Part shown: one piece after another, positions 1 to 64,000 of the stretch
Layout: each line of letters begins with the position of its first letter
Position numbering within the stretch: the first letter of the stretch is position 1
Program-made: the position numbers and the translations under genes
Assembly: GCF_004001325.1 (NCBI RefSeq)
Contig: NZ_AP018722.1
Coordinates: 1,674,001-1,738,000, forward strand
From: Thiomicrorhabdus aquaedulcis
GTDB taxonomy: Bacteria; Pseudomonadota; Gammaproteobacteria; Thiomicrospirales; Thiomicrospiraceae
Length of the DNA stretch: 64,000 bases
Direction of reading: 5' to 3'
Notes under the pieces: generated by a model
The model's input: only the letters and a program-made list of their open reading frames with translations
Told to the model about the DNA's origin: nothing
The model's database searches: none

Positions 1-1579
1 ATCGCTTCGGCCACTTTAATGCCGTCAATGGCCGCCGACATAATGCCCCCTGCGTAACCCGCTCCTTCGCCGGCGGGGTATAAACCGTGGGTGTTGACAC
101 TCTGATAATCGTCGCCGCGCTTAATCGACACCGGTGACGAGGTACGGGTTTCTACCCCAGTGAGCATCGCGTCTTTTAAGGCAAAGCCGCTGATTTTTTA
201 TTAAACGCCGGAATCGCTTCTTGCAGCGCTTCACGGCAATAATCGGGCAAAATTTGTGTCAGGTCGGTGAGTTTAACCCCCGGCTTGTACGATGGCTCTA
301 CACAACCCACTTGCGCCGAGGACTTTCCGGCCAAATAATCTCCCACTGACTGGCCTGGTGCATCGTAATTTTCACCGCCTAAAACATAAGCCGCGCTCTC
401 TAATTGACGTTGCAACTCAATGCCCGCCAACGGGCTGTCACTGGGGTAATCACTGGGATCAATGCCCACCACAATGGCGCTATTGGCATTGCGCTCATTT
501 CGTGAGTATTGGCTCATGCCGTTGGTGACCACACGATGTTCTTCTGACGTGGCGGCCACCACGGTACCGCCCGGGCACATGCAAAAACTGTACACCGCAC
601 GGCCGTTTTTGCAGTGATGCACCAGCTTATAATCGGCCGCGCCCAAAATAGGATTACCGGCGTTTTTGCCAAATAACACCTCATCTATGGCCGACTGATT
701 ATGCTCAATCCTAAAGCCAATCGAAAACGCTTTTGCCTCGATGTACACGCCTTTTTGATAGAGCATTTCAAAGGTGTCGCGCGCGCTGTGCCCAGTGGCA
801 AGCGCGATGTAATTTGATTTAATCTGCTGACCGTCTGCCAAGGTTACGCCGGTGACTTGACCGTTTTCAATGTGCAAATCGTCTACGCGGGCGCTAAAGC
901 GAATTTCGCCGCCCAGTTCGATGATTTTTGCGCGCATCTTTTCAACCATCCCCACCAATTTAAACGTACCAATGTGCGGTTTACTTACATACAAAATCTC
1001 TTCGGGTGCGCCGGCCGCCACAAAGTCATGCATGACCTTGCGGCCATAATGCTTTTTATCGTTGACCTGCGTCCACAATTTTCCGTCCGAAAACGTGCCC
1101 GCACCGCCCTCGCCAAACTGCACATTCGATTCGGTGTTTAAGGTTCGATTACGCCAGAATCCAAAGGTGTCTTTAGTGCGTTCACGCACCTCTTTACCAC
1201 GGTCTAACACCAGGGGTTTGTAGCCCATTTCGGCCAACACCAACGCCACAAAGATTCCGCAAGGCCCAAACCCTACCACCACGGGGCGCTGCGCTAAATC
1301 TTCTGGGGCGTGCGCCACGTACTTATAACTCATATCAGGAGTAACCCTAACGTTTTGATTTTGGCTGTACTTTTGCAACAACTCGGCTTCATTTTGTACG
1401 TTTATGTCAAGAGTGTAGAGCAAGGTAATGTTGTTTTTGCTTCTGGCATCAAACCCGCGTCTAAAAATCGTAAACTCGATGAGCTGTTCTTTTGCGATGC
1501 CAAGGGTTAATAAAACGGCCTCTTCAAGTTGCGCTTCGTTATGATTTAAAGGGAGTTTTACATTGGTGATACGAATCAT
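1..1579 (-). CDS. NAD(P)/FAD-dependent oxidoreductase (COG2509-like), frameshifted, runs off left edge
   Basis: A flavoprotein dehydrogenase of unknown substrate. The dinucleotide-binding motif VVVGFGPCG lies near residues 100-107 and a second conserved glycine-rich stretch, FGEGGAGTFSDGKL, near 155-168. The ATG at 1579 starts the long frame, which stops at 176 after residue 467. The bases from about 193 down to 1 continue the protein in another frame, ending with the typical FAD-family tail GEGAGYAGGIMSAAIDG. The break falls in a run of six T (194-199, A on the coding strand). One more base there restores the reading frame, so a sequencing or assembly deletion is more likely than a true pseudogene. 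The C-terminus lies outside the window. It is divergent from fdxA. Family assignment is fairly sure; the reaction is not known. Confidence 0.8.
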
Positions 1580-1590
1580 GAGGGTGTCCC

Positions 1591-1629
1591 AAAAATATCT
1601 AAAAAATATCTAAAAAATATCCAAAAAGT
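1591..1629. repeat. 11-bp tandem A-tract repeat
   Basis: Three and a half copies of an AAAAAATATCT-like unit, period 11 bp, lie just upstream of the FAD oxidoreductase start. A-tracts spaced by one helical turn are known to bend DNA, so this may be a curved promoter element; that role is inferred. Confidence 0.6.
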
Positions 1630-1826
1630 GTTCAAAAACCAGGGTCTGCGTTAAAAAGCACCTTTATTAACCCCCAATAATACAGGCTTGCAATTAGCGC
1701 AATATTGGGTAGTATACAGACGATTTTAAATCCAAAACCTTATCCGAAACGGCCATGCAACATTGTACAAGTGGCTTAGAAAATGGCTCTCACATAGCCC
1801 ATAATGGCTCAAAAAGGCTTACAAAG

Positions 1827-2153
1827 ATGGCATTTGTCGTAACCGAAAATTGCATTAACTGTAAATACACCGATTGTGTGGCGGTTTGTCCGGTTGATGC
1901 ATTTCACGAAGGACCCAATTTTTTAGTCATTAATGCCGACGTGTGCATTGACTGCGACTTATGCGCCGCCGAGTGCCCCGCGCAAGCGATTTTTCAAGAA
2001 GATGCGCTGCCCGAAGGCATGCAACATTATCGTGAACTCAACCACAATCTTGCGCAAGTTTGGCCGGTTATTACTCAAGTCATCGCCGCACCGGCCGACG
2101 CCGACCAATGGGATGGCGTGGCCGATAAAGAGATCTATTTGATTATTGAATAA
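1827..2153 (+). CDS. fdxA: ferredoxin, 3Fe-4S/4Fe-4S FdxA type
   Basis: A small electron carrier of about 108 residues, normal for FdxA. The N-terminal half holds the cysteines [16 protein letters not shown] and the second cluster is [17 protein letters not shown], the pattern that binds one 3Fe-4S and one 4Fe-4S centre. I chose the ATG of MAFVVTENC because family members begin there; an in-frame start 72 bases upstream would add an unconserved leader. No strong Shine-Dalgarno is visible. It stands alone, divergent from the flavoprotein and convergent with purK. The redox partner cannot be told from the sequence. Confidence 0.9.
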
Positions 2154-2187
2154 CGTACAAGTTTGGCTTTACTTGTCTTGGCTTAAC

Positions 2188-3297
2188 TTAGCCTTGTGGC
2201 AAAAACGCACTCAAGGTTTTCATGCTATCAAACAACGCTTCTTCGCTGTCGGCTAACACAGTTATATGGCCTAGTTTACGCCCAGCGCGCTCAGCTTTGT
2301 CGTACAAATGCAACGACATGTTGGGCTGTTTAAGTACCTCGTGTACAGGACCAATTTGGCCAATAATATTGACCATCGCCGCCAAAGGTTGGCGTGGCGA
2401 GGTGTCGCCCAGCGGCAACCCGCAAATAGCGCGAACGTGGTTTTCAAACTGACTGGTGTTAGCGCCTTCAATAGTCCAGTGCCCCGAATTGTGAACGCGT
2501 GGCGCCATCTCGTTGGCCACCAAACCTTGAGCGGTTTCAAACAGTTCTAGGGTTAAAACACCCACGTGATCCAACTCGTCTAACAAACTTAACATGTATT
2601 GCTCGGCTTGTTTTTGCACCGCGTCGCTTACCTTGCGCGCCGGCGCGACGCTGTAACGCAAAATGCCTTGGTGATGCACGTTTTGCACCAACGGATAATA
2701 CACATGTTCGTTATGGGCGTTGCGCACTGCAATAATCGACAGCTCGCGCTGAAAATCCACAAAGCCTTCTAAAATTAATTCGCGTCCACCAATTTCTAAC
2801 CAGGCCTGGTCAACTTGCGTGGCATCACGCAACACAAACTGGCCTTTGCCATCATAACCTTCGGTGGTGGTTTTAAGCACGGCGGGCAAACCAATTTTAT
2901 CCACCGCTTGGTGCAAGCTTTCTAAAGAATCCACCAACTGATAGGGGGCGCACGGGATATTTAACTGCGTAAACAAGCCTTTTTCACGCCCTCGATGTTG
3001 CGACATGTACAGCGATTTTTCGCCCGGATACACGGGCGTAGTTTGCGCGATTTGGCGCACCAGTTCTACGTCGGTGTTTTCGCTTTCAAAGGTAATTACA
3101 TCGGCAAACTCAACCAACTTAGCCAGCGATTGGGTGTCGTCCGACTGCACATGCATGTGCCCTAACAACGCCGAAGGCTCGTCGTGATTAAGTCCATAAA
3201 AGCCAAACTTTTGCCCTAATGGATAACCAGCAATGGCCAACATGCGACCTAACTGGCCCGCGCCTAATACGCCAATGCGCTTGGTAATCGGGGTCAT
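2188..3297 (-). CDS. purK: N5-carboxyaminoimidazole ribonucleotide synthase
   Basis: ATP-dependent carboxylation of AIR to N5-CAIR in purine synthesis, cytoplasmic. The N-terminal RIGVLGAGQLGRML and the ATP-grasp core (TTEGYDGKGQ, NEMAPRVHNSGHWTIEGA) are typical PurK. The length, 369 residues, fits the family. The ATG at 3297 is preceded by GGAG with six-base spacing; an in-frame TTG twelve bases upstream overlaps that site and is less likely. It lies 79 bases downstream of purE, whose product uses N5-CAIR, with a terminator-like palindrome between them. Codons near 2800-2809 are written as CCAGGCCTGG and encode QAW. Confidence 0.95.
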   Translation of the reverse strand: MTPITKRIGVLGAGQLGRMLAIAGYPLGQKFGFYGLNHDEPSALLGHMHVQSDDTQSLAKLVEFADVITFESENTDVELVRQIAQTTPVYPGEKSLYMSQHRGREKGLFTQLNIPCAPYQLVDSLESLHQAVDKIGLPAVLKTTTEGYDGKGQFVLRDATQVDQAWLEIGGRELILEGFVDFQRELSIIAVRNAHNEHVYYPLVQNVHHQGILRYSVAPARKVSDAVQKQAEQYMLSLLDELDHVGVLTLELFETAQGLVANEMAPRVHNSGHWTIEGANTSQFENHVRAICGLPLGDTSPRQPLAAMVNIIGQIGPVHEVLKQPNMSLHLYDKAERAGRKLGHITVLADSEEALFDSMKTLSAFLPQG

Positions 3298-3311
3298 GGT
3301 TTTCTCCAAAT

Positions 3312-3344
3312 AAAAAAACCGTGACCAGGCCTGGTCACGGTTTT
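3312..3344 (-). terminator. 30-bp perfect palindrome with T-run between purE and purK
   Basis: The bases 3315-3344 form a perfect palindrome built on CCAGGCCTGG, with AAAACCGTG/CACGGTTTT arms. Read on the minus strand it is followed by seven T, the form of an intrinsic terminator or attenuator between purE and purK. Whether it stops, weakens or merely separates transcription is not shown. Confidence 0.65.
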
Positions 3345-3376
3345 ATGATTGTAATGATTCATGTAACGCAATCGTT

Positions 3377-3886
3377 TTAAACTCTTGGGTCGGGATTTTC
3401 CAACACACTTTGGGTTTGTTGCGCTCTAAACTCTTTAACCGCTTGGCGCACTGATGGGTGATTAATGCCAATAATTTGCGCGGCTAAAATACCCGCGTTT
3501 TTAGCACCCGCCTCACCAATCGCCAAAGTGCCCACGGGCACGCCACCAGGCATTTGCACAATAGACAATAACGAGTCTTGTCCGCTTAACGCCCGCGATT
3601 GTACTGGCACACCCAACACAGGCACCACGGTTTTGGCCGCGACCATACCCGGTAAATGTGCCGCGCCACCCGCGCCGGCAATAATTACTTGCAGGCCACG
3701 GCTTTCGGCACTTTGGGCGTAGTCAAACATTAAATCGGGGGTGCGGTGCGCCGACACCACCTGCACTTCGTGCGGCACGCCAAACAGCGTTAACATTTCT
3801 ACCGCGTGTTGCATGGTGGGCCAGTCGGATTTTGAACCCATTATGACTCCGACCAAAGGCTGATCGGCAATTGCGCTGTTTGACAT
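3377..3886 (-). CDS. purE: N5-carboxyaminoimidazole ribonucleotide mutase, class I
   Basis: Converts N5-CAIR to CAIR in purine synthesis; class I PurE works as an octamer. The diagnostic motifs [13 protein letters not shown] near the N-terminus, SAHRTP, and the [13 protein letters not shown] phosphate/active-site loop are all present. The length of 169 residues is normal. I prefer the ATG at 3886 to a TTG twelve bases upstream because it is the standard codon and family members start close to the SDWP motif. It is the first gene of a purE-purK pair. Confidence 0.94.
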
Positions 3887-3929
3887 AGTTACACTCAATA
3901 ATAAAACGGTTAATGCTAAGAGACCCTTA

Positions 3930-3958
3930 CACTGTTACGCTCTTACAAAATAACAGTG
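3930..3958. promoter_or_regulatory. inverted repeat upstream of purE
   Basis: CACTGTTA at 3930-3937 and TAACAGTG at 3951-3958 are exact inverted repeats separated by 13 bases, between the purE start and the end of the c-di-GMP gene. They could be an operator for purE or a weak hairpin. It does not look like the E. coli PurR box. Confidence 0.35.
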
Positions 3959-4026
3959 CACGCCACCAAAGGGGTAAAATTATACCTACTTCCTTTAAAA
4001 CCGCAAACCTTAAACGTCCCAAGCCA

Positions 4027-5826
4027 TCAACCCAACGCCACTTGCGAGTGAATCACCGCAAAGGTATTACCCCCAAGTGCTTTGGCTTCTTTTTTGGCCT
4101 TAGTGGCTAATGAGGCCAGTTTTTGCTGGTGACTGAACAGGCCTGGTTCAACCAATAAAACCCCTAACGATAAGCTCATAATAGGAAAAAACTCTTCCTT
4201 CCCATCGCGTCCAACGGCGCTAATACCACCATTAATTTGATCTTGTGGAGAGTAATAACTGGCAATACGAGATCTAAAGGCGCTTAAAACCGATTGGCAA
4301 ATAGAGCTGTACTCGTTAACCCTTGGGGTAATAATCATAAAATCGTCGCCACCGATGTGCCCCAAAAACTCAACGTCGGGCACTCGGATTTCAAGCAAAA
4401 TTTTAGCAACAAACCTAATAATATCGTCGCCCTGATCAAAGCTGTAATAGTCGTTGTAGGGTTTAAAGTGATCCACATCCAGATAAATAACCGCAAACGG
4501 CACCTTACTAAACAAGTAACGTTCTATGGTTTTATTAATGGGCACATTGCCCGGTAAACCCGACAACGGATTGGCGTATTGCGCACTTTGCATTTTTAAG
4601 TCGGTCATGACGCGCAATAAATCCATAAAATGTCCGCAGCCTTTAAACTCGCCATTTTCAGTGATTAAAAAGGTGTCACCGCGGCGCCGGCCCTGGCAAT
4701 CGGTAATAAGACGACTTAACTCGACCAACGACATATCGTACTCAACCACCACCGGCTGACGATCCATAATGGCATCAATGCGCTTACGATGATACAAATC
4801 GCGTCCAAAACGCCGCGCCAACAAATCCATAAGTTCTCGTCGCCAGACTATTCCCACAACCTTGGTGTTTTCAACCACGGGCACAAAATCAATGTGCGGT
4901 TCGCTCAATAAAAACTCAGCCACCTCGCTTACATGACCGCTGGGTTTATAGGTTAAACACGGCTGCAACAACCGCCCAGCGCGCTCTTCTAATAAATTGG
5001 GCACGCACACTTGGTGGCTGGGCCATTGATAATCTAACGTGGTCACGGGTAACGCTTGGGGTTTTTTAAACAAAAACCCCTGCACGTAATCCACGCCCAT
5101 GGCCTCTAGCACCTTTAAGGTGGCTTCGTCTTCAACCCCTTCGGCGACAATTTTAGTGTTAAGACCTTTGGCCAACGCGCAAATAGTTTCCATAAAACGG
5201 CGTTTGTCTGGGTCATCTGCCAAGCCAGACACAAAATGTTTATCCACTTTTACAAAGTCTGGCTTTACCTCAGACCAAATGCGCAAACCGTTGTAGCCGC
5301 CGCCTAAATCGTCAATGGCTACTTTAAAGCCCATTTGCCGATAATGATTAATCGACTCCACAAACAATGAAAAGTCTTCAACGGGTTGCATTTCAGTAAT
5401 TTCAATTACCACCTGCTCAATGGATAAGCCCAACTCGCCCAAACATTCTAATGTCATACCACTTTGGTGCGCGCCTTGCATTAAGGTGTTAACCGTGACG
5501 TTTAAAAAAAGGTATTCGTTTAAACCAAATTGTTTGTATTTTTCGATGGCGATTTGCCGTGCCAGCCAATCCATTTCAAACAAACAACCGTGTTCTTGCG
5601 CCACATGAAACAAGTTTAACGGGCTGTACAAAGCCGTCTGCTCTGGGCCTCGAATAAGCGCTTCAAACGCAAACACATTGCGATTTTTTAAATCGACAAT
5701 GGGCTGATACACTGGCGACAATGTCTTAAGCGTTAAAATGGACAACAGTTCTCTACCCAGCACCGAGCTTTGTAAATGATTGACCATATTGTCATTGGAG
5801 GGTACGCGTTGCAAAGGTTGGCACAT
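4027..5826 (-). CDS. EAL-CBS-GGDEF cyclic-di-GMP protein
   Basis: A cytoplasmic cyclic-di-GMP turnover or effector protein of 599 residues with no membrane segment visible. The N-terminal EAL domain (about 35-270) keeps EALIRGP, the N of FLNVTVN, IEITE, AIDDLGGGY and AEGVED, so phosphodiesterase chemistry looks possible. A CBS pair follows (about 285-410), a known site for adenine-nucleotide sensing. The C-terminal GGDEF domain (about 425-590) has LDVDHFKPYND but the signature is GGDDF, and no canonical RxxD inhibitory site is in register. Cyclase activity is therefore uncertain. The domain order EAL first, GGDEF last is the reverse of most hybrid proteins. The start is ATG with a weak ribosome binding site; a second ATG lies at residue 14. 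Confidence 0.88.
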   Translation of the reverse strand: MCQPLQRVPSNDNMVNHLQSSVLGRELLSILTLKTLSPVYQPIVDLKNRNVFAFEALIRGPEQTALYSPLNLFHVAQEHGCLFEMDWLARQIAIEKYKQFGLNEYLFLNVTVNTLMQGAHQSGMTLECLGELGLSIEQVVIEITEMQPVEDFSLFVESINHYRQMGFKVAIDDLGGGYNGLRIWSEVKPDFVKVDKHFVSGLADDPDKRRFMETICALAKGLNTKIVAEGVEDEATLKVLEAMGVDYVQGFLFKKPQALPVTTLDYQWPSHQVCVPNLLEERAGRLLQPCLTYKPSGHVSEVAEFLLSEPHIDFVPVVENTKVVGIVWRRELMDLLARRFGRDLYHRKRIDAIMDRQPVVVEYDMSLVELSRLITDCQGRRRGDTFLITENGEFKGCGHFMDLLRVMTDLKMQSAQYANPLSGLPGNVPINKTIERYLFSKVPFAVIYLDVDHFKPYNDYYSFDQGDDIIRFVAKILLEIRVPDVEFLGHIGGDDFMIITPRVNEYSSICQSVLSAFRSRIASYYSPQDQINGGISAVGRDGKEEFFPIMSLSLGVLLVEPGLFSHQQKLASLATKAKKEAKALGGNTFAVIHSQVALG

Positions 5827-5970
5827 AAACGATTTAAAGCCTTTTTACAGAAGCAGTCGTACGACCACCTCAAGTTTAAAACGTTTACTGTACCGACTTA
5901 AATTAGGACTTTTTGACAAACAGATGATACTTTTATGACCCCCCTCACCCATCATCGTTGCCCTCAAAAC

Positions 5971-5999
5971 TTGACCCTAAATCGGTTTTATCACATAAT
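5971..5999 (+). promoter_or_regulatory. predicted sigma70 promoter of metK
   Basis: TTGACC at 5971-5976 and CATAAT at 5994-5999, each one base off consensus, are separated by exactly 17 bases. Transcription would begin near 6006, at the first base of the riboswitch-like fold. This gives metK a leader of roughly 400 bases. Confidence 0.65.
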
Positions 6000-6005
6000 A
6001 CTTCA

Positions 6006-6061
6006 CAGCGCCGATTTGATTATCAGCTTGCGGGCGCATTAAAAGTACGGCTAAAGCGAGG
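6006..6061 (+). promoter_or_regulatory. SAM-II-like riboswitch in the metK leader
   Basis: The leader shows the compact SAM-II/SAM-V pattern: a P1 stem with GCGCC at 6008-6012 and GGCGC at 6033-6037, the GATTT just inside the stem, GCTTGCGG before the 3' P1 strand, an A-rich ATTAAAAGTA linker, and the terminal GGCTAAAGCGAGG. These elements and their order match my memory of the SAM-II class, a pseudoknot that binds S-adenosylmethionine and lowers expression of methionine or SAM genes. The position at the predicted start site of metK, the SAM synthetase gene, fits product feedback. I could not run a covariance search. Confidence 0.7.
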
Positions 6062-6227
6062 AATCTGCCTCCACCCATTTTATCTGTTTAACGTATCTAT
6101 TTAATTTTTGCGGCTCGTAAACAACACGTTAGCCCGTATTTATTAACGATTGTGAATGGTTAAAATATCTTAGATTCTTTTCTCGTTTTGTTGCCAATCT
6201 GTCTAAATTTTGCATTCATCACGCTAA

Positions 6228-6388
6228 GGGCACCTCTATTCACCTCAGGTTGAATTCTGCGGGGCTTAGCCAAGTTATTCAGCTCTGCGTTACGAACGCT
6301 TGCCAGGTCTAGACATGACCGCACGTTCGCGCCTTGATCTGAATAACTTGACGTTGCCAGAATCAATCTGCGGTGAATAGAGATGCCC
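6228..6388. mobile_element. 161-bp MITE-like palindromic element with TAA target duplication
   Basis: The ends are near-perfect inverted repeats: GGGCACCTCTATTCACC on the left pairs with GGTGAATAGAGATGCCC on the right, with one mismatch. The arms continue inward through AAGTTATTCAG/CTGAATAACTT and GGTCTAGACATGACC at the centre. Both ends are flanked by TAA (6225-6227 and 6389-6391), consistent with a 3-bp target duplication of the TNA kind seen with some IS5-family elements. There is no coding capacity. The right end stops only a few bases before the metK ribosome binding site. A purely RNA-structural role is the alternative. Confidence 0.72.
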
Positions 6389-6402
6389 TAAAGGAAACCA
6401 GC

Positions 6403-7569
6403 ATGACCAACACTGTTACCACTGTTTTTACCTCAGAATCTGTGTCCGAAGGGCATCCAGATAAAATTGCCGACCAAATTTCAGACGCTATGCTTGACGC
6501 CATTTTGGAACAAGACCCACGCGCTCGTGTCGCCTGCGAAACCTTTATTAAAACCGGCATGGTGATGATTGGTGGTGAAATCACCACCAGCGCATGGGTA
6601 GACCAAGAAGAATTGGTGCGTAAAGTCATAAAAGATATTGGCTACAATCATGGCGATTTAGGCTTTGATGGCGACACCTGTGCGGTATTGTCGTCCATTG
6701 GCAAACAATCACCCGAAATTGCCATGGGTGTGGACGAGTCGGACGAACACGAACAAGGTGCTGGCGACCAAGGGTTAATGTTTGGGTACGCCAGCAATGA
6801 AACCGATGTGCTCATGCCTGCGCCCATTTACTACGCCCACCGCTTAATGGAACGCCAAGCCCAAGTGCGTAAATCCGGTGCGCTACCGTGGTTGCGTCCC
6901 GACGCCAAAAGCCAAGTCACCCTGCGTTACCACAACGGCAAACCTGTGGCGATTGATGCGGTGGTATTGTCCACCCAGCACAGTCCTGACATTGACACCG
7001 CAACCTTGCGTGAAGCGGTAATGGAAGAGATTATTAAACCTACTTTACCGGCCGAATGGTTGCACAAAGACACCCAATACCACATAAACCCCACTGGGCG
7101 TTTTGTGATTGGCGGCCCAGTGGGCGACGCAGGACTAACCGGTCGTAAAATCATTGTGGACACGTACGGCGGCATGGCACGTCACGGCGGTGGGGCGTTT
7201 TCGGGTAAAGACCCGTCAAAAGTCGATCGTTCGGCGGCTTACGCTGGGCGTTACGTGGCCAAAAACATTGTGGCCGCCGGTCTGGCCGACAAGTGTGAAA
7301 TTCAAATTTCGTACGCCATTGGCGTGGCCAAACCGACCTCAATCAGTATAGACACCTTTGGCACCGAAAAAGTCGCCGTCAGTCTTATTGAACGCTTGGT
7401 GAGTGAACACTTTGATTTACGCCCCAAAGGCTTAATTACCATGCTAGATTTGTATCGCCCTATTTACCAAAAAACCGCGTCGTACGGTCATTTTGGCCGC
7501 GAGCTGCCCGAATTTACCTGGGAAAAAACCGACAAAGCGGCCGCACTGCGCGCCGATGCAGGGCTGTAA
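6403..7569 (+). CDS. metK: S-adenosylmethionine synthetase
   Basis: Makes SAM from methionine and ATP in the cytoplasm. [19 protein letters not shown] at the N-terminus, [12 protein letters not shown], and [19 protein letters not shown] are the ATP, methionine and phosphate motifs of the family; 388 residues is the usual size. The ATG at 6403 follows AAGGA with seven-base spacing. An in-frame GTG at 6373 lies inside the MITE terminal repeat and would only add an unconserved leader. Expression is probably controlled by the upstream SAM-II-like element about 340 bases away, an unusually long distance caused in part by the MITE. metF follows after a CCAGGCCTGG palindrome. Confidence 0.97.
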
Positions 7570-7583
7570 CCGCCAATAACAAT

Positions 7584-7607
7584 CATGTGACCAGGCCTGG
7601 TCACATG
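7584..7607. repeat. 24-bp CCAGGCCTGG palindrome between metK and metF
   Basis: A perfect 24-bp palindrome with CATGTGA arms around the CCAGGCCTGG core. It could form a hairpin in the metK transcript, but there is no T-run, so it is not a standard terminator. Confidence 0.8.
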
Positions 7608-7634
7608 TGTAAAACACAATTTAGGGTGAACACC

Positions 7635-8495
7635 ATGCAATCTCAACAAAAATACCCCCAAAAACTCAGTTTAGAATTTTTCCCGCCGCGCACCGACGTT
7701 GGCATGGACAAACTTAAAACCGTTATTGACGGTTTGGGCGCAATGCAACCGCAATACATGTCGGTTACCTACGGCGCGGGCGGCACCACCCAAGAAAAAA
7801 CCTTAGAAACCGTGCGTTACATTCAAGAAAACACCCCCTTTGAAGCCGCCCCGCATTTAACCTGCATTGGTGCCAGCGAAGAGAGCCTGACCCAACTGCT
7901 GGATACCTACGCCAGCTTGGGCGTTAAACGCATTGTGGCGTTACGCGGCGATTTGCCCTCGGGCATGCGCGACCCGGGTGAATTTAAATACGCCAGCGAT
8001 TTGGTTAAGTTTATTAAAGAGCAACGTGGCGACCAATTTCACCTAGAAGTTGCGGCGTACCCCGAAACCCATCCGCAAGCACGCAATTGCGACATTGGCA
8101 TACAGTGGTTTAAACACAAAGTGCAACAAGGTGCCGATTCGGCCATTACCCAATACTTTTTTAACTTTGACAGCTACCGTTACTTTATTGACAACTGTGA
8201 ACGCAATGGCATTGACCTGCCGATTATTCCCGGGATTATGCCCATCACCAATTACGAAAACCTTATTCGCTTTTCGCAAGGCTGTGGCGCCGAAGTCCCA
8301 CGTTGGTTAAAGTGTCGTTTAGAAAGTTTTGAAGACGACCAAGCAGGCCTGGTCGCTTTTGGTCAAGACGTGGTGACCGAACTGGCGCAAAAACTACTCG
8401 ACGCGGGTGCGCCTGGCATACATTTTTACAGCATGAACAGCATCGAGCCCACCTTAGGCATTGCCAACGCCTTAACGTTGCGCAACGCGCGCTAA
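7635..8495 (+). CDS. metF: methylenetetrahydrofolate reductase
   Basis: Reduces 5,10-methylene-THF to 5-methyl-THF, the methyl donor for methionine synthesis; FAD enzyme, cytoplasmic. SLEFFPPRT at the N-terminus, TYGAGG, RGD in IVALRGDLP, and the PGIMPI and GAPGIHFYSMN stretches are family hallmarks. The ATG at 7635 follows AGGGTG with seven-base spacing and gives 286 residues, the usual length; an upstream in-frame start would run through the palindrome. It sits after metK and 12 bases before rsmE, making a methyl-cycle cluster. Confidence 0.95.
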   Translation: MQSQQKYPQKLSLEFFPPRTDVGMDKLKTVIDGLGAMQPQYMSVTYGAGGTTQEKTLETVRYIQENTPFEAAPHLTCIGASEESLTQLLDTYASLGVKRIVALRGDLPSGMRDPGEFKYASDLVKFIKEQRGDQFHLEVAAYPETHPQARNCDIGIQWFKHKVQQGADSAITQYFFNFDSYRYFIDNCERNGIDLPIIPGIMPITNYENLIRFSQGCGAEVPRWLKCRLESFEDDQAGLVAFGQDVVTELAQKLLDAGAPGIHFYSMNSIEPTLGIANALTLRNAR

Positions 8496-8507
8496 GAGCG
8501 TTACACC

Positions 8508-9299
8508 ATGCGCATTCCCCGTTTGTATTTACCTGGCGATTATCGCCAGGCCAAACCTCAAGACACCCTTGAGCTCAACAAAGAGCAAGCCCATTACGCC
8601 TTAACGGTATTACGTCTTAAAAGCGGCCATCCGGTTCAGGCGTTTGACGGTTTAGGCCATGCGGCCAATGGGGTGTTAAACCACACCAGCCGGCGCAGCG
8701 CCGAGTTTGTTATAGAACACATTACCCCCTGCGATAACGAATCACCGCTTAACATCACTTTAGTGCAAAGCATTTCGCGTGGCGAACGCATGGACATCAG
8801 CATTCAAAAATCGGTCGAGCTGGGCGTAAGCGCCATTCAACCAATTTTTACCGAACGCTGTGAAGTCAGGCTGGACGACGACAAGCTCGAAAAACGCCGC
8901 GCCCAGTGGCAAGCCATGGTGATTAACGCCTGCGAGCAAAGCGGTCGTTGCGTTGTGCCAACGGTGTTGCCTATTCAAACCTACCAGGCCTGGTTAAACG
9001 AGTTTAACCAAGCGCAGACCATGTTACTTGGCTCAAATGCATTGCCCTGCATGGGTTTGGTGCTTGACCCTTACGCTCAAAATCGTTTGCACACCCTAAC
9101 GCCGCCCACTGTTTTGAATGACGCCAGCCAACCAATTTATGTGTTAATTGGCCCCGAAGGCGGCTTAACCGACGATGAAGTGCATTTGGCTGTGCAAAAT
9201 GGCTTTAACGCAATTCAACTTGGACCACGTATTCTTAGAACCGAAACCGCCGGCCCCGCTATATTGGCTATTTTACAAGCACTGTGGGGTGATTTTTAA
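8508..9299 (+). CDS. rsmE: 16S rRNA (uracil-1498-N3)-methyltransferase
   Basis: SAM-dependent SPOUT-class methyltransferase acting on 16S rRNA U1498. The C-terminal trefoil-knot motifs IGPEGGLTDDEV and LGPRILRTETAGPAIL are characteristic, and the N-terminal PUA-like part begins RIPRLYLPGDY. The length of 263 residues is slightly above the usual 240. It follows metF by 12 bases and is probably co-transcribed. An internal CCAGGCCTGG (8984-8993) encodes YQAWLN. Confidence 0.93.
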   Translation: MRIPRLYLPGDYRQAKPQDTLELNKEQAHYALTVLRLKSGHPVQAFDGLGHAANGVLNHTSRRSAEFVIEHITPCDNESPLNITLVQSISRGERMDISIQKSVELGVSAIQPIFTERCEVRLDDDKLEKRRAQWQAMVINACEQSGRCVVPTVLPIQTYQAWLNEFNQAQTMLLGSNALPCMGLVLDPYAQNRLHTLTPPTVLNDASQPIYVLIGPEGGLTDDEVHLAVQNGFNAIQLGPRILRTETAGPAILAILQALWGDF

Positions 9300-9427
9300 A
9301 GCACTTTTCTCTTAGACAAACAGGTATACTATTTAGCCAAAATTTGCTCGAAAACGCGCTTTACACTCCATTAATAGTCGATTTATAAGCAAACATTCTC
9401 CCTATCAATGCAAAGGTACTTACATCG

Positions 9428-11818
9428 GTGTTTAAATCGATTTTTTCATCGCTTTTAAAAGCCTTACCAGGCCTGCTCATTTTAATTCCTGCACTGTTAT
9501 GGGTAAGCCCTTCTTTGGCGGTGCCAACGCCCATTGTAGAAAAGCCTAATTCAACTAGCGAACTTGAGTCTGTCTCACTGCAACTTAAATGGACACATCA
9601 ATTTCAATTTGCAGGCTACTACGCCGCGCTTAAAAAAGGTTTTTACCGCGAAGAAGGGTTAGACGTCACCATCAAACCGCGCGAACCTTTTAAAAACAAT
9701 ATTCAACAAGTCATCGATGGCGAATCGCATTACGGCATTGCTGACAGCATTTTACTGCTCTATCAAGCACGTAAAGCCCCAGTGGTCATTATCGCACCCA
9801 TTTTTCAGCACTCTCCCCAGGTGTTTATTACTTTAAAATCCAGTGGTATTGACAGCTTATACGACCTAAACAGTCGAGCCATTGCCTTTTACGAAAAAGA
9901 CACCGACGGCTTTGGACTCTTGGCTATGTTGCGCCAAAACAACGTGCAACCCGATTTATCACGCATGATGATTAAAGGTCTGCCCGACAGCTTATTGCTT
10001 AATAAAATCCAGGCTTATCCGTCTTATTTGTCGAATGAGCCGTATTGGTTTAAACAACAAGGGATAGACATCAATATTATTAACCCTATGCATTACGGTT
10101 TAGACTTTTACGGCGACATGCTTTTTACCACTCAAACCGAGCTAAACCAGCATCCTGAAAGGGTTGAACGCTTTAAACGCGCCACGTTAAAAGGCTGGGA
10201 TTATGCGCTTAAGCACAAAAAAGAGCTCATCAACTACATCAAAGACGACCTAAAATCCGACAAAACGTTTGACCATTTATTATTTGAAGCCAACGTTCTC
10301 GAAGAGATGATTCAGCCGCACTCAACACCCATTGGCTCGTTAAACCCTGGGCGCTTAGAATTTATGCAAAAAACCTTACTGGCGCACAATTTAATAGACA
10401 GCGCCTTTGAGCTTAATAGCGGCATTTATCAACCCGAAAACCACACCCTGCATTTATCGCACGACGAAAAACAGTGGATTCAAGATCACCCCGTTATTAA
10501 AGTAGCCATTGACCCACACTGGGCACCGCTCGAGTTTGTAAACGATAACGGCCAACATTCTGGCGTTGCCAGTGCCTACCTAGCCCATATAACGGCCATG
10601 ACCGGTTTAAAGTTTGTCGCCGACACCGAGTCGACTTGGAGCGATGCCGTGCGCAAAGTAAAGTTTAGAGAACTTGACATGTTTAGCGCAGTATTGCCTA
10701 CGTCTGAGCGACAAAACTATGTGCAATTTACCCAAGCCTACTTAAGCGCACCCACCGTCATTGCCACGCAGCAAGGAGTTGATTACATTGATAAAATGAG
10801 CAAGCTCGAAGGTAAAGTTATCACCGTAGTTGAAAACTACGCCATTCACGAAACTTTACACAATAATTACCCCAACTTAACCTTAAACTTAGTGCAAAGC
10901 CCCACCGAAGGGTTAGAAGCGGTTTCTCAAGGCAAGGCGTTTGCTTATATTGATCATGTGGCCGTTATCACCCATTACTTAAACAGCATGAACGTCCGCA
11001 ATGTGCAAATTAATGGCGAAACACCGATTAAATCCGACGTAGCCATGGCCATTCGTAAAGACTGGCCAGAACTGCACAGCATTATACAAAAAGCCCTAAA
11101 CACCCTAGACACTGCAACCCATCAGCACCTTACACAAAGGTGGATTAACACCCAAGAGCCGCCCAAAATTAATTGGCAATGGATTGTGATTATATTGTCG
11201 CCTTTGCTGGTTTTAGTCGTATTTGGTGGGCTGTATCTTTTTAAACTACGCCGTTTAAACACCCAATTAAGTCAATCAAATCTAACGCTTAAAGAAACCA
11301 AAGAACAACTGCAAGCCAGCAACCTGCGCTTAGAAGCTTTGTCGGCCACCGACTTTTTAACGGGCATTGCCAACCGCAAGCAACTCGAACACATGCTCGA
11401 ATACGAACACGTAAAGGCGCAACGCTATCATCAGTCGGTGTGTTTGTTAATGATTGATTTAGACTATTTTAAAAACGTCAATGACCATTACGGTCATCAA
11501 GTGGGCGATGAAGTGCTTAAAAAAGTGACCGCTTGGATTGAAAAACAAGTGCGCAAATCCGATACTTTTGGGCGCTGGGGTGGCGAAGAATTTATGCTAA
11601 TTTGCCCATCTACTTTGCACGAAAGTGCGCAATTATTGGCCGAAAAAATTCGTTATGGAGTGTCCCAGCTTGAGTTTAGTCAACCCATTGTTCAAACCTT
11701 AAGCATTGGCGTGGCCTGTTATAAAACCGATGAAAACCTACCAGACTGGATTAAGCGCGCTGACGAACGTCTTTATCACGCCAAACACATGGGACGTAAC
11801 CAGGTGGTGGCGCATTAA
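9428..11818 (+). CDS. membrane diguanylate cyclase with two periplasmic substrate-binding sensor domains
   Basis: A 796-residue predicted inner-membrane signalling protein. A signal/anchor segment (about 8-32) is followed by an NMT1/THI5-like domain (about 50-270, LKWTHQFQFAGYYAALKKGF), a second SBP_bac_3-like domain (about 345-570), one transmembrane helix near 580-600, a short coiled coil, and a GGDEF domain with intact GGEEF and DLDYFKNVND. It should make cyclic-di-GMP in response to a small periplasmic ligand; THI5-like domains in other proteins bind thiamine-precursor pyrimidines or related compounds, but the ligand here is unknown. The start is GTG, with AAAGG ten bases upstream and no better ATG nearby. 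It appears monocistronic. Confidence 0.88.
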   Translation: MFKSIFSSLLKALPGLLILIPALLWVSPSLAVPTPIVEKPNSTSELESVSLQLKWTHQFQFAGYYAALKKGFYREEGLDVTIKPREPFKNNIQQVIDGESHYGIADSILLLYQARKAPVVIIAPIFQHSPQVFITLKSSGIDSLYDLNSRAIAFYEKDTDGFGLLAMLRQNNVQPDLSRMMIKGLPDSLLLNKIQAYPSYLSNEPYWFKQQGIDINIINPMHYGLDFYGDMLFTTQTELNQHPERVERFKRATLKGWDYALKHKKELINYIKDDLKSDKTFDHLLFEANVLEEMIQPHSTPIGSLNPGRLEFMQKTLLAHNLIDSAFELNSGIYQPENHTLHLSHDEKQWIQDHPVIKVAIDPHWAPLEFVNDNGQHSGVASAYLAHITAMTGLKFVADTESTWSDAVRKVKFRELDMFSAVLPTSERQNYVQFTQAYLSAPTVIATQQGVDYIDKMSKLEGKVITVVENYAIHETLHNNYPNLTLNLVQSPTEGLEAVSQGKAFAYIDHVAVITHYLNSMNVRNVQINGETPIKSDVAMAIRKDWPELHSIIQKALNTLDTATHQHLTQRWINTQEPPKINWQWIVIILSPLLVLVVFGGLYLFKLRRLNTQLSQSNLTLKETKEQLQASNLRLEALSATDFLTGIANRKQLEHMLEYEHVKAQRYHQSVCLLMIDLDYFKNVNDHYGHQVGDEVLKKVTAWIEKQVRKSDTFGRWGGEEFMLICPSTLHESAQLLAEKIRYGVSQLEFSQPIVQTLSIGVACYKTDENLPDWIKRADERLYHAKHMGRNQVVAH

Positions 11819-11911
11819 GCCAACATAACGTTATAATGCAACGCTTACTCATTTATTAGCCCTATTTTCACCGCCATTGCGTCCAAAACTAAGAGAACCC
11901 AAGAGAACATT

Positions 11912-13222
11912 ATGCTGTCAACCAACCAAGTTCCGCATTTGCAAACCGCTTTAAAAGGCCCGCTTCTTGAGCTCGAAAAACATCTGCTCGACCACCATGT
12001 AGCGATTGAATCTTGGTTTCGTAAACAATTTAAAAACACCCCAGCACCCTTTTATGCATCGGTTGATTTACGCAATGCCGGTTACAAACTGGCGCCCGTG
12101 GACACCAATTTGTTTCCCGCCGGCTTTAACAACCTACACCCCGATTTGCGCTCGCTGGCGGTACACGCCGCGCAATCGGCCATTACCCAAATTTGCCCCA
12201 TCGCCGATGGCGTGTTGATTATTCCCGAAAGCCACACGCGCAACATGTATTACTTAGAAAACCTGTACACCTTGCAAACCCTAATTGAAAACGCCGGCTA
12301 CGAAGTCCACATTGGCTCGCTCATTCCAGGGCTAGACGCGCCACTGTTGGTTAGCCTGCCTTCTGGCAATGTGCTTACCCTTAAACCGCTGGTGCGCCAA
12401 GGCAATCGCGTGGGTGTCAACGACTTTTTCCCGTGTGCGGTGTTGCTTAACAACGATTTGTCGGGCGGCCGTCCCGAAATACTCGAAAACATCGAACAAA
12501 CGCTGTTGCCGCCCATGGATTTGGGGTGGAGCAATCGTTTTAAAAATCAACACTTCAACCACTACTCTGATGTCACCGCCGCCTTTGCACAGTTAATTGG
12601 CATACAGCAATGGCTGATTAACCCAACCTCGGTGGCGTGTGGCCCCATTAATTTTAAAGAAAACACCGGCTTAGAGTTGCTGTCTAACACCGTTAAACAA
12701 GTGTTAGAGACCACCATTAACGACTACAAAACTCATAACATTTCGTGCAAGCCGTTTGTGATTGTTAAATCGGACAGCGGCACCTACGGCATGGCCATTA
12801 TGTCGGTCGACAGCAGCGATGAGATTCTTAACCTTAACCGCAAACAGCGCAATAAAATGTCCTCGGTTAAAGAAGGCTTGCACGTTGAACAAATGCTGGT
12901 GCAAGAAGGCGTTTACACTTACGAAACCATTGAGGGTGCGGTGGCCGAACCGGTGGTCTACATGATTGGCAGCCAGGTAATTGGCGGCTTTTACCGTGTA
13001 CACACCGGCAAAACCGCCACCGATAATTTAAATTCACCCGGCATGCATTTTGAGCCTTTGTCGTTTGAACAGGCCTGCGCCCTGCCCGACGAGACGCAAA
13101 CCCCCGACGCCACACCCAACCGTTTTTACGCTTATGGCGTCATTGCGCGATTGGCACTGTTGGCCGCCGCGCGTGAAATCGCCACCGCCAAAGGCGATTT
13201 ACCGTCGCTGGATGCAATTTAA
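11912..13222 (+). CDS. gshA: glutamate-cysteine ligase, ferrooxidans type
   Basis: First step of glutathione synthesis, joining glutamate and cysteine. The 436-residue protein resembles the proteobacterial group typified by Acidithiobacillus rather than E. coli GshA; recognised from IPESHTRNMYYLENLY, VKSDSGTYGMAIMSV and the whole-protein pattern. It begins at an ATG with AAGAGAAC upstream. gshB follows after 71 bases and takes the product, so the two form an operon. Assignment by family resemblance, no search possible. Confidence 0.88.
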   Translation: MLSTNQVPHLQTALKGPLLELEKHLLDHHVAIESWFRKQFKNTPAPFYASVDLRNAGYKLAPVDTNLFPAGFNNLHPDLRSLAVHAAQSAITQICPIADGVLIIPESHTRNMYYLENLYTLQTLIENAGYEVHIGSLIPGLDAPLLVSLPSGNVLTLKPLVRQGNRVGVNDFFPCAVLLNNDLSGGRPEILENIEQTLLPPMDLGWSNRFKNQHFNHYSDVTAAFAQLIGIQQWLINPTSVACGPINFKENTGLELLSNTVKQVLETTINDYKTHNISCKPFVIVKSDSGTYGMAIMSVDSSDEILNLNRKQRNKMSSVKEGLHVEQMLVQEGVYTYETIEGAVAEPVVYMIGSQVIGGFYRVHTGKTATDNLNSPGMHFEPLSFEQACALPDETQTPDATPNRFYAYGVIARLALLAAAREIATAKGDLPSLDAI

Positions 13223-13293
13223 CCCAAACCACCCAAACCACCAACCCGCTTAAAAACCGATGAAGCGCGTATTAAATGCACAGAGGACGTCCC

Positions 13294-14280
13294 ATGACCA
13301 ATAAACCGCCGTTTAAACCGCTAAATGTCGGCATTGTAATGGACCCTATCGAGGGCATAAAACCGCACAAAGACAGCTCGTTTGCCATGTTGCTCGAAGC
13401 CCAACGTCGTGGTCACACCCTGTTTTACATGCAACCCCAAGACCTGTATTTGCAAAACGGCCAACCCTTTGCCACCACCAGCGCGCTTAAAGTTTGGGAC
13501 AAACCCAAAGAGCAACAATATTACGGTTTTGGCGCAACCCAGCACACCGCGCTTAATACGCTGGACATTATTTTAATTCGCCAAGACCCACCGTTTAACA
13601 ACGATTATTTGTACAGCACCCATCTGCTTGAACTGGCCGAAGCTCAAGGGGTGTTGGTGGTCAATAAACCGCAATCGTTGCGTGACGCCAACGAAAAACT
13701 TTTTGCCAGCTGGTTTTCCAATTGCATCCCCGCCACCTTAGTCAGCGCCAAGGCCGACTTGTTAAAGACCTTTATTAACGAGCAACAAGACACGATTTTA
13801 AAACCGCTGGATGCGATGGGCGGCGCGTCTATTTTTAGAGTAAAACACAACGACCCCAATATTAACGTCATTATTGAAGTCATGACCGGCCACGGCCAGC
13901 ACCACATTATGGCGCAGCAGTATTTGCCGCAAATTAAAGACGGCGACAAACGCATTTTGCTGATTAATGGCCAACCGATTGACTACACCCTAGCGCGTAT
14001 TCCGGCGGCGGGCGAAACCCGTGGCAACATTGCCGCAGGCGGTACGGGCGTGGGCATGCCCATTACCGAACGCGAACGCTGGTTGTGCGCCCAAATTGCC
14101 CCCACGTTACAAGCCAAAGGGTTGTATTTTGCAGGCTTGGACGTGATTGGCGACTACATTACCGAAATCAATGTCACTAGCCCAACGTGCATTCGCGAGC
14201 TGGACGCGCAATTTGGCTTAAACATTGCCGGACAACTCTTTGACTGTTTAGAATCGGTTATTAAGCTAAACCTAAGCTAA
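13294..14280 (+). CDS. gshB: glutathione synthase
   Basis: Adds glycine to gamma-glutamylcysteine with ATP; ATP-grasp fold. VGIVMDPIEGIKPHKDSSFAM at the N-terminus (only its first part is needed for recognition), LKPLDAMGGASIFR, and GLDVIGDYITEINVTSPT are standard GshB motifs. The ATG at 13294 has AGAGGA at the right distance; the ATG 18 bases upstream overlaps that site. This gives 328 residues, slightly above the E. coli enzyme. It is the second gene of gshA-gshB and is followed by the restriction island after a 128-base AT-rich gap. Confidence 0.95.
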   Translation: MTNKPPFKPLNVGIVMDPIEGIKPHKDSSFAMLLEAQRRGHTLFYMQPQDLYLQNGQPFATTSALKVWDKPKEQQYYGFGATQHTALNTLDIILIRQDPPFNNDYLYSTHLLELAEAQGVLVVNKPQSLRDANEKLFASWFSNCIPATLVSAKADLLKTFINEQQDTILKPLDAMGGASIFRVKHNDPNINVIIEVMTGHGQHHIMAQQYLPQIKDGDKRILLINGQPIDYTLARIPAAGETRGNIAAGGTGVGMPITERERWLCAQIAPTLQAKGLYFAGLDVIGDYITEINVTSPTCIRELDAQFGLNIAGQLFDCLESVIKLNLS

Positions 14281-14408
14281 ACGTAAACAAATCATAAACT
14301 AAGCATAAACTAAGCGCGCCGCTTAAAAAACCAACAAGACGTTACACAGCATCCCTTTACCCTAATTCCACTCAACTAAAAGCACACACTAAGTCAATAT
14401 GAGCCAAT

Positions 14409-16097
14409 ATGAACCAATCCATTCAGCAAAACGAAACCCAATTTTTAAACGACCTAGAGAAAAAACTTTGGACTAGTGCCAACAAACTCTTGCCCTCGTT
14501 AGATGCCTCGCAATACAAACACGTTATGTTAGGTTTAGTGTTTTTAAAATACGTTTCCGACTCATTTGGCATTCGCCGTGATGAACTCACCGCCCAATTT
14601 AAAAACCCAGAACATCCCTACTATTTAGACCCCGCTGATTTTGGTGGCGAAGATAGCCCAGAATACCAAGCTGAAATTAACACCGAACTTGAAGAACGCG
14701 ATTACTATGCCGAAGCCAATGTGTTTTGGGTGCCCGTTCAATCACGTTGGGAGTTTTTACAAAACCAAAACAAAGTCGTTATTACGGGTGAAATTGAAAT
14801 TCCAGACGGAAAGAACACCAAAAAAATCCGCTCGGTTGGTCAACTGATTGATAACGCCCTTGATGCCATTGAAGTCGACAACCCAAAACTGAAAGGCGTT
14901 TTAAACAAGCGCTACACTCAACTGCAAATAGACCAAGCCAAATTGGGTGAGCTGATTGACCTCATCGCCACCATTCCGTTTGTACATAACTCTCTAAGCA
15001 GTAAAGACATTCTTGGCCATGTGTACGAATACTTTTTAGGCCAATTTGCCCTTGCCGAAGGTAAAAAAGGCGGCCAGTTCTACACGCCAAAATCCATCGT
15101 CAGTTTAATTGTGCAAATGATGGAGCCCTTCAAAGGACGTGTTTACGACCCTGCAATGGGTTCGGGTGGATTCTTTGTGCAGTCCGAACACTTTATTCGT
15201 GAACACCAAGGCCGCATTGGCGATGTGTCTATTTATGGTCAAGAATACAACCACACCACTTGGCAACTCGCCGCCATGAATATGGTGATTCGTGGCATCG
15301 ACTTTAACTTTGGCAACGAACCCGCCAGCAGCTACACCAACGACCAACACCCAGATTTACGTGCCGACTTTGTCATGGCCAACCCACCATTTAACATGAA
15401 AGAATGGGACACAGGGGTGGACGACAACGACCCTCGCTGGGTTTACGGCAAACCGCCTTCTGGCAACGCCAACTTTGCGTGGCTGCAACACATGCTCTAC
15501 CACACCGCACCCAATGGCAGTGTCGGTTTACTCCTCGCCAACGGTTCTATGAGTTCCAACACCAGCGGCGAAGGCGATATTCGTAAAGCCTTAATAGAAG
15601 CCGACCTCATCGAATGCATGGTCGCCCTACCTGGTCAACTCTTTACCAACACGCAAATTCCCGCCTGCATTTGGTTTTTAAGCAAAAACAAAAAAGCCAG
15701 AACCGCCGCCAGTGGCCGCCAATTGCGCGACAGAACAGGCGAAGTGTTGTTTATAGACGCCCGTAACCTCGGTTATATGAAAGACCGAGTCTTGCGCGAC
15801 TTTACCCAAGAAGACCTAACCTTAATTACCGACCTATTTCACAATTGGCAAACCGAAAAAGACTTCCAAAATCAACCAGGCCTGGTCAATTCTGCCACGT
15901 TGGAAGATATTAAAAAGCATGATTATGTTCTCACCCCTGGGCGTTATGTCGGCGCACAAGAACAAGAAGACGACGGCGAACCCTTTGCTGAAAAAATGGC
16001 CCGACTCACCGCACAACTCAAAACACAGTTTGAAGAAAGCGACCGATTAGAAGTTGAGATTAAAAAGAACTTGGCGGGGTTGGGTTATGAGTTTTAA
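14409..16097 (+). CDS. hsdM: type I restriction-modification system, DNA methyltransferase subunit
   Basis: The M subunit that methylates adenine at the site chosen by HsdS. An N-terminal helical HsdM_N domain (about 10-150) precedes the N6-adenine methyltransferase core with the SAM motif DPAMGSGGFF at 247-256 and the catalytic NPPF at 325-328. Length 562 residues is normal. It opens the RM island after a 128-base gap that must hold the promoter; the ribosome binding site is weak. Its end overlaps the hsdS start by 11 bases, suggesting translational coupling. A CCAGGCCTGG copy at 15876-15885 encodes QPGLV. Confidence 0.96.
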   Translation: MNQSIQQNETQFLNDLEKKLWTSANKLLPSLDASQYKHVMLGLVFLKYVSDSFGIRRDELTAQFKNPEHPYYLDPADFGGEDSPEYQAEINTELEERDYYAEANVFWVPVQSRWEFLQNQNKVVITGEIEIPDGKNTKKIRSVGQLIDNALDAIEVDNPKLKGVLNKRYTQLQIDQAKLGELIDLIATIPFVHNSLSSKDILGHVYEYFLGQFALAEGKKGGQFYTPKSIVSLIVQMMEPFKGRVYDPAMGSGGFFVQSEHFIREHQGRIGDVSIYGQEYNHTTWQLAAMNMVIRGIDFNFGNEPASSYTNDQHPDLRADFVMANPPFNMKEWDTGVDDNDPRWVYGKPPSGNANFAWLQHMLYHTAPNGSVGLLLANGSMSSNTSGEGDIRKALIEADLIECMVALPGQLFTNTQIPACIWFLSKNKKARTAASGRQLRDRTGEVLFIDARNLGYMKDRVLRDFTQEDLTLITDLFHNWQTEKDFQNQPGLVNSATLEDIKKHDYVLTPGRYVGAQEQEDDGEPFAEKMARLTAQLKTQFEESDRLEVEIKKNLAGLGYEF

Positions 16098-17490
16098 TGA
16101 AATCTCGCTTGCTGATGCAGTTGAGTTTGTTGTTGATAATCGAGGTAAAACAGTACCGGTTCAAGAGTCTGGCTTTCCATTAATTGCAACTAATTGTGTC
16201 AGCAACGAGAATTTATACCCTGCATTCAATAATGTCAGATATGTGTCTGAAGAAATATACGAAAGCTGGTTTAGATCTCATCCATTACCAGGAGATATTC
16301 TTTTAACAAACAAAGGAAGTAAAAATGGTGCTATTTGCTTAGTTCCTAATCCAGTTAGCTTTTGCATAGCACAAGACATGGTTGCACTTAGAGCTAAGAA
16401 TGGTGTTGTATACCCAAAATACCTTTTTGCTGCTCTACGTTCAAATCTAGTACAAAATAGAATTAAAGAATTAAATGTAGACTCTGTAATACCGCACTTT
16501 AAAAAAACAGATTTCAACAAATTGTTTTTTCCATTACCTGATTATGAAAAGCAAATAATAATTGGTGATGGTTATTTTAACTTTTGTAATAAAATCGAAC
16601 TCAACCGCCAAACCAACCAAACCCTTGAACAAATCGCACAAGCTATATTTAAAAGCTGGTTTGTCGATTTCGACCCCGTAAAAGCCAAAATCGCAGCCAA
16701 ACAAGCAGGCGGCACCGCCCAACAAATCGAACGCGCCGCCATGGCCGCTATTAGCGGAAAGACCGAAACCGAACTAAACCAACTCACCCCAGAGCAGTAT
16801 GCAAACCTAAAAACCACCGCCGCCCTCTTCCCCGATAAATTAGTCGATTCAGAATTGGGTAAAATCCCTGAAGGCTGGATGGTTAAATCACTCGATGAAA
16901 TAGCGCACTATCAAAATGGTTTAGCTTTACAAAAATTTAGACCTGAGAATGAAAAAGACGCCATACCTGTTCTAAAAATTGCACAACTTAAAAAAGGCTT
17001 TGCCGATGGCGAAGAACAAGCATCCTCAAAGATCAAAGCAGAATGTATTGTTAATAATGGTGACGTTGTGTTTTCATGGTCAGGCTCTTTAATGGTTGAT
17101 ATATGGTGCGGTGGCAAGGTTGCCTTAAATCAACACTTATTTAAAGTTACATCCGAAGATTACCCTAAATGGTTTTACTATTATTGGACAAAAACACACC
17201 TAGAAAACTTTCAACAAATCGCCGCTGATAAAGCAGTAACAATGGGACATATTAAAAGAGAACATCTTACTCAAGCTAAATGCCTCATACCTGCATTTGA
17301 CTTAAAGAATTGTGAACCACTTCAAAACTTAATTCTCAAACAAATAGAATTGCGGATGGAAGTTTTTACCTTGCAAGAACTTAGAGACTCACTACTTCCT
17401 ATTCTTCTTTCTGGAAAAGGGTTTGACTCGTTCCCACGCTCCCGCGTGGGAATGCAGACCTGCAGCAATACCGGTAGGCATTCCCACTGA
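16087..17490 (+). CDS. hsdS: type I restriction-modification system, specificity subunit
   Basis: Determines the DNA sequence bound by the HsdMS and HsdRMS complexes. Two target-recognition domains (about 1-150 and 265-410) are each followed by conserved helical repeats (QTNQTLEQIAQAIFKSWF; LQELRDSLLPILLSGK). The ATG at 16087 lies inside the hsdM end and matches family starts. Both recognition domains, at 16.1-16.6 and 16.9-17.4 kb, are visibly more AT-rich than the conserved parts, as expected when they are exchanged by recombination. The last 20 or so residues are encoded by an invading REP repeat, which also supplies the stop codon. The DNA target cannot be predicted. Confidence 0.94.
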   Translation: MSFNEISLADAVEFVVDNRGKTVPVQESGFPLIATNCVSNENLYPAFNNVRYVSEEIYESWFRSHPLPGDILLTNKGSKNGAICLVPNPVSFCIAQDMVALRAKNGVVYPKYLFAALRSNLVQNRIKELNVDSVIPHFKKTDFNKLFFPLPDYEKQIIIGDGYFNFCNKIELNRQTNQTLEQIAQAIFKSWFVDFDPVKAKIAAKQAGGTAQQIERAAMAAISGKTETELNQLTPEQYANLKTTAALFPDKLVDSELGKIPEGWMVKSLDEIAHYQNGLALQKFRPENEKDAIPVLKIAQLKKGFADGEEQASSKIKAECIVNNGDVVFSWSGSLMVDIWCGGKVALNQHLFKVTSEDYPKWFYYYWTKTHLENFQQIAADKAVTMGHIKREHLTQAKCLIPAFDLKNCEPLQNLILKQIELRMEVFTLQELRDSLLPILLSGKGFDSFPRSRVGMQTCSNTGRHSH

Positions 17491-17720
17491 GGACAGTGGG
17501 AACGAGGTTGGTATAGAGCAGTGGGAGCCAAGTGGTAAAGGAACAATGGCAACGAGGCGGTAAAAATGGAGTTTGACTCGTTCCCACGCTCCCGCGTGGG
17601 AATGCAGACCTTATGCAAGACCAGTAGGCATTCCCACTGAGGACAGTGGGAACGAGGTTGGTATAGAACAGCGGGAGCCAAGTGGTAAAGGAACAATGGC
17701 AACGAGGCGGTAAAAATGGA
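17421..17720. repeat. two tandem 150-bp REP units upstream of the RAYT gene
   Basis: The segments 17421-17570 and 17571-17720 are almost identical direct repeats. Each contains two REP hairpins, CCCACGCTCCCGCGTGGG and CCCACTGAGGACAGTGGG, in a TTCCCACG/CGTGGGAA setting, plus an AGTGGTAAAGGAACAATGGC tail. The first copy starts inside hsdS and ends its reading frame; the second ends eight bases before the RAYT start codon. REP hairpins next to a RAYT are its expected substrates. Confidence 0.9.
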
Positions 17721-17728
17721 GTTTAATT

Positions 17729-18259
17729 ATGGGCAGAAGTCGTTATCAATTTGTAGATGGGCATTTGCCGCATTTTGTGACTTGTACGGTGTTGCATTGG
17801 ATTCCTGTCTTTACTCGCCCTGAAACCGTTGATATTTTATTGAGTAGCTTGCGTTTTTTGCAAGCCGAAGGCTTAAACGTTTACAGCTATGTGATTTTAG
17901 AAAATCATTTGCACATGGTGGTTGAGAGCGATGATTTGTCACGCGACATTGCCCGTTTTAAGCAGTTTACTGCCAAGCAGTGCTTGGCTTTATTGCAGGA
18001 AAAGGGGGCTAAAACCCTGTTGGATCAATTTGCTTTTTATAAAAAGGCGCATAAGTCAGAACGTGCGTTTCAGTTTTGGCAGGAAGGTTGTCATCCAGAA
18101 TGGATTCAATCGGACGAAATGATGCGTCAAAAAATTGAATATATTCATCAAAATCCCGTTAAGCGTGGTTATGTTGATTTACCCGAGCATTGGCGTTATT
18201 CGAGTGCCCGAGATTATATGGGACAAGCGGGCTTGCTGGATATTAAACGTGTTTGGTAA
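17729..18259 (+). CDS. REP-associated tyrosine transposase (RAYT)
   Basis: A Y1-type HUH single-strand DNA transposase of 176 residues related to IS200/IS605 TnpA. ENHLHMVVES near residues 57-66 carries the two metal-binding histidines, and the helix EYIHQNPVKRGY near 139-150 followed by WRYSSARDY is typical of RAYT proteins. It is framed by REP hairpins in opposite orientation (17421-17720 and 18266-18296), so gene plus REPs could be one mobile unit. The unit sits between hsdS and the rhuM-hsdR part of the restriction locus. RAYTs are usually single-copy and domesticated; activity here is unknown. Confidence 0.92.
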   Translation: MGRSRYQFVDGHLPHFVTCTVLHWIPVFTRPETVDILLSSLRFLQAEGLNVYSYVILENHLHMVVESDDLSRDIARFKQFTAKQCLALLQEKGAKTLLDQFAFYKKAHKSERAFQFWQEGCHPEWIQSDEMMRQKIEYIHQNPVKRGYVDLPEHWRYSSARDYMGQAGLLDIKRVW

Positions 18260-18265
18260 ATCGGT

Positions 18266-18296
18266 ATGCATTCCCACGCGGGAGCGTGTGAACGAG
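18266..18296. repeat. REP hairpin downstream of RAYT, inverted
   Basis: GCATTCCCACGCGGGAGCG and the following GTGAACGAG are the reverse complement of the first REP of the upstream units, with one change. It closes the RAYT gene between inverted REPs. Confidence 0.8.
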
Positions 18297-18354
18297 AAAT
18301 GAATTAAAGGCAATTAAAACTAACAGGCCTGCTTGTTTTACATGGAATAAATAG

Positions 18355-19392
18355 ATGAACGAACTGTCGTTAAAAGATCAAACCACCGAGTTTTTGCTTT
18401 ATACCGCACCAAGTGGTCAGGTAAAGGTTGAGGTATTGCTCAATAATGAAACCTTGTGGTTGACTCAAGAACGCATGGCGGAATTGTTTGGTGTTCAGCG
18501 CCCTGCGATTAGTAAGCATCTCAAAAACATTTTTGAAAGCGGTGAGCTAATTGAAGCAGAGGTTGTTTCCATTTTGGAACATACCACTGCACACGGTGCT
18601 ATTGAAGGCAAAACTCAGACAAAATCGGTTAAATACTATAATCTCGATGCGGTAATTTCAGTGGGTTATCGCGTCAACTCAGCACAAGCGACTCAGTTTC
18701 GTATTTGGGCAACGGCGTTGATTAAAGAGTACATCATCAAAGGCTTTGCGATGGATGATGCGCGTTTAAAAAATGGGCAGTTTTTCGGTAAAGATTATTT
18801 TAAAGAGTTGTTGGATCGGGTTCGTTCGATACGCGCTAGTGAACGCCGTATTTATCAGCAAATTACCGATATTTTTGCTGAATGCAGTATTGATTATGAT
18901 CCGCAGTCTGAAACAACCCGTTTGTTTTATGCCCATGTGCAAGATAAGTTTCATTTTGCGATTACGGGAAAAACCGCTAGCGAATTGATATATGAAAAAG
19001 CTGATGCCAATTTATCCAATATGGGTTTAAGTACTTTTAAACATGCACCATCAGGCCGAATTTTAAAGTCGGATACGATGATTGGTAAAAATTACCTCAG
19101 TGAAACTGAAATTAAACAGCTTGAGCGTTTGGTGACGAGCTTTTTTGATTATGTCGAAGGGATTATCGAACGTCGCACTACTTTTACCATGGAAGCTTTT
19201 GCAGAAAGTGTCAATAAGTTTTTAAGCTTTAACGAATACCGTATTTTGGAAGGCTACGGCAAAGTTTCACGTAAACAGGCGGAACAAAAGGCGTTTGCTG
19301 AATATGAAGAATTTAATAAACGTCAAAATATCGAGTCGGATTTTGACCGAACCCTTAAGCCATTGCTAAAACAAGTAAATCCGAAAAACTAG
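18355..19392 (+). CDS. RhuM-family protein
   Basis: A 345-residue protein of the RhuM (Salmonella pathogenicity island 3) family, recognised by LTQERMAELFGVQRPAISKH near residues 38-57, a winged-helix-like segment, and NLDAVISVGYRVNSAQAT. Members often accompany restriction or toxin loci and may bind DNA, but the biochemical role is not established. It lies between the RAYT unit and hsdR, in the same direction, and is part of the restriction island. Codon use is less C-rich than in the housekeeping genes around it. No membrane segment is visible. Confidence 0.85.
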   Translation: MNELSLKDQTTEFLLYTAPSGQVKVEVLLNNETLWLTQERMAELFGVQRPAISKHLKNIFESGELIEAEVVSILEHTTAHGAIEGKTQTKSVKYYNLDAVISVGYRVNSAQATQFRIWATALIKEYIIKGFAMDDARLKNGQFFGKDYFKELLDRVRSIRASERRIYQQITDIFAECSIDYDPQSETTRLFYAHVQDKFHFAITGKTASELIYEKADANLSNMGLSTFKHAPSGRILKSDTMIGKNYLSETEIKQLERLVTSFFDYVEGIIERRTTFTMEAFAESVNKFLSFNEYRILEGYGKVSRKQAEQKAFAEYEEFNKRQNIESDFDRTLKPLLKQVNPKN

Positions 19393-19413
19393 GCCTAAAA
19401 AGAATTAAAAACT

Positions 19414-19425
19414 ACCAGGCCTGGT
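19414..19425. repeat. CCAGGCCTGG palindrome between rhuM and hsdR
   Basis: ACCAGGCCTGGT, 12-bp palindrome, in the 87-base gap before hsdR. No T-run follows. Confidence 0.75.
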
Positions 19426-19479
19426 GATTTTAAAGATATAACAAACTACTCGATATTTATCATTCAGGAAAACGTGAAT

Positions 19480-22400
19480 ATGATCACCGAAGACCAACTA
19501 GAACAACTCTGCCTTGAATGGTTTCAATCCATGGATTATGACTATGCCAATGGCTACGAAATTGCACCCGATGGCGAAACCCCAGAGCGCAGTGATTATC
19601 GCCAAATTGTTCTGTTTGGTCGGTTAGTGACTCAACTGCAAATCATTAACCCGCATATCCCCTCTTCTGTTTTAGAAACCGTTGCCCATCAAATAGCTAA
19701 ACCTGAAACCCCTATCCTCATTAAAAACAACAAGACCTTTCACCAGTGGCTATTAGAGGGCGTTAAGGTCAACTTTAAACACCAAGGCGAAGATAAAACC
19801 GATTATGTTCAGCTGATTGATTTTAGTAACTCCGCTAACAATCAATTTTTGGTGGTGAATCAATTTACCATTATGGGGAGCAAAGGTAATCGCCGACCCG
19901 ATGTGATTGTGTTTATTAATGGTTTGCCGTTGGCCGTTTTGGAGCTTAAAAATCCTGCGGATAGCCATGCAGATATTTGGCAAGCCTACCAACAATTGCA
20001 AACCTATAAAGATGAAATCCCCGATCTGTTTACCTTTAACGAGGCTTTGGTGGTGAGTGATGGTTTAAATGCCCGTATCGGTTCTTTAACAGCGAATAAA
20101 GAGCGTTATTTACCTTGGAGAACCGTGGCCAACGAGGATGACCAGCCTTTATTTGAATATCGCTTAGAAACCTTAGTAAAAGGCTTTTTTAATCCTGAGC
20201 TGTTTTTAGATTACATTCGCTTCTTTGTGTTGTTTGAGCAAGACGGCGATAAAACGATTAAGAAGATTGCGGGTTATCACCAGTTTCATGCAGTGCGTGA
20301 AGCAGTTAAAGCGACGATCATTGCATCCCAAGAATTGAAAAGCGGCGTTGCTGAACCGCGCGCTAATTATGGCAATGAAGTTGTGCCTGGCTCGCGTAAA
20401 GCCGGCGTGGTTTGGCATACGCAAGGTTCGGGTAAGTCGATCTCAATGGTCTGTTATGCGGGTAAGTTATTAGCCCAACCCGAAATGAACAATCCCACCA
20501 TTGTGGTGGTGACAGATCGTAATGACTTAGATGGCCAGCTGTTTAATACTTTTAGCATGGCGTCTGAAACCTTAAAACAAACCCCAATTCAGGCGGGTGA
20601 CAGAGATGAGTTGCGCGACATTTTGGCTTCGCGTCAATCGGGCGGAATCATTTTCACTACCGTGCAAAAGTTTGCATTATTAGCGAATGAGTCGCACCAC
20701 CCTGTTTTAAGCCAGCGCCACAATATTGTGGTGATCAGTGATGAAGCCCACCGCAGCCAATATGGCGATAAAGCTAAGCTCAACACCAAAACCGGTCAAT
20801 ACACCTTTGGCTATTCCAAACATTTACGCGACGCCCTGCCCCAAGCGTCATTTATTGGGTTTACCGGCACACCGATTTCTGCTGAAGACAAAGACACGCG
20901 CGCGGTATTTGGTGGCTATGTGTCTATTTACGATATTCAAGATGCGGTAGACGATGGCGCTACGGTTCCGATCTATTACGAATCTCGCTTAGCCAAACTG
21001 GATATTAACGAGGGCGATATTGAAGCCTTAAACGATGATGTCGAGGAGGTGATGGAAGATGAAGAAGACATCTCTACCCGTGAAAAAACCAAATCAAAAT
21101 GGGCTGCCTTAGAAAAATTAGTCGGCAGTGCACCACGCATAGAGCAAGTGGGTAAAGATTTAGTCCACCACTTTAAAACTCGAATTTCTACCATGCCTGG
21201 TAAAGGCTTAATTGTCTGCATGAGTCGTGAGATTTGTGTGGACATGTATGATGCCATTGTCGCTATTAAACCTGAATGGCATGACTCTGACCCAGCCAAA
21301 GGCACCATTAAAATTGTCATGACCGGTTCAGCATCGGATAAATCAAAACTACAACCGCACATCTATAACAAAGACACTAAAAAACTGTTCGAAAAACGCT
21401 TTAAAGACGTTAACGATCCACTGCAACTGGTGATTGTGCGCGATATGTGGCTGACAGGATTTGATGCGCCGAACTGCCACACTATGTATATCGACAAGCC
21501 GATGAAAGGCCACAACCTAATGCAGGCCATTGCGCGGGTAAACCGTGTATTTAAGGACAAACCCGGTGGCTTGGTCGTGGATTACATTGGCATTGCTAAT
21601 GAACTAAAGCGGGCATTAAAAACCTATACCGATTCTAAAGGCAAAGGCACGCCTACTTTAGACACGCGTGAGGCCTTCGCTATTTTATTAGAAAAACTGG
21701 ACATCGTTCACGGGCTATTTCATGGTTTTGATTACCGCGATTATGAAACCAAAGCGCTTAATTTATTACCCGGTGCAATGAATCATATTTTGGCGCTAGA
21801 GGATGGTAAAAAACGTTATTTGGATGTAATGGCCGCTATGAGCAAAGCCTTTACCCTATGCGGCACCATGGATGAGGCCGAGCCTTTAAAAAAAGAAATT
21901 GCCTTTTTGTCTGCGGTGAAAGCCGCCATTACCAAATTTACGGTGGTGGATAAACGTTTAACCGATGAAGCCAAAAATTCGGCTCTAAAGCAAATTATCG
22001 ACAATGCCATTGTGGCCGATGGTGTCGCCGATATTTTTGAGTTGGCGGGCTTAGACAAACCCAATATTGGGTTATTGTCGGATGAGTTTTTAGAAGATGT
22101 AAAAAACCTACCACAGAAAAACTTGGCCATGGAACTCCTAGAAAAACTGTTGCGCGACGAAATAAAAGCTCGCATGAAAACCGATGTGGTTTCAGAAAAG
22201 AAATATTCTGATCGCATTATGGAATCCCTGCGTAAATACCACAACCGTGCCATTGAAACCGCTCAAGTCATCGAAGAGCTGATTGCTCTTGCCAAAGAGA
22301 TGGAAGCCGACTTAGTACAAGCCGATAAATTAGGGTTAAACCCTGATGAAATCGCTTTTTACCGCGCCTTAATTCAAAACGAATCGGCCGTACGCGAATT

Positions 22401-22620
22401 AGGCGACAATAACCTGCGTGACCTTGCCAAATACATCACCGAGCATTTACGCAAAAGCACCACAGTCGACTGGCAAGTTAGGGACAGCGTACGCGCCAAA
22501 CTGCGCAATTTAGTTCGACGCGCGTTAAGAAAATGGAAATACCCACCTGATAAAGCCGATGAAGCGATTGAACTGTGTTTAAGACAGGCTGAAGTATTGA
22601 GTCAACGTTGGAGTGCCTAG
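19480..22620 (+). CDS. hsdR: type I restriction-modification system, restriction/translocase subunit
   Basis: The motor and nuclease subunit that translocates and cuts unmethylated DNA. The N-terminal nuclease has the PD...ELK pattern (RPDVIVF...LAVLELKNP, about 140-158). The SF2 motor follows with Walker A QGSGKS near 315, DEAH in VISDEAHRSQYG near 417, and GFTGTP near 460. The C-terminal helical part binds HsdM. About 1046 residues, normal. The ATG at 19480 is ten bases from AGGA; a GTG six bases earlier is the alternative. It completes the order hsdM-hsdS-(RAYT)-rhuM-hsdR and looks intact. Confidence 0.95.
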   Translation: MITEDQLEQLCLEWFQSMDYDYANGYEIAPDGETPERSDYRQIVLFGRLVTQLQIINPHIPSSVLETVAHQIAKPETPILIKNNKTFHQWLLEGVKVNFKHQGEDKTDYVQLIDFSNSANNQFLVVNQFTIMGSKGNRRPDVIVFINGLPLAVLELKNPADSHADIWQAYQQLQTYKDEIPDLFTFNEALVVSDGLNARIGSLTANKERYLPWRTVANEDDQPLFEYRLETLVKGFFNPELFLDYIRFFVLFEQDGDKTIKKIAGYHQFHAVREAVKATIIASQELKSGVAEPRANYGNEVVPGSRKAGVVWHTQGSGKSISMVCYAGKLLAQPEMNNPTIVVVTDRNDLDGQLFNTFSMASETLKQTPIQAGDRDELRDILASRQSGGIIFTTVQKFALLANESHHPVLSQRHNIVVISDEAHRSQYGDKAKLNTKTGQYTFGYSKHLRDALPQASFIGFTGTPISAEDKDTRAVFGGYVSIYDIQDAVDDGATVPIYYESRLAKLDINEGDIEALNDDVEEVMEDEEDISTREKTKSKWAALEKLVGSAPRIEQVGKDLVHHFKTRISTMPGKGLIVCMSREICVDMYDAIVAIKPEWHDSDPAKGTIKIVMTGSASDKSKLQPHIYNKDTKKLFEKRFKDVNDPLQLVIVRDMWLTGFDAPNCHTMYIDKPMKGHNLMQAIARVNRVFKDKPGGLVVDYIGIANELKRALKTYTDSKGKGTPTLDTREAFAILLEKLDIVHGLFHGFDYRDYETKALNLLPGAMNHILALEDGKKRYLDVMAAMSKAFTLCGTMDEAEPLKKEIAFLSAVKAAITKFTVVDKRLTDEAKNSALKQIIDNAIVADGVADIFELAGLDKPNIGLLSDEFLEDVKNLPQKNLAMELLEKLLRDEIKARMKTDVVSEKKYSDRIMESLRKYHNRAIETAQVIEELIALAKEMEADLVQADKLGLNPDEIAFYRALIQNESAVRELGDNNLRDLAKYITEHLRKSTTVDWQVRDSVRAKLRNLVRRALRKWKYPPDKADEAIELCLRQAEVLSQRWSA

Positions 22621-22642
22621 GGGTCTAGCGGATTAAAGCAAA

Positions 22643-23773
22643 ATGAGAAAAAATATCGCAATTTTTTTGACCCAAAGATGGCCGGCTTTAGCGGCTTTTA
22701 CGCGTGGATTTACGCGTGCAAAGCTCTCCTTAGCTTGGCTTGGGTTTATCAATCTATTCTTGCTCATCGGCTGCAGTCAAACAGACGAGCCATCCAGTCA
22801 AGCAAGCACACCAACCCAAGCGCAAATACTGGTCTTTGGCACGCACGTTAATATTGTGGTTTACCATCCCGATCCGCTACTGGCGCAGGCTGCGATTAGG
22901 GAGGTCGAGCAGACGTTTGCGCAGTTTCATATTGACTGGCATGCTTGGGAAAAAGGCGGCGTGGTGGGTAAAATAAACAGTGCCATAGCCCAACAATCGC
23001 CTATCGACGTGGCCGATTCGGTGAAGAGTTTTATTCTAAAATCGCAACAACTTACCCGTCAAAGTAATGGTTTATTTGACCCGGGCATTGGCCAACTTAT
23101 CGCACTCTGGGGCTTTCACAGCGAACACTGGCAAGGCCCGCCACCGCCACAAAGTAAGATAGATCAATGGCTTAAAGACCGCCCGTCTATTTTAGACCTA
23201 ACGTTTAACGGCCAAACGCTCACCAGTCGCAACCCCAATGTACAACTCGACTTTGGCGGCAACGCCAAAGGTTTGGCCATTGACATCGCCCTTAACACCT
23301 TGCAATCGGCCGGTATACAAAACGCCTTGGTGAGCATTGGTGGCGACATGAAAGTGATCGGTCACAAGCCCAAATCCGCCTCAAACGCGCAAACCCTAGT
23401 TGACCAGGCCTGGTCAATTGGCATTCAAAACCCCAGTCAACCCAATCAAGTCGTGGCATCGCTCAATCTATATTCCAACGAAAGTGTGGTCACCTCGGGC
23501 ACCTATCAACGCTATTTTGAATGGCAAGGCCAACGCTATTCGCACATCATTAACCCTAACACCGGTTACCCAGCCAACGGTTTTGCGTCGGTAACCGTCA
23601 TTCACCCTGATGCTACCACCGCCGATGCGGCCGCCACCGCACTGCTCATTGCCGGCCCCGAACAGTGGCAAACCATTGCCCAAAAAATGGGCGTTAGCGA
23701 TGTTTTTTGCATTACACAAAACGGTGAGTTTTTACAAACAAAAGGCATGGAAAAACGCCTGAAACTGTTATAA
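22643..23773 (+). CDS. apbE: FAD:protein FMN transferase, lipoprotein
   Basis: Transfers FMN from FAD to a threonine of target proteins such as Nqr or Rnf subunits in the periplasm. A signal peptide ends in the lipobox LLIGC with the lipidated cysteine at residue 44. FGTHVNIVV, LDFGGNAKGLAID, VSIGGDMKVIG and HIINPNTGYPA with the following TTADAAATAL match ApbE. Length is 376 residues. It follows hsdR by 22 bases but belongs functionally to the housekeeping side; no clear Shine-Dalgarno. A TTGACCAGGCCTGGTCAA copy at 23400-23417 encodes DQAWS. Confidence 0.93.
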   Translation: MRKNIAIFLTQRWPALAAFTRGFTRAKLSLAWLGFINLFLLIGCSQTDEPSSQASTPTQAQILVFGTHVNIVVYHPDPLLAQAAIREVEQTFAQFHIDWHAWEKGGVVGKINSAIAQQSPIDVADSVKSFILKSQQLTRQSNGLFDPGIGQLIALWGFHSEHWQGPPPPQSKIDQWLKDRPSILDLTFNGQTLTSRNPNVQLDFGGNAKGLAIDIALNTLQSAGIQNALVSIGGDMKVIGHKPKSASNAQTLVDQAWSIGIQNPSQPNQVVASLNLYSNESVVTSGTYQRYFEWQGQRYSHIINPNTGYPANGFASVTVIHPDATTADAAATALLIAGPEQWQTIAQKMGVSDVFCITQNGEFLQTKGMEKRLKLL

Positions 23774-23781
23774 TTTTGCCC

Positions 23782-24348
23782 ATGAATCAATTAACCTCAT
23801 TCGAACACCATTTTTTAATTGCCATGCCCTCGTTAGACGACAGTTGGTTTGAAAAAACCGTTATTTACATCGTCGAAGACAACGAAATGGGCACTATGGG
23901 GTTAGTGGTTAATTTACCTCACAAACTCAATATTCAAGACCTATTAGACCACTTTGACTTTACCGCGCTCGTCCATCGTTCCATGCTAGACGAATCGGTG
24001 TACATGGGCGGGCCCATTGACATGGAACGCGGCTTTATATTGCACCATCCTATCGGCGACTGGAAAAGCTCAATGCCCTTGCAAGACCACTTGGCTATGA
24101 CCGTATCCGAAGACGTTTTGGCGGCGATTGCTCAAGGCGAAGGCCCTAAACAGTGTGTTATTTGTTTAGGTTTTGCTGGCTGGAAACCCGGTCAACTGGC
24201 ACAAGAACTGCACGCCAACAGCTGGCTTACGATTCCCTATAATCAAGCCCTATTGTTTGACACCCCACACTCGCGCAAATGGCACGTTGCCTTAGGTACC
24301 TTAGGCATTTCACCGGCTTTTTTAAGCTCCGAGGTGGGACATGCTTAA
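23782..24348 (+). CDS. algH: YqgE/AlgH family protein
   Basis: A conserved cytoplasmic protein of 188 residues whose biochemical role is not settled. FLIAMPSLDDSWFEKTVIYI at the N-terminus, GLVVN, and YMGGPID are the usual motifs. It begins eight bases after apbE and overlaps ruvX by eight bases, the common algH-ruvX pairing. The ATG is chosen over a TTG two codons upstream. Confidence 0.93.
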   Translation: MNQLTSFEHHFLIAMPSLDDSWFEKTVIYIVEDNEMGTMGLVVNLPHKLNIQDLLDHFDFTALVHRSMLDESVYMGGPIDMERGFILHHPIGDWKSSMPLQDHLAMTVSEDVLAAIAQGEGPKQCVICLGFAGWKPGQLAQELHANSWLTIPYNQALLFDTPHSRKWHVALGTLGISPAFLSSEVGHA

Positions 24349-24784
24349 ACCGCAACCCAACACCGTTGTAAAGGGTGTGGTATTGGCGTTTGACTTTGGT
24401 CTGCGCCGTATTGGCGTGGCAGTAGGTCAAACCATTACCCAAACGGCCTCGCCTGCCGCCATTGTAAACAGCAAAGACGGTCAACCCGATTGGGCGCACA
24501 TAACCAAACTGTTTGCACAATGGCAACCCAGCGCCATTTTGGTGGGTTTGCCTTTGCATTTAGACGGCCGCGAGCAAGCCCTAACCCAGCCGGCACGCAA
24601 ATTTGGGCAACGCCTTAGCGGCCGCTATCAAAAGCCGGTGTTTTTTATAGAAGAACAACTTAGCTCCATCGAGGCCGAACATCGCGGGCTTAAGCAACGT
24701 TATATTGACGACCATGCCGCGCAAATTATTTTAGAAAACTGGCTGCAAACCCACAATACACAGCAGTCTACCCCACCCAATTAA
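24341..24784 (+). CDS. ruvX: RuvX/YqgF, Holliday-junction-resolvase-like rRNA-processing nuclease
   Basis: An RNase H-fold protein of 147 residues implicated in pre-16S rRNA 5' end processing. LAFDFGLRRIGVAVG near residues 15-29 carries the catalytic aspartate, LVGLPLHLDG is the second motif, and DDHAAQIIL near the end supplies acidic ligands. The ATG lies inside the algH end behind GAGGTGGG. It precedes pyrR by 19 bases. Confidence 0.93.
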   Translation: MLKPQPNTVVKGVVLAFDFGLRRIGVAVGQTITQTASPAAIVNSKDGQPDWAHITKLFAQWQPSAILVGLPLHLDGREQALTQPARKFGQRLSGRYQKPVFFIEEQLSSIEAEHRGLKQRYIDDHAAQIILENWLQTHNTQQSTPPN

Positions 24785-24803
24785 GCTTTATGTTAGGAAC
24801 TTT

Positions 24804-25361
24804 ATGACCCATCTCGCCATTGACGTCAATGCCCTACTCGATGACCTTTGCCAACAAATTAAAACCAAGGCCATCTTTAGCCAAGCCCCCAAAATGATTG
24901 GTATACGCACCGGTGGCGAGTGGATTGCTCAACAACTGCACCAACAACTGCAAATAGAAGCGCCTTTGGGTGTTATTGACATTGCCTTTTACCGCGACGA
25001 CTTCTCTAAAATTGGCCTAAACCCCACCGTTCAACCGTCCAACATTCCGTGGGAAATTGACGGCCAACACATTATTTTGGTAGACGACGTGCTGTATACC
25101 GGGCGCACCATTCGCGCCGCTTTAAACGAGATTTTTGATTATGGCCGTCCTGCCAGCGTCACCTTAGTGGTACTGATTGATCGCAAAGGCTGTCGTGAAC
25201 TGCCGTTTCAACCCGATGTGGTTGGCCAAATTATTCATTGCCATCAAACCGTTAAACTGTCCGGGCCCGACCCACTGTGCATTACCATGGTTGAGCAACC
25301 CTGCTTAGACGGCAGCACTCTTACCCACTCCGAACTCGATCAACATAAGGAATCAGCATGA
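24804..25361 (+). CDS. pyrR: PyrR pyrimidine regulator / uracil phosphoribosyltransferase
   Basis: A phosphoribosyltransferase-fold protein of 185 residues. The PRPP loop [20 protein letters not shown] near 91-110 and GIRTGG near 33 are diagnostic. In Firmicutes PyrR binds the pyr mRNA; in Gammaproteobacteria it heads the pyrB-pyrC' unit and its RNA-binding role is less clear. The stop codon overlaps the pyrB start by four bases (ATGA). I saw no obvious PyrR-binding terminator in the short gap upstream. Confidence 0.92.
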
Positions 25362-26422
25362 GCGCCGCGCGTCTTTCCGCCCCCAATATTCAGTTAAATG
25401 CGCTGGGTAAAATTAAGCACTTCTTAACCATCGAAGGCCTTAAAAAACACCATTTAACCGAGATATTAGACACCGCCGAATCGTTTATAAACCCGCACAC
25501 CAACGAGATTAAAAAAGTCCCGTTACTGCGCGGTAAAACCATCATGAATCTATTTTTTGAGCCCAGCACGCGCACCCGCACCACCTTTGAAATTGCCGAA
25601 AAACGGCTTTCGGCCGACGTTGCCAGTTTGGACATTCAAACCTCGGCCACCAAAAAAGGTGAATCGCTGCTCGACACCTTATGGAACTTGCAAGCCATGC
25701 AGGCCGACATGTTTGTGATTCGCCACGCCGAAAGCGGTGCGGGGCATTTTTTCTCGCAACACGTTGCCCCACACGTGCACGTGCTAAACGCCGGCGACGG
25801 TCAACACGCCCACCCCACCCAAGCGATGCTGGACATGTTTACCATTCGTAAACACAAAGGCGATATTTTTGATTTAAAAATTGCCATCGTGGGCGATGTT
25901 CTGCACTCGCGTGTGGTGCGCTCGCAAATTCAAGCGTTGAGTATTCTAGAAGCGCGTGAAATTCGCGTCATTGGCCCTAAGACCCTAATGCCAGTCAACA
26001 CCGAAGCCTTGGGTGTGCACGTGTTTCACGACATAGAAGCCGGTTTAAAAGACGTTGACGTCATTATTATGGTGCGCCTGCAAAACGAACGCATGCAAAG
26101 CGCGCTCATCCCCAGTGAAAAAGAATTCTTTAAACTCTATGGCCTCACCGAAAAACGCCTGGCCTTAGCCAAACCCGATGCGATTGTGATGCATCCAGGC
26201 CCCATTAACCGAGGGGTCGAAATTGATTCGGCCGTGGCCGATGGCCCGCAGTCGGTTATTTTAGAACAAGTCACCTACGGCATTGCCGTGCGCATGGCGG
26301 TGATGTCCATTATTATGAGTAACGCCGCCCAACTTGCGCAACACGAAGCCGAACAACTTGCCCTTGCCACGCAAGAGAGCACGCAATCCGACACGCTACT
26401 ACCCACGGAGACCAACGCATGA
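25358..26422 (+). CDS. pyrB: aspartate carbamoyltransferase catalytic subunit
   Basis: Joins carbamoyl phosphate and aspartate in pyrimidine synthesis. [19 protein letters not shown] (about 64-82) carries the carbamoyl-phosphate loop, with [20 protein letters not shown] and [11 protein letters not shown] following. At 354 residues it is longer than the E. coli chain, with an extended C-terminal tail, as in the Pseudomonas-type class A enzyme that assembles with an inactive dihydroorotase. It overlaps both neighbours by four bases, pointing to tight translational coupling with pyrC'. Confidence 0.95.
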
Positions 26423-27702
26423 GACTGGTCATTAAAAACGGGCGCATTATTGACCCCAGCCAAAACCTAGACAAAATCACTCACCTGTACGTAAGCCGTG
26501 GGCGCATTGCCGGAATAGGCGAAAACCCACCCGAAGGATTTAGCGCCGATCAAGAAGTCGATGCCACCGGCAAATGGGTGTTACCAGGCCTGGTTGATTT
26601 GCAAGCGCGTCTGGGCGAACCGGGCAGTCAATACGTCGGCGACATCGCCTCAGAAACCTTGGCGGCTGTGGCCGGTGGCATTACCAGCATCTGCTTTCCA
26701 CCCGACACCTCGCCGGTAAACGATTCGCAAGCGGTAACCGAACTGATTCAACGTCGTGCCCGCCAAGCGGCCACCGCGTTTGTCATGCCCATAGGCGCGC
26801 TTACGCAAGAACTTAAAGGCGAACGCTTAAGCGCCATTTATTCGCTTAAACAAGCCGGTTGCGTGGCGTTAAGCCAAGCCAACACCCCCATTCAAAACCC
26901 GTTGACCCTAAAAAATGCCCTTGAATACGCCGCCACCCACGACATTGTGGTGATGTTGCGCAGTGAAAGTCGCCAACTAAAAAACAACGGCGTGGCGCAT
27001 GCCGGTGCGGTCAGCTCACGCTTAGGCTTACCGGCGATTCCACCGTCGGCCGAGACCATTGCGTTGGCGCGTGATTTAATTTTGGTGGAAGAAGCCGGCA
27101 TTAAAGCGCACTTTTCGCAACTGTCGTGTGCGCGCTCGGTTGAGATGATTGCGCAGGCCAAACAACGTGGTTTACCGGTCACCTGTGACGTCGCCATTCA
27201 CCAACTGCATTTAAGCGAAATGGATGTGATGGGCTTTAACAGCCTGTTTCACGTCTCGCCCCCGTTGCGCAGTTTGCGTGACCAAGCCGCGTTATTGGCC
27301 GGCTTAAAGTCCGGCGTGATTGACGCGGTGGTCAGCGACCACACGCCGCTGGGCAACGACGACAAATTACTGCCCTTTGGCGAAAGCAAACCCGGCATCA
27401 GCGGCCTTGAAACCCTGTTGCCGCTGTTGATGAAACTGGTGCAAGAAAACGAGCTTGATTTAATGACAGCGATTCGTTGTGTAACGCAAAACCCGGCCAA
27501 TATTTTGGGCATTCAAACCGGTACTTTGTGCGAATCCAGCTCGGCCGACTTCTCGATTGTAAACCCCGAAGCCATTTGGACACTAAACCCAAAAACCATG
27601 GTCAGCGCCGGGCGCAATACGCCCTTTGCTGGTTGGGAGTTTATTGGCAAAGTCGAACAAACCTATTTTCAGGGTCGTCCAGTGTTTAGGGATTTTGTAT
27701 AA
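26419..27702 (+). CDS. pyrC': dihydroorotase-like protein lacking metal ligands (PyrC'/PyrX)
   Basis: A 427-residue amidohydrolase-fold protein. Active dihydroorotases carry an HxH zinc site in the PGLVDxHxHxREPG motif; here it reads [14 protein letters not shown], so both histidines are gone and the enzyme should be inactive. In Pseudomonas such a non-catalytic homologue is needed to assemble aspartate carbamoyltransferase, and the four-base overlap with pyrB fits that. A true dihydroorotase must be encoded elsewhere. The conserved VLPGLVD codons at 26584-26593 are spelled with the CCAGGCCTGG palindrome. Confidence 0.92.
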
Positions 27703-27731
27703 AATGCTATTAAAAACTGATATTAAAACGA

Positions 27732-27753
27732 CTTTAACCAGGCCTGGTTAAAG
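27732..27753. repeat. 22-bp CCAGGCCTGG palindrome after the pyr operon
   Basis: A perfect 22-bp palindrome with CTTTAA/TTAAAG arms, base-for-base identical to the copy at 53011-53032. It lies between pyrC' and the next gene and could form a hairpin. Confidence 0.85.
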
Positions 27754-27771
27754 AGCGTTAAGGATTTTGAC

Positions 27772-28623
27772 GTGACATCAAGCCCACCCAACACACACCC
27801 ATTAACCCTATTCATTGAGCGCGTGGTGCAAACCCCGCAACCTGGCGGGTATGCGCTGATAAACATCACCCTAAACGCACCCATCACCCTGTCGCTCGCC
27901 CAACAGTTTGGGGCGTTTTATTGGCACCCTCTGCAAGCCAATACAGCACCTTTGGCGATGTATCTTTTTGACCAGACCCCGCTTAACCTGCAACTGTTAA
28001 GCCCAACCACCTTAGACGATGCCGCGCTATTGCAATGGACAAATGCACACATCACCTTGCAAACCGCTCCGCAGCCTGTCTTTAATAATGCGTTGTTTAA
28101 CACGCTTATCAACTCACCAACCGCCCAGCAAGCAAACCTGCTTATTTTGGCCAGTGAAGCACGACTGGCCAATGCGTTGTATTTGGCCAAGCAACGTCAA
28201 GCTAAACAGCGTCAAACCAAAGCAAACACACCTCACCAAACAGGCAACACCTTGGTGCTATTACACGCCTCTAAAACCTTTGGATTTGTGGTTAAGCCCG
28301 CACGATTTATGGTGCCCAGCATGCCCGCGCAAGCGATTGGCGCGTGTGAATTATTAGAAGACTGGGGCATAGCCAATCGCCTTGCCAGTGAAGCTGAATT
28401 AGTGGGCTGTTACCCAGGCCACCTTGATCAACTGCTCACACTTTGGGCATCAGCACAACCAAACCCAGCCTATTTAAAGGATATCAACAACGTTAATAGC
28501 ATTAATGACATGAGCCAGGACTGGCAAGTGATCAGTTTTGTAGACGATGAACAATACGCTGACATTAAGATTGCCTGCGCACAATTTGACTGGCTAAATT
28601 TAACGACACCTTTGCACGTCTAA
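27772..28623 (+). CDS. unknown protein downstream of the pyr operon
   Basis: A 283-residue protein I cannot place with confidence. It begins at GTG behind AAGGA. There is no signal peptide or membrane segment. The order of an N-terminal beta-rich part (GYALINITLNAPI) followed by an alpha/beta part with LLILASEARLANALYLA and AIGACELLEDWGIANR faintly recalls ferredoxin-reductase-fold subunits such as the PyrK electron-transfer partner of dihydroorotate dehydrogenase, but the C-terminal cysteine cluster of PyrK is absent. The position after pyrR-pyrB-pyrC' hints at a pyrimidine link; this is inference only. Confidence 0.6.
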   Translation: MTSSPPNTHPLTLFIERVVQTPQPGGYALINITLNAPITLSLAQQFGAFYWHPLQANTAPLAMYLFDQTPLNLQLLSPTTLDDAALLQWTNAHITLQTAPQPVFNNALFNTLINSPTAQQANLLILASEARLANALYLAKQRQAKQRQTKANTPHQTGNTLVLLHASKTFGFVVKPARFMVPSMPAQAIGACELLEDWGIANRLASEAELVGCYPGHLDQLLTLWASAQPNPAYLKDINNVNSINDMSQDWQVISFVDDEQYADIKIACAQFDWLNLTTPLHV

Positions 28624-28637
28624 GGTGTAAAGGTGTC
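28605..28637 (+). terminator. hairpin over the stop codon of the unknown gene
   Basis: GACACCTTTGCAC and GTGTAAAGGTGTC form a stem around a seven-base loop at the end of the gene. No long T-run follows, so termination is uncertain. Confidence 0.4.
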
Positions 28638-28688
28638 ATTAAAACCATATATTTAAACTGAGCGCACGACTTATGGCGCTTACAGTGC

Positions 28689-28919
28689 TTACTCTTCTAA
28701 CGCTTCAATTGACGAGGCACGTTTGCGAGTGGTTTTAGCCAATTTTTCTAAATCTTTGGCTAAATCGTGCAAAGCTTTGGATACGGTATCACCAATGGCG
28801 GCCTCAACCAATATTTGCAACTCTTCAAACGCCTCATCACCCAACACATTGCGTTGTTCTTTTGTAAGGCTGCGCTTAAACCCTTCTGTAACAGAATAGG
28901 CGTGTTTATCAATTTTCAT
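28689..28919 (-). CDS. small conserved-looking hypothetical protein
   Basis: A 76-residue charged protein, MKIDKHAYSV to the acidic end SSIEALEE, with helical heptad character from about 25 to 70. I chose the ATG at 28919 because AGAGAG precedes it; upstream in-frame codons lack a site. It lies 98 bases downstream of ppk2 on the same strand and may share its transcript. No family recognised. Confidence 0.6.
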   Translation of the reverse strand: MKIDKHAYSVTEGFKRSLTKEQRNVLGDEAFEELQILVEAAIGDTVSKALHDLAKDLEKLAKTTRKRASSIEALEE

Positions 28920-29016
28920 AAAACTCTCTTTTCTTTTTAGGTCTATTTGTTTATGTCTGTTTAACTGTATCAAGACATTAGCAATTTAAGCATTTGCCTT
29001 GCGTTATTTCATCGGT

Positions 29017-29817
29017 TTAATCGGTCTGAAAAATATCCTCGCCCGAGCTCAAAATTAAAGGGTCGGGCTTGCCAACCACGTCAACGTCCTTACCCGCGTA
29101 CGGAATCACGTTTAAAACATGGCGCATGGCCTCTAAACGGGCGCGCCTTTTATCGTTAGACTTAACCACCGTCCACGGTGCGTGTAGGGTATTGGTGTAA
29201 AAAAACATGTCCTCTTTAGCCTTAGTATACTCATCCCAACGGTCTAGCGAGGCTAAATCCATAGGGCTTAACTTCCATTGTTTAAGCGGATCATGTTTAC
29301 GGGCATTAAAGCGGCGCAACTGCTCTTTGCGCCCTACCGAAAACCAAAACTTAACCAAACGTACTCCATTGGCCGTAATCATTCGCTCAAACTCAGGCGC
29401 TTGATGCATAAATTGATTAAATTCGGGTGGCGTGCAAAAGCCCATAACCCGCTCTACTCCCGAACGGTTGTACCAAGAACGGTCAAACAAGACAATTTCG
29501 CCCGCAGTGGGTAAGTTTTGAATGTAACGCTGAAAATACCATTGACCTTTTTCAATGTCGCTAGGCTTATCTAACGCCACCACACGAGCACCACGTGGAT
29601 TAAGATGCTCCATCATCCGCTTAATTGTGCCACCTTTGCCCGCCGCATCTCGGCCTTCAAACACCAAAACCACCCGCTCATCGTTTTCTTTAACCCAACG
29701 TTGTAACTTAAGAAACTCAATTTGCAGCAAGCGTTTGGTGGCTTCATAAGACGCATGGTCAATTTTCTCTTTATAGGGATAATTGTTTTCACTGGACATT
29801 ACTTTTTTCACGTGCAC
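29017..29817 (-). CDS. ppk2: polyphosphate kinase 2
   Basis: Transfers phosphate between polyphosphate and nucleotides. Walker A-like GRDAAGKGGTIKRMMEHLNP (about 55-74), the lid arginines, and Walker B-like VLFDRSWYNRSGVERVMG define the single-domain class I PPK2 type. Length is about 260 residues. The start is uncertain: GTG at 29817, a second GTG six bases in with AGAGG before it, or the ATG at 29799 are all possible. It is divergent from yggS, with a MITE between. Confidence 0.92.
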   Translation of the reverse strand: MHVKKVMSSENNYPYKEKIDHASYEATKRLLQIEFLKLQRWVKENDERVVLVFEGRDAAGKGGTIKRMMEHLNPRGARVVALDKPSDIEKGQWYFQRYIQNLPTAGEIVLFDRSWYNRSGVERVMGFCTPPEFNQFMHQAPEFERMITANGVRLVKFWFSVGRKEQLRRFNARKHDPLKQWKLSPMDLASLDRWDEYTKAKEDMFFYTNTLHAPWTVVKSNDKRRARLEAMRHVLNVIPYAGKDVDVVGKPDPLILSSGEDIFQTD

Positions 29818-29880
29818 CTCTTTATGTTTTAGGTTGATTTTATAGCTATAATTTAGTCTCTATTTATTTTATTGTTTACT

Positions 29881-30039
29881 GAGACCTTTGCACGAGTGAA
29901 GTGCGAAAGAAAAATGAGGGAAAATTTAACTGATTGCGGCGGAATACGCAGTGAATAGCTGGCTATTCGCAAGTTTTTTAACAAAAATCAGGTGAATTTT
30001 AACCATTTTTATTCGTGCATTCACTCGTGCAAAGGTCTC
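29881..30039. mobile_element. 159-bp MITE-like palindrome, copy 1
   Basis: Begins GAGACCTTTGCACGAGTGAA and ends with its reverse complement TTCACTCGTGCAAAGGTCTC, an exact 20-bp terminal inverted repeat. Inner arms (GTGAATAGC/GCTATTCGC and AAAATTTAACTGATT/AATCAGGTGAATTTT) make most of the element able to fold as one hairpin. TTACT flanks both ends (29876-29880 and 30040-30044), a likely 5-bp target duplication. No reading frame. It lies between ppk2 and yggS, 15 bases before the yggS start. Confidence 0.85.
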
Positions 30040-30054
30040 TTACTAGAGAGTCTT

Positions 30055-30771
30055 ATGTCATATAACCTTACGCCATACCATTTAATAACACAATATCAAG
30101 CGGTGCAAACCCGACTTAAATCTGCGTGCCAACTTGCGCAACGCCCACTTAGTTCGGTGAAATTATTGGCTGTAAGCAAAACTAAACCTATAGAGGCTAT
30201 TGAAACCTTAGCCCAGGCTGGACAACTCGCATTTGGTGAAAACTATGTGCAAGAATCATTGACTAAAATCGCCCAGCGTCCCGATTTAGAATGGCACTTT
30301 ATTGGCCCCATTCAGTCCAATAAAACCAAACCCATTGCCGAACACTTTGCCTGGGTGCACAGCGTAGACAGACTTAAAATTGCCCAACGCTTAAGCCAGC
30401 AACGCCCCAATCACTTACCTCCGCTTAACATTTTATTAGAGGTAAATATTAGCGCACAGCCCAGTAAAGCCGGCTTTACCCCGCAAGAGGTTATAGACAA
30501 TATGGCGACTATAAGCGCACTGCCTCACTTAGTGGTGCGCGGTTTAATGGCCATTCCCGAGCCGGCCAGCACGCTAGACGCGCAACGCCAGCCCTTTGCA
30601 CAGATGCACGCCTTATTAAAAACCTTACAAACCGCACACCCAGAGTTACCATTAGATACGCTGTCTATGGGCATGTCTGGTGATTTAGAAGCGGCCATCT
30701 TAGAAGGCGCGACCCTAGTGCGAATTGGCACCGATATTTTTGGTGCGCGAGATTACCCAAAAAATGCCTAA
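30055..30771 (+). CDS. yggS: PLP homeostasis protein YggS
   Basis: A single-domain alanine-racemase-fold protein that binds pyridoxal phosphate and buffers its level. LAVSKTKP near residues 36-43 holds the PLP lysine, with GENYVQE, WHFIGPIQSNK, and SMGMSGDLEAAI following. The ATG at 30055 gives 238 residues; an in-frame start at 29992 lies inside the MITE and is rejected. It is separated from its usual partners proC-yggT by seven kilobases. Confidence 0.94.
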   Translation: MSYNLTPYHLITQYQAVQTRLKSACQLAQRPLSSVKLLAVSKTKPIEAIETLAQAGQLAFGENYVQESLTKIAQRPDLEWHFIGPIQSNKTKPIAEHFAWVHSVDRLKIAQRLSQQRPNHLPPLNILLEVNISAQPSKAGFTPQEVIDNMATISALPHLVVRGLMAIPEPASTLDAQRQPFAQMHALLKTLQTAHPELPLDTLSMGMSGDLEAAILEGATLVRIGTDIFGARDYPKNA

Positions 30772-30953
30772 AAATTCATGCAGTTAAGGCGATTAAATCG
30801 CCTAAATCGTCTAAAAAAACTTCTTAACGACCAACTCAATGCGCCCAAGCAAATCAATGCGGTTTTTATGTGAATTTTTTATGGTTTTATAATCTGTTAA
30901 TGCGCATAATGTTTCGATTAATCGGGCTTTTCCGACAAGACAGGAATACTTTT

Positions 30954-33631
30954 ATGAAACTTACCCCCAAACTTATTCTTAGTTTTTTAACCATAGGTAT
31001 TTTACCCCTACTCGTTTTTGGGATCATTTCTGTCAACACCGCCGACACCGGACTTAAGTCTTTAGCGCACCAACAATTAGAATCGGTGAGAGACCTCAAG
31101 AAAAAAACCATTGAGCGTTACTTTGCCACCATAGATGCTCAGGTGATGACGTTAGCCGACACCCAAGTTGTGCTGCAAGCCATGTTTTATTTGCCTACTC
31201 AAGTAAAAACTTATGCTAGTTTAGCCGACAAAAATGCAGATCAAATGCCCAGCTTGAGACAAGCCTTAACCGATTTCTATCAAAAAAATCACCCACAAGT
31301 TTTACCCGTAATGCCCAATTTTGTTGAGCAGCTGTCGCCCACCACCGTGATGATGCAAACTGATTATTTAATTGATAATCCACACGATTTAAACAATCGT
31401 TGGAAACTCAATAAAGCCAACAGTGCCACGGCGTATCACGCCATTCACGCGTCCATGCAACCGGTGGTGCGAAAGTTTATCCAAAACGCCCAATTTCTTG
31501 ACCTTTACCTAGTCGACATCAATAGCCATGACGTGCTTTATTCGGTCAACAAATCGGTGGATTTTGGTATTAACCTTAAACAAGCACCGTATCAAACTAC
31601 TGGACTTGCGCGTGCTTATCAGGCAAGCCAAGGATTACAACAAGGTCAAACCCACTTTACCGATTTTTCTGGCTACGCTCCCACCCAAGGCTTGCCCGTT
31701 GCTTTTGTAAGTACACCCGTGGTGTTTGAAGGAAAAACGCTGGGTATTTTAATAATTGAAATAAACCACAATGCAATTAACGATATTCTATTTGACCGCT
31801 CAGGCATGGGCAGCACCGGCGAAACCTTTCTAGTTGGGCAAGACAAGCTGCTTAGAACCAATGCACAACAGCAACCCGAGCGCTTTAACATTAACACCGT
31901 CTTTGCCAACCCACAGAGCCACCAAATGCAACATCCGGCCATTGATTTGGCATTGAACAATAAAGCAGGCATTATCGACTCGCCTTCCTACACCAACACC
32001 CCTACTTTAACAGCCTACGCACCGCTTAATATTAAAGGAACACAATGGGTTATTTTGGCTGAAATGCAAGATGCTGAAGCCTTTGCCTCTTCAGAGCATT
32101 TGTTGAACCTAGCGTTAAGTGTTGGATTTTTATCTATTTTATTCATCACCTTAATTGCCACCTATTTAGCGCGCAGCATTTCCAACCCCATACATCGTTT
32201 AGTAGAAACACTGCACCGCGTTCATGAAAGCAGTAACTTTACATTACGCCATACGGCCCACCGTCAAGACAGTGTAGAATTACAAAACGCTGGCTCTGCC
32301 TTAAACGCCCTAATGCAAAACCTTGAAACCTCTTTTAATGATATTGAAAAGGTCATGGAAGCCATTGCTAAAGGGAAATTTAACCAACGTGTCACCGCCA
32401 ATTTACACGGCGATTTAGAAAAGCTTAAAACGTTTGTAAACGCCTCGGCAGACAGCGTTGAAAACACCATGAGCGCCCTGTCAGAAGTTATGACCGGGAT
32501 TGCAGAAGGACATTTTTCGGTTCGTCTTGATGCTCGCATTCAGGGTGAATTAAAAACCAAAGTAGACTTTGCCATGAGCCAAATGGAAAAAGCCATACTC
32601 ACGATTGCAGATGCCATGGAGTTTGCGGCCAAAGGCAATTTTTCGCATCGGGTTGAAGGCGATTTAAAAGGCGATATGGCGCGCTTAAAAAATTCGGTCA
32701 ACCTGTCTTTAACCGAAATTCAATCGGCTGTTGATGAAATCACCGACTCTGCCAAAGCCCTTGCTAAAGGTGATTTAACCCAACTGGCCAGCGGCAAACA
32801 CGAAGGTGAATTGCATGAGTTACAGCACGCCATAAACCACTCAATTAAACACCTTAACCAAATGATTGAAGGTGTTCGCCTTGCCGCCAATACCGTGACT
32901 CTTGGTGCCAACGAAATTTCTAACAGCAGCCAAGACCTAAACGGTCGCACGCAACAACAAGCCGCCGCATTAGAGCAAACAGCGGCGGCTATGGAACAGA
33001 TGACCGCTTCGGTTAGAGGCAACTCTGACCATGCACAGCGCGCCGCACATTTGGCGGCAAACGCTCAAGGAGTGACTCAAAAAGGCGTTGAAATCATGCA
33101 AAAAACCATTGATTCGATGAAAGATATTGAAAGCGCCAGCAATCAAATTAATGACATTATTGGTCTTATTGACAGCGTGGCTTTTCAAACCAATTTATTG
33201 GCTTTAAATGCTGCCGTCGAAGCGGCTAGAGCGGGAGAAGCGGGACGAGGTTTTGCAGTGGTAGCGGCAGAAGTACGCAATCTTGCAGGTCGCTCTGCCG
33301 AAGCGGCCAATCAAATCAAAAACTCATTGGTAATGCCGGTCAACAAATTAAGCAAGGCACTCAGCTGGTAAATCAATCCAGCGAATCTCTTAACGACATT
33401 AATCAAGCCATTGTTCAGGTTAACGACATTGTCAATGACATAAGTCACGCCAGTAATGAACAAGCCACAGGCATCTCTCAGGTGAACTTATCCATCACTG
33501 AAATGGATCAATCTACCCAGCAAAATGCCACATTGGTTGAAAACTTGGCATCGCATGCCGATAACGTTGACCTGCAAGCCAAAAAACTGCAAGACTCTGT
33601 GGCAAGCTTTGTGACACAAAAACGCATCTAA
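30954..33631 (+). CDS. methyl-accepting chemotaxis protein with serial HAMP domains, frameshifted
   Basis: A membrane chemoreceptor. An N-terminal membrane helix (about 8-30), a Cache-like periplasmic sensor (to about 380), a second membrane helix, then three or more HAMP-like units, each ending in a GDL-type turn, and the MCP signalling domain with [20 protein letters not shown] near 755-774. The ATG at 30954 has AGGA eight bases upstream. The continuous frame stops early at 33371; restoring one base in or next to the A-run near 33317-33322 continues the protein through [17 protein letters not shown] to a stop at 33629-33631, about 892 residues. A sequencing deletion is likely. No CheB/CheR pentapeptide is visible at the end. 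Confidence 0.88.
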
Positions 33632-33650
33632 AACATCGCGGTTTAAAGTA

Positions 33651-33691
33651 TCTGCAAAGACCTCTCTTAATTTTTTTAAGACCTTTGCAGA
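33651..33691. terminator. hairpin after the chemoreceptor, possible MITE-end remnant
   Basis: TCTGCAAAG (33651-33659) pairs with CTTTGCAGA (33683-33691) around a loop containing seven T. The right side, GACCTTTGCAGAGGTAAGGC, resembles the left end of the 159-bp MITE, so it may be a decayed end. It separates the convergent chemoreceptor and the next gene. Confidence 0.45.
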
Positions 33692-33771
33692 GGTAAGGCG
33701 GGAAAAATTTCTTTAAATAAATTTTTTAAATGAACTCTTTAACCATGGCTGATTTCTAAGACACGTCTTGA

Positions 33772-34797
33772 TTAGGCTTGATTAGGCTTGTCTTGATTAG
33801 GTTGGTCATTTTGGTTGTCGGGATTAGGGGCGCTAAGCGCATTGCCCTCTTCCGCCTGACTTAACGGTTCCGCTTTGGCCTGCGCCCACTCTACTAACGT
33901 TTTATGAAAACTTTGCACCCGCTCAAACCACCCAGACTCACCTTCTTGCCCCCCAAAACGCTGCGTAAGCGTGTTGCCCATTAAGGTATCTATGCTGTTT
34001 TTAGCGTTTAAAAACTGTTCATCCAACCGCTCAATGGCGACTTGCCATTGTTGTAAATACGGCGGTAAGTCGCTTAGGCTTGCACTGTTTTGAGCCGCTT
34101 GCGCGTTTTCTGCATCAGCGGCGTGTTGTACGTCGCTGTATTGAGCCAAGGCCGCTTGTTGATAGCGACTGGTGACGCTTTGCGTTTGCGTTAAATTAAA
34201 CTGTACGCTTTGCAGTTGTCCAAAGTTAATATTCATGTCTTGTGCTTGCTGCAAGGCACTTTCAATGTCGCCGTTAAAAAAGGTATTGGCCAGCTGATCC
34301 ACCTGCGCAAACACCTCAAACACAGCGTTTAATTCATCTTCGTTCAACTCGCCGTTTACGCTAAAGCCAAAACGTTCTTCAAACGCGCTGGCCTCTAATG
34401 CTTGCGTGCTGGCAAAGTACCGCGCACCCACAGGTTGCGTGGCTGATGCGTCAGCGTCAGTCCATTGCGAGCGTTCTTGCGACTGACTTAACGACTGATA
34501 GTGAGCGTACAACTGCCTAAAATCGACCGTAACCGTATCACCCTCTTTGGTTTTAAGTTGCAAGCTCATGGTTTCGCTGTATTGATAAGATTGCTCAATT
34601 TGCGAAATGTTGCTCATTGAACTCATTCGAGTGGTAGGCGATGACGACAACCCACCCATGGGCGCTGTATTTGGCGGGTTATTGGTATTGTTAAACGAAT
34701 TTAACCCTGAACGTAACTCAGGCGATTTAGCCTCGGATGCGTTAAATGGCGTAAACAGTTTAGCCGACAATGGATTTGGAATAATTGAATTTGCCAT
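33772..34797 (-). CDS. uncharacterised Gln/Ser-rich protein
   Basis: A 341-residue soluble-looking protein with no signal peptide. The first 80 residues are low-complexity (Asn, Pro, Ser), the middle contains a helical segment around ERFGFSVNGELNEDELNAVF (about 145-165) that looks EF-hand-like or DUF5610-like, and the C-terminal 25 residues are Asn/Asp/Gln/Pro repeats. ATG at 34797 has AAGGAG five bases upstream. I cannot assign a function; a link to the neighbouring chemoreceptor is possible but not shown. Confidence 0.7.
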   Translation of the reverse strand: MANSIIPNPLSAKLFTPFNASEAKSPELRSGLNSFNNTNNPPNTAPMGGLSSSPTTRMSSMSNISQIEQSYQYSETMSLQLKTKEGDTVTVDFRQLYAHYQSLSQSQERSQWTDADASATQPVGARYFASTQALEASAFEERFGFSVNGELNEDELNAVFEVFAQVDQLANTFFNGDIESALQQAQDMNINFGQLQSVQFNLTQTQSVTSRYQQAALAQYSDVQHAADAENAQAAQNSASLSDLPPYLQQWQVAIERLDEQFLNAKNSIDTLMGNTLTQRFGGQEGESGWFERVQSFHKTLVEWAQAKAEPLSQAEEGNALSAPNPDNQNDQPNQDKPNQA

Positions 34798-35030
34798 ACA
34801 CACTCCTTAAGCACAGTTGAGACTTTAAAGAGTTATCGGCCGTCAACTTAAATGCTTTAATTTTTAAAGCGTAACAATAAAAAATGCTTGATTTACATCA
34901 AGTTACCAGGGCTGGTCAGTTTAAAAACCGGCATAATTTGGCTTAAATTTATTTACAATCAACTTAAGATTAAAGCACATTTATCATTCATTGACCTAAA
35001 TTAACTGAGGTGATTCAATAAAAACATCTC

Positions 35031-35189
35031 GAGATCTTTGCACGAGTGAGGTGCGAGAAAAAAATGAGATAAAATTTACCTGATTGCGGCGAAAAACGCA
35101 GTGAATAGCGGGCTATTCGCAAGGTTTTTAACAAAAATCAGGTAAATTTTAGCCATTTTTTACCGTGCCTTGACTCGTGCAAAGGTCTC
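35031..35189. mobile_element. 159-bp MITE-like palindrome, copy 2
   Basis: Same length, order and orientation as the copy at 29881-30039, with scattered differences. The left end is GAGATCTTTGCACGAGTGA and the right end TGACTCGTGCAAAGGTCTC. The inner arms AAAATTTACCTGATT/AATCAGGTAAATTTT are exact here. No target duplication is evident. It sits 25 bases upstream of the multihaem cytochrome start. The rest of the 34798-35214 gap holds one imperfect palindrome, ACCAGGGCTGGT, and nothing else I can name. Confidence 0.85.
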
Positions 35190-35214
35190 TAACTTATTGT
35201 TAAAAAAGGTCATC

Positions 35215-37527
35215 ATGAAAATACCTGCCAATGCCATTGCTACACCCTGTTGTTCGCCGCTCTCAACCCTTCGTCAATCACGTCAATCACATCCACTTAC
35301 GTGGCTATTTTTTTTATTAAGCTTTTTGCTTATGCTAGGTCTAAACGGTTGCGGCAGTGGTTCGGGTGGCGGCTCGCCTATATCCTCACTGCCGAGCATA
35401 ACCCTAAACGACGCAACCGCACTGCCCGAGCAAACTCAGGTGGTTTTAAACGTTAGCCTGTCAAAAGCGGCCAATAAAGACATCACATTTAACTACCAAA
35501 CCTTAGATGGCTCTGCGCTCGTTAATATCGACTACCTAGTCGCATCGGGCAGTGTAACCATTGCTGCGGGTCTTACCAGTGCCAGCTTACCGGCCATTAA
35601 TCTGGTGGCCAATCGTGATACCACGACCACCAAAATGTTTCATGTCACCTTAAGCAATCCAATCAATGCCACTTTAAGCGACGACACCGCGGTGATTACT
35701 TTAGCCAGCGACAACGAAAGCGCGCTGTTTAGCAACCCGGCCTACACCGTTAACTGGGGCGTAAAAGGGGTGTTTACAAATGCGACCCAATGCGCCAGCT
35801 GTCACACAGGCACCAGCACCATAATGAACGCCAATGGCGAAGACGTAAGCCCAGTCACCCAATGGCAACACAGTATTATGGCGCACGCCCTTAACGACCC
35901 TTACTTTACCGCTGTAGTGGAAGAGGAAACCCACCAATTTGCCGATAAAAAAGTCTTTATTGAAGACACCTGCCTACGTTGTCACGCCCCAATGGCGTAC
36001 ACCCACGCCCATCAAAACATTGAACTGCTCACCCCTGACCCAACCGGCTTACTGCCCAACGGCGGCTACGCCATGAGCCAGGCGATGATTGACCCACACG
36101 CCCGTGAAGGCGTGGCGTGTACCGCGTGCCATCAAATGCAAGACCAAAACTTGGGCACGGCCGCGTCTATGAGTGGGCATTACAGCATTAAATCGCTGAC
36201 CGAAAACAACGGTGTAGACCCCACTATTTTTGGCCCTTATACCAGTCCGGTGGGTCAAGCCATGCAAAACAACACCCTTTACACACCCCAATACGCCGCG
36301 CACATTCACAGCTCGGCGCTGTGCGCCACGTGCCATAATTTGTACACCCCCACGCTCGATTTAAGCGGTGCGCCGGTCATGATTGACGTAGGCGGCACCC
36401 AAACGTTGTCGCAGTTTCCCGAACAAGCGCCCTATTGGGAGTGGCTTAACAGCCGCTATTCTGACCCAGCTAATTCCGAGGCCAAAACCTGTCAGGCCTG
36501 TCACATGGTTCCTCCCGAAGAAGGCTTTACCACTGCAATTAGCACCAAACCCAATAATGCGCCACTGCGTCCTAGCGCAACCGATTTAGCCACAGTTGCT
36601 ACTTCGCAATTTTCGACTCACGAGATGGTCGGCGGTAACGAGTATTTATTAAACCTGTTAAAAACGTACACCACCGAACTCGGAATCGCCGACAAAACAA
36701 CAAGCACGGGGTTTGATGCAAAAATCAATCAAACCAAAGTGCTGTTGCAAAACTCAGCCACATTGGACATTGGCACCACCACGGTGGCCAATAACATATT
36801 AAATGTGCCGCTTACCATCACCAACTTAACCGGCCACAAACTGCCCACCAGCTACCCATCCAGACGCATGTGGGTGCATTTCACCGTAAAAGACAACACC
36901 GGAGCCACGGTGTTTGAATCGGGCGCGGTTGACGCCAATGGACGCATTGCCAAAGACAGCAAATTTACCCAATCCGAGTGTTTAAGCGTGACCAAAGACG
37001 ATGCGACCTTTGACTACACCACCTGCTACCAACCGCACCAAAACCTTATAAATGACCCAAATCAAGTGGCCATTTACGAATCGGTATTGGGCGATGTAAA
37101 TCAAGACATTACCCATGTACTGTTGCACGCGCGCCAATACTTAAAAGACAATCGCATTCCGCCCATGGGCTGGACGCAGGCCAATCGCCACCCCAACCCA
37201 GTGGATGTAAACATTTACGACGACGGCATTGTGGGCTTAGCACAAGCTGACGCCAACTTTGCCAGCGGTGCCAACACGGTCAACGGCGCGGACGGCAAAG
37301 ACACCCTAACCTATCAAGTTAACATTGCCAGCGTCGCCTTGCCCCTGCGCATAGAAGCGCGCTTACTTTACCAAACCATTAGACCCAGCTTTGTAGACGC
37401 ACTGCACGCTGATCAACACATCGAAGGCGACAGCCACGTGCGCCGCTTTAAAACCATGTACGCCCAAACCCCACCCACTCCGAGCGTATTGGCCACCGTT
37501 GAAGGCGCGTACACCGCCGCGCCTTAA
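35215..37527 (+). CDS. five-haem c-type cytochrome lipoprotein with Calx-beta domain
   Basis: A 770-residue exported electron-transfer protein. The signal peptide ends in the lipobox LGLNGC, followed by a Gly/Ser linker. A Calx-beta-like domain spans about 55-170 (YQTLDGSALVNIDYLVASGS). Five CxxCH haem sites follow near residues 192, 252, 301, 369 and 425 (CASCH, CLRCH, CTACH, CATCH, CQACH). The C-terminal 300 residues are haem-free and beta-rich. It is probably anchored to the outer membrane; partner and substrate are unknown. The ATG at 35215 is preceded by AAAGGT. It stands alone, with a MITE before and a cluster of CCAGGCCTGG palindromes after. Confidence 0.85.
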   Translation: MKIPANAIATPCCSPLSTLRQSRQSHPLTWLFFLLSFLLMLGLNGCGSGSGGGSPISSLPSITLNDATALPEQTQVVLNVSLSKAANKDITFNYQTLDGSALVNIDYLVASGSVTIAAGLTSASLPAINLVANRDTTTTKMFHVTLSNPINATLSDDTAVITLASDNESALFSNPAYTVNWGVKGVFTNATQCASCHTGTSTIMNANGEDVSPVTQWQHSIMAHALNDPYFTAVVEEETHQFADKKVFIEDTCLRCHAPMAYTHAHQNIELLTPDPTGLLPNGGYAMSQAMIDPHAREGVACTACHQMQDQNLGTAASMSGHYSIKSLTENNGVDPTIFGPYTSPVGQAMQNNTLYTPQYAAHIHSSALCATCHNLYTPTLDLSGAPVMIDVGGTQTLSQFPEQAPYWEWLNSRYSDPANSEAKTCQACHMVPPEEGFTTAISTKPNNAPLRPSATDLATVATSQFSTHEMVGGNEYLLNLLKTYTTELGIADKTTSTGFDAKINQTKVLLQNSATLDIGTTTVANNILNVPLTITNLTGHKLPTSYPSRRMWVHFTVKDNTGATVFESGAVDANGRIAKDSKFTQSECLSVTKDDATFDYTTCYQPHQNLINDPNQVAIYESVLGDVNQDITHVLLHARQYLKDNRIPPMGWTQANRHPNPVDVNIYDDGIVGLAQADANFASGANTVNGADGKDTLTYQVNIASVALPLRIEARLLYQTIRPSFVDALHADQHIEGDSHVRRFKTMYAQTPPTPSVLATVEGAYTAAP

Positions 37528-37551
37528 CGATTCATTCTATAAACCAGCTTT

Positions 37552-37645
37552 TACCAGGCCTGGTCACTTTTTTACAACCTGATGGCAACTTATTCAATCT
37601 TACCAGGCCTGGTAATCTAAACCAGGCTTGACCAGGCCTGGTCAA
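37552..37645. repeat. cluster of three CCAGGCCTGG palindromes
   Basis: Cores at 37554, 37603 and 37632, growing from 12 to 16 to 18 bp of symmetry, plus a degenerate ACCAGGCTTG at 37621. They fill the gap between the cytochrome and proC; spacing is 49 and 29 bases. This is the densest intergenic group in the window. Confidence 0.85.
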
Positions 37646-37755
37646 ATCATAAAACCGCGCGCAAGTTTTATCTTTGGCGTGTTTATCCTTTATAATAACC
37701 CGCTACAAAAAAGCCATGTTATGGTTTAAAGATGGGTTTAAGGGGATTATTGAAC

Positions 37756-38580
37756 ATGCAAGCAACACTTTGTTTTATTGGTGCCGGCAATATGGCCAAA
37801 AGTTTAATCGGTGGATTGTTGGCCAGCGGCTACTCCAAGCAACACATTATTGCCACCGACCCCACCCCGGCGCAACGCGATGCCTTAACGCAAACCTTTG
37901 GCATTCAATGCCTAGCCAATAACAGCGACGCTATCGCGTTGGCCGACATTGTGATTTTGGCTGTTAAACCGCAAATTTTGCAAAGCGTCTGCCAAGACAT
38001 TCAAAATGCTGTACAAGCCAAGCAACCGCTTATTTTGTCGGTGGCCGCCGGCATTCGCACCCAAGACATTAACCGTTGGCTGGGCAATAACTTAGCGATT
38101 GTGCGCACCATGCCCAATACCCCGGCGTTAATACAAACCGGTGCAACCGGGCTGTTTGCCAACGCACACGTTAGCCCTGCACAAAAAGAGCAAGCCGAAC
38201 ACATTATGCGCGCCGCTGGCATTACCATTTGGGTGGACAACGAAGCGCATATTGATGCGGTAACCGCGTTGTCGGGCAGCGGCCCGGCGTACTATTTTTT
38301 ATTTATGGAAGCCATGGAAGACGCCGCACAAGCGTTAGGATTAGACGCTAAAACCGCGCACTTGCTCACCATGCAAACCGCCCTGGGTGCGGCCAAAATG
38401 GTCATGGAAAGCAGTGATGATTGCGCCACCTTGCGCCGTAACGTTACCTCGCCCAACGGCACCACCGAACGCGCAATTCAAAGTTTTGAAACCGCGCAAC
38501 TGCGCACCACAGTCCACAATGCCATGCAAGCCGCCTATCATCGTGCGGGCGAACTGGCCAATGAATTAGGAGGCGTTTAA
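37756..38580 (+). CDS. proC: pyrroline-5-carboxylate reductase
   Basis: Last step of proline synthesis, NAD(P)H-dependent. CFIGAGNMAKSLIGGL at the N-terminus is the Rossmann motif, VKPQ and RTMPNTPALIQTGATGLF follow, and the C-terminal SGSGPAYYFLFMEA and RRNVTSPNGTTERAI are the signature. ATG at 37756 with AGGGGA upstream gives 274 residues; an in-frame upstream start is unconserved. It is followed at once by yggT. Confidence 0.96.
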   Translation: MQATLCFIGAGNMAKSLIGGLLASGYSKQHIIATDPTPAQRDALTQTFGIQCLANNSDAIALADIVILAVKPQILQSVCQDIQNAVQAKQPLILSVAAGIRTQDINRWLGNNLAIVRTMPNTPALIQTGATGLFANAHVSPAQKEQAEHIMRAAGITIWVDNEAHIDAVTALSGSGPAYYFLFMEAMEDAAQALGLDAKTAHLLTMQTALGAAKMVMESSDDCATLRRNVTSPNGTTERAIQSFETAQLRTTVHNAMQAAYHRAGELANELGGV

Positions 38581-38581
38581 T

Positions 38582-39175
38582 ATGGAAGCCATGACTCCCA
38601 TCGGCCAAGGCGGCCTGTTTTTACTGCAATTTATAACCGGTTTAATTATTTTTTCGTTAATGTTGCGCTTTTTATTGCGCGCCAGTGCGGCCGACTGGCG
38701 CAACCCCATCGTGACGTTTGTGGCCAAAGTAACCAACCCATTGTGCGCGCCACTCAACAAAATTTTACCCGCGCGCGGGCGTTGGGATTGGGCAGCGATT
38801 GGCACAGCCCTGATTGTTCAGGCGCTGTTTATTGTTTTAATTGGCGTATTAACGGGCAAACAATTTGCCGTGGTATTTATTGTCTTGGGCTCCATGACCG
38901 AGATTTTAAACCAACTGCTCGACATGCTGTTTTGGCTAATTATTATTCAAGTAGTCTTAAGCTGGGTGTCGCCCGGCAACAACCCCAATACCGCTATTTT
39001 TGAGCAAATTACCCAACCCATCTTAGCGCCGTTTAGACGTTACATTCCGCCCATTGGTGGCATGGATTTATCGCCCATTGCGGCCATTGTCGCCATTAAA
39101 TTAACGCAAATTGTTGTGGTTGGCTCCATTACTCAGTTCATTCAACCCATGGCTCAACTGACAACAGGGTCGTAA
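38582..39175 (+). CDS. yggT: YggT family integral membrane protein
   Basis: A 197-residue inner-membrane protein with two YggT repeats, each with hydrophobic helices (about 15-40, 70-100, 105-135, 160-185). The conserved [20 protein letters not shown] lies in the second repeat. Function is unsettled; it is nearly always next to proC. The ATG is one base after the proC stop, behind GGAGG. Confidence 0.9.
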
Positions 39176-39180
39176 ACCAC

Positions 39181-40347
39181 ATGAAAAACTCATTGGGGGT
39201 TATTACCCCACAAATATTAGCGGTTACCACCCCGCTTACCCTTGCCAGTGGTGCGGTATTACCCCGTTACGACTTAATTTATGAAACCTACGGCACACTC
39301 AACGCCCAAGGGTCTAACGCCATCTTAATTTGCCACGCATTAAGCGGTGACCACCACGTGGCCGGCATGGACGCCGACCACAAACTTGGTTGGTGGGACG
39401 ACTACATTGGCCCTAACAAACCCATAGACACCAACCAGTTTTTTGTGGTGTGCTCCAACAACCTAGGCGGTTGCCGTGGCAGTACGGGTCCCACCAGCCT
39501 TAACCCTGCCACAGGCAAAGTGTACGGCCCTGATTTTCCAATTGTGACCTGTCGCGATTGGGTAAACAGCCAAAACCAACTGCGCGAACACCTTAACATT
39601 CCGCATTGGGTCGCACTAGTGGGCGGCTCTATGGGCGGCATGCAAGTGTTGCAGTGGGCGATTGATTATCCAGATAAAGTCCGTCACGCGTTGGTGATTG
39701 CCGCCGCCCCCAAACTGTCTGCCCAAAACATCGCGTTTAACGAAGTGGCGCGCCGGGCAATCATGTCCGACCCCGACTTTCACAAAGGCTATTTTATAGA
39801 GGCCGGCACCACGCCCAAACAAGGTTTGGCGTTGGCGCGCATGTTGGGGCATTTAACCTATTTGTCGGACGACATGATGGGCTCAAAATTTGGCCGCGAA
39901 TTGCGCGAAGACAAATTGCAATACAGCTACGATGTCGAGTTCCAGGTAGAAAGTTATTTGCGCTACCAAGGTGAAAAATTTGCCACCAAACAAAACTTTG
40001 ATGCCAACACCTATTTGCTTATGACCAAAGCGTTAGACTACTTTGACCCAGCGGCCGAATTTGACCACAATCTAAGCAAAGCCCTCGCCGCCGCGACCGC
40101 CAAGTTTTTAGTGGTGTCGTTTACCTCTGACTGGCGTTTTGCGCCCCCGCGCTCACACGAGATTGTTAAAGCGTTGTTAGACAACAACGCCGACGTTTGT
40201 TACGCCGAAGTGGAATCCGAACACGGCCACGACGCCTTTTTACTGCCCAACGCGCATTACGAAGGGGTCTTTAAAGCCTATATGCAACGGGTGCTTAACG
40301 ACGTTTCTAACTCAGCACTCCCCATTAACACCACTACGGCAGGCTAA
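39181..40347 (+). CDS. metX: homoserine O-acyltransferase (MetX family, probably succinyltransferase)
   Basis: Acylates homoserine in methionine synthesis; alpha/beta hydrolase fold. The nucleophile lies in [13 protein letters not shown], the His/Asp partners in [11 protein letters not shown] and [26 protein letters not shown] is the family signature. Length is 388 residues. MetX proteins paired with MetW in Gammaproteobacteria have been shown to use succinyl-CoA, so MetXS is more likely than an acetyltransferase. It begins five bases after yggT and is followed by metW. Confidence 0.94.
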
Positions 40348-40359
40348 AGTAGGTTAAAC

Positions 40360-40974
40360 ATGCACCAAATCACCCCCGAATTTAAACTGATTGCCGATTG
40401 GATTTTGCCCAACACCCGCGTGCTCGACTTGGGCTGTGGCGATGGCTTGTTGCTTGAACACCTGATCAACACCCACGACATTACCGCCTACGGCATGGAA
40501 ATTGACCCGCAAAAAAATATTTTAGCCATGCAAAAAGGCTTAAACGTCATTCAAAGCGACTTAAACAGCCACGACATTTGCGACTATTTTGACGACGGCT
40601 CGTTTGACTATGTGATTATGACGCAAGCCTTGCAAGTAGTGGGTAGACCCGATATTTTGCTGGACGACATGCTGGCGGTAGGCAAGCAAATTATCATCAC
40701 GTTTCCCAACTTTGGTTATTGGAAAATGCGCTTACAACTGCTGTTGCGCGGCAAAATGCCCGAAACCGACACCTTGCCATATCACTGGTACGACACGCCT
40801 AACATTCATTTGTGCACCTTTAACGATTTTGAAGCGTTGTGCGAAGCCAAAGGCATCGAAGTGGTGGAGCGCGCGGTGGTTAACGCCCAACACAAAAGCT
40901 CGCTGGGCATGCGTTTAATGCCCAATTTATTGGGTGAAGTGGCGCTGTATAAAGTGCAAAAAAAATCGCTTTAA
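40360..40974 (+). CDS. metW: methionine biosynthesis protein MetW
   Basis: A methyltransferase-fold protein of 204 residues required with MetX for homoserine acylation. VLDLGCGDGLLLEHL is motif I; ITFPNFGYWKMRLQLL and LPYHWYDTPNIHLCT are MetW-specific. It follows metX by 12 bases and is co-transcribed with it. Confidence 0.95.
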   Translation: MHQITPEFKLIADWILPNTRVLDLGCGDGLLLEHLINTHDITAYGMEIDPQKNILAMQKGLNVIQSDLNSHDICDYFDDGSFDYVIMTQALQVVGRPDILLDDMLAVGKQIIITFPNFGYWKMRLQLLLRGKMPETDTLPYHWYDTPNIHLCTFNDFEALCEAKGIEVVERAVVNAQHKSSLGMRLMPNLLGEVALYKVQKKSL

Positions 40975-41001
40975 AACCTATCTTTGCGAGAACGCTTAAC
41001 C

Positions 41002-41238
41002 ATGCCCCACACTCCGTTACTGTTATCACACTGCCTTGCGGGGCAGGTTTGCCAAATAAGCGCGCTTAAGGGCGATTTATCGATGAAGTTGCGCTTGGTT
41101 AACTTGGGGTTTCACACCCACAGCGTGATTGAGGTTATCTTAATTCGCGGCCACAATGTAGTGCTCAGCGTAGACGGCAGTCGCTTTGCGCTTGACCGTG
41201 CCATTGCCCACAACATTGAAGTCGAACGCCTAGTATGA
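41002..41238 (+). CDS. feoA: ferrous iron transport protein A
   Basis: A small SH3-like cytoplasmic protein of 78 residues that acts with FeoB. LRLVNLGFHTHSVIEVI and the C-terminal FALDRAIAHNIEVERL fit the family. The ATG at 41002 is chosen over an unconserved TTG six codons upstream. It overlaps feoB by four bases and comes 27 bases after metW, so it may be partly expressed from the met transcript. Confidence 0.88.
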   Translation: MPHTPLLLSHCLAGQVCQISALKGDLSMKLRLVNLGFHTHSVIEVILIRGHNVVLSVDGSRFALDRAIAHNIEVERLV

Positions 41239-43616
41239 ACACCGCAACGCCCAAATCCACGTTAAAAAACCCCACCCACGCTTATCAAATTGCCTTAATA
41301 GGCAGCCCAAATTGCGGCAAAACCACGCTGTTTAATCGCCTAACCGGCGCACAACAAACCACCGGCAATTGGCCTGGGGTTACGGTTGAACAAAAATCCG
41401 GCACGTTTGAACTCACGGTAGAACACCAACCCAAACGCTTTCATTTAATAGACTTACCGGGTGTGTACAGTTTAGAGCAATCGTCGCATTCGGGCTTAGA
41501 CGAGCAAGTCGCACGGCACTTTTTGCAACACCAACCCTGTGATTTAATTATGAATGTGGTCGACGCCACCAGTTTAGAGCGCCAACTGTTTTTAACCGCG
41601 CAGCTGCTTCACATGGGCTTGCCCGTGGTGGTGGTGCTTAATCGCATGGATTTACTCAATCAATGCAATCTGCACATCGACGTCGACAAGCTGGCCGCTC
41701 AATTAGGTTGCCCGGTTATTCCTATTTCGGCGTATTTTAATAAAGGCATTGACCAGCTTAAACAGCACCTACCCCAATACCTAAACATTCACCCAGGCCT
41801 GCATTTTGACCTGCCCGAAGCCTTGCACAACGCCGTACACGCCTTACGTGATTTGCAACAGCAAAATACTGAAAAAACCCATTTAACCAGGCCTGGTCAG
41901 TCTGATACACCAAGTAAAGCGGATGAATCGTGTTGGAAAAGCGTGCAGCAGTTAATGCACCCCGAGCAAGCACCCGCCGAGTTACGCACATTTTGTCAGC
42001 GCCAAAAGCAGGCGTTAGAAGCGCATTTTAACGAAGACTTGGCGCTGATTGCCGCCGACCTGTATTTTCAGTTTGCGCACGACGCCGCGCACGCCAGTCA
42101 AACGTTTACCGACCAATTTACCCGCAACACCACCGACCGCATCGACCGCTGGGCGTTGCACCCTTGGCTGGGTATGCCGCTGTTTTTAGGCGTCATGTAT
42201 CTGCTGTTTGCGCTGTCGATTGCCATTGGCAATACCTTTATTGACTTTTTTGACCAAAGTGCCGCCGCGTTGTTTGTAGACGGCCCTACCGCGCTATTGC
42301 AAAGCCTTAACGCACCCGATTGGCTTATTGCCTTTTTAGCCAATGGAATTGGCGGCGGCCTGCAAGTGGTCGCCACGTTTATTCCGGTGATTGGCGCGCT
42401 GTTTTTACTGCTGTCTATTTTAGAAGAGACCGGCTACATGCAACGCGCCGCACTCATTATGGACACCTTAATGCGCCGTTTGGGTTTATCGGGGCAAGCG
42501 TTTATTCCGCTGGTAGTGGGATTTGGTTGCAACATTCCGGCCGTATTGGCCACGCGCACCCTGCCCGACCAGCGCGACCGCATTACCACCATTATGATGA
42601 CACCGTTTATGTCGTGTTCGGCGCGCCTTACCGTGTACGTGCTGTTTGCCACCGCCTTTTTTACCGAGCACGCCGCACTCATGGTGTTTTCAATGTACGT
42701 GATTGGCCTGCTGGCCGCGGTATTAACCGCCCTGTTGCTCAAACACACCTTGCTGCCTGGGCAAGCCCCGCCGCTGTTAATGGAACTGCCCATTTACCAC
42801 AAACCCGCCGTACTGAATGTGCTGTTAAACACCCGCAACAAACTTAAAAGTTTTATTTTAGAAGCCGGCAAAATTATTGTCTTGGTGGTGTTGGCGTTAA
42901 ACTTTTTTAACAGCCTTGGCACCGATGGCACGTTTGGACACCAAAACCAAACCAGCTCGGTATTAAGCACCGTGGCGCGCGCCGCCACGCCTATAGTAGA
43001 ACCACTGGGCATTACCGAAGAAAATTGGCCGGCCACCGTAGGCTTAATCACCGGCTTATTAGCCAAAGAAGTGGTGGTAGGCTCGCTGGACGCGCTTTAT
43101 CAAAATACCGAAAAAAACACCGAGCAGAACCAATCTAACCAAATCGACCCGTCTTATCAACTCGGTGGTGCGCTGTTGGACGCATTGCAAACTATTCCAG
43201 ACAATGTAAGCAACATTATTGGCACGCTAACCGACCCACTGGGATTGCAGTCGCTCAACAGCACCCAAAGCCCCACTACACTGGCCGAGCAACAAGGCAT
43301 TGCACCGTCTACCATTCATAAAATGGCGGTGCATTTTGACGGCTACATTGGCGCTTACGCCTACTTGCTGTTGATTTTATTGTATTTTCCCTGCGTGGCC
43401 ACGTTTGGTGCTATAAAACAAGAGCTGGGTTGGCGCTGGGCGCTCACCAGCGGTGGCTGGAGTTTGTTATTAGGCTACAGCACCGCCGTAGGGTTTTACC
43501 AAGCCGCCACATTTAACCAACACCCAACCCAATCCACCGTTTGGCTGGGGCTAATTGCCATGGTGTTTATTAGCCTAACACTCATCCTTAAACACATAGG
43601 CAAGCGCGAACTTTAG
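41235..43616 (+). CDS. feoB: ferrous iron transporter FeoB
   Basis: The inner-membrane Fe(II) transporter, 793 residues. The N-terminal GTPase has G1 GSPNCGKTTLFN, G2/G3 NWPGVTVE and DLPGVYSL, and G4 NRMD, and is followed by a helical GDI region and about eight to ten membrane helices with the Gate motifs (LVVGFGCNIPAVLATRTL; FMSCSARLTVYVLFA). It has a long loop near 610-690. Translation is probably coupled to feoA. An internal AACCAGGCCTGGTCAG copy lies at 41885-41900. No Fur box was evident upstream. Confidence 0.95.
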   Translation: MNTATPKSTLKNPTHAYQIALIGSPNCGKTTLFNRLTGAQQTTGNWPGVTVEQKSGTFELTVEHQPKRFHLIDLPGVYSLEQSSHSGLDEQVARHFLQHQPCDLIMNVVDATSLERQLFLTAQLLHMGLPVVVVLNRMDLLNQCNLHIDVDKLAAQLGCPVIPISAYFNKGIDQLKQHLPQYLNIHPGLHFDLPEALHNAVHALRDLQQQNTEKTHLTRPGQSDTPSKADESCWKSVQQLMHPEQAPAELRTFCQRQKQALEAHFNEDLALIAADLYFQFAHDAAHASQTFTDQFTRNTTDRIDRWALHPWLGMPLFLGVMYLLFALSIAIGNTFIDFFDQSAAALFVDGPTALLQSLNAPDWLIAFLANGIGGGLQVVATFIPVIGALFLLLSILEETGYMQRAALIMDTLMRRLGLSGQAFIPLVVGFGCNIPAVLATRTLPDQRDRITTIMMTPFMSCSARLTVYVLFATAFFTEHAALMVFSMYVIGLLAAVLTALLLKHTLLPGQAPPLLMELPIYHKPAVLNVLLNTRNKLKSFILEAGKIIVLVVLALNFFNSLGTDGTFGHQNQTSSVLSTVARAATPIVEPLGITEENWPATVGLITGLLAKEVVVGSLDALYQNTEKNTEQNQSNQIDPSYQLGGALLDALQTIPDNVSNIIGTLTDPLGLQSLNSTQSPTTLAEQQGIAPSTIHKMAVHFDGYIGAYAYLLLILLYFPCVATFGAIKQELGWRWALTSGGWSLLLGYSTAVGFYQAATFNQHPTQSTVWLGLIAMVFISLTLILKHIGKREL

Positions 43617-43798
43617 TGTTGAACATTAGAGAACAGTAGAAAGTGTTAGAATCGTGGCCTAGCACGGCACAGTAATTAAGTTAAGCACCGCAGTTTATGC
43701 AACTTAAACACCGCCATTACAGGTATTAATAATATTATTAAGCCTCTTGGCACTGCCTTATAAGCGCTTCGCACAAGTTGTCTCTTTTCATTAGGCAT

Positions 43799-43843
43799 AA
43801 AAAAAGCCCGGTCATCTTAATTGAGATGACCGGGCTTTTTTTT
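43799..43843. terminator. bidirectional intrinsic terminator
   Basis: A 13-bp GC-rich stem, AGCCCGGTCATCT/AGATGACCGGGCT, with a six-base loop, flanked by an A-run on the left and a T-run on the right. It serves both feoB and the convergent RND operon. The rest of 43617-43949 shows no gene; TTAATAATATTATTAA at 43726-43741 is a simple AT palindrome. Confidence 0.9.
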
Positions 43844-43949
43844 ATGTCTACTTTTAAACTTTTAAACTCTTAAACGCTTGCTTAAACTTTTGCTTAAACC
43901 CATTACGTAATCTCACCAGCAATGGGTTTAAGACCGTTTACACTAGGGT

Positions 43950-46900
43950 TTAATTATTTGTTTTAACCTCTAGGCGTGCGTTTAGCGCATCGCGTTCTTC
44001 TTGTTGTTTTACTCCACCGTGCCACTGCCAGATGTAGTACATCAACGGAATGACCAACAAGGTTAAGATGGTTGAAGACAGCGTTCCAAATATTAACGCT
44101 ACCGCCAAACCACCAAACACAGGATCGGTAATCATAATCATCGAACCAAACATAATGGCCAAAGCCGTCAGTAAAATAGGACGGAAACGCACTTTACCTG
44201 CCTCAATCACCGACTCTTTTAGCGACTTACCTTCTTTGCGGTACTCTAAAATAAAGTCAATTAACAGCAATGAGTTTCGCACCACAATCCCGGCAAGTGC
44301 AATTACCCCAATCATGGACGTAGCGGTAAAGGCCTGATCGGTTAACCAATGCCCAGGAAACACCCCAATCATGGTAAGCGGAATAGCGCCCATTACAATG
44401 ACCGGCATCATAAATGAACGATAATACCCTACTAAAATCAAATAGATAAAGATTAGCGCCACAATAAACGCACTGCCCATATCGCGAAACACGTCCAGTG
44501 TTAGGCGCATCTCACCGCCCCATAAAATGGTGTATTCCATCACATCATTGGGCTCAGCGGCTACAAAACCAAGGTTGGCAGTATGAAACGTCACTCCCGA
44601 TTCAGGCAACGTCACGCCGTCCAACATTTTGTCTAGACTTAACACCGCATACACTGGGCTTGAGCGTAATAACTCACCACCAACCATTACCATTTGATGT
44701 TGATCACGTCCTAAAATAGGCTTGGCCGCTATCACCTTTTCAATGGTAGCCACTGCCGACAAAGGAATAGACTCACCAGAACGTGATTGCACACGCAAGG
44801 TAAGCAACTGCTCGGCCACGGTGCGCTCAGAGCGTGGCAAACGCACAATAATGTTTACTGGCTCACGCACGTTATCAAGGTGCATATACCCCAGCTCAAA
44901 ACCATTAATGTAATCACGCAACATTTTGCTAACTTGAACCGGTGCGACACCCAATAAATTGGCTTGTTCACGGTCAATGTTAATTTCATAACTTTCCGAA
45001 TCGGCGGTGACCGAATCGTCTATGTTAATTAAACCGTATACCTCATTAAACTTGCCACCCACCTCTAGTGCAGCGGCGCGCAACTTGTCGTAATCAGGCC
45101 CGTACAATTCCGCCATAATTTGCGTAGTAACCGGCGGCCCTGGTGGAGTTTCATACAGTTTAATATTGGCGGTAGGAAACATCTTGCGTAAATCGTTCAA
45201 CGCCACGTCAAATTGCGACACAATTTGATGCGAGGTGGCTTTACGATGATGCTTATCCACCAAATTAACTCTAATTTGAGCAAAGTTTGCACCTTGCTTA
45301 ATAAGATCGCCACGCACCAATGCGGCAAAATCAATCGGTGCATGATTGCCCAAATACACGCTATAGTCCATTACGTGCGCTGTATTAGCCAACACATCGC
45401 CCACTCGGCGAACCACACGGTCGGTGGCCTCTAACGCTGTACCTTCGGGCAAGTCTACCTGCACCAAGAACGTGCCGGTGTTGTCATAAGGCAACATTTT
45501 CACCTCAACACCCGCAGGGTGCAGTGGATTGTTCATCCCGTCGTCGCGTAAAAACTGTAACGCCGGTTGCAGCATAGCACCCATAAGTGAGGCTAAGACC
45601 ACAAACAAAAATACGTTACGTTTGGTACGGCTTTCAATAAACGGCGTAATCGACTTAACGTACAGCTTTTGCATCCAATCTTCTTTATGCGGATGCGGCT
45701 CGGCCATGCTTTCGCGTTCTTGCATCTCTTTAATGGCTTTTTTGCCTAAAAAGCGATACGCGGCGTAGGGCACTAAAATATACGCAATCAATAACGACGC
45801 AATCATAGCCACAGGCACGTTAAACGGAATAGGCGCCATAAATGGACCCATCATCCCCGTTACAAACAACATAGGAATAAACGCTAAAATAACTGCGATG
45901 GTTGCCACGTTAGTGGGGTTACCAATTTCGTTGGTAGCGCGAATCAACACTTCATCAAATTTTTCGGGGTCAAAGCCGTTGTGAATGTGTCGATGAATGT
46001 TTTCGATAACCACAATGGCCGCGTCCACCAACAATCCCAGCGATAAAATTAACGCAAACAAGGTGATTCGGTTAATGGTTTGCTCGGCAATCATGCCAAT
46101 AAACAGCACCACAAATAAAATTAGGGGCACGGTTAAGGTCACAATACCGGCTTCACGCCAACCCAAAAACAGCACTAAAATAACAATGACCGACAACACG
46201 GCAATGCCCAAATGCTCCATTAATAGATTTACCGCTGCATTGGCTTTTTCGCCATCGTTGCGGGTCACGACCACATCTACGTTGCTGGGTAACATACTCA
46301 GCTTAAGCATGTCGAGCTTTTCTATAACCGCATTGGCCACGTCTACCGCATTGGTGCCTGGCTTTTTGGCCAAGGCAATGGTCACAGCCGCTTGTTCGCC
46401 TTTGGCGTTAAGCGTGCCGTCGGGTCCAAAACCTATACGGGTGTATGCGTCGGCTTCAATTGGGCCGTCCTCAATAGTGGCAATGTCTTTTAAGTAAATT
46501 GGGCGACCGGCATCGGTGCCAATAATAATATCACCCACCTCTTTAGCGTTGCCTAAATAACCGTTAACGCGCACCAAATGGTCTTTGTTGTTGTTAACCA
46601 ATGAACCCACTGGCATCGATACGTTACTGCCTAGCAACATTTCACTAATGGTGTCTAACGACATGCCCGTTAAGGCAATCTTTTGCGCGTCTAGCCACAC
46701 ATTTATGCCGCGTTCTTGGCCACCCACCACATCGGTAAACGACACGCCAGGAATATTACGCAAGTTTTCAACCAACTTTAACGACACATCTCGCAAATCG
46801 TAGGCCGTCATGTCGCTTGACGTAATCGCCAAGGTCATAATAGGCACATCGTCAACGTTAATAGGTCTTACCAATGGCTGTTGAGTGTCGGGCGGCATTT

Positions 46901-47312
46901 TATCGATGTTTTGCATCAACTGGTTGTACACTTTTACCAAGCTATCAACCTGGTTTTCACCCACTTCAAACTGCACCGTAACCACGCCAAAATCATTAGA
47001 CGCGTAGCCGTAAGTATGATCTACTCCAGGCAATGCACGCATAATGGTTTCAAGTGGCTTAACCGCCATATTGGCGACTTCTTCTGGTGTAGCGCCGCCT
47101 TTAGGCACAATAATATTGGCCGCAGGCACAATAATTTGTGGGTTGTACTCACGCGGAGTAATAATGTACGCCATCATTCCGGCTAGAGTAATAGCGATCA
47201 TAATCATCATGGTGATTTTAGAATGAATAAACGCTTTGGCTAATTTACCGGCAATGTTAAGTTGCGGTTCGGACGCGTTGTGCGCCATCTCTTTATGCTG
47301 TTCAGACATCAT
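43950..47312 (-). CDS. RND efflux permease (AcrB/HAE-like)
   Basis: The inner-membrane proton-driven pump of a tripartite system, 1120 residues. The first helix is near 30-50, large periplasmic loops follow, and membrane helix 4 holds the conserved acidic stretch LGLLVDAAIVVIENIHRH. The C-terminal half repeats the fold (GAIPLTMIGVFPGHW, ITDPVFGGLAVALIFG). The ATG overlaps the adaptor's stop codon by one base (TAATG), so translation is coupled. Substrate is not predictable; the sequence is less like CusA/CzcA metal pumps than like drug or solvent exporters, though that is only an impression. Confidence 0.92.
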   Translation of the reverse strand: MMSEQHKEMAHNASEPQLNIAGKLAKAFIHSKITMMIMIAITLAGMMAYIITPREYNPQIIVPAANIIVPKGGATPEEVANMAVKPLETIMRALPGVDHTYGYASNDFGVVTVQFEVGENQVDSLVKVYNQLMQNIDKMPPDTQQPLVRPINVDDVPIMTLAITSSDMTAYDLRDVSLKLVENLRNIPGVSFTDVVGGQERGINVWLDAQKIALTGMSLDTISEMLLGSNVSMPVGSLVNNNKDHLVRVNGYLGNAKEVGDIIIGTDAGRPIYLKDIATIEDGPIEADAYTRIGFGPDGTLNAKGEQAAVTIALAKKPGTNAVDVANAVIEKLDMLKLSMLPSNVDVVVTRNDGEKANAAVNLLMEHLGIAVLSVIVILVLFLGWREAGIVTLTVPLILFVVLFIGMIAEQTINRITLFALILSLGLLVDAAIVVIENIHRHIHNGFDPEKFDEVLIRATNEIGNPTNVATIAVILAFIPMLFVTGMMGPFMAPIPFNVPVAMIASLLIAYILVPYAAYRFLGKKAIKEMQERESMAEPHPHKEDWMQKLYVKSITPFIESRTKRNVFLFVVLASLMGAMLQPALQFLRDDGMNNPLHPAGVEVKMLPYDNTGTFLVQVDLPEGTALEATDRVVRRVGDVLANTAHVMDYSVYLGNHAPIDFAALVRGDLIKQGANFAQIRVNLVDKHHRKATSHQIVSQFDVALNDLRKMFPTANIKLYETPPGPPVTTQIMAELYGPDYDKLRAAALEVGGKFNEVYGLINIDDSVTADSESYEINIDREQANLLGVAPVQVSKMLRDYINGFELGYMHLDNVREPVNIIVRLPRSERTVAEQLLTLRVQSRSGESIPLSAVATIEKVIAAKPILGRDQHQMVMVGGELLRSSPVYAVLSLDKMLDGVTLPESGVTFHTANLGFVAAEPNDVMEYTILWGGEMRLTLDVFRDMGSAFIVALIFIYLILVGYYRSFMMPVIVMGAIPLTMIGVFPGHWLTDQAFTATSMIGVIALAGIVVRNSLLLIDFILEYRKEGKSLKESVIEAGKVRFRPILLTALAIMFGSMIMITDPVFGGLAVALIFGTLSSTILTLLVIPLMYYIWQWHGGVKQQEERDALNARLEVKTNN

Positions 47313-48463
47313 TACGCCCCTTCAGTCGTCGCGACTGGGCTTGGCTTTTGTGCTTCGCCTTCAACTTCAACCGTATCGCCATTAAGCATGCTTTCGTTGT
47401 TATCAATCACAATGCGCTCACCCAACCCTAGGCCTGATTGAATCTCAACCAAGTCGCCCATTGCTAAGCCTGTGCGTACCATGTGAAAAAACGCTTTGTT
47501 GTTTTCAAGCACAAACACACCCTCTACACCCACACGATTTACCACGGCTGCTTTAGGCACCATAATGGCTTGACGCTCACCGGCTTTAAAACTAACACGC
47601 GCAAACGTACCGCTGTTAACGCTGCCCAACACCGGCAAGCTTAACTTAACGGTGTGAGTACGCGTTTTAGGATTGGCCGAGCTGACCAACGTATAAATTG
47701 AACCCACAAAAGCTGTGGCTTGGCCATCAATGATCACCTGTGCTTCATCGCCCGTGCGCAAAGCCGCAAATAAATCTTGCGCCACTTCAGTTTGCACGCT
47801 CAAAGACGCCATGTTTTCAATTACCACAATGGGGTTGCCTGGGGTAGCTAAATCACCGGCTACGGCCAGTTTTTCAACAATAACGCCGTCAAACGGTGCG
47901 GTTACGTTAGCGTAATTTAATTGCGCACGTGCCTGCTCTAATCCCGATTTGGCCGCCGCTAAATTTTGTTGTGCAACGCTGTATTGCAAGCGCACTTTGT
48001 CAAACTGCTGTTTTGACACGGTGTCGTCTTTGTACAATTTGCTAAAGCGATCAAAATCTAATTTAGCGTCTTGCAAACCCGCCGAAGCTTGTTGATACAC
48101 TGAGTTGGCTTGGGCAATTTGACTGCGAATGTCGCCAGAATCAATGCTAAACAGCAAGTCACCACGCTTAATGCTTTGACCCACTTGCACTTCTAATCCT
48201 TTAATGTAGCCCGTTAAACGCGAAGCTATGCGCGCTCTTTGGTCGGGTACGACCGAGCCGGGTACCGTGGCAATTAACGGCACCGTGCCTAAATCGACGG
48301 TTTGTACGTTGGCTTTAATAACTTGAGTGTTGGCTTCTTGCGCCACCGGTGCGCTCTCATCAGAACCGCAACCGGTCAAGGTTAGCGACAAACCGACGGC
48401 CAGCCCCATGGCTTTTGCCAGTGTCGATAACGACAACTTAGAGGTGTTTTGTGCTTGTTTCAT
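47312..48463 (-). CDS. RND periplasmic adaptor (membrane fusion) lipoprotein
   Basis: Connects the pump to the outer-membrane channel. The signal peptide ends in the lipobox LTLTGC. A barrel-sandwich domain begins GYIKGLEVQVGQSIKRGDLL, a coiled-coil hairpin with KLYKDDTVSKQQFDK follows, and the beta-barrel and membrane-proximal domains complete 383 residues. ATG at 48463 has GGAG eight bases upstream; a GTG nine bases earlier overlaps it. Middle gene of the operon. Confidence 0.92.
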   Translation of the reverse strand: MKQAQNTSKLSLSTLAKAMGLAVGLSLTLTGCGSDESAPVAQEANTQVIKANVQTVDLGTVPLIATVPGSVVPDQRARIASRLTGYIKGLEVQVGQSIKRGDLLFSIDSGDIRSQIAQANSVYQQASAGLQDAKLDFDRFSKLYKDDTVSKQQFDKVRLQYSVAQQNLAAAKSGLEQARAQLNYANVTAPFDGVIVEKLAVAGDLATPGNPIVVIENMASLSVQTEVAQDLFAALRTGDEAQVIIDGQATAFVGSIYTLVSSANPKTRTHTVKLSLPVLGSVNSGTFARVSFKAGERQAIMVPKAAVVNRVGVEGVFVLENNKAFFHMVRTGLAMGDLVEIQSGLGLGERIVIDNNESMLNGDTVEVEGEAQKPSPVATTEGA

Positions 48464-48559
48464 TTTAGTCACTCCAACTTTCTTAAAATTTGTTAAATGT
48501 TTTTAAAGGTTTTTTAATGCGTGTTAAACACCGCTGCAATCTACTTTTACACGGCTAAA

Positions 48560-49912
48560 TTACAAACGCGTTACGTCCATGGTGCCGGTTGCCAAACGCA
48601 AGCGGGCTTTTTCTACATTGGTTTCGTACTGCGCCCCAACCAAGTCGGCACGGGCTTTGTCTAGCTGAGTTTGGCTCGCCAATACTTCGGTAATGGTGGC
48701 CACGCCGTTGTTAAAGCGTTGCATAATTAAACGCTGAGCTTCTTCGGCCTGCTCAACCGCCAATACATCCGCTTGCACTTGCTGTTTGTAAATTTGCAAT
48801 TTACGCCACGCGGTCATCACCTCTAAACGCGCTTTGTTAGACTCGGACTGAACGGTCGCCTTTTGCTGCGCGGCGGCGGCATTGGCCATATCGACCGAAT
48901 GATTGGTCACACCAAAATCGGTGATTTTCCAAGACACCATTCCGGCTACGGTATAAGAGCTGCTGCTTAAGCCTAAGTTTTGATCGTTCCAGTCTTGGCG
49001 CAACATAATGTTAAAGTTAGGGTAGTAGGCCGCTTTGGCTTCGTCTACCGCAAACTCCGACACATTAGCCTCTTTACGCTTGGCTTCTAATTGTGGATTG
49101 TCGGCCAAGGTTAACCCTACCAACTCGTCCATCGATTCGGTGGGCAGACTTAAATCTTGACGCGCACCCACGTCTAATGGCGCACCAGGCTCCATGCTCA
49201 TTAACATTCTTAAGTTGTCTAGGGCAATTTGCTCTTGGCCTTGGGCTTTCATTAAGGCCACACTGGCGCTTGACTCATTTACCTGGGCGCTTAAAAACTC
49301 CGAGCGCACCAAAACACCTTGTTCTACCAAACTTTGGGTGGTTTTTACAAAACTTTGAGCGGTTAATTTAGCTTGTTCGGCCACAGCGATGTATGCGCGC
49401 GCGGCGTGCACCGATTCGTATGCCTGATAAATGTGATAGGTCAGCATTTGTTGCACCGCCACGTTGCCTTGGCGCGCTGCTTCAATCATGGCGGCAGCTT
49501 GATTTTCATATGACGTAACAATGCCGCCATTGTAAATGGGCACCAGCATTTCTAAGCGCGTGTTAAAGTCGGTGTGAGCGTCGGGATCGTTTAACCTTTC
49601 AACAATAAAATCCTCTTGCACTACTTCACGCTGTTGCAACTTCATCCCAAACACATTTAAGGCATTATTTGAGTTGGCGGCGGTAAACGAGGCGGTTATT
49701 TGTGGCAAACGGCTTGATTGCGCCTTGCCCAAAGCCGATTGCGCTTGTTCAATACGCGCACCACTTACCCGCATTTCGGGGTTTTGACTGAGTGCGTTGT
49801 CCACACACATTTTAAAATCTAAGGTTTGCGCCAAGGCCGCTGCAGGCATTAAACACGACAACGCCATGGCCAGGACCGTTAGTTTTTGTTTAAAAGGTTT
49901 TTGGTGTTTCAT
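48560..49912 (-). CDS. TolC-family outer-membrane efflux protein
   Basis: The exit duct of the same efflux system, 450 residues with a signal peptide ending in ALAQT. Two OEP repeats contain long helices (for example SALGKAQSSRLPQITASF and YYPNFNIMLRQ). The ATG at 49912 follows GGAGTGCGT. First gene of the operon, 97 bases before the adaptor. Confidence 0.92.
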   Translation of the reverse strand: MKHQKPFKQKLTVLAMALSCLMPAAALAQTLDFKMCVDNALSQNPEMRVSGARIEQAQSALGKAQSSRLPQITASFTAANSNNALNVFGMKLQQREVVQEDFIVERLNDPDAHTDFNTRLEMLVPIYNGGIVTSYENQAAAMIEAARQGNVAVQQMLTYHIYQAYESVHAARAYIAVAEQAKLTAQSFVKTTQSLVEQGVLVRSEFLSAQVNESSASVALMKAQGQEQIALDNLRMLMSMEPGAPLDVGARQDLSLPTESMDELVGLTLADNPQLEAKRKEANVSEFAVDEAKAAYYPNFNIMLRQDWNDQNLGLSSSSYTVAGMVSWKITDFGVTNHSVDMANAAAAQQKATVQSESNKARLEVMTAWRKLQIYKQQVQADVLAVEQAEEAQRLIMQRFNNGVATITEVLASQTQLDKARADLVGAQYETNVEKARLRLATGTMDVTRL

Positions 49913-50098
49913 ACGCACTCCACAAAATGAGTTTTAAAAATGTAAAAGAGAATTGGGTGGTTTATTTGCCTGTGTGTCCAGGATCATTTATGGGTCTATG
50001 CATGCTTAAGTAAGCCCACGTTTTCGTACAAACGCTTAACACAAACGCTTAATTTGCTAACCATATCCATAATTAGGTCATAACTCAAGCTTATTAAA

Positions 50099-50118
50099 AT
50101 ATAAGAATTTTCTTATAT
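50099..50118. promoter_or_regulatory. AT-rich palindromic operator candidate for the RND operon
   Basis: ATATAAGAA and TTCTTATAT are exact inverted repeats around two T, in the 283-base gap upstream of the tolC-like gene. Related TATAAG half-sites recur at about 50131-50136 and 50146-50151. This is what a dimeric repressor site looks like; no regulator gene lies next to it. Confidence 0.45.
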
Positions 50119-50195
50119 AAAGTTGGGCATTATAAGACTTTTAACATATAAGTAAATTCTAATATGTAAATCTAAGCTTAAAAGACCTTACATTT

Positions 50196-50918
50196 TTAAT
50201 AAATTGCCAGCACGGTGTTTTTTAACCAGACCAATTCACCGTGAAAAAAATGGCTGGCTTTGCCACGCCAATACACGTCGGCCATCATCGTGTGGTTGTC
50301 GTTATGAGCGGTGTTGGCGCTCATAACCCAAGTTAAAATAGCCTGCGCATTCACCACTTCGTCTTGCCCGCCCTGAATCACCACCCAGGGTACGTCTTGC
50401 ACGTGCAATCCATTAAAATCATACAAGCCTACGGGTGGCGCTACGGTGCAGATGCCTTTTATAAACGGCTTATAATCGTTTAACCAGGCCTGGTTAAGTG
50501 CCTGCAAGGTAACGTAACTGCCAAACGAAAACCCCGCTAACACAATATGTTCGGCCTTAAAACGCTGACTTGCCCAACTTAAAACAGCCGCCAAATCGTC
50601 TTGTTCGCCCGCGCCATGATCGTGCAAGCCGCTACTTTGCCCCACGCCTCTAAAGTTGTAGGCGACGGTGATGTAACCCAAACTTAAAAATGCGCGTTCT
50701 AACGTAGTGATTACCTTATTATTCATAGTGCCGCCGTATAAAGGGTGCGGATGACTCAACACCACCAACTTAACCAGGCCTGGTGATGATGATATTTGTG
50801 CTGCCGCAGTAAACTCCAATGCATCGGCTTTAGGCTGTTTGCAACGCACTTCGATGGCACCGACCGCTCCGTTAATTAAGACCGTATTAATGCCGCTTAT
50901 TGTTTCTAAGTTTTTCAT
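50196..50918 (-). CDS. alpha/beta hydrolase
   Basis: A 240-residue serine hydrolase-like protein. LSHPHPLYGGTMNNKVI near residues 58-74, the nucleophile elbow LAGFSFGSYVTL near 133-144, and the C-terminal GKASHFFHGEL with a histidine make a triad plausible. It matches the COG2945-like hydrolase group. ATG at 50918 with GGAG six bases upstream. Two CCAGGCCTGG copies lie inside (50484, 50774) and one just upstream (50937). Substrate unknown. Confidence 0.88.
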   Translation of the reverse strand: MKNLETISGINTVLINGAVGAIEVRCKQPKADALEFTAAAQISSSPGLVKLVVLSHPHPLYGGTMNNKVITTLERAFLSLGYITVAYNFRGVGQSSGLHDHGAGEQDDLAAVLSWASQRFKAEHIVLAGFSFGSYVTLQALNQAWLNDYKPFIKGICTVAPPVGLYDFNGLHVQDVPWVVIQGGQDEVVNAQAILTWVMSANTAHNDNHTMMADVYWRGKASHFFHGELVWLKNTVLAIY

Positions 50919-50935
50919 TTGCCACTCCAAAGTTA

Positions 50936-50947
50936 ACCAGGCCTGGT
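50936..50947. repeat. CCAGGCCTGG palindrome in the hydrolase-pdxB divergent gap
   Basis: ACCAGGCCTGGT lies 18 bases upstream of the hydrolase start codon, within the shared upstream region of the two divergent genes. A regulatory role is possible but this copy is one of many. Confidence 0.75.
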
Positions 50948-51038
50948 CACATTAAATTAACGTACAAAACGCGTACCCATAAGCGCTAAAGATGTCGTAC
51001 CATATTGGCTCTAAAATTTGTTACCAAGGCCACGCAAC

Positions 51039-52250
51039 ATGTCACATACAACGCCCCCCGTCACGCCCTCTACAAAAACCATCATCATCGACGACGCTGT
51101 GCCCTATGCGCAGGCCATGTTTGGACACTTGGGAAACGTGATTACCGTACCCGGCAAAGACATTACCGCGCACACCGTGCAAAACGCCGACGCGCTTATT
51201 GTGCGCTCGCGCACTCAAGTCAACGCCGAGCTGCTGCAACACAGCCAAGTGCAATTTGTGGGCAGTACCGTGGTGGGGTTAGACCACATTGACCAGGCCT
51301 GGTTAACGCAAAACAACATTACGTTTTACAGCGCCCAAGGCTGCAACGCCAATTCGGTGGCCGAATTTGTGATAAACGCGCTGTTTGAGTTAGCCCAACA
51401 CAACCACTTTGACCTTAGCCAAAAAACACTCGGGATTATAGGGGTAGGGCACGTGGGCAGTTTATTGCACCAAAAAGCCCAAGCTTTAGGCATGACTTGC
51501 TTGCTTAACGACCCGCCACGCGAAAGAGCACTAGAAAGATCACGTGAAAATTCACGAGAAAAAGCGCCATTAAACAGCGCGCAATCCACTCATCTTGAGT
51601 TTGTCGACCTTAACACCGCCTTAAAAGCCGACATTATAAGCTTTCACACCCCGCTCACCTTAAGGGGCGTGGACGCCACCTACCACTTGTTAAACCAACA
51701 ACGTCTGGCGCACATAAATCCACAACAAATTATTGTTAACGCCGCACGCGGCGGCATTATTGACGAAACTGCCTGGGTCAACACCCCCACGCAAGCCAAT
51801 ATTATAGACTGCTGGGAAAACGAACCCCATATAAATCCCGCACTCTACCAAACCGCCTACTTGGCCACGCCGCACATTGCTGGCCACTCGTTTGAAGCCA
51901 AACTAGCCGGCAGCACCATGGTATACAACGCCCTGTGCCAAGCCTGGAACATTGCCCCACAAACCCACTGGCAAACTCATTTACCCCCTGCCCCTGCCGT
52001 AATTCACCCCAAAACCACTCCATCGCAAACGGTGCAAAGCGTGGTGCAACAGGTGTTAAGTGCCACACATAACGTGCAACACGACGACCAAGCCATACGT
52101 AAGAACAATATAACCGACACTTATAACGCTTACGAAACCTATCGCCGCCACTACCCCGTACACCACGAATGGGTCAAACAACGCTTTACCACCACCGGCA
52201 ACCAACAAGCCGACAACCTATTGACTTTACTAGGGTTTACCAAACTATAA
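51039..52250 (+). CDS. pdxB: 4-phosphoerythronate dehydrogenase
   Basis: Oxidises 4-phosphoerythronate in the pyridoxal phosphate pathway. D-2-hydroxyacid dehydrogenase fold: FVGSTVVGLDHID near 77-89, GIIGVGHVGSLLHQ near 140-153, NAARGGIIDE, and the catalytic histidine in TPHIAGHSFEAK, the PdxB-specific form. The C-terminal dimerisation domain is present. At 403 residues it is slightly long because of inserts such as ERALERSRENSREKA near 176-190. ATG at 51039 is chosen; an in-frame upstream start is unconserved. The CCAGGCCTGG at 51293 encodes DQAWL. Confidence 0.9.
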   Translation: MSHTTPPVTPSTKTIIIDDAVPYAQAMFGHLGNVITVPGKDITAHTVQNADALIVRSRTQVNAELLQHSQVQFVGSTVVGLDHIDQAWLTQNNITFYSAQGCNANSVAEFVINALFELAQHNHFDLSQKTLGIIGVGHVGSLLHQKAQALGMTCLLNDPPRERALERSRENSREKAPLNSAQSTHLEFVDLNTALKADIISFHTPLTLRGVDATYHLLNQQRLAHINPQQIIVNAARGGIIDETAWVNTPTQANIIDCWENEPHINPALYQTAYLATPHIAGHSFEAKLAGSTMVYNALCQAWNIAPQTHWQTHLPPAPAVIHPKTTPSQTVQSVVQQVLSATHNVQHDDQAIRKNNITDTYNAYETYRRHYPVHHEWVKQRFTTTGNQQADNLLTLLGFTKL

Positions 52251-52438
52251 CGCACTCAAAAAACCGTAAAATAAGTGCCCCCATGCACTCACGCATTAGC
52301 GTATAAGAATCTGTTAATAAAATAATATTATTACTCAACAAAAAAAATCACATTTTCTTTTGTTGCACTTAGGAGTAACCTTGTTAACAAATTTGGTTAG
52401 CCCAACTTTTACACCCAAAATAACAACGGAGAAAACAC

Positions 52439-53008
52439 ATGAAATTAATCACACTATTTAAAGCCGGTATTTTAGCCGCCGCCGTCACCACCCTATCAGG
52501 TTGCGGAACCATCAACGCCATTGGCAACCTAAACGAAGGCGCAGGCGGCACATTTATGGAAGTTTGGGACAAATGGGTTGAAGCCGAAGGCGACATCGCT
52601 GACGCCACCATGTGGGAAGTAAAAGTTGAAGAAGGCGTAAAACTAGAAGACGTTATCGACGCCATCAATGCCGTAGGCGTTAACCGCAACATCAAAAACG
52701 TAGGCGAACTACCCTTGTCAGAAGAGCTTAAAGCCCGTGGCGTAGCGTCTGGCGTTATTCACGTAATGTCATTCTGCAACCCAGAAACTGCGCGTAAAAT
52801 GATTGACTTCTCTCCTGCAATGGCCGGATTTTTACCTTGCCGCGTAAACATTGTTGAAGAAGCCGATGGCCTACATATCTACACTATGAACATGGACATG
52901 GCCATTAAAATGGGCAAAAAAATGCCACCTGAGTTGTTAGAAGCCACTTTAGACGTGCGTAACACCATGTGGGAAATGCTAGAAAAAGGTGCAAAAGGCG
53001 AGTTCTAA
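52439..53008 (+). CDS. DUF302 lipoprotein
   Basis: An exported lipoprotein of 189 residues: signal peptide with lipobox TLSGC, then a DUF302-type domain with FCNPETARKMIDFSPAMAGF and LPCRVNIVEEADGLHIYTM. DUF302 proteins are of unknown function and common in sulfur-oxidising bacteria. ATG with GGAG seven to eight bases upstream. Transcribed alone; an identical 22-bp palindrome and a terminator follow. Confidence 0.85.
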   Translation: MKLITLFKAGILAAAVTTLSGCGTINAIGNLNEGAGGTFMEVWDKWVEAEGDIADATMWEVKVEEGVKLEDVIDAINAVGVNRNIKNVGELPLSEELKARGVASGVIHVMSFCNPETARKMIDFSPAMAGFLPCRVNIVEEADGLHIYTMNMDMAIKMGKKMPPELLEATLDVRNTMWEMLEKGAKGEF

Positions 53009-53010
53009 GC

Positions 53011-53032
53011 CTTTAACCAGGCCTGGTTAAAG
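53011..53032. repeat. 22-bp CCAGGCCTGG palindrome after the DUF302 gene
   Basis: Starts two bases after the stop codon and is identical over 22 bp to the copy at 27732-27753, with CTTTAA/TTAAAG arms. Confidence 0.85.
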
Positions 53033-53077
53033 CATTATTAATAACGTTATTAACATTGTTATTAACCTTAACCAGGC

Positions 53078-53121
53078 AAAAAACCGCCTTTAATCGTTAC
53101 ATTTTAAAGCGCGGTTTTTTT
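53078..53121 (+). terminator. intrinsic terminator
   Basis: AAAAAACCGCCTTTAA pairs with TTAAAGCGCGGTTTTTTT (one bulged base) and is followed by T. It ends the DUF302 transcript. The remaining 53122-53361 stretch is AT-rich and holds the promoter of the FadL-type gene, which I could not pinpoint. Confidence 0.75.
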
Positions 53122-53361
53122 ATACCTAATATTTATACCCTACATATTAACCCTTACTTAAAAAATGCGTATAATCGCCCGAAAAACCAATCTTATGGGC
53201 GTTAAGCATTAGTAATGTCTAATATAAGAAATTAATCGTATTAATCAGTCATTAAATTTATTTGATTATCCAAACAAATAAAATTAATGCATAGTGGCAA
53301 CCGAATCAAAGACAGACCACCGTCTGTTACAAACAACAACAACAAAGTGAGTCAAAACAGC

Positions 53362-54699
53362 ATGAAAAAAACTAACCTAACAAAAACCAAATTAGCTTTA
53401 GCCATCGCCACCGCGGCCATGATCTCTACTCCAGTACTAGCCACCAACGGTGACACTTTAATTGGTTTAGGCGCACAAGCTCGCGCACTAGGCGGAACAG
53501 GAACAGCCGCATTTTTTGGTTCAGAAAACGCATTGACAAACCCAGCATTGCTAGGTAAATCGCAAGGTACAGAGTTTTCGATTGGCGGAACTTTGTTTAA
53601 GCCTAATGTAAAAGCGACTAGTAATGTTGCAACAGCAGTTTCAGCTGCTTTTGGCGTGCCTGGAGCAACTAATGACCCAGTCTCTCAAACCAGCGACAAT
53701 GACACTAACGTAATTCCAGAAGTATCAATGTCAACCCGCATTAACGAAAACCTAACATTTGGTCTAGGCATGTTTGGTTCTGCTGGTATGGGTGTGGACT
53801 ATCGCGATACTGACGCACTGTTTAATGGCTACAGTAACCTACAAATTATGAAGTTTGCCCCTACTCTTGCTTATAACGAAGCTAATTTTGGTATCGGTTT
53901 TGCACCAGTTATTCAGTATGGCTCACTAGATATTAATTATGATACTGATGGTGATGCAACTAATGGCGGCCAAGGAAACGGCATGTCGACTGACCTAGGC
54001 TATGGCTTTAACCTAGGGGCTTATTTTGATGTCACCAAAGACTTTACTCTTGGTTTAGCTTACCAATCAGCTATTTCAATGGAATACAAAGATCAAGTTT
54101 CTGTTGCAGCTGCCGGATTTGGCTTACCTCAACAAGGTGTTAACCTAGGCGACAAACTAGAACAGCCCGCTGAAATCAAAATTGGTGCGGCTTACACTAT
54201 GGGTAACATTATGTTGACTGCAGACGCCAAGCAAATCAAATGGGCGGATGCTGAAGGTTATAAAGACTTTAATTGGGAAGATCAAAATGTATTTGGTTTA
54301 GGCGCTAAATACACTGGACAAGGTTACTGGGTTGGCGCGGGTTACAACTTTGGTTCTGATCCAATCAAAAAAATCAACGACAATACTTATACTGGCCAAG
54401 CTGTTGATTTGTTTAACAACCACTTCTTCCCAGCCGTTGTTGAAAGCCACATTACCTTTGGTGGTGGTTACAGCTTAACTAAAAACATGATGATTGAAGG
54501 TGCAGTAGTCTATGCACCAGAAGTCACTAAAACCGTTAACACTTCAGCTGTAAGTGCAGGTTTAGCATATCAAGGTGCCATTGATGATGGGCAAGATGCT
54601 GATGTTGCTGCTGGTGTTGCAGGTTCTGTTGGTGGAACGAGTCACGAAGTCAACCATTCACAAATCGGTTACACTGTTGCTCTAAAAATGAATTTCTAA
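53362..54699 (+). CDS. FadL/OmpP1-type outer-membrane transporter
   Basis: A 445-residue outer-membrane beta-barrel for hydrophobic compounds. The signal peptide ends in VLATNGDTLIGLGAQARALG, where the mature N-terminus resembles the FadL hatch (NGxxLxGxGxxARGxGG). LTNPALLG and the alternating barrel strands follow, and the last residue is phenylalanine (VALKMNF), the barrel-assembly signal. I chose the ATG at 53362 because the signal peptide starts there; an in-frame ATG 75 bases upstream lacks a site. Substrate unknown. Confidence 0.87.
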   Translation: MKKTNLTKTKLALAIATAAMISTPVLATNGDTLIGLGAQARALGGTGTAAFFGSENALTNPALLGKSQGTEFSIGGTLFKPNVKATSNVATAVSAAFGVPGATNDPVSQTSDNDTNVIPEVSMSTRINENLTFGLGMFGSAGMGVDYRDTDALFNGYSNLQIMKFAPTLAYNEANFGIGFAPVIQYGSLDINYDTDGDATNGGQGNGMSTDLGYGFNLGAYFDVTKDFTLGLAYQSAISMEYKDQVSVAAAGFGLPQQGVNLGDKLEQPAEIKIGAAYTMGNIMLTADAKQIKWADAEGYKDFNWEDQNVFGLGAKYTGQGYWVGAGYNFGSDPIKKINDNTYTGQAVDLFNNHFFPAVVESHITFGGGYSLTKNMMIEGAVVYAPEVTKTVNTSAVSAGLAYQGAIDDGQDADVAAGVAGSVGGTSHEVNHSQIGYTVALKMNF

Positions 54700-54727
54700 T
54701 TTAACCTTTCGTTAATTTAGAACCTTC

Positions 54728-54763
54728 AAAAGCCGCGTTAGTTTTTCTAACGCGGCTTTTTTT
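54728..54763 (+). terminator. intrinsic terminator after the FadL-type gene
   Basis: AAAGCCGCGTTAG and CTAACGCGGCTTT form a perfect 13-bp stem around a five-base loop and are followed by T. Confidence 0.9.
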
Positions 54764-54792
54764 ATACCCAAATTCCGTGAAACTCTTTTATA

Positions 54793-54905
54793 CCATGCAA
54801 AAAACCATCGTCATGCCGTGCCACGACACGGCATCTACACCGCACGCCCAACACGTATTAGATTGCGGGTCAAGCCCGCAATGACAAACGTCTACAAACC
54901 AACCA
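54793..54905. repeat. two-hairpin intergenic repeat, copy 1
   Basis: Contains the hairpins ATGCCGTGCCACGACACGGCAT and ATTGCGGGTCAAGCCCGCAAT separated by about 23 variable bases, within a longer match to 55597-55698 that includes the flanks CCATGCAAAAA and CAAACCAACCA. Such GTCATGCCGTG/CCCGCAATGAC elements are common intergenic repeats in Proteobacteria. A GGGTCAGAGTCAA stretch follows at 54913. Confidence 0.85.
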
Positions 54906-55021
54906 AAATAAATGGGTCAGAGTCAAAATAAAAGAACATCCACTTTTCCTTTTCCTAATATACATTTCTATTTAAGCCTGCTATATTAAGATGCGATAAC
55001 GTACGTCATAAAGGAGGCGTC

Positions 55022-55264
55022 ATGCCAATACTCAATAGCACTCAAGCGCGTGCAAATTTTTATGGCTTACTTACTCAAGTCAATGAATCGCATGAACCCG
55101 TCACCATTACCGGTAAAAAGGGCAATGCTGTATTGATTGCTGAAGAAGACTGGCAGGCCATTAATGAAACCCTTCATTTATTGTCGATTCCGGGTTTACG
55201 TGAATCGGTGATTGAGGGGTTGCATACCCCGCTAGATGAATGCAGCACCGAGTTAAACTGGTAG
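55022..55264 (+). CDS. yefM: YefM/Phd-family antitoxin
   Basis: An 80-residue antitoxin whose N-terminal DNA-binding half (STQARANFYGLLTQVNESHE) is typical and whose C-terminal tail would wrap the toxin. A strong AGGAGG precedes the ATG. The toxin gene starts four bases after the stop. GATAACGTACGTCATA just upstream is a short palindrome that may be the autoregulatory operator. The pair is bracketed by direct copies of the two-hairpin repeat. Confidence 0.92.
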   Translation: MPILNSTQARANFYGLLTQVNESHEPVTITGKKGNAVLIAEEDWQAINETLHLLSIPGLRESVIEGLHTPLDECSTELNW

Positions 55265-55268
55265 CCTT

Positions 55269-55532
55269 ATGGTTTGGCAATTGGTCTATACCAAACAAGC
55301 ACAAAAAGATGCAAAGAAACTGGCCGGCAGTGGTTTAAAAAATCAAGCCCAGCAATTATTGGCACTGCTTGAACAAGACCCATTTCTTACGCCACCGCGC
55401 TATGAAAAACTCGTTGGTGATTTGCAAGGAGCGTATTCAAGGCGAATTAACATCCAGCATCGCATTGTTTACCAAGTACTTGAAGCGCAGAGAACCGTTA
55501 AGGTGCTGCGCCTTTGGACGCATTACGAATAA
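55269..55532 (+). CDS. yoeB: YoeB/Txe-family toxin (mRNA interferase)
   Basis: An 87-residue ribosome-dependent endoribonuclease of the RelE fold. PRYEKLVGDLQGAYSRRIN and QHRIVYQVL, then VLRLWTHYE, are the family signature, with the catalytic glutamate, arginine and terminal His-Tyr present. It looks intact. Encoded directly after its antitoxin. Confidence 0.93.
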   Translation: MVWQLVYTKQAQKDAKKLAGSGLKNQAQQLLALLEQDPFLTPPRYEKLVGDLQGAYSRRINIQHRIVYQVLEAQRTVKVLRLWTHYE

Positions 55533-55596
55533 TCACCGCTTAAAGATGAAACCCCCTAACCTCAAAACCAATAAATAGGGTCAGCAATAAATGGCG

Positions 55597-55698
55597 CCAT
55601 GCAAAAACCCATCGTCATGCCGTGCCACGACACGGCATCTTTACCGCGCGCCTTAGATTGCGGGTCAAGCCCGCAATGACGCATCTGCAAACCAACCA
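55597..55698. repeat. two-hairpin intergenic repeat, copy 2
   Basis: Direct copy of 54793-54905, on the other side of the toxin-antitoxin pair, preceded by GGGTCAG at 55578. Its right end runs into a CCAGGCCTGG palindrome at 55696-55705. The remaining bases to 55864 show no gene. Confidence 0.85.
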
Positions 55699-55864
55699 GG
55701 CCTGGCATCTCCTGCGGCTTTAAAATAGTCTGTAAGCGCAAGGTTCAACCATTTTCAGGCCTCTTTTGACGCTTTAACCGCCTTAAACATCTTTTTTTTA
55801 ACCCGAGCCTTTTTTGTTTTGGGCTTTTTGTGCATACTAGGCAAAAAATAAGGGGCTTAAAAGC

Positions 55865-56719
55865 ATGTCAAACATTTTAATTGTGGGTTGTGGCGACATT
55901 GGTTGCCAGTTAGGAACTCAATTAACCGCTCAAGGCCATAAAGTATTTGGTCTACGTCGCAACATTGCGGCCTTGCCCGATTGCATTACGCCCATAGGTG
56001 CCGACTTAGCGCAACCTTTGCCCGCCCTGCCGCAAGACATCGACTATGTGTTTTACATGACCTCAGCCGGCAAATACAAAGACCCTGCGTACTATCAAGC
56101 CTATGTGCAAGGCTTACGCAACACCTTAAACGCTTTAAAACTGCAAACCACGCCCATTAAACGCCTGTTTTTTATCTCTAGCACCTCGGTATTTGGTCAA
56201 AGCGATGGCCAAAAAGTCACCGAAGCCAGCCCAACCGTTAGCAATAATTTTTCGACCAAACGTATTTTAGAAGGCGAAGAGTTGGCGTTAAGCAGTGATG
56301 TCGCGACCACCATTGTGCGTTTTGGCGGTATTTACGGCCCTGGCCGCACCCATTTAATTGAGTTGGTTAAACACGGCAAAGCCCATTGCATGGACGACGT
56401 GTGGAGCAACCGCATTCACTCGGCCGATTGCGTAGGCATGTTAATGCACCTAATGCAGTTAAACGAAACAGCCCCTGAGCAAGTAGAACCCCTTTACATT
56501 GGAGTAGACAACCTACCCACCCTGTCGTGTGACGTGTACAACTGGATTGCCGAACAACTCAGCGTACCCGAAGTGGAATACAACGAACCCACCGAAAACT
56601 CACGCGTTCAACGCAGCAACAAACGTTTGTCTAACGCCAAAATCCGCGCCACCGGCTACGAGTTTATATACCCCACCTACCAAGACGGCTACCAAGAAAT
56701 TTTGGAAGATTATTTGTGA
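55865..56719 (+). CDS. NAD-dependent epimerase/dehydratase family protein (YeeZ-like)
   Basis: An extended short-chain dehydrogenase of 284 residues. ILIVGCGDIGCQLGTQL at the N-terminus is the GxGxxG-type nucleotide site; FISSTSVFGQSDGQ and VRFGGIYGPGR follow. The usual YxxxK is not evident (NNFSTKRILEGEEL occupies that place), as in YeeZ-like proteins. Substrate unknown. It stands between repeat clusters. Confidence 0.85.
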   Translation: MSNILIVGCGDIGCQLGTQLTAQGHKVFGLRRNIAALPDCITPIGADLAQPLPALPQDIDYVFYMTSAGKYKDPAYYQAYVQGLRNTLNALKLQTTPIKRLFFISSTSVFGQSDGQKVTEASPTVSNNFSTKRILEGEELALSSDVATTIVRFGGIYGPGRTHLIELVKHGKAHCMDDVWSNRIHSADCVGMLMHLMQLNETAPEQVEPLYIGVDNLPTLSCDVYNWIAEQLSVPEVEYNEPTENSRVQRSNKRLSNAKIRATGYEFIYPTYQDGYQEILEDYL

Positions 56720-56770
56720 TTGCCTCTTAACAGCACACCACGATAAAACCAAGTAACGTAAATTTTTCAA

Positions 56771-57008
56771 GCTAAGCAACGCAAACCCGTCATACCGTGC
56801 CACGACACGGCATCTACCGCGTTCTTGGCAATAGATTGCGGGTCAAGCCCGCAATGACAAGTTATTTTATTTACAAATCAGCCTGTCAAGCCAAGTAACT
56901 TAAATCCGTCATGCCGTGCCACGACACGGCATCTAACACGTTCTTGGCAATAGATTGCAGGTCAAGCCCGCAATGACACGTTATTTTATTTACAAATCAG
57001 CCTGTCAA
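56771..57008. repeat. tandem pair of 119-bp two-hairpin repeats
   Basis: Two direct copies, about 56771-56889 and 56890-57008, of the same CGTCATGCCGTG ... CCCGCAATGAC element together with GTTATTTTATTTACAAATCA and CCTGTCAAG tails. The second copy overlaps the fxsA stop codon by a few bases. Together with the two upstream copies this makes four in 2.2 kb. Confidence 0.9.
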
Positions 57009-57502
57009 GACTTCTTCGAATCGTCCTGCGCGGGATTTTCTAGTTCACCTTCAATAACATGACCTTTGCTGGTGTGTTTGAGTTGTTTTTGGCTGTTGTG
57101 TGTTTCACTCCATTGCCCGTCGTAGTATTGGCCTTGGGTGCGGCTTTTAAAGCGATAGGCTTGGCCTTGCATGCTTTTTTTAATAAAGTACTGGCGCACC
57201 GGTGTAATTAAAAACAACACCCCAACAGCATCGGTAATAAGCCCAGGTACAAACAGCAACAACCCGCCTATAAATATAAACACACCTTCTAACAAAGCAT
57301 CTTGTGGGGCTTGGCCTTGCGCCATCGCTATTTGGGCTTTTTGCATGGTGGCCAAACCTTGACTGCGCATTAACGCCAATCCAATAAACGCGCTGGCCAC
57401 CACCCATAAAACGGTGGTTAACGCGCCAATGGCACCGCCAACCTGAATCAGTACATAAAGCTCAAGCAATGGAATCAATACAAATAATAATAAAATTTTC
57501 AT
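57005..57502 (-). CDS. fxsA: FxsA family membrane protein
   Basis: A 165-residue inner-membrane protein; FxsA overproduction in E. coli suppresses F exclusion of phage T7. Helices at about 3-20, 25-45 and 75-100, with GGLLLFVPGLITDAVG as the signature. The hydrophilic tail is longer than in E. coli. Its stop codon lies in the neighbouring repeat. Physiological role unknown. Confidence 0.9.
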   Translation of the reverse strand: MKILLLFVLIPLLELYVLIQVGGAIGALTTVLWVVASAFIGLALMRSQGLATMQKAQIAMAQGQAPQDALLEGVFIFIGGLLLFVPGLITDAVGVLFLITPVRQYFIKKSMQGQAYRFKSRTQGQYYDGQWSETHNSQKQLKHTSKGHVIEGELENPAQDDSKKS

Positions 57503-57631
57503 TTAACGGTCTCTTTGGGTGTATTTGAGGGTAAAATCATGGACTAACTTTGACTTTATGGCGTTATTACTTGCAACCGCATCGGTAAACAAGTGGTCAC
57601 CATAAACAAAACCTATGCGCGAGAGAATACC

Positions 57632-59911
57632 ATGCGAGCAATACCTGCTAAAACACTTTTTAACACCTTTTTAAAAACCTTTGTTTTAAGTTTTTGGGTG
57701 TGGATTCAACCAGGCCTGGTCAACGCCAGTGACGATTTATTAGAAGTGGATCAAGCGTTTGCACTGCAAACACCGGTCGTTCAAGACGGCAAAATTAGCG
57801 TTACCTGGGACATTGCGGACGACTACAAACTTTACAAAGACAAAATTTCGGTTACTGCCGACACACTGAGCTTAAGCGAACCGAGTTTTTCGGCCAGTAA
57901 AGCGTATGACGATCCGCTATTTGGTAAAACCGAGGTATTTTCTAAGCGTGCCATTATTACTCTGCCTTACCAAAGTACAGCCTCACAAACAGCCAACTTA
58001 ACCATTAAATACCAAGGCTGTGCCGACAAAATTGGCGTATGTTACCCACCGCAAACCCGCACTTTAAGTGTCACCATTCCGCCACAAGCGTTAAGCGTTG
58101 CCTCTGCCGCTCCATCGTCTAATGGATTTTCGTCGTTAGGCGATTTAAACAAATTGCTTACCGGCAACAGCAAACAAGCCGAGCTATTGGACGCCGATGC
58201 GGCATTTGCGTTTACCACGCAAATTAACAGCAACGGTCAATTGGTCGCCACTTGGAACATTGCACCCGATTACCATCTTTATAAAGACAAAATTAAATTT
58301 AGCGTTATACAAGGCAACGCCACATTGGGCGATGTAGAACTGCCCAAGGCCACCCAAATTGACGACCCATTATTTGGCAAAACCGAGGTATTTCATGGTC
58401 AAACCAGCGTTATTTTGCCCATCAGCGCATTAACCGACAAGGCCACCATACAAGTTGAGTTTCAGGGATGTTCTGCCCTGTTAGGCGTGTGTTACCCGCC
58501 CATGAAAAAACCAGTGGATGTATTGGCCGGGCAAATCAATACACAAACTACCTCTACGCCTGCGACTTCTACAGCCAAAAGTGATATTAATTTTTCGGAA
58601 GGTTTGTCTGAAACCGACCAAATCGCCGACACCCTAAAAAACAGCAGTGTGTGGATTGTAATCGCCACCTTCTTTATTTTTGGTTTACTGCTGGCGTTTA
58701 CGCCGTGCGTGTTTCCAATGATTCCTATTTTATCCAGCATTATCGTCGGTCAGGGCGACCAGTTGACTACGCGCCGCGCCTTTACCATGTCGTTAGTGTA
58801 CGTGCTGGCCATGTCGGTGACTTACACGGTGGCGGGCGTATTGGCCGGTATTTTTGGTGAAAACTTGCAAGCGGCGTTTCAAAACCCATGGATTATCGGT
58901 AGTTTTGCAGTCATCTTCTTACTGCTGGCGCTGTCGATGTTTGGCTTTTACGAACTGCAACTGCCCAGCCGCTTACAAACCAAACTGGCTAATTTATCCA
59001 ACAAACAGCAAGGTGGCACCTTAACCGGCGTGGCCATTATGGGCTTTTTATCGGCCTTAATTGTGGGCCCTTGCGTTGCCCCACCTTTGGCGGGTGCGCT
59101 GATTTACATTGGTCAAACCGGTGATGCCCTTCTGGGTGGCGTGGCCTTATTTGCCATGAGTATGGGGATGGGCTTGCCTCTATTATTACTGGGCACATCG
59201 GCTGGCAAATTGCTACCGCGCGCGGGGGCATGGATGGATGGCGTTAAAGCGGTGTTTGGGGTGATGCTGATTGGTATTGCCATATGGATGCTTGAACGCG
59301 TGGTTCCGGCCGAAGTAACGCTGTTAAGCTGGGCACTGTTATTGATGTTTTCGGCCATTTACTTGGGCGCGTTTGAATCAACGCAGGCCAAGTCAGGCTG
59401 GTTTAAACTGTTTAAAGGCCTAGGATTGGCGCTGTTTATATACGGTACGCTTATTTTAGTGGGCTTATTGGGTGGCTCTAAAGAGATGATGCAGCCGCTT
59501 AAAGTGTTTCAAGGCGGCGCGGGCTCAGCGGGTGTAACGCAACAAAGCCAACACTTAAGCTTTAAAACCATTAAAACCGAACAAGAGCTTGACGCCGAAC
59601 TGGCCAAGGGTCAACCCGTAATGTTCGACTTTTACGCCGACTGGTGCGTAAGCTGCAAAGAGATGGAAAAATTCACCTTCTCAGACGCCCAGGTGCAAAA
59701 TGCTTTAGCGGGTGTAACCCTGCTTAAAGCCGACGTCACCGCAAACGATGCCGCCGACAAAGCCTTAATGAAACGCTTTGGCTTAATAGGCCCACCGGCC
59801 ATTTTGTTTTTTAACGCACAAGGTCAAGAACAAAAAGCGCAACGAGTAATAGGCTTTAAAAAAGCCGACGCCTTTTGGTTAATGTGCAAACCGCGTTACC
59901 GCAATAAATAA
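57632..59911 (+). CDS. dsbD: thiol:disulfide interchange protein DsbD with duplicated N-terminal domain
   Basis: Carries electrons from cytoplasmic thioredoxin to periplasmic disulfide isomerases and cytochrome c assembly. After a signal peptide, two nDsbD domains lie in tandem (about 35-160 and 185-310), each with its own cysteine pair (GCADKIGVCYPP and GCSALLGVCYPP). The eight-helix membrane part has FTPCVFPMIPIL and VGPCVAPPLAGAL, and the C-terminal thioredoxin domain has DWCVSCKEME. The final residues WLMCKPRYRNK look wrong; one extra T in 59873-59876 would give the usual ADAFLVNVQTALPQ ending at 59907. ATG at 57632 with GAGAG upstream. Confidence 0.92.
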   Translation: MRAIPAKTLFNTFLKTFVLSFWVWIQPGLVNASDDLLEVDQAFALQTPVVQDGKISVTWDIADDYKLYKDKISVTADTLSLSEPSFSASKAYDDPLFGKTEVFSKRAIITLPYQSTASQTANLTIKYQGCADKIGVCYPPQTRTLSVTIPPQALSVASAAPSSNGFSSLGDLNKLLTGNSKQAELLDADAAFAFTTQINSNGQLVATWNIAPDYHLYKDKIKFSVIQGNATLGDVELPKATQIDDPLFGKTEVFHGQTSVILPISALTDKATIQVEFQGCSALLGVCYPPMKKPVDVLAGQINTQTTSTPATSTAKSDINFSEGLSETDQIADTLKNSSVWIVIATFFIFGLLLAFTPCVFPMIPILSSIIVGQGDQLTTRRAFTMSLVYVLAMSVTYTVAGVLAGIFGENLQAAFQNPWIIGSFAVIFLLLALSMFGFYELQLPSRLQTKLANLSNKQQGGTLTGVAIMGFLSALIVGPCVAPPLAGALIYIGQTGDALLGGVALFAMSMGMGLPLLLLGTSAGKLLPRAGAWMDGVKAVFGVMLIGIAIWMLERVVPAEVTLLSWALLLMFSAIYLGAFESTQAKSGWFKLFKGLGLALFIYGTLILVGLLGGSKEMMQPLKVFQGGAGSAGVTQQSQHLSFKTIKTEQELDAELAKGQPVMFDFYADWCVSCKEMEKFTFSDAQVQNALAGVTLLKADVTANDAADKALMKRFGLIGPPAILFFNAQGQEQKAQRVIGFKKADAFWLMCKPRYRNK

Positions 59912-60094
59912 ACACCTTAACCTTTTTTACTAATTTAGCGACTTTAACCAGTTTAGCCACGTTTGCCGTCAATAACGACGGTACGTGACTATTACTGACA
60001 TTTACGGTTTTTTAGTGTCTTTTGCATACAGTAATATAGAGTAATGAGGTTAGTTCAGTTATAATTTTGCAATTAACGTAATTTGGATGAGGTT

Positions 60095-60538
60095 ATGCTA
60101 GCAACCATTTTGGTGATAAACGGCCCCAATTTAAACATGCTTGGCCGACGCGAGCCCGAAATTTACGGCCACCAAACGCTTGGCGACATTTTAGAAACCC
60201 TAGAAAATCTCGCCGAAGACTACAACGTAGGCCTGTTTGATTTTCAGTCTAACGCCGAACACGAAATTATTAACCGCATTCACGAAGCGATGATGGACGG
60301 CACCGACTACATTATTATTAATCCAGCCGCCTTTACGCACACCAGTGTTGCCATTCGCGATGCATTAGCCACGGTAAAAATACCCTTTATCGAAGTTCAC
60401 CTTTCAAACATTCACAAGCGCGAACCCTTTAGAGCGCATTCGTATTTTTCAGATTTAGCCGACGGTGTCATTGCCGGACTGGGCGTAATCGGCTACGAGC
60501 TTGCATTAACCGCCGCCGTTGAAAAACTAAGAACGTAG
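60095..60538 (+). CDS. aroQ: 3-dehydroquinate dehydratase, type II
   Basis: Third step of the shikimate pathway. [21 protein letters not shown] near the start (its tyrosine is catalytic), [27 protein letters not shown], and [14 protein letters not shown] are the type II motifs. 147 residues. ATG at 60095 follows ATGAGG. Upstream of accB in the common aroQ-accB-accC order; the preceding 183-base gap shows a small CCGTC/GACGG hairpin and no gene. Confidence 0.96.
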
Positions 60539-60729
60539 TCAAACACTGGTTTAAAAGCACCGCGCAAAACCAGTAACCAACCAACAGACACTTTATTCTT
60601 AACCTAAGAAAGCGAACCAAAAACATGACTCATTCGCCAACCGACTCGTTTACGCCCAAGCAAAAAACCGCTAAGGCCAAAAAAGATTCGTCAAAAAACA
60701 ATTTAAAAGAAAAATCAAAGGATCAAAAA

Positions 60730-61200
60730 ATGGATATTCGTTCAATTCGTAAACTAATTGAAATTGTTGAACAATCTGACATCGCTGAAATTGAAATTAA
60801 AGAAGGCGAGCACAATATTCGTATTACCCGCAGCAAAGAACCCATTATGTATGCCGCCCCACAACATACCCACTACCCTATGCAAAGTGCCATGCAATCG
60901 GCGCCAACCCATGCCGCACCTATTGTGACCGAAGCCTCGGTGGTTGCGGTCGCAGCCGAGCCAAGCGGTCATAAAATGACTTCTCCTATGGTGGGCACGT
61001 TTTACGCGTCGCCGTCACCCGACGCGGGTGCGTTTGTAAAAGTAGGCGATTCGGTTGCTGAAGGTGACACCTTATGCATTATTGAAGCCATGAAAATCAT
61101 GAACCCCATTGAGGCTGACAAAGCCGGCAAAATTAAGCAAATCGTCGCGGTCAATGGCGAACCAGTTGAATACGGCCAAACGTTGTTTGTTATTGAATAA
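60730..61200 (+). CDS. accB: biotin carboxyl carrier protein of acetyl-CoA carboxylase
   Basis: Carries the biotin for malonyl-CoA synthesis. [20 protein letters not shown] at the N-terminus and the biotinylation site EAMKIMN in the C-terminal lipoyl-like domain, 156 residues in all. The ATG at 60730 has AAAGGA upstream and matches family starts; an in-frame ATG at 60625 would add 35 lysine-rich residues and cannot be fully excluded. accC follows after 35 bases. Confidence 0.94.
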
Positions 61201-61235
61201 TAACGCGTAACCCTACTCAACAAGGAAGCTTTACT

Positions 61236-62583
61236 ATGATTGAAAAAATTCTTATTGCCAACCGCGGCGAAATCGCCCTACGCGTGTTGCGCGCCTGTAA
61301 AGAATTAGGCATTAAAACCGTGGCCGTGCACTCCACTGCCGACGCACATTTAAAGCACGTTTTACTGGCGGACGAATCGGTGTGTATTGGACCGCCGTCG
61401 TCGAGTTTAAGTTATTTAAATGTTCCGGCCATTATCGCCGCCGCCGAAGTTACCGACGCGGGCGCGATTCACCCAGGTTACGGATTTTTATCTGAAAACG
61501 CCGACTTTGCCGAGCGCGTTGAAGAAAGCGGCTTTATTTTATTGGCCCTAAAGCCGAAACCATTCGCATTATGGGCGATAAAGTGTCGGCCATTCGCGCC
61601 ATGATGGCGGCGGGTGTTCCGACTGTTCCCGGTTCGGGTGGCCCATTGGGCACCGACGACATTGAAAATCACCGTGTAGCCAAAGAGATTGGTTACCCTA
61701 TAATTATTAAAGCCTCGGGCGGCGGCGGCGGACGCGGTATGCGTGTGGTACACACCGAAGCCAATTTGCTTAAGTCTATTCAGCTCACCAAGTCTGAAGC
61801 CGGTAGCTTTTTTGGCAATCCTGAAGTTTACATGGAAAAGTTTTTAGAAAACCCTCGTCATATTGAAATTCAGGTGCTTGCCGACGGCCAAGGCCAAGCC
61901 ATTCATTTGGGTGAACGCGATTGTTCTATGCAACGTCGTCACCAAAAAGTGGTCGAAGAAGCGCCTGCACCAGGCATTAACCTAGAACAACGCAACCGCA
62001 TTGGTGCGGCCTGCGTAAAAGCGTGTTTGGCCATTAACTACCGTGGCGCAGGCACGTTTGAATTTTATACGAAAACGGCGAGTTTTATTTTATTGAAATG
62101 AACACCCGTTTACAGGTTGAGCACTGTGTTACCGAAATGGTCACGGGCATTGACTTGGTTAAAGCGCAAATCGAAATCGCTATGGGCATGCCGCTTAGCA
62201 TTAAGCAAGAAGACGTTAACATCAGTGGTCATGCCATCGAGTGCCGCATTAACGCCGAAAACCCAGCCAAAAACTTTATGCCCTCGCCCGGTAAACTTGA
62301 GCGTTTGCATTTGCCAGGTGGTCTGGGTGTGCGTTGGGAATCGCACATTTACACCGGCTACACCATTCCACCGCATTACGATTCGATGATTGGCAAACTT
62401 ATTTGCTTTGGCAGCAGCCGCGAAGTGGCCATTGCCCGCATGAACAGCGCCCTAAGCGAATTGGTGATTAAAGGCATTGACACCAATATTCAAATGCAAC
62501 GTGAAATTATGAACGACGGCGGCTTTAAAGACGGCGGACGTAACATTCACTATTTAGAAGAACGTTTAGAACACCTAGTTTAA
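61236..62583 (+). CDS. accC: biotin carboxylase of acetyl-CoA carboxylase, two apparent frameshifts
   Basis: ATP-dependent carboxylation of biotin on AccB; essential. The frame breaks twice: at 61537-61540, where TTTT should be TTTTT to give [19 protein letters not shown], and at 62063-62066, where TTTT should be TTTTT to give [18 protein letters not shown]. With both bases restored the product is 449 residues, exactly the E. coli length, with the ATP-grasp GGGGGRGMR and QVEH motifs. An essential gene cannot be doubly broken, so these are most likely sequence errors. VEHCVTEM has Cys where Pro is usual. Confidence 0.93.
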
Positions 62584-62593
62584 CGAGGTTTAC

Positions 62594-62644
62594 AAAAGGC
62601 ACGAACCGGCAAGGTGCATTACTTTGCTGGTTCGTGCCTTTTTT
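62594..62644 (+). terminator. intrinsic terminator after accC
   Basis: AAAAGGCACGAACC pairs with GGTTCGTGCCTTTT, with GCAAG/CTTTGC strengthening the upper stem, followed by a T-run. Confidence 0.9.
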
Positions 62645-62719
62645 CATTTTAAGTTTTTAGCTTTTGCATTTTTAGCTTTTGCATTTTTGGCTTTTAAATT
62701 TATAACTTTTAAGTTTAGA
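62645..62719. repeat. AT-rich degenerate short tandem repeats
   Basis: Imperfect repeats of TTTTTAGCTTTTGCA and TTTTAAGTTT fill the space between the accC terminator and prmA. No feature is recognised in them. Confidence 0.6.
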
Positions 62720-62756
62720 TGTTTAGCGTTAACTTACCAAAATCAAAGGAACCATG

Positions 62757-63631
62757 ATGGCTTGGATACAAATTAACACCACCGTAGAAGAAGCATTGGC
62801 CGAACCCTTATCCGATGCGTTTATGGACGCGCAAGCCGCATCGGTGACCTTTGAAGACGCACTGGATCAACCCATTTTTGAACCCGAATTGGGCACTACG
62901 CCTATTTGGGCCAGCACCAAAGTCATTGCACTGTACGATGCACAAGTTGACGCCAATGCCGTGATTGCCTTGCTAACGCAAAGCCTGCCGCACATTGCCG
63001 CCAGTAGCTACAAAGTAGAACAACTTGAAGACAAAGATTGGATTCGTGAATGGATGGATCAATTTCACCCCATGCTGTTTGGCGACCGCTTGTGGATTGT
63101 GCCCAGTTGGAAAACCCCACCGCAACCCGATGCCGTAAACCTAATGCTTGACCCAGGCATGGCGTTTGGTACGGGCACGCACCCAACCACCGCGCTGTGT
63201 TTAACCTGGTTAGATCAGCACGCACCGCTTAATCAAACGGTCATTGATTACGGCTGTGGCTCGGGAATTTTAGCGCTCGCGGCTAAAAAACTCGGGGCAG
63301 CCAGTGTAAGCGGTACCGACATTGACCCGCAAGCGATTACCGCCAGCCAAGAAAACGCCCGCCGCAATCAAGAAAACCTAGCCTTTGCACTGGTTAAAGA
63401 CTTTGACAGCCCTCCGGTCGATTTGCTGATGGCCAATATATTAGCCGGCCCACTCAAAGAGTTAGCCCCTGAATTTTGCGCTTGTTAAAACCCGGTGCCA
63501 CCCTGGTGCTGTCGGGTTTATTGGCCAACCAAGCTCCTGAGCTCATGGCGCATTACCAAACATTAGGCTTTGAACTCAACACCTTGCAAACTCAAGAAGA
63601 GTGGGGATTGTTGGCCGGTAAAAAACTGTAA
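62757..63631 (+). CDS. prmA: ribosomal protein L11 methyltransferase, one apparent frameshift
   Basis: SAM-dependent methylation of ribosomal protein L11. MAWIQINTTV at the N-terminus, DPGMAFGTGTHPTT, VIDYGCGSGILALAA, TDIDPQA, and LLMANILAGPL are the family motifs. The frame stops at 63488 after EFCAC; one extra T in 63474-63477 gives EFLRLLKPGATLVLSGLL and a stop at 63629-63631, 291 residues, close to the E. coli length. A sequencing deletion is likely. The first of two ATG codons (62754) is the alternative start. Confidence 0.92.
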
Positions 63632-63681
63632 CATTACGGCACATCTATTAGTTTGATAACCGCTTAATAATGTTAAAACAC

Positions 63682-63703
63682 CTTTGACCAGGCCTGGTCA
63701 AAG
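63682..63703. repeat. 22-bp CCAGGCCTGG palindrome between prmA and dusB
   Basis: Perfect 22-bp palindrome with CTTTGA/TCAAAG arms, the G version of the copies at 27732 and 53011. Confidence 0.85.
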
Positions 63704-63739
63704 CGCTGTGATGATTTAAGCCACTATAAAGAACCCACT

Positions 63740-64000
63740 ATGCTCACCATTGGCCCCTACACCTTTAACAACCGTCTAATTTTGGCGCCCATGGCCGGCA
63801 TTAGCGATGCCGTGTTTAGAGAACTTTGCCGACAAAACGGTGCGGGACACACGTTGGCCGAAATGGTGGCGTCTAAAAAATCGTTATGGGAATCCAAAAA
63901 ATCGGCCACCCGACACGTTAACCTAAGCGACCCCGAACCGCGTGCCATTCAACTGCTGGGCACCCACCCAGACGAACTCGCGCAAGCCGCCGCGTGGCAG
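63740..64000 (+). CDS. dusB: tRNA-dihydrouridine synthase B, partial (right edge)
   Basis: The first 87 residues of a flavin enzyme that reduces uridine in tRNA. The ATG at 63740 opens MLTIGPYTFNNRLILAPMAG, followed by ISDAVFRELCR and LAEMV, the start of the Dus TIM barrel. The order prmA-dusB agrees with other Gammaproteobacteria, where fis often follows. The rest lies beyond the window. Confidence 0.92.
   Translation, partial: MLTIGPYTFNNRLILAPMAGISDAVFRELCRQNGAGHTLAEMVASKKSLWESKKSATRHVNLSDPEPRAIQLLGTHPDELAQAAAWQ

Follow-up and report, generated by a model that had tools for sequence, protein, structure and literature searches.

The window, the whole stretch of 64,000 nucleotides of the Thiomicrorhabdus aquaedulcis genome analysed here, carries genes that include purK, metF, an RsmE-type RNA methyltransferase gene, feoB and dsbD, and a palindrome, CCAGGCCTGG, recurs within and between them from purK to beyond prmA (Table 1).

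A palindrome iterated across the genome

A preliminary description of this DNA had located 21 exact copies of CCAGGCCTGG, all of which are present, and had placed their number far above chance; 100 dinucleotide shuffles of the window, whose GC content is 41-52% per 4 kb, gave a mean of 0.04 copies and a maximum of 1. The whole genome (2,537,035 bases) holds 856 copies, where about 3 are expected from an order-3 estimate scaled up, and none of the reversed-pattern control. In a 464 kb sample consisting of the window and 20 stretches of 20 kb from the same genome, we counted 147 copies, compared with 0.55 expected under an order-3 and 1.1 under an order-4 Markov model. The motif is therefore neither confined to the window nor near its Markov expectation, the two outcomes that had been named as speaking against it. 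In this sample CCAGGCCTGG and its overlapping shift ACCAGGCCTG tie as the commonest 10-mer, and the commonest 12-mer is ACCAGGCCTGGT with 117 copies. The wider consensus that had been proposed is about right and reads T(R)A-CCAGGCCTGG-T(Y)A; of the 147 copies, 134 have A at -1 and 112 have T at -3. Weak A/T patches lie beyond these arms, and A/T tracts sit roughly one turn of the helix away from the dyad. The core CAGGCCTG is strict, one-off variants within it being rare, and the conserved block spans only about 16-26 bp, conservation ending about 10 bp outside the core. The 55696 copy is the only one in the window without the outer T. We found no description of the palindrome in the literature searched.

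Table 1. Sites of the palindrome in the window (positions are those of the window; ORF strand as + or -).
Site	Position	Context
purK	2800..2809	inside purK ORF (2188-3309 -); QAW codons
purE-purK spacer	3315..3344	core 3325-3334 centred in 30-bp perfect dyad, terminator-like
metK-metF spacer (or first codons of long metF call)	7584..7607	24-bp dyad
RsmE-type RNA methyltransferase	8984..8993	inside ORF 8508-9299 +; TYQAWL
hsdM-like	15876..15885	inside ORF 14409-16097 +
RhuM-family / hsdR-like	19415..19424	between the two ORFs
ApbE-family	23404..23413	inside ORF; 18-bp dyad; protein stretch length-variable
Amidohydrolase	26584..26593	inside ORF 26419-27702
Spacer	27732..27753	core 27738-27747; 22-bp dyad
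proC-like upstream spacer (204-bp), 1 of 3	37554..37563	spacer
proC-like upstream spacer (204-bp), 2 of 3	37603..37612	spacer
proC-like upstream spacer (204-bp), 3 of 3	37632..37641	18-bp dyad
feoB	41887..41896	inside ORF
Alpha/beta-hydrolase, first	50484..50493	inside ORF; 18-bp dyad
Alpha/beta-hydrolase, second	50774..50783	inside same ORF as 50484 site
Divergent spacer	50937..50946	spacer 50930-51018
2-hydroxyacid dehydrogenase family	51293..51302	inside ORF 51018-52250 +
DUF302	53011..53032	directly past ORF's stop; core 53017-53026; 22-bp dyad
Outside listed ORFs	55696..55705	between 53287-54699 and 55865-56719
dsbD	57710..57719	inside ORF
prmA downstream	63682..63703	core 63688-63697; 22-bp dyad

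Location and origin of the sites

As had been claimed, about half of the copies lie inside genes: 78 of 147 in the sample and 11 of 21 in the window, the latter judged against ORFs of at least 150 aa, leaving out two nested ORFs and counting 7591 only if metF begins at an early GTG. Density is nevertheless higher between genes, with intergenic/coding ratios of 2.5-7.4 across six sets of motif-bearing genomes and an intergenic excess of about 5-fold. The proposal that the motif is kept or propagated as DNA is borne out by its genome-wide occurrence, by coding copies that are read in three reading frames and by one site that varies by synonymous codons only. This last site, 26584, encodes PGLVDL, which is retained in 12 of 13 relatives whether they bear the motif or not.

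Orthologue alignments indicate that the sites originate by substitution, for which at 26584 synonymous changes alone suffice. At the sites, 101 of 119 orthologue pairs align without gaps and 18 are gapped; this set drops the self hit L295 and excludes two queries: window_7591, which is really spacer and has gaps in 10 of 21 pairs, and window_23404, a length-variable stretch (18 of 18 gapped). The core at 2800 occupies the same codons in most of the motif-bearing relatives aligned, though not in G002. Records titled Thiomicrorhabdus, Thiomicrospira and Hydrogenovibrio carry the 8984 site in the same place; T. cannonii has PAW there, and G002, G008, G025 and SC-1 lack the site; the RsmE alignment covered 17 of 34 loci, and some of the remainder appear in a separate comparison of the metK-metF/RsmE locus. 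The metK-metF spacer has the palindrome in 12 of 18 palindrome-bearing loci compared, T. aquaedulcis included. A mobile repeat, REP/RAYT-like or another palindromic element copied around the genome, could account for spacer copies that form terminator-like dyads of up to 30 bp, but the alignments carry no insertion signature, being mostly gap-free, conservation ends close to the core, roughly half of the copies are in genes and only synonymous differences separate relatives at 26584, so that we find such an origin scarcely credible.

Some parts of the genome are poor in sites. A contig that is probably a conjugative plasmid has 5 copies where about 34 are expected at chromosomal density, and about 29 kb around the RuBisCO/carboxysome genes contain no CCAGGCCTGG and one CAGGCCTG. 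Even spacing, which is sometimes expected of uptake words, reached significance in H. halophilus (CV 0.72 versus 0.99, with 1 of 5000 simulations as low) but neither in T. aquaedulcis (CV 0.94) nor in the window (0.93), and we rejected it as a general signature. Counts per 20 kb in T. aquaedulcis are under-dispersed if the empty stretch L027 is left out (0.39, P 0.01) but not if it is included (0.74, P 0.22), and in WB1 there is one hole of 83 kb among the listed places (CV 1.94). No iterated virus emerged from a scan of IMG/VR, in which 41 stretches with the 14-base pattern had one palindromic place each and at most two per contig.

Dialects across the Thiomicrospiraceae

Among 37 genomes of the family, 18 carry 236-1173 copies of CAGGCCTG and the other 19 carry 3-74. 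Thiomicrorhabdus sp. Milos-T2, T. arctica, Thiomicrospira sp. WB1 and Hydrogenovibrio halophilus are examples of motif-rich strains that can be cultured. Three genomes proved to have words of their own: G023 has 1025 copies of ACCGGCCGGT, compared with 0-20 in the other genomes compared, T. cannonii has 659 of the non-palindromic AACAGGCCGG (337 forward and 322 reverse, versus 2-29 in 19 others) and Hydrogenovibrio JE_KL2 has 400 of the non-palindromic CCAGGTTGGG (195 forward and 205 reverse, versus 0-6 in 19 others). The two asymmetric words, which are strand-balanced, keep the A-tract and the CAGG half, only one half-site being retained, and sometimes form inverted pairs; one such pair lies in the metK-metF spacer, where kin have the palindrome, and the spacer of JE_KL2 carries that strain's own dialect. 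The base beside the core varies in preference among genomes (C, G, A or mixed), the palindromic dialects all keep a GGCC centre, and the CAGG core is common to all words found except that of G023, which has CCGG. This lack of a CAGG core in G023 counts against an uptake reading. In the remaining family genomes no word was detected; CGGCAATC, considered as the word of a loss clade, was rejected, as its excess of about 2.5-fold in three genomes of that clade came without flanks and a mild excess was seen elsewhere too.

These dialects bear on the candidate roles suggested at the outset. The perfect dyad with its A/T tracts one turn out, together with the chromosomal location of the sites and their scarcity on the plasmid, would suit the operator of an abundant dimeric nucleoid or chromosome-organising protein. 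This suggestion is weakened because the words of two relatives keep a single half-site and about half of the family lacks the palindrome; moreover, the word has been wholly replaced within a genus and is repeatedly absent, and for a protein with functional sites in the hundreds a change of this kind should carry a high cost. We regard it as unlikely.

An orphan DNA methyltransferase that, with repair or restriction bias, creates and maintains the palindrome is likewise unlikely. It would fit the constant GGCC centre and has a precedent in cyanobacteria, for which HIPs with methyltransferases have been described (Elhai 2015, PMC4390886), and a C5 methylase is present in T. aquaedulcis and six other motif-rich genomes (G002, G006-G009 and G030). 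However, ten motif-rich genomes that are 99-100% complete (G005, G015, G018, G021, G023, G025, G027, G033, G035 and G036) have no C5 methylase (PF00145), which leaves the proposed methyltransferase-linked site without a supported C5 partner and rules out a universal one, and two dialects are non-palindromic. Nor is CCWGG generally over-represented: with motif copies included, CCAGG occurs 378 times versus 359 expected and CCTGG 378 versus 365, contrary to a Dcm/Vsr-driven enrichment. As causes, then, the evidence excludes or disfavours C5 methyltransferases, Dcm/Vsr and mobility of the REP type. A recombination or segregation signal of the Chi or KOPS type would share the high chromosomal copy number, but a palindrome has no direction and the non-palindromic dialects are divided about 1:1 between the strands overall, making this very unlikely.

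A putative DNA-uptake sequence

Judged by analogy, the set of dialects has the anatomy of the Neisseriaceae DUS and Pasteurellaceae USS and does not resemble a methylation site or the fixed operator of a dimer, and because dialects exist, an uptake or recombination tag is the best supported of the roles first suggested. We therefore consider the palindrome a putative DNA-uptake sequence of the Thiomicrospiraceae, probably (at roughly 65%) accumulated by uptake-biased recombination; the uptake preference, the receptor and the drive are the parts of this model that we infer. Besides the dialects, points in its favour are the copy number, the rarity of variants inside the core, the intergenic bias, the origin of sites by substitution, their scarcity on the plasmid and around the carboxysome genes, and the presence of a ComEC domain. 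Against it count the failure to find a receptor, the occurrence of ComEC in motif-less relatives too, the palindromic form of the main words and the lack of significant even spacing in T. aquaedulcis. In this model, the competence/type IV pilus machinery would include a receptor at the cell surface with a preference for DNA that has the A-tract and CAGG half-site, so that tagged fragments from kin would be taken up and recombined more often. New chance copies would spread and mutated ones be overwritten, and hundreds of copies would build up in places permissive for the word, namely spacers, terminator-like stems and tolerant codons. A shift in receptor specificity would let the genome drift to a new dialect, and its loss would let the word erode.

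A ComEC domain without inner stops is encoded in T. aquaedulcis and in 20 of 22 genus relatives searched (in G001 it is in two fragments), and since it occurs in motif-bearing and motif-less relatives alike, the distribution of this competence gene does not follow that of the word. FimT/GspH pilins were rejected as the receptor, PF12019 hits being at most marginal, in 3 of 37 family genomes, all three motif-less. No gene of a prepilin cluster compared in 12 genomes follows the motif; its group 6, present in four word-bearing genomes and missing from the compared stretches of three others, is a cysteine-rich non-pilin protein and was likewise dropped as a candidate.

Like the Neisseriaceae DUS, as described by Frye et al. 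(2013, PMC3630211), the Thiomicrospiraceae words number hundreds to thousands of copies, form family dialects with a conserved core, occur as inverted pairs (for DUS, at terminators) and at permissive intergenic sites, and are missing from some members. They differ in that the main dialects are palindromic and the word is another one, in hosts that are free-living sulfur oxidisers; known DUS and USS are non-palindromic in the account of PMC1939737. With the USS, also unlike the main words in not being palindromic, they share a strict core and an AT-rich flank; the USS has two dialects, and a minor pilin has been proposed as its receptor (PMC12616744). HIP1, whose function is described as debated, is a highly iterated palindrome as well and accompanies orphan methyltransferases (PMC4390886), whereas the Thiomicrospiraceae word is not accompanied by C5 methylases, is denser between genes and has non-palindromes among its dialects. 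Of the two likenesses originally drawn, that to HIP1 is weaker than that to uptake sequences, since in the Thiomicrospiraceae the sites are several-fold denser between genes and one dialect takes the place of another. In a partial survey, we found no Thiomicrospiraceae counterpart of ComP, the Neisseria DUS receptor, or of the Pasteurellaceae PpdA/ComN.

Transformation dependent on short uptake sequences has been described as peculiar to Neisseria and some Pasteurellaceae (PMC3630211). The case seems to us evenly balanced that the Thiomicrospiraceae are the third family of bacteria in which DNA uptake is sequence-specific and the first with palindromic words, its members showing every stage of an evolutionary cycle: a palindrome that is apparently old, drift of its edge bases, symmetry broken into one-sided words (T. 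cannonii and JE_KL2), loss in at least two clades and, within a loss clade, a new palindrome of 1025 copies (G023). Neisseria and the Pasteurellaceae are known mainly as animal-associated. If the uptake reading is true, this third, environmental family would add four or more different words, along with several sub-dialects, in many species, with gain, loss and replacement of words apparent on one tree. The word is carried by cultured vent and sediment strains, and the origin of uptake specificity, the rewriting of a genome at about a thousand sites and the isolation of species by uptake words would then become testable.

A strict palindromic word throughout the T. aquaedulcis genome

The preliminary description had reported 21 perfect copies of a palindrome across the window, and these are real, shuffled sequence yielding 0.04. 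Genome-wide, we counted 856 copies in T. aquaedulcis (genome G000; 2,537,035 bases, two contigs), and the earlier observation is confirmed and extended. A 464-kb sample of this genome, made up of 20 spaced 20-kb stretches and the window, held 147 copies against 0.55 expected from an order-3 Markov model, with ACCAGGCCTGGT as the commonest 12-mer. Single changes within CAGGCCTG occurred 0-4 times each in the sample; this core is strict, and the outermost base of the 10-mer is more tolerant of change (GCAGGCCTGG 27, ACAGGCCTGG 9 and TCAGGCCTGG 1). CCAGG (378 vs 359 expected) and CCTGG (378 vs 365) were not over-represented there as such, so that the signal is the whole word. Among the open-licence PubMed Central matches listed, no account of the word in Thiomicrospiraceae was found, which leaves its absence from print unproven. 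A dispersed, non-palindromic repeat, CTTTGCACGA, and its complement occurred 18 times each in the same 464 kb (L009-L028 and the window), and may mark one end of an insertion element.

The 10-mer is flanked symmetrically by T(R)A on its 5' and T(Y)A on its 3' side, with A enriched at positions -8 to -6, counted from CAGGCCTG, and T enriched on the opposite side. These A/T tracts lie 10-12 bp off the dyad, about one helical turn, and are found at coding and spacer sites alike; their presence in coding sites means that they are not merely terminator stems. They are weak in G000 and were not seen in G035 or among 11 sites of G002, both relatives. In G000 the dyad continued for 4 bp or more past the core at 25 of 74 spacer sites, compared with 11 of 120 coding sites.

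Using a custom-made predictor based on simple ORFs and codon usage, we placed 78 of the 147 sampled sites within genes and 69 outside, in a sample that is 86% coding. The 8-mer core was 3.7 times denser in spacers than in coding sequence in G000, and 2.5-7.4 times in five further sets of motif-bearing genomes. Coding sites of the sample use three reading frames (QAW 42, PGL 26, RPG 10). Contig 2, which judged by its genes looks like a conjugative plasmid, carries 5 copies where about 34 are predicted from chromosomal density (851 in 2,440 kb). On the chromosome, the sampled stretch L027 has no palindrome copy, a single CAGGCCTG and a lower GC content (0.40 vs 0.46), and belongs to a motif-free stretch that looks like a late-arriving carboxysome region. 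Scarcity on contig 2 and the gap around L027 are each consistent with late acquisition of the DNA in question.

Features located in the T. aquaedulcis genome
Feature	Position	Content
Spacer site	window 3325	perfect dyad of 30 bp, the longest in spacers
Type I restriction genes	window 14409-22620	hsdM, hsdS-like, RhuM-family ORF, hsdR; GC lower in part of the region
Amidohydrolase ORF	window 26419-27702	PGLVDL site
Motif-free stretch	C1, about 2242126-2271589	~29 kb without CCAGGCCTGG (L027 and neighbours); L027 genes: RuBisCO large subunit, CsoS2, piece of Sbt-type bicarbonate transporter, Mutator-family transposase
Contig 2	L109-L113 (96.8 kb)	genes of Rep3, ParA/ParB type, F-type T4SS TraN, RecT, EcoRI-type methylase, GmrSD-like

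Dialects and probable losses among relatives

By whole-genome count of CAGGCCTG, 18 of the 37 family genomes (G000-G036) carry 236-1173 copies and the other 19 carry 3-74. Within the low group, G023 carries 1025 copies of ACCGGCCGGT (0-20 in the other genomes of that search) and T. cannonii (G020) carries AACAGGCCGG 337 times forward and 322 times reverse (19 other genomes have totals of 2-29), with the consensus AAACTCAACAGGCCGGG; its close sister G004 has the same word, in 3 copies in the 15.6 kb seen. Hydrogenovibrio JE_KL2, from outside this set, holds CCAGGTTGGG 195 times forward and 205 times reverse, compared with 0-6 in 19 others, with the consensus AAAATCTRCCAGGTTGGGG. In ~81 kb of this genome, CCAGGTTGG occurs 17 times; three inverted pairs are among these copies, and one pair sits in the metK-metF spacer, where 12 of 18 palindrome-bearing loci hold the palindrome. 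The one-sided words of T. cannonii and JE_KL2 keep one palindrome half-site (A-tract, few bases, CAGG) and have the other half altered. Within the palindrome, species also differ in the base beside the core: G000 favours C (85%) and G008 favours G (62%), G005, G018 and G025 have a mixture of A/C/G, and G035 has C/G. That two words are not palindromes speaks against a methyltransferase model, as does the lack of C5 enzymes in ten motif-rich genomes of 99-100% completeness; such enzymes do occur in G000 and some other genomes, and m4C or m6A enzymes would be a less likely alternative.

Discounting G023, G020 and likely G004, 16 family genomes have no known word. In a de novo survey of over-represented k-mers in 12 of these (all but G001, G022, G029 and G032; 10-101 kb each), no comparable dispersed word was prominent; G012, G028 and G034 contributed at most 22 kb each, too little to judge, and the 11.6 kb of G032 yielded a k-mer list swamped by an N run. 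In G017 (L135-L137) we observed many runs of 8-10 G, with AGGGGGGGG at 20 sites within 44 kb, possibly slippage-prone tracts or an assembly effect. In G014 (L116-L119), AGACAAGAC occurred 22 times in 80 kb, and this excess disappeared with 300-base binning, indicating a local tandem or protein repeat.

In a phylogeny built from portions of MetK, MetF and RsmE (36 tips including two outgroups), the CCAGGCCTGG form occurs in nine tips of Thiomicrorhabdus type as well as in G033, SC-1, H. halophilus and WB1. A single clade (support 100) unites T. cannonii and G004 with the edge-base variants G005, G008, G018 and G025. One motif-less clade comprises G011, G013, G014, G019, G024, G026 and G031, with G023 nested within it (support 94), a second G001, G012 and G017 (support 100), and G003 stands apart from both. 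The palindrome is likely ancestral, which is not proven because the root and several deep nodes are weakly supported (30-56). The window's MetF shares 71-87% identity with genomes titled Thiomicrorhabdus, Hydrogenovibrio or Thiomicrospira and related MAGs, and at most 60% with the next group. An intracellular site-specific function of the word would have required hundreds of sites to switch, and would have to tolerate the word's absence in about half of the family.

Origin of coding sites

In RsmE, nine loci with record titles of three genera, and further loci of additional alignments, have the word as TYQAWL or a close variant; motif-less relatives have different residues in these columns, and the word is absent from RsmE of the motif-bearing G002, G008, G025 and SC-1. 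T. cannonii has TYPAWL, the altered codon creating its own core on the opposite strand. In purK, QAW is spelled by the core in most motif-bearing relatives and T. cannonii, not in G002, and motif-less relatives have, for example, GAG GCC TGG, AAG GCC TGG or CAG GCG TGG. PGLVDL of the amidohydrolase is common to 12 of 13 aligned relatives (SC-1 has PGLIDL), spelled CCA GGC CTG GT(N) in six (L029, L034, L036, L049, L055, L367) and by other synonymous codons in five palindrome-less ones (L032, L039, L040, L042, L050); the motif-bearing T. arctica (L051) and SC-1 (L044) lack the word there. Setting aside two queries (window_7591 and window_23404) left 119 pairs of orthologues across coding sites, of which 101 were ungapped over the site and the two residues on either side.

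A putative DNA uptake word

Uptake-biased recombination, in which tagged DNA would be preferred and the word would accumulate, predicts a strict word that gives way wholesale to related words in single species, is concentrated in permissive DNA and is rare in late-arriving DNA; asymmetric words in some species, strand-balanced there, are likewise predicted. The same traits are on record for DUS, the Neisseriaceae uptake sequence, whose strict word, related replacement words and density in permissive DNA (PMC3630211) resemble the Thiomicrospiraceae pattern, and such accumulation has been modelled as molecular drive (PMC1939737). No receptor emerged from a PF12019 search of the family, which gave three marginal matches, all in motif-less genomes, or from the prepilin cluster of 12 genomes, where no gene tracked the word. 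A search for the ComEC domain covered G000 and 22 genus relatives (a set ending before G023), and the domain was present without inner stops in G000 and in 20 of these relatives, motif-bearing or not, the misses being G004 and G006, both many-contig drafts; in G001 it is in two fragments. The word's absence therefore reads as a loss of specificity, not of competence. By analogy, the Thiomicrospiraceae word would work like DUS or USS, the Pasteurellaceae uptake sequence, with a putative uptake preference and a putative receptor.
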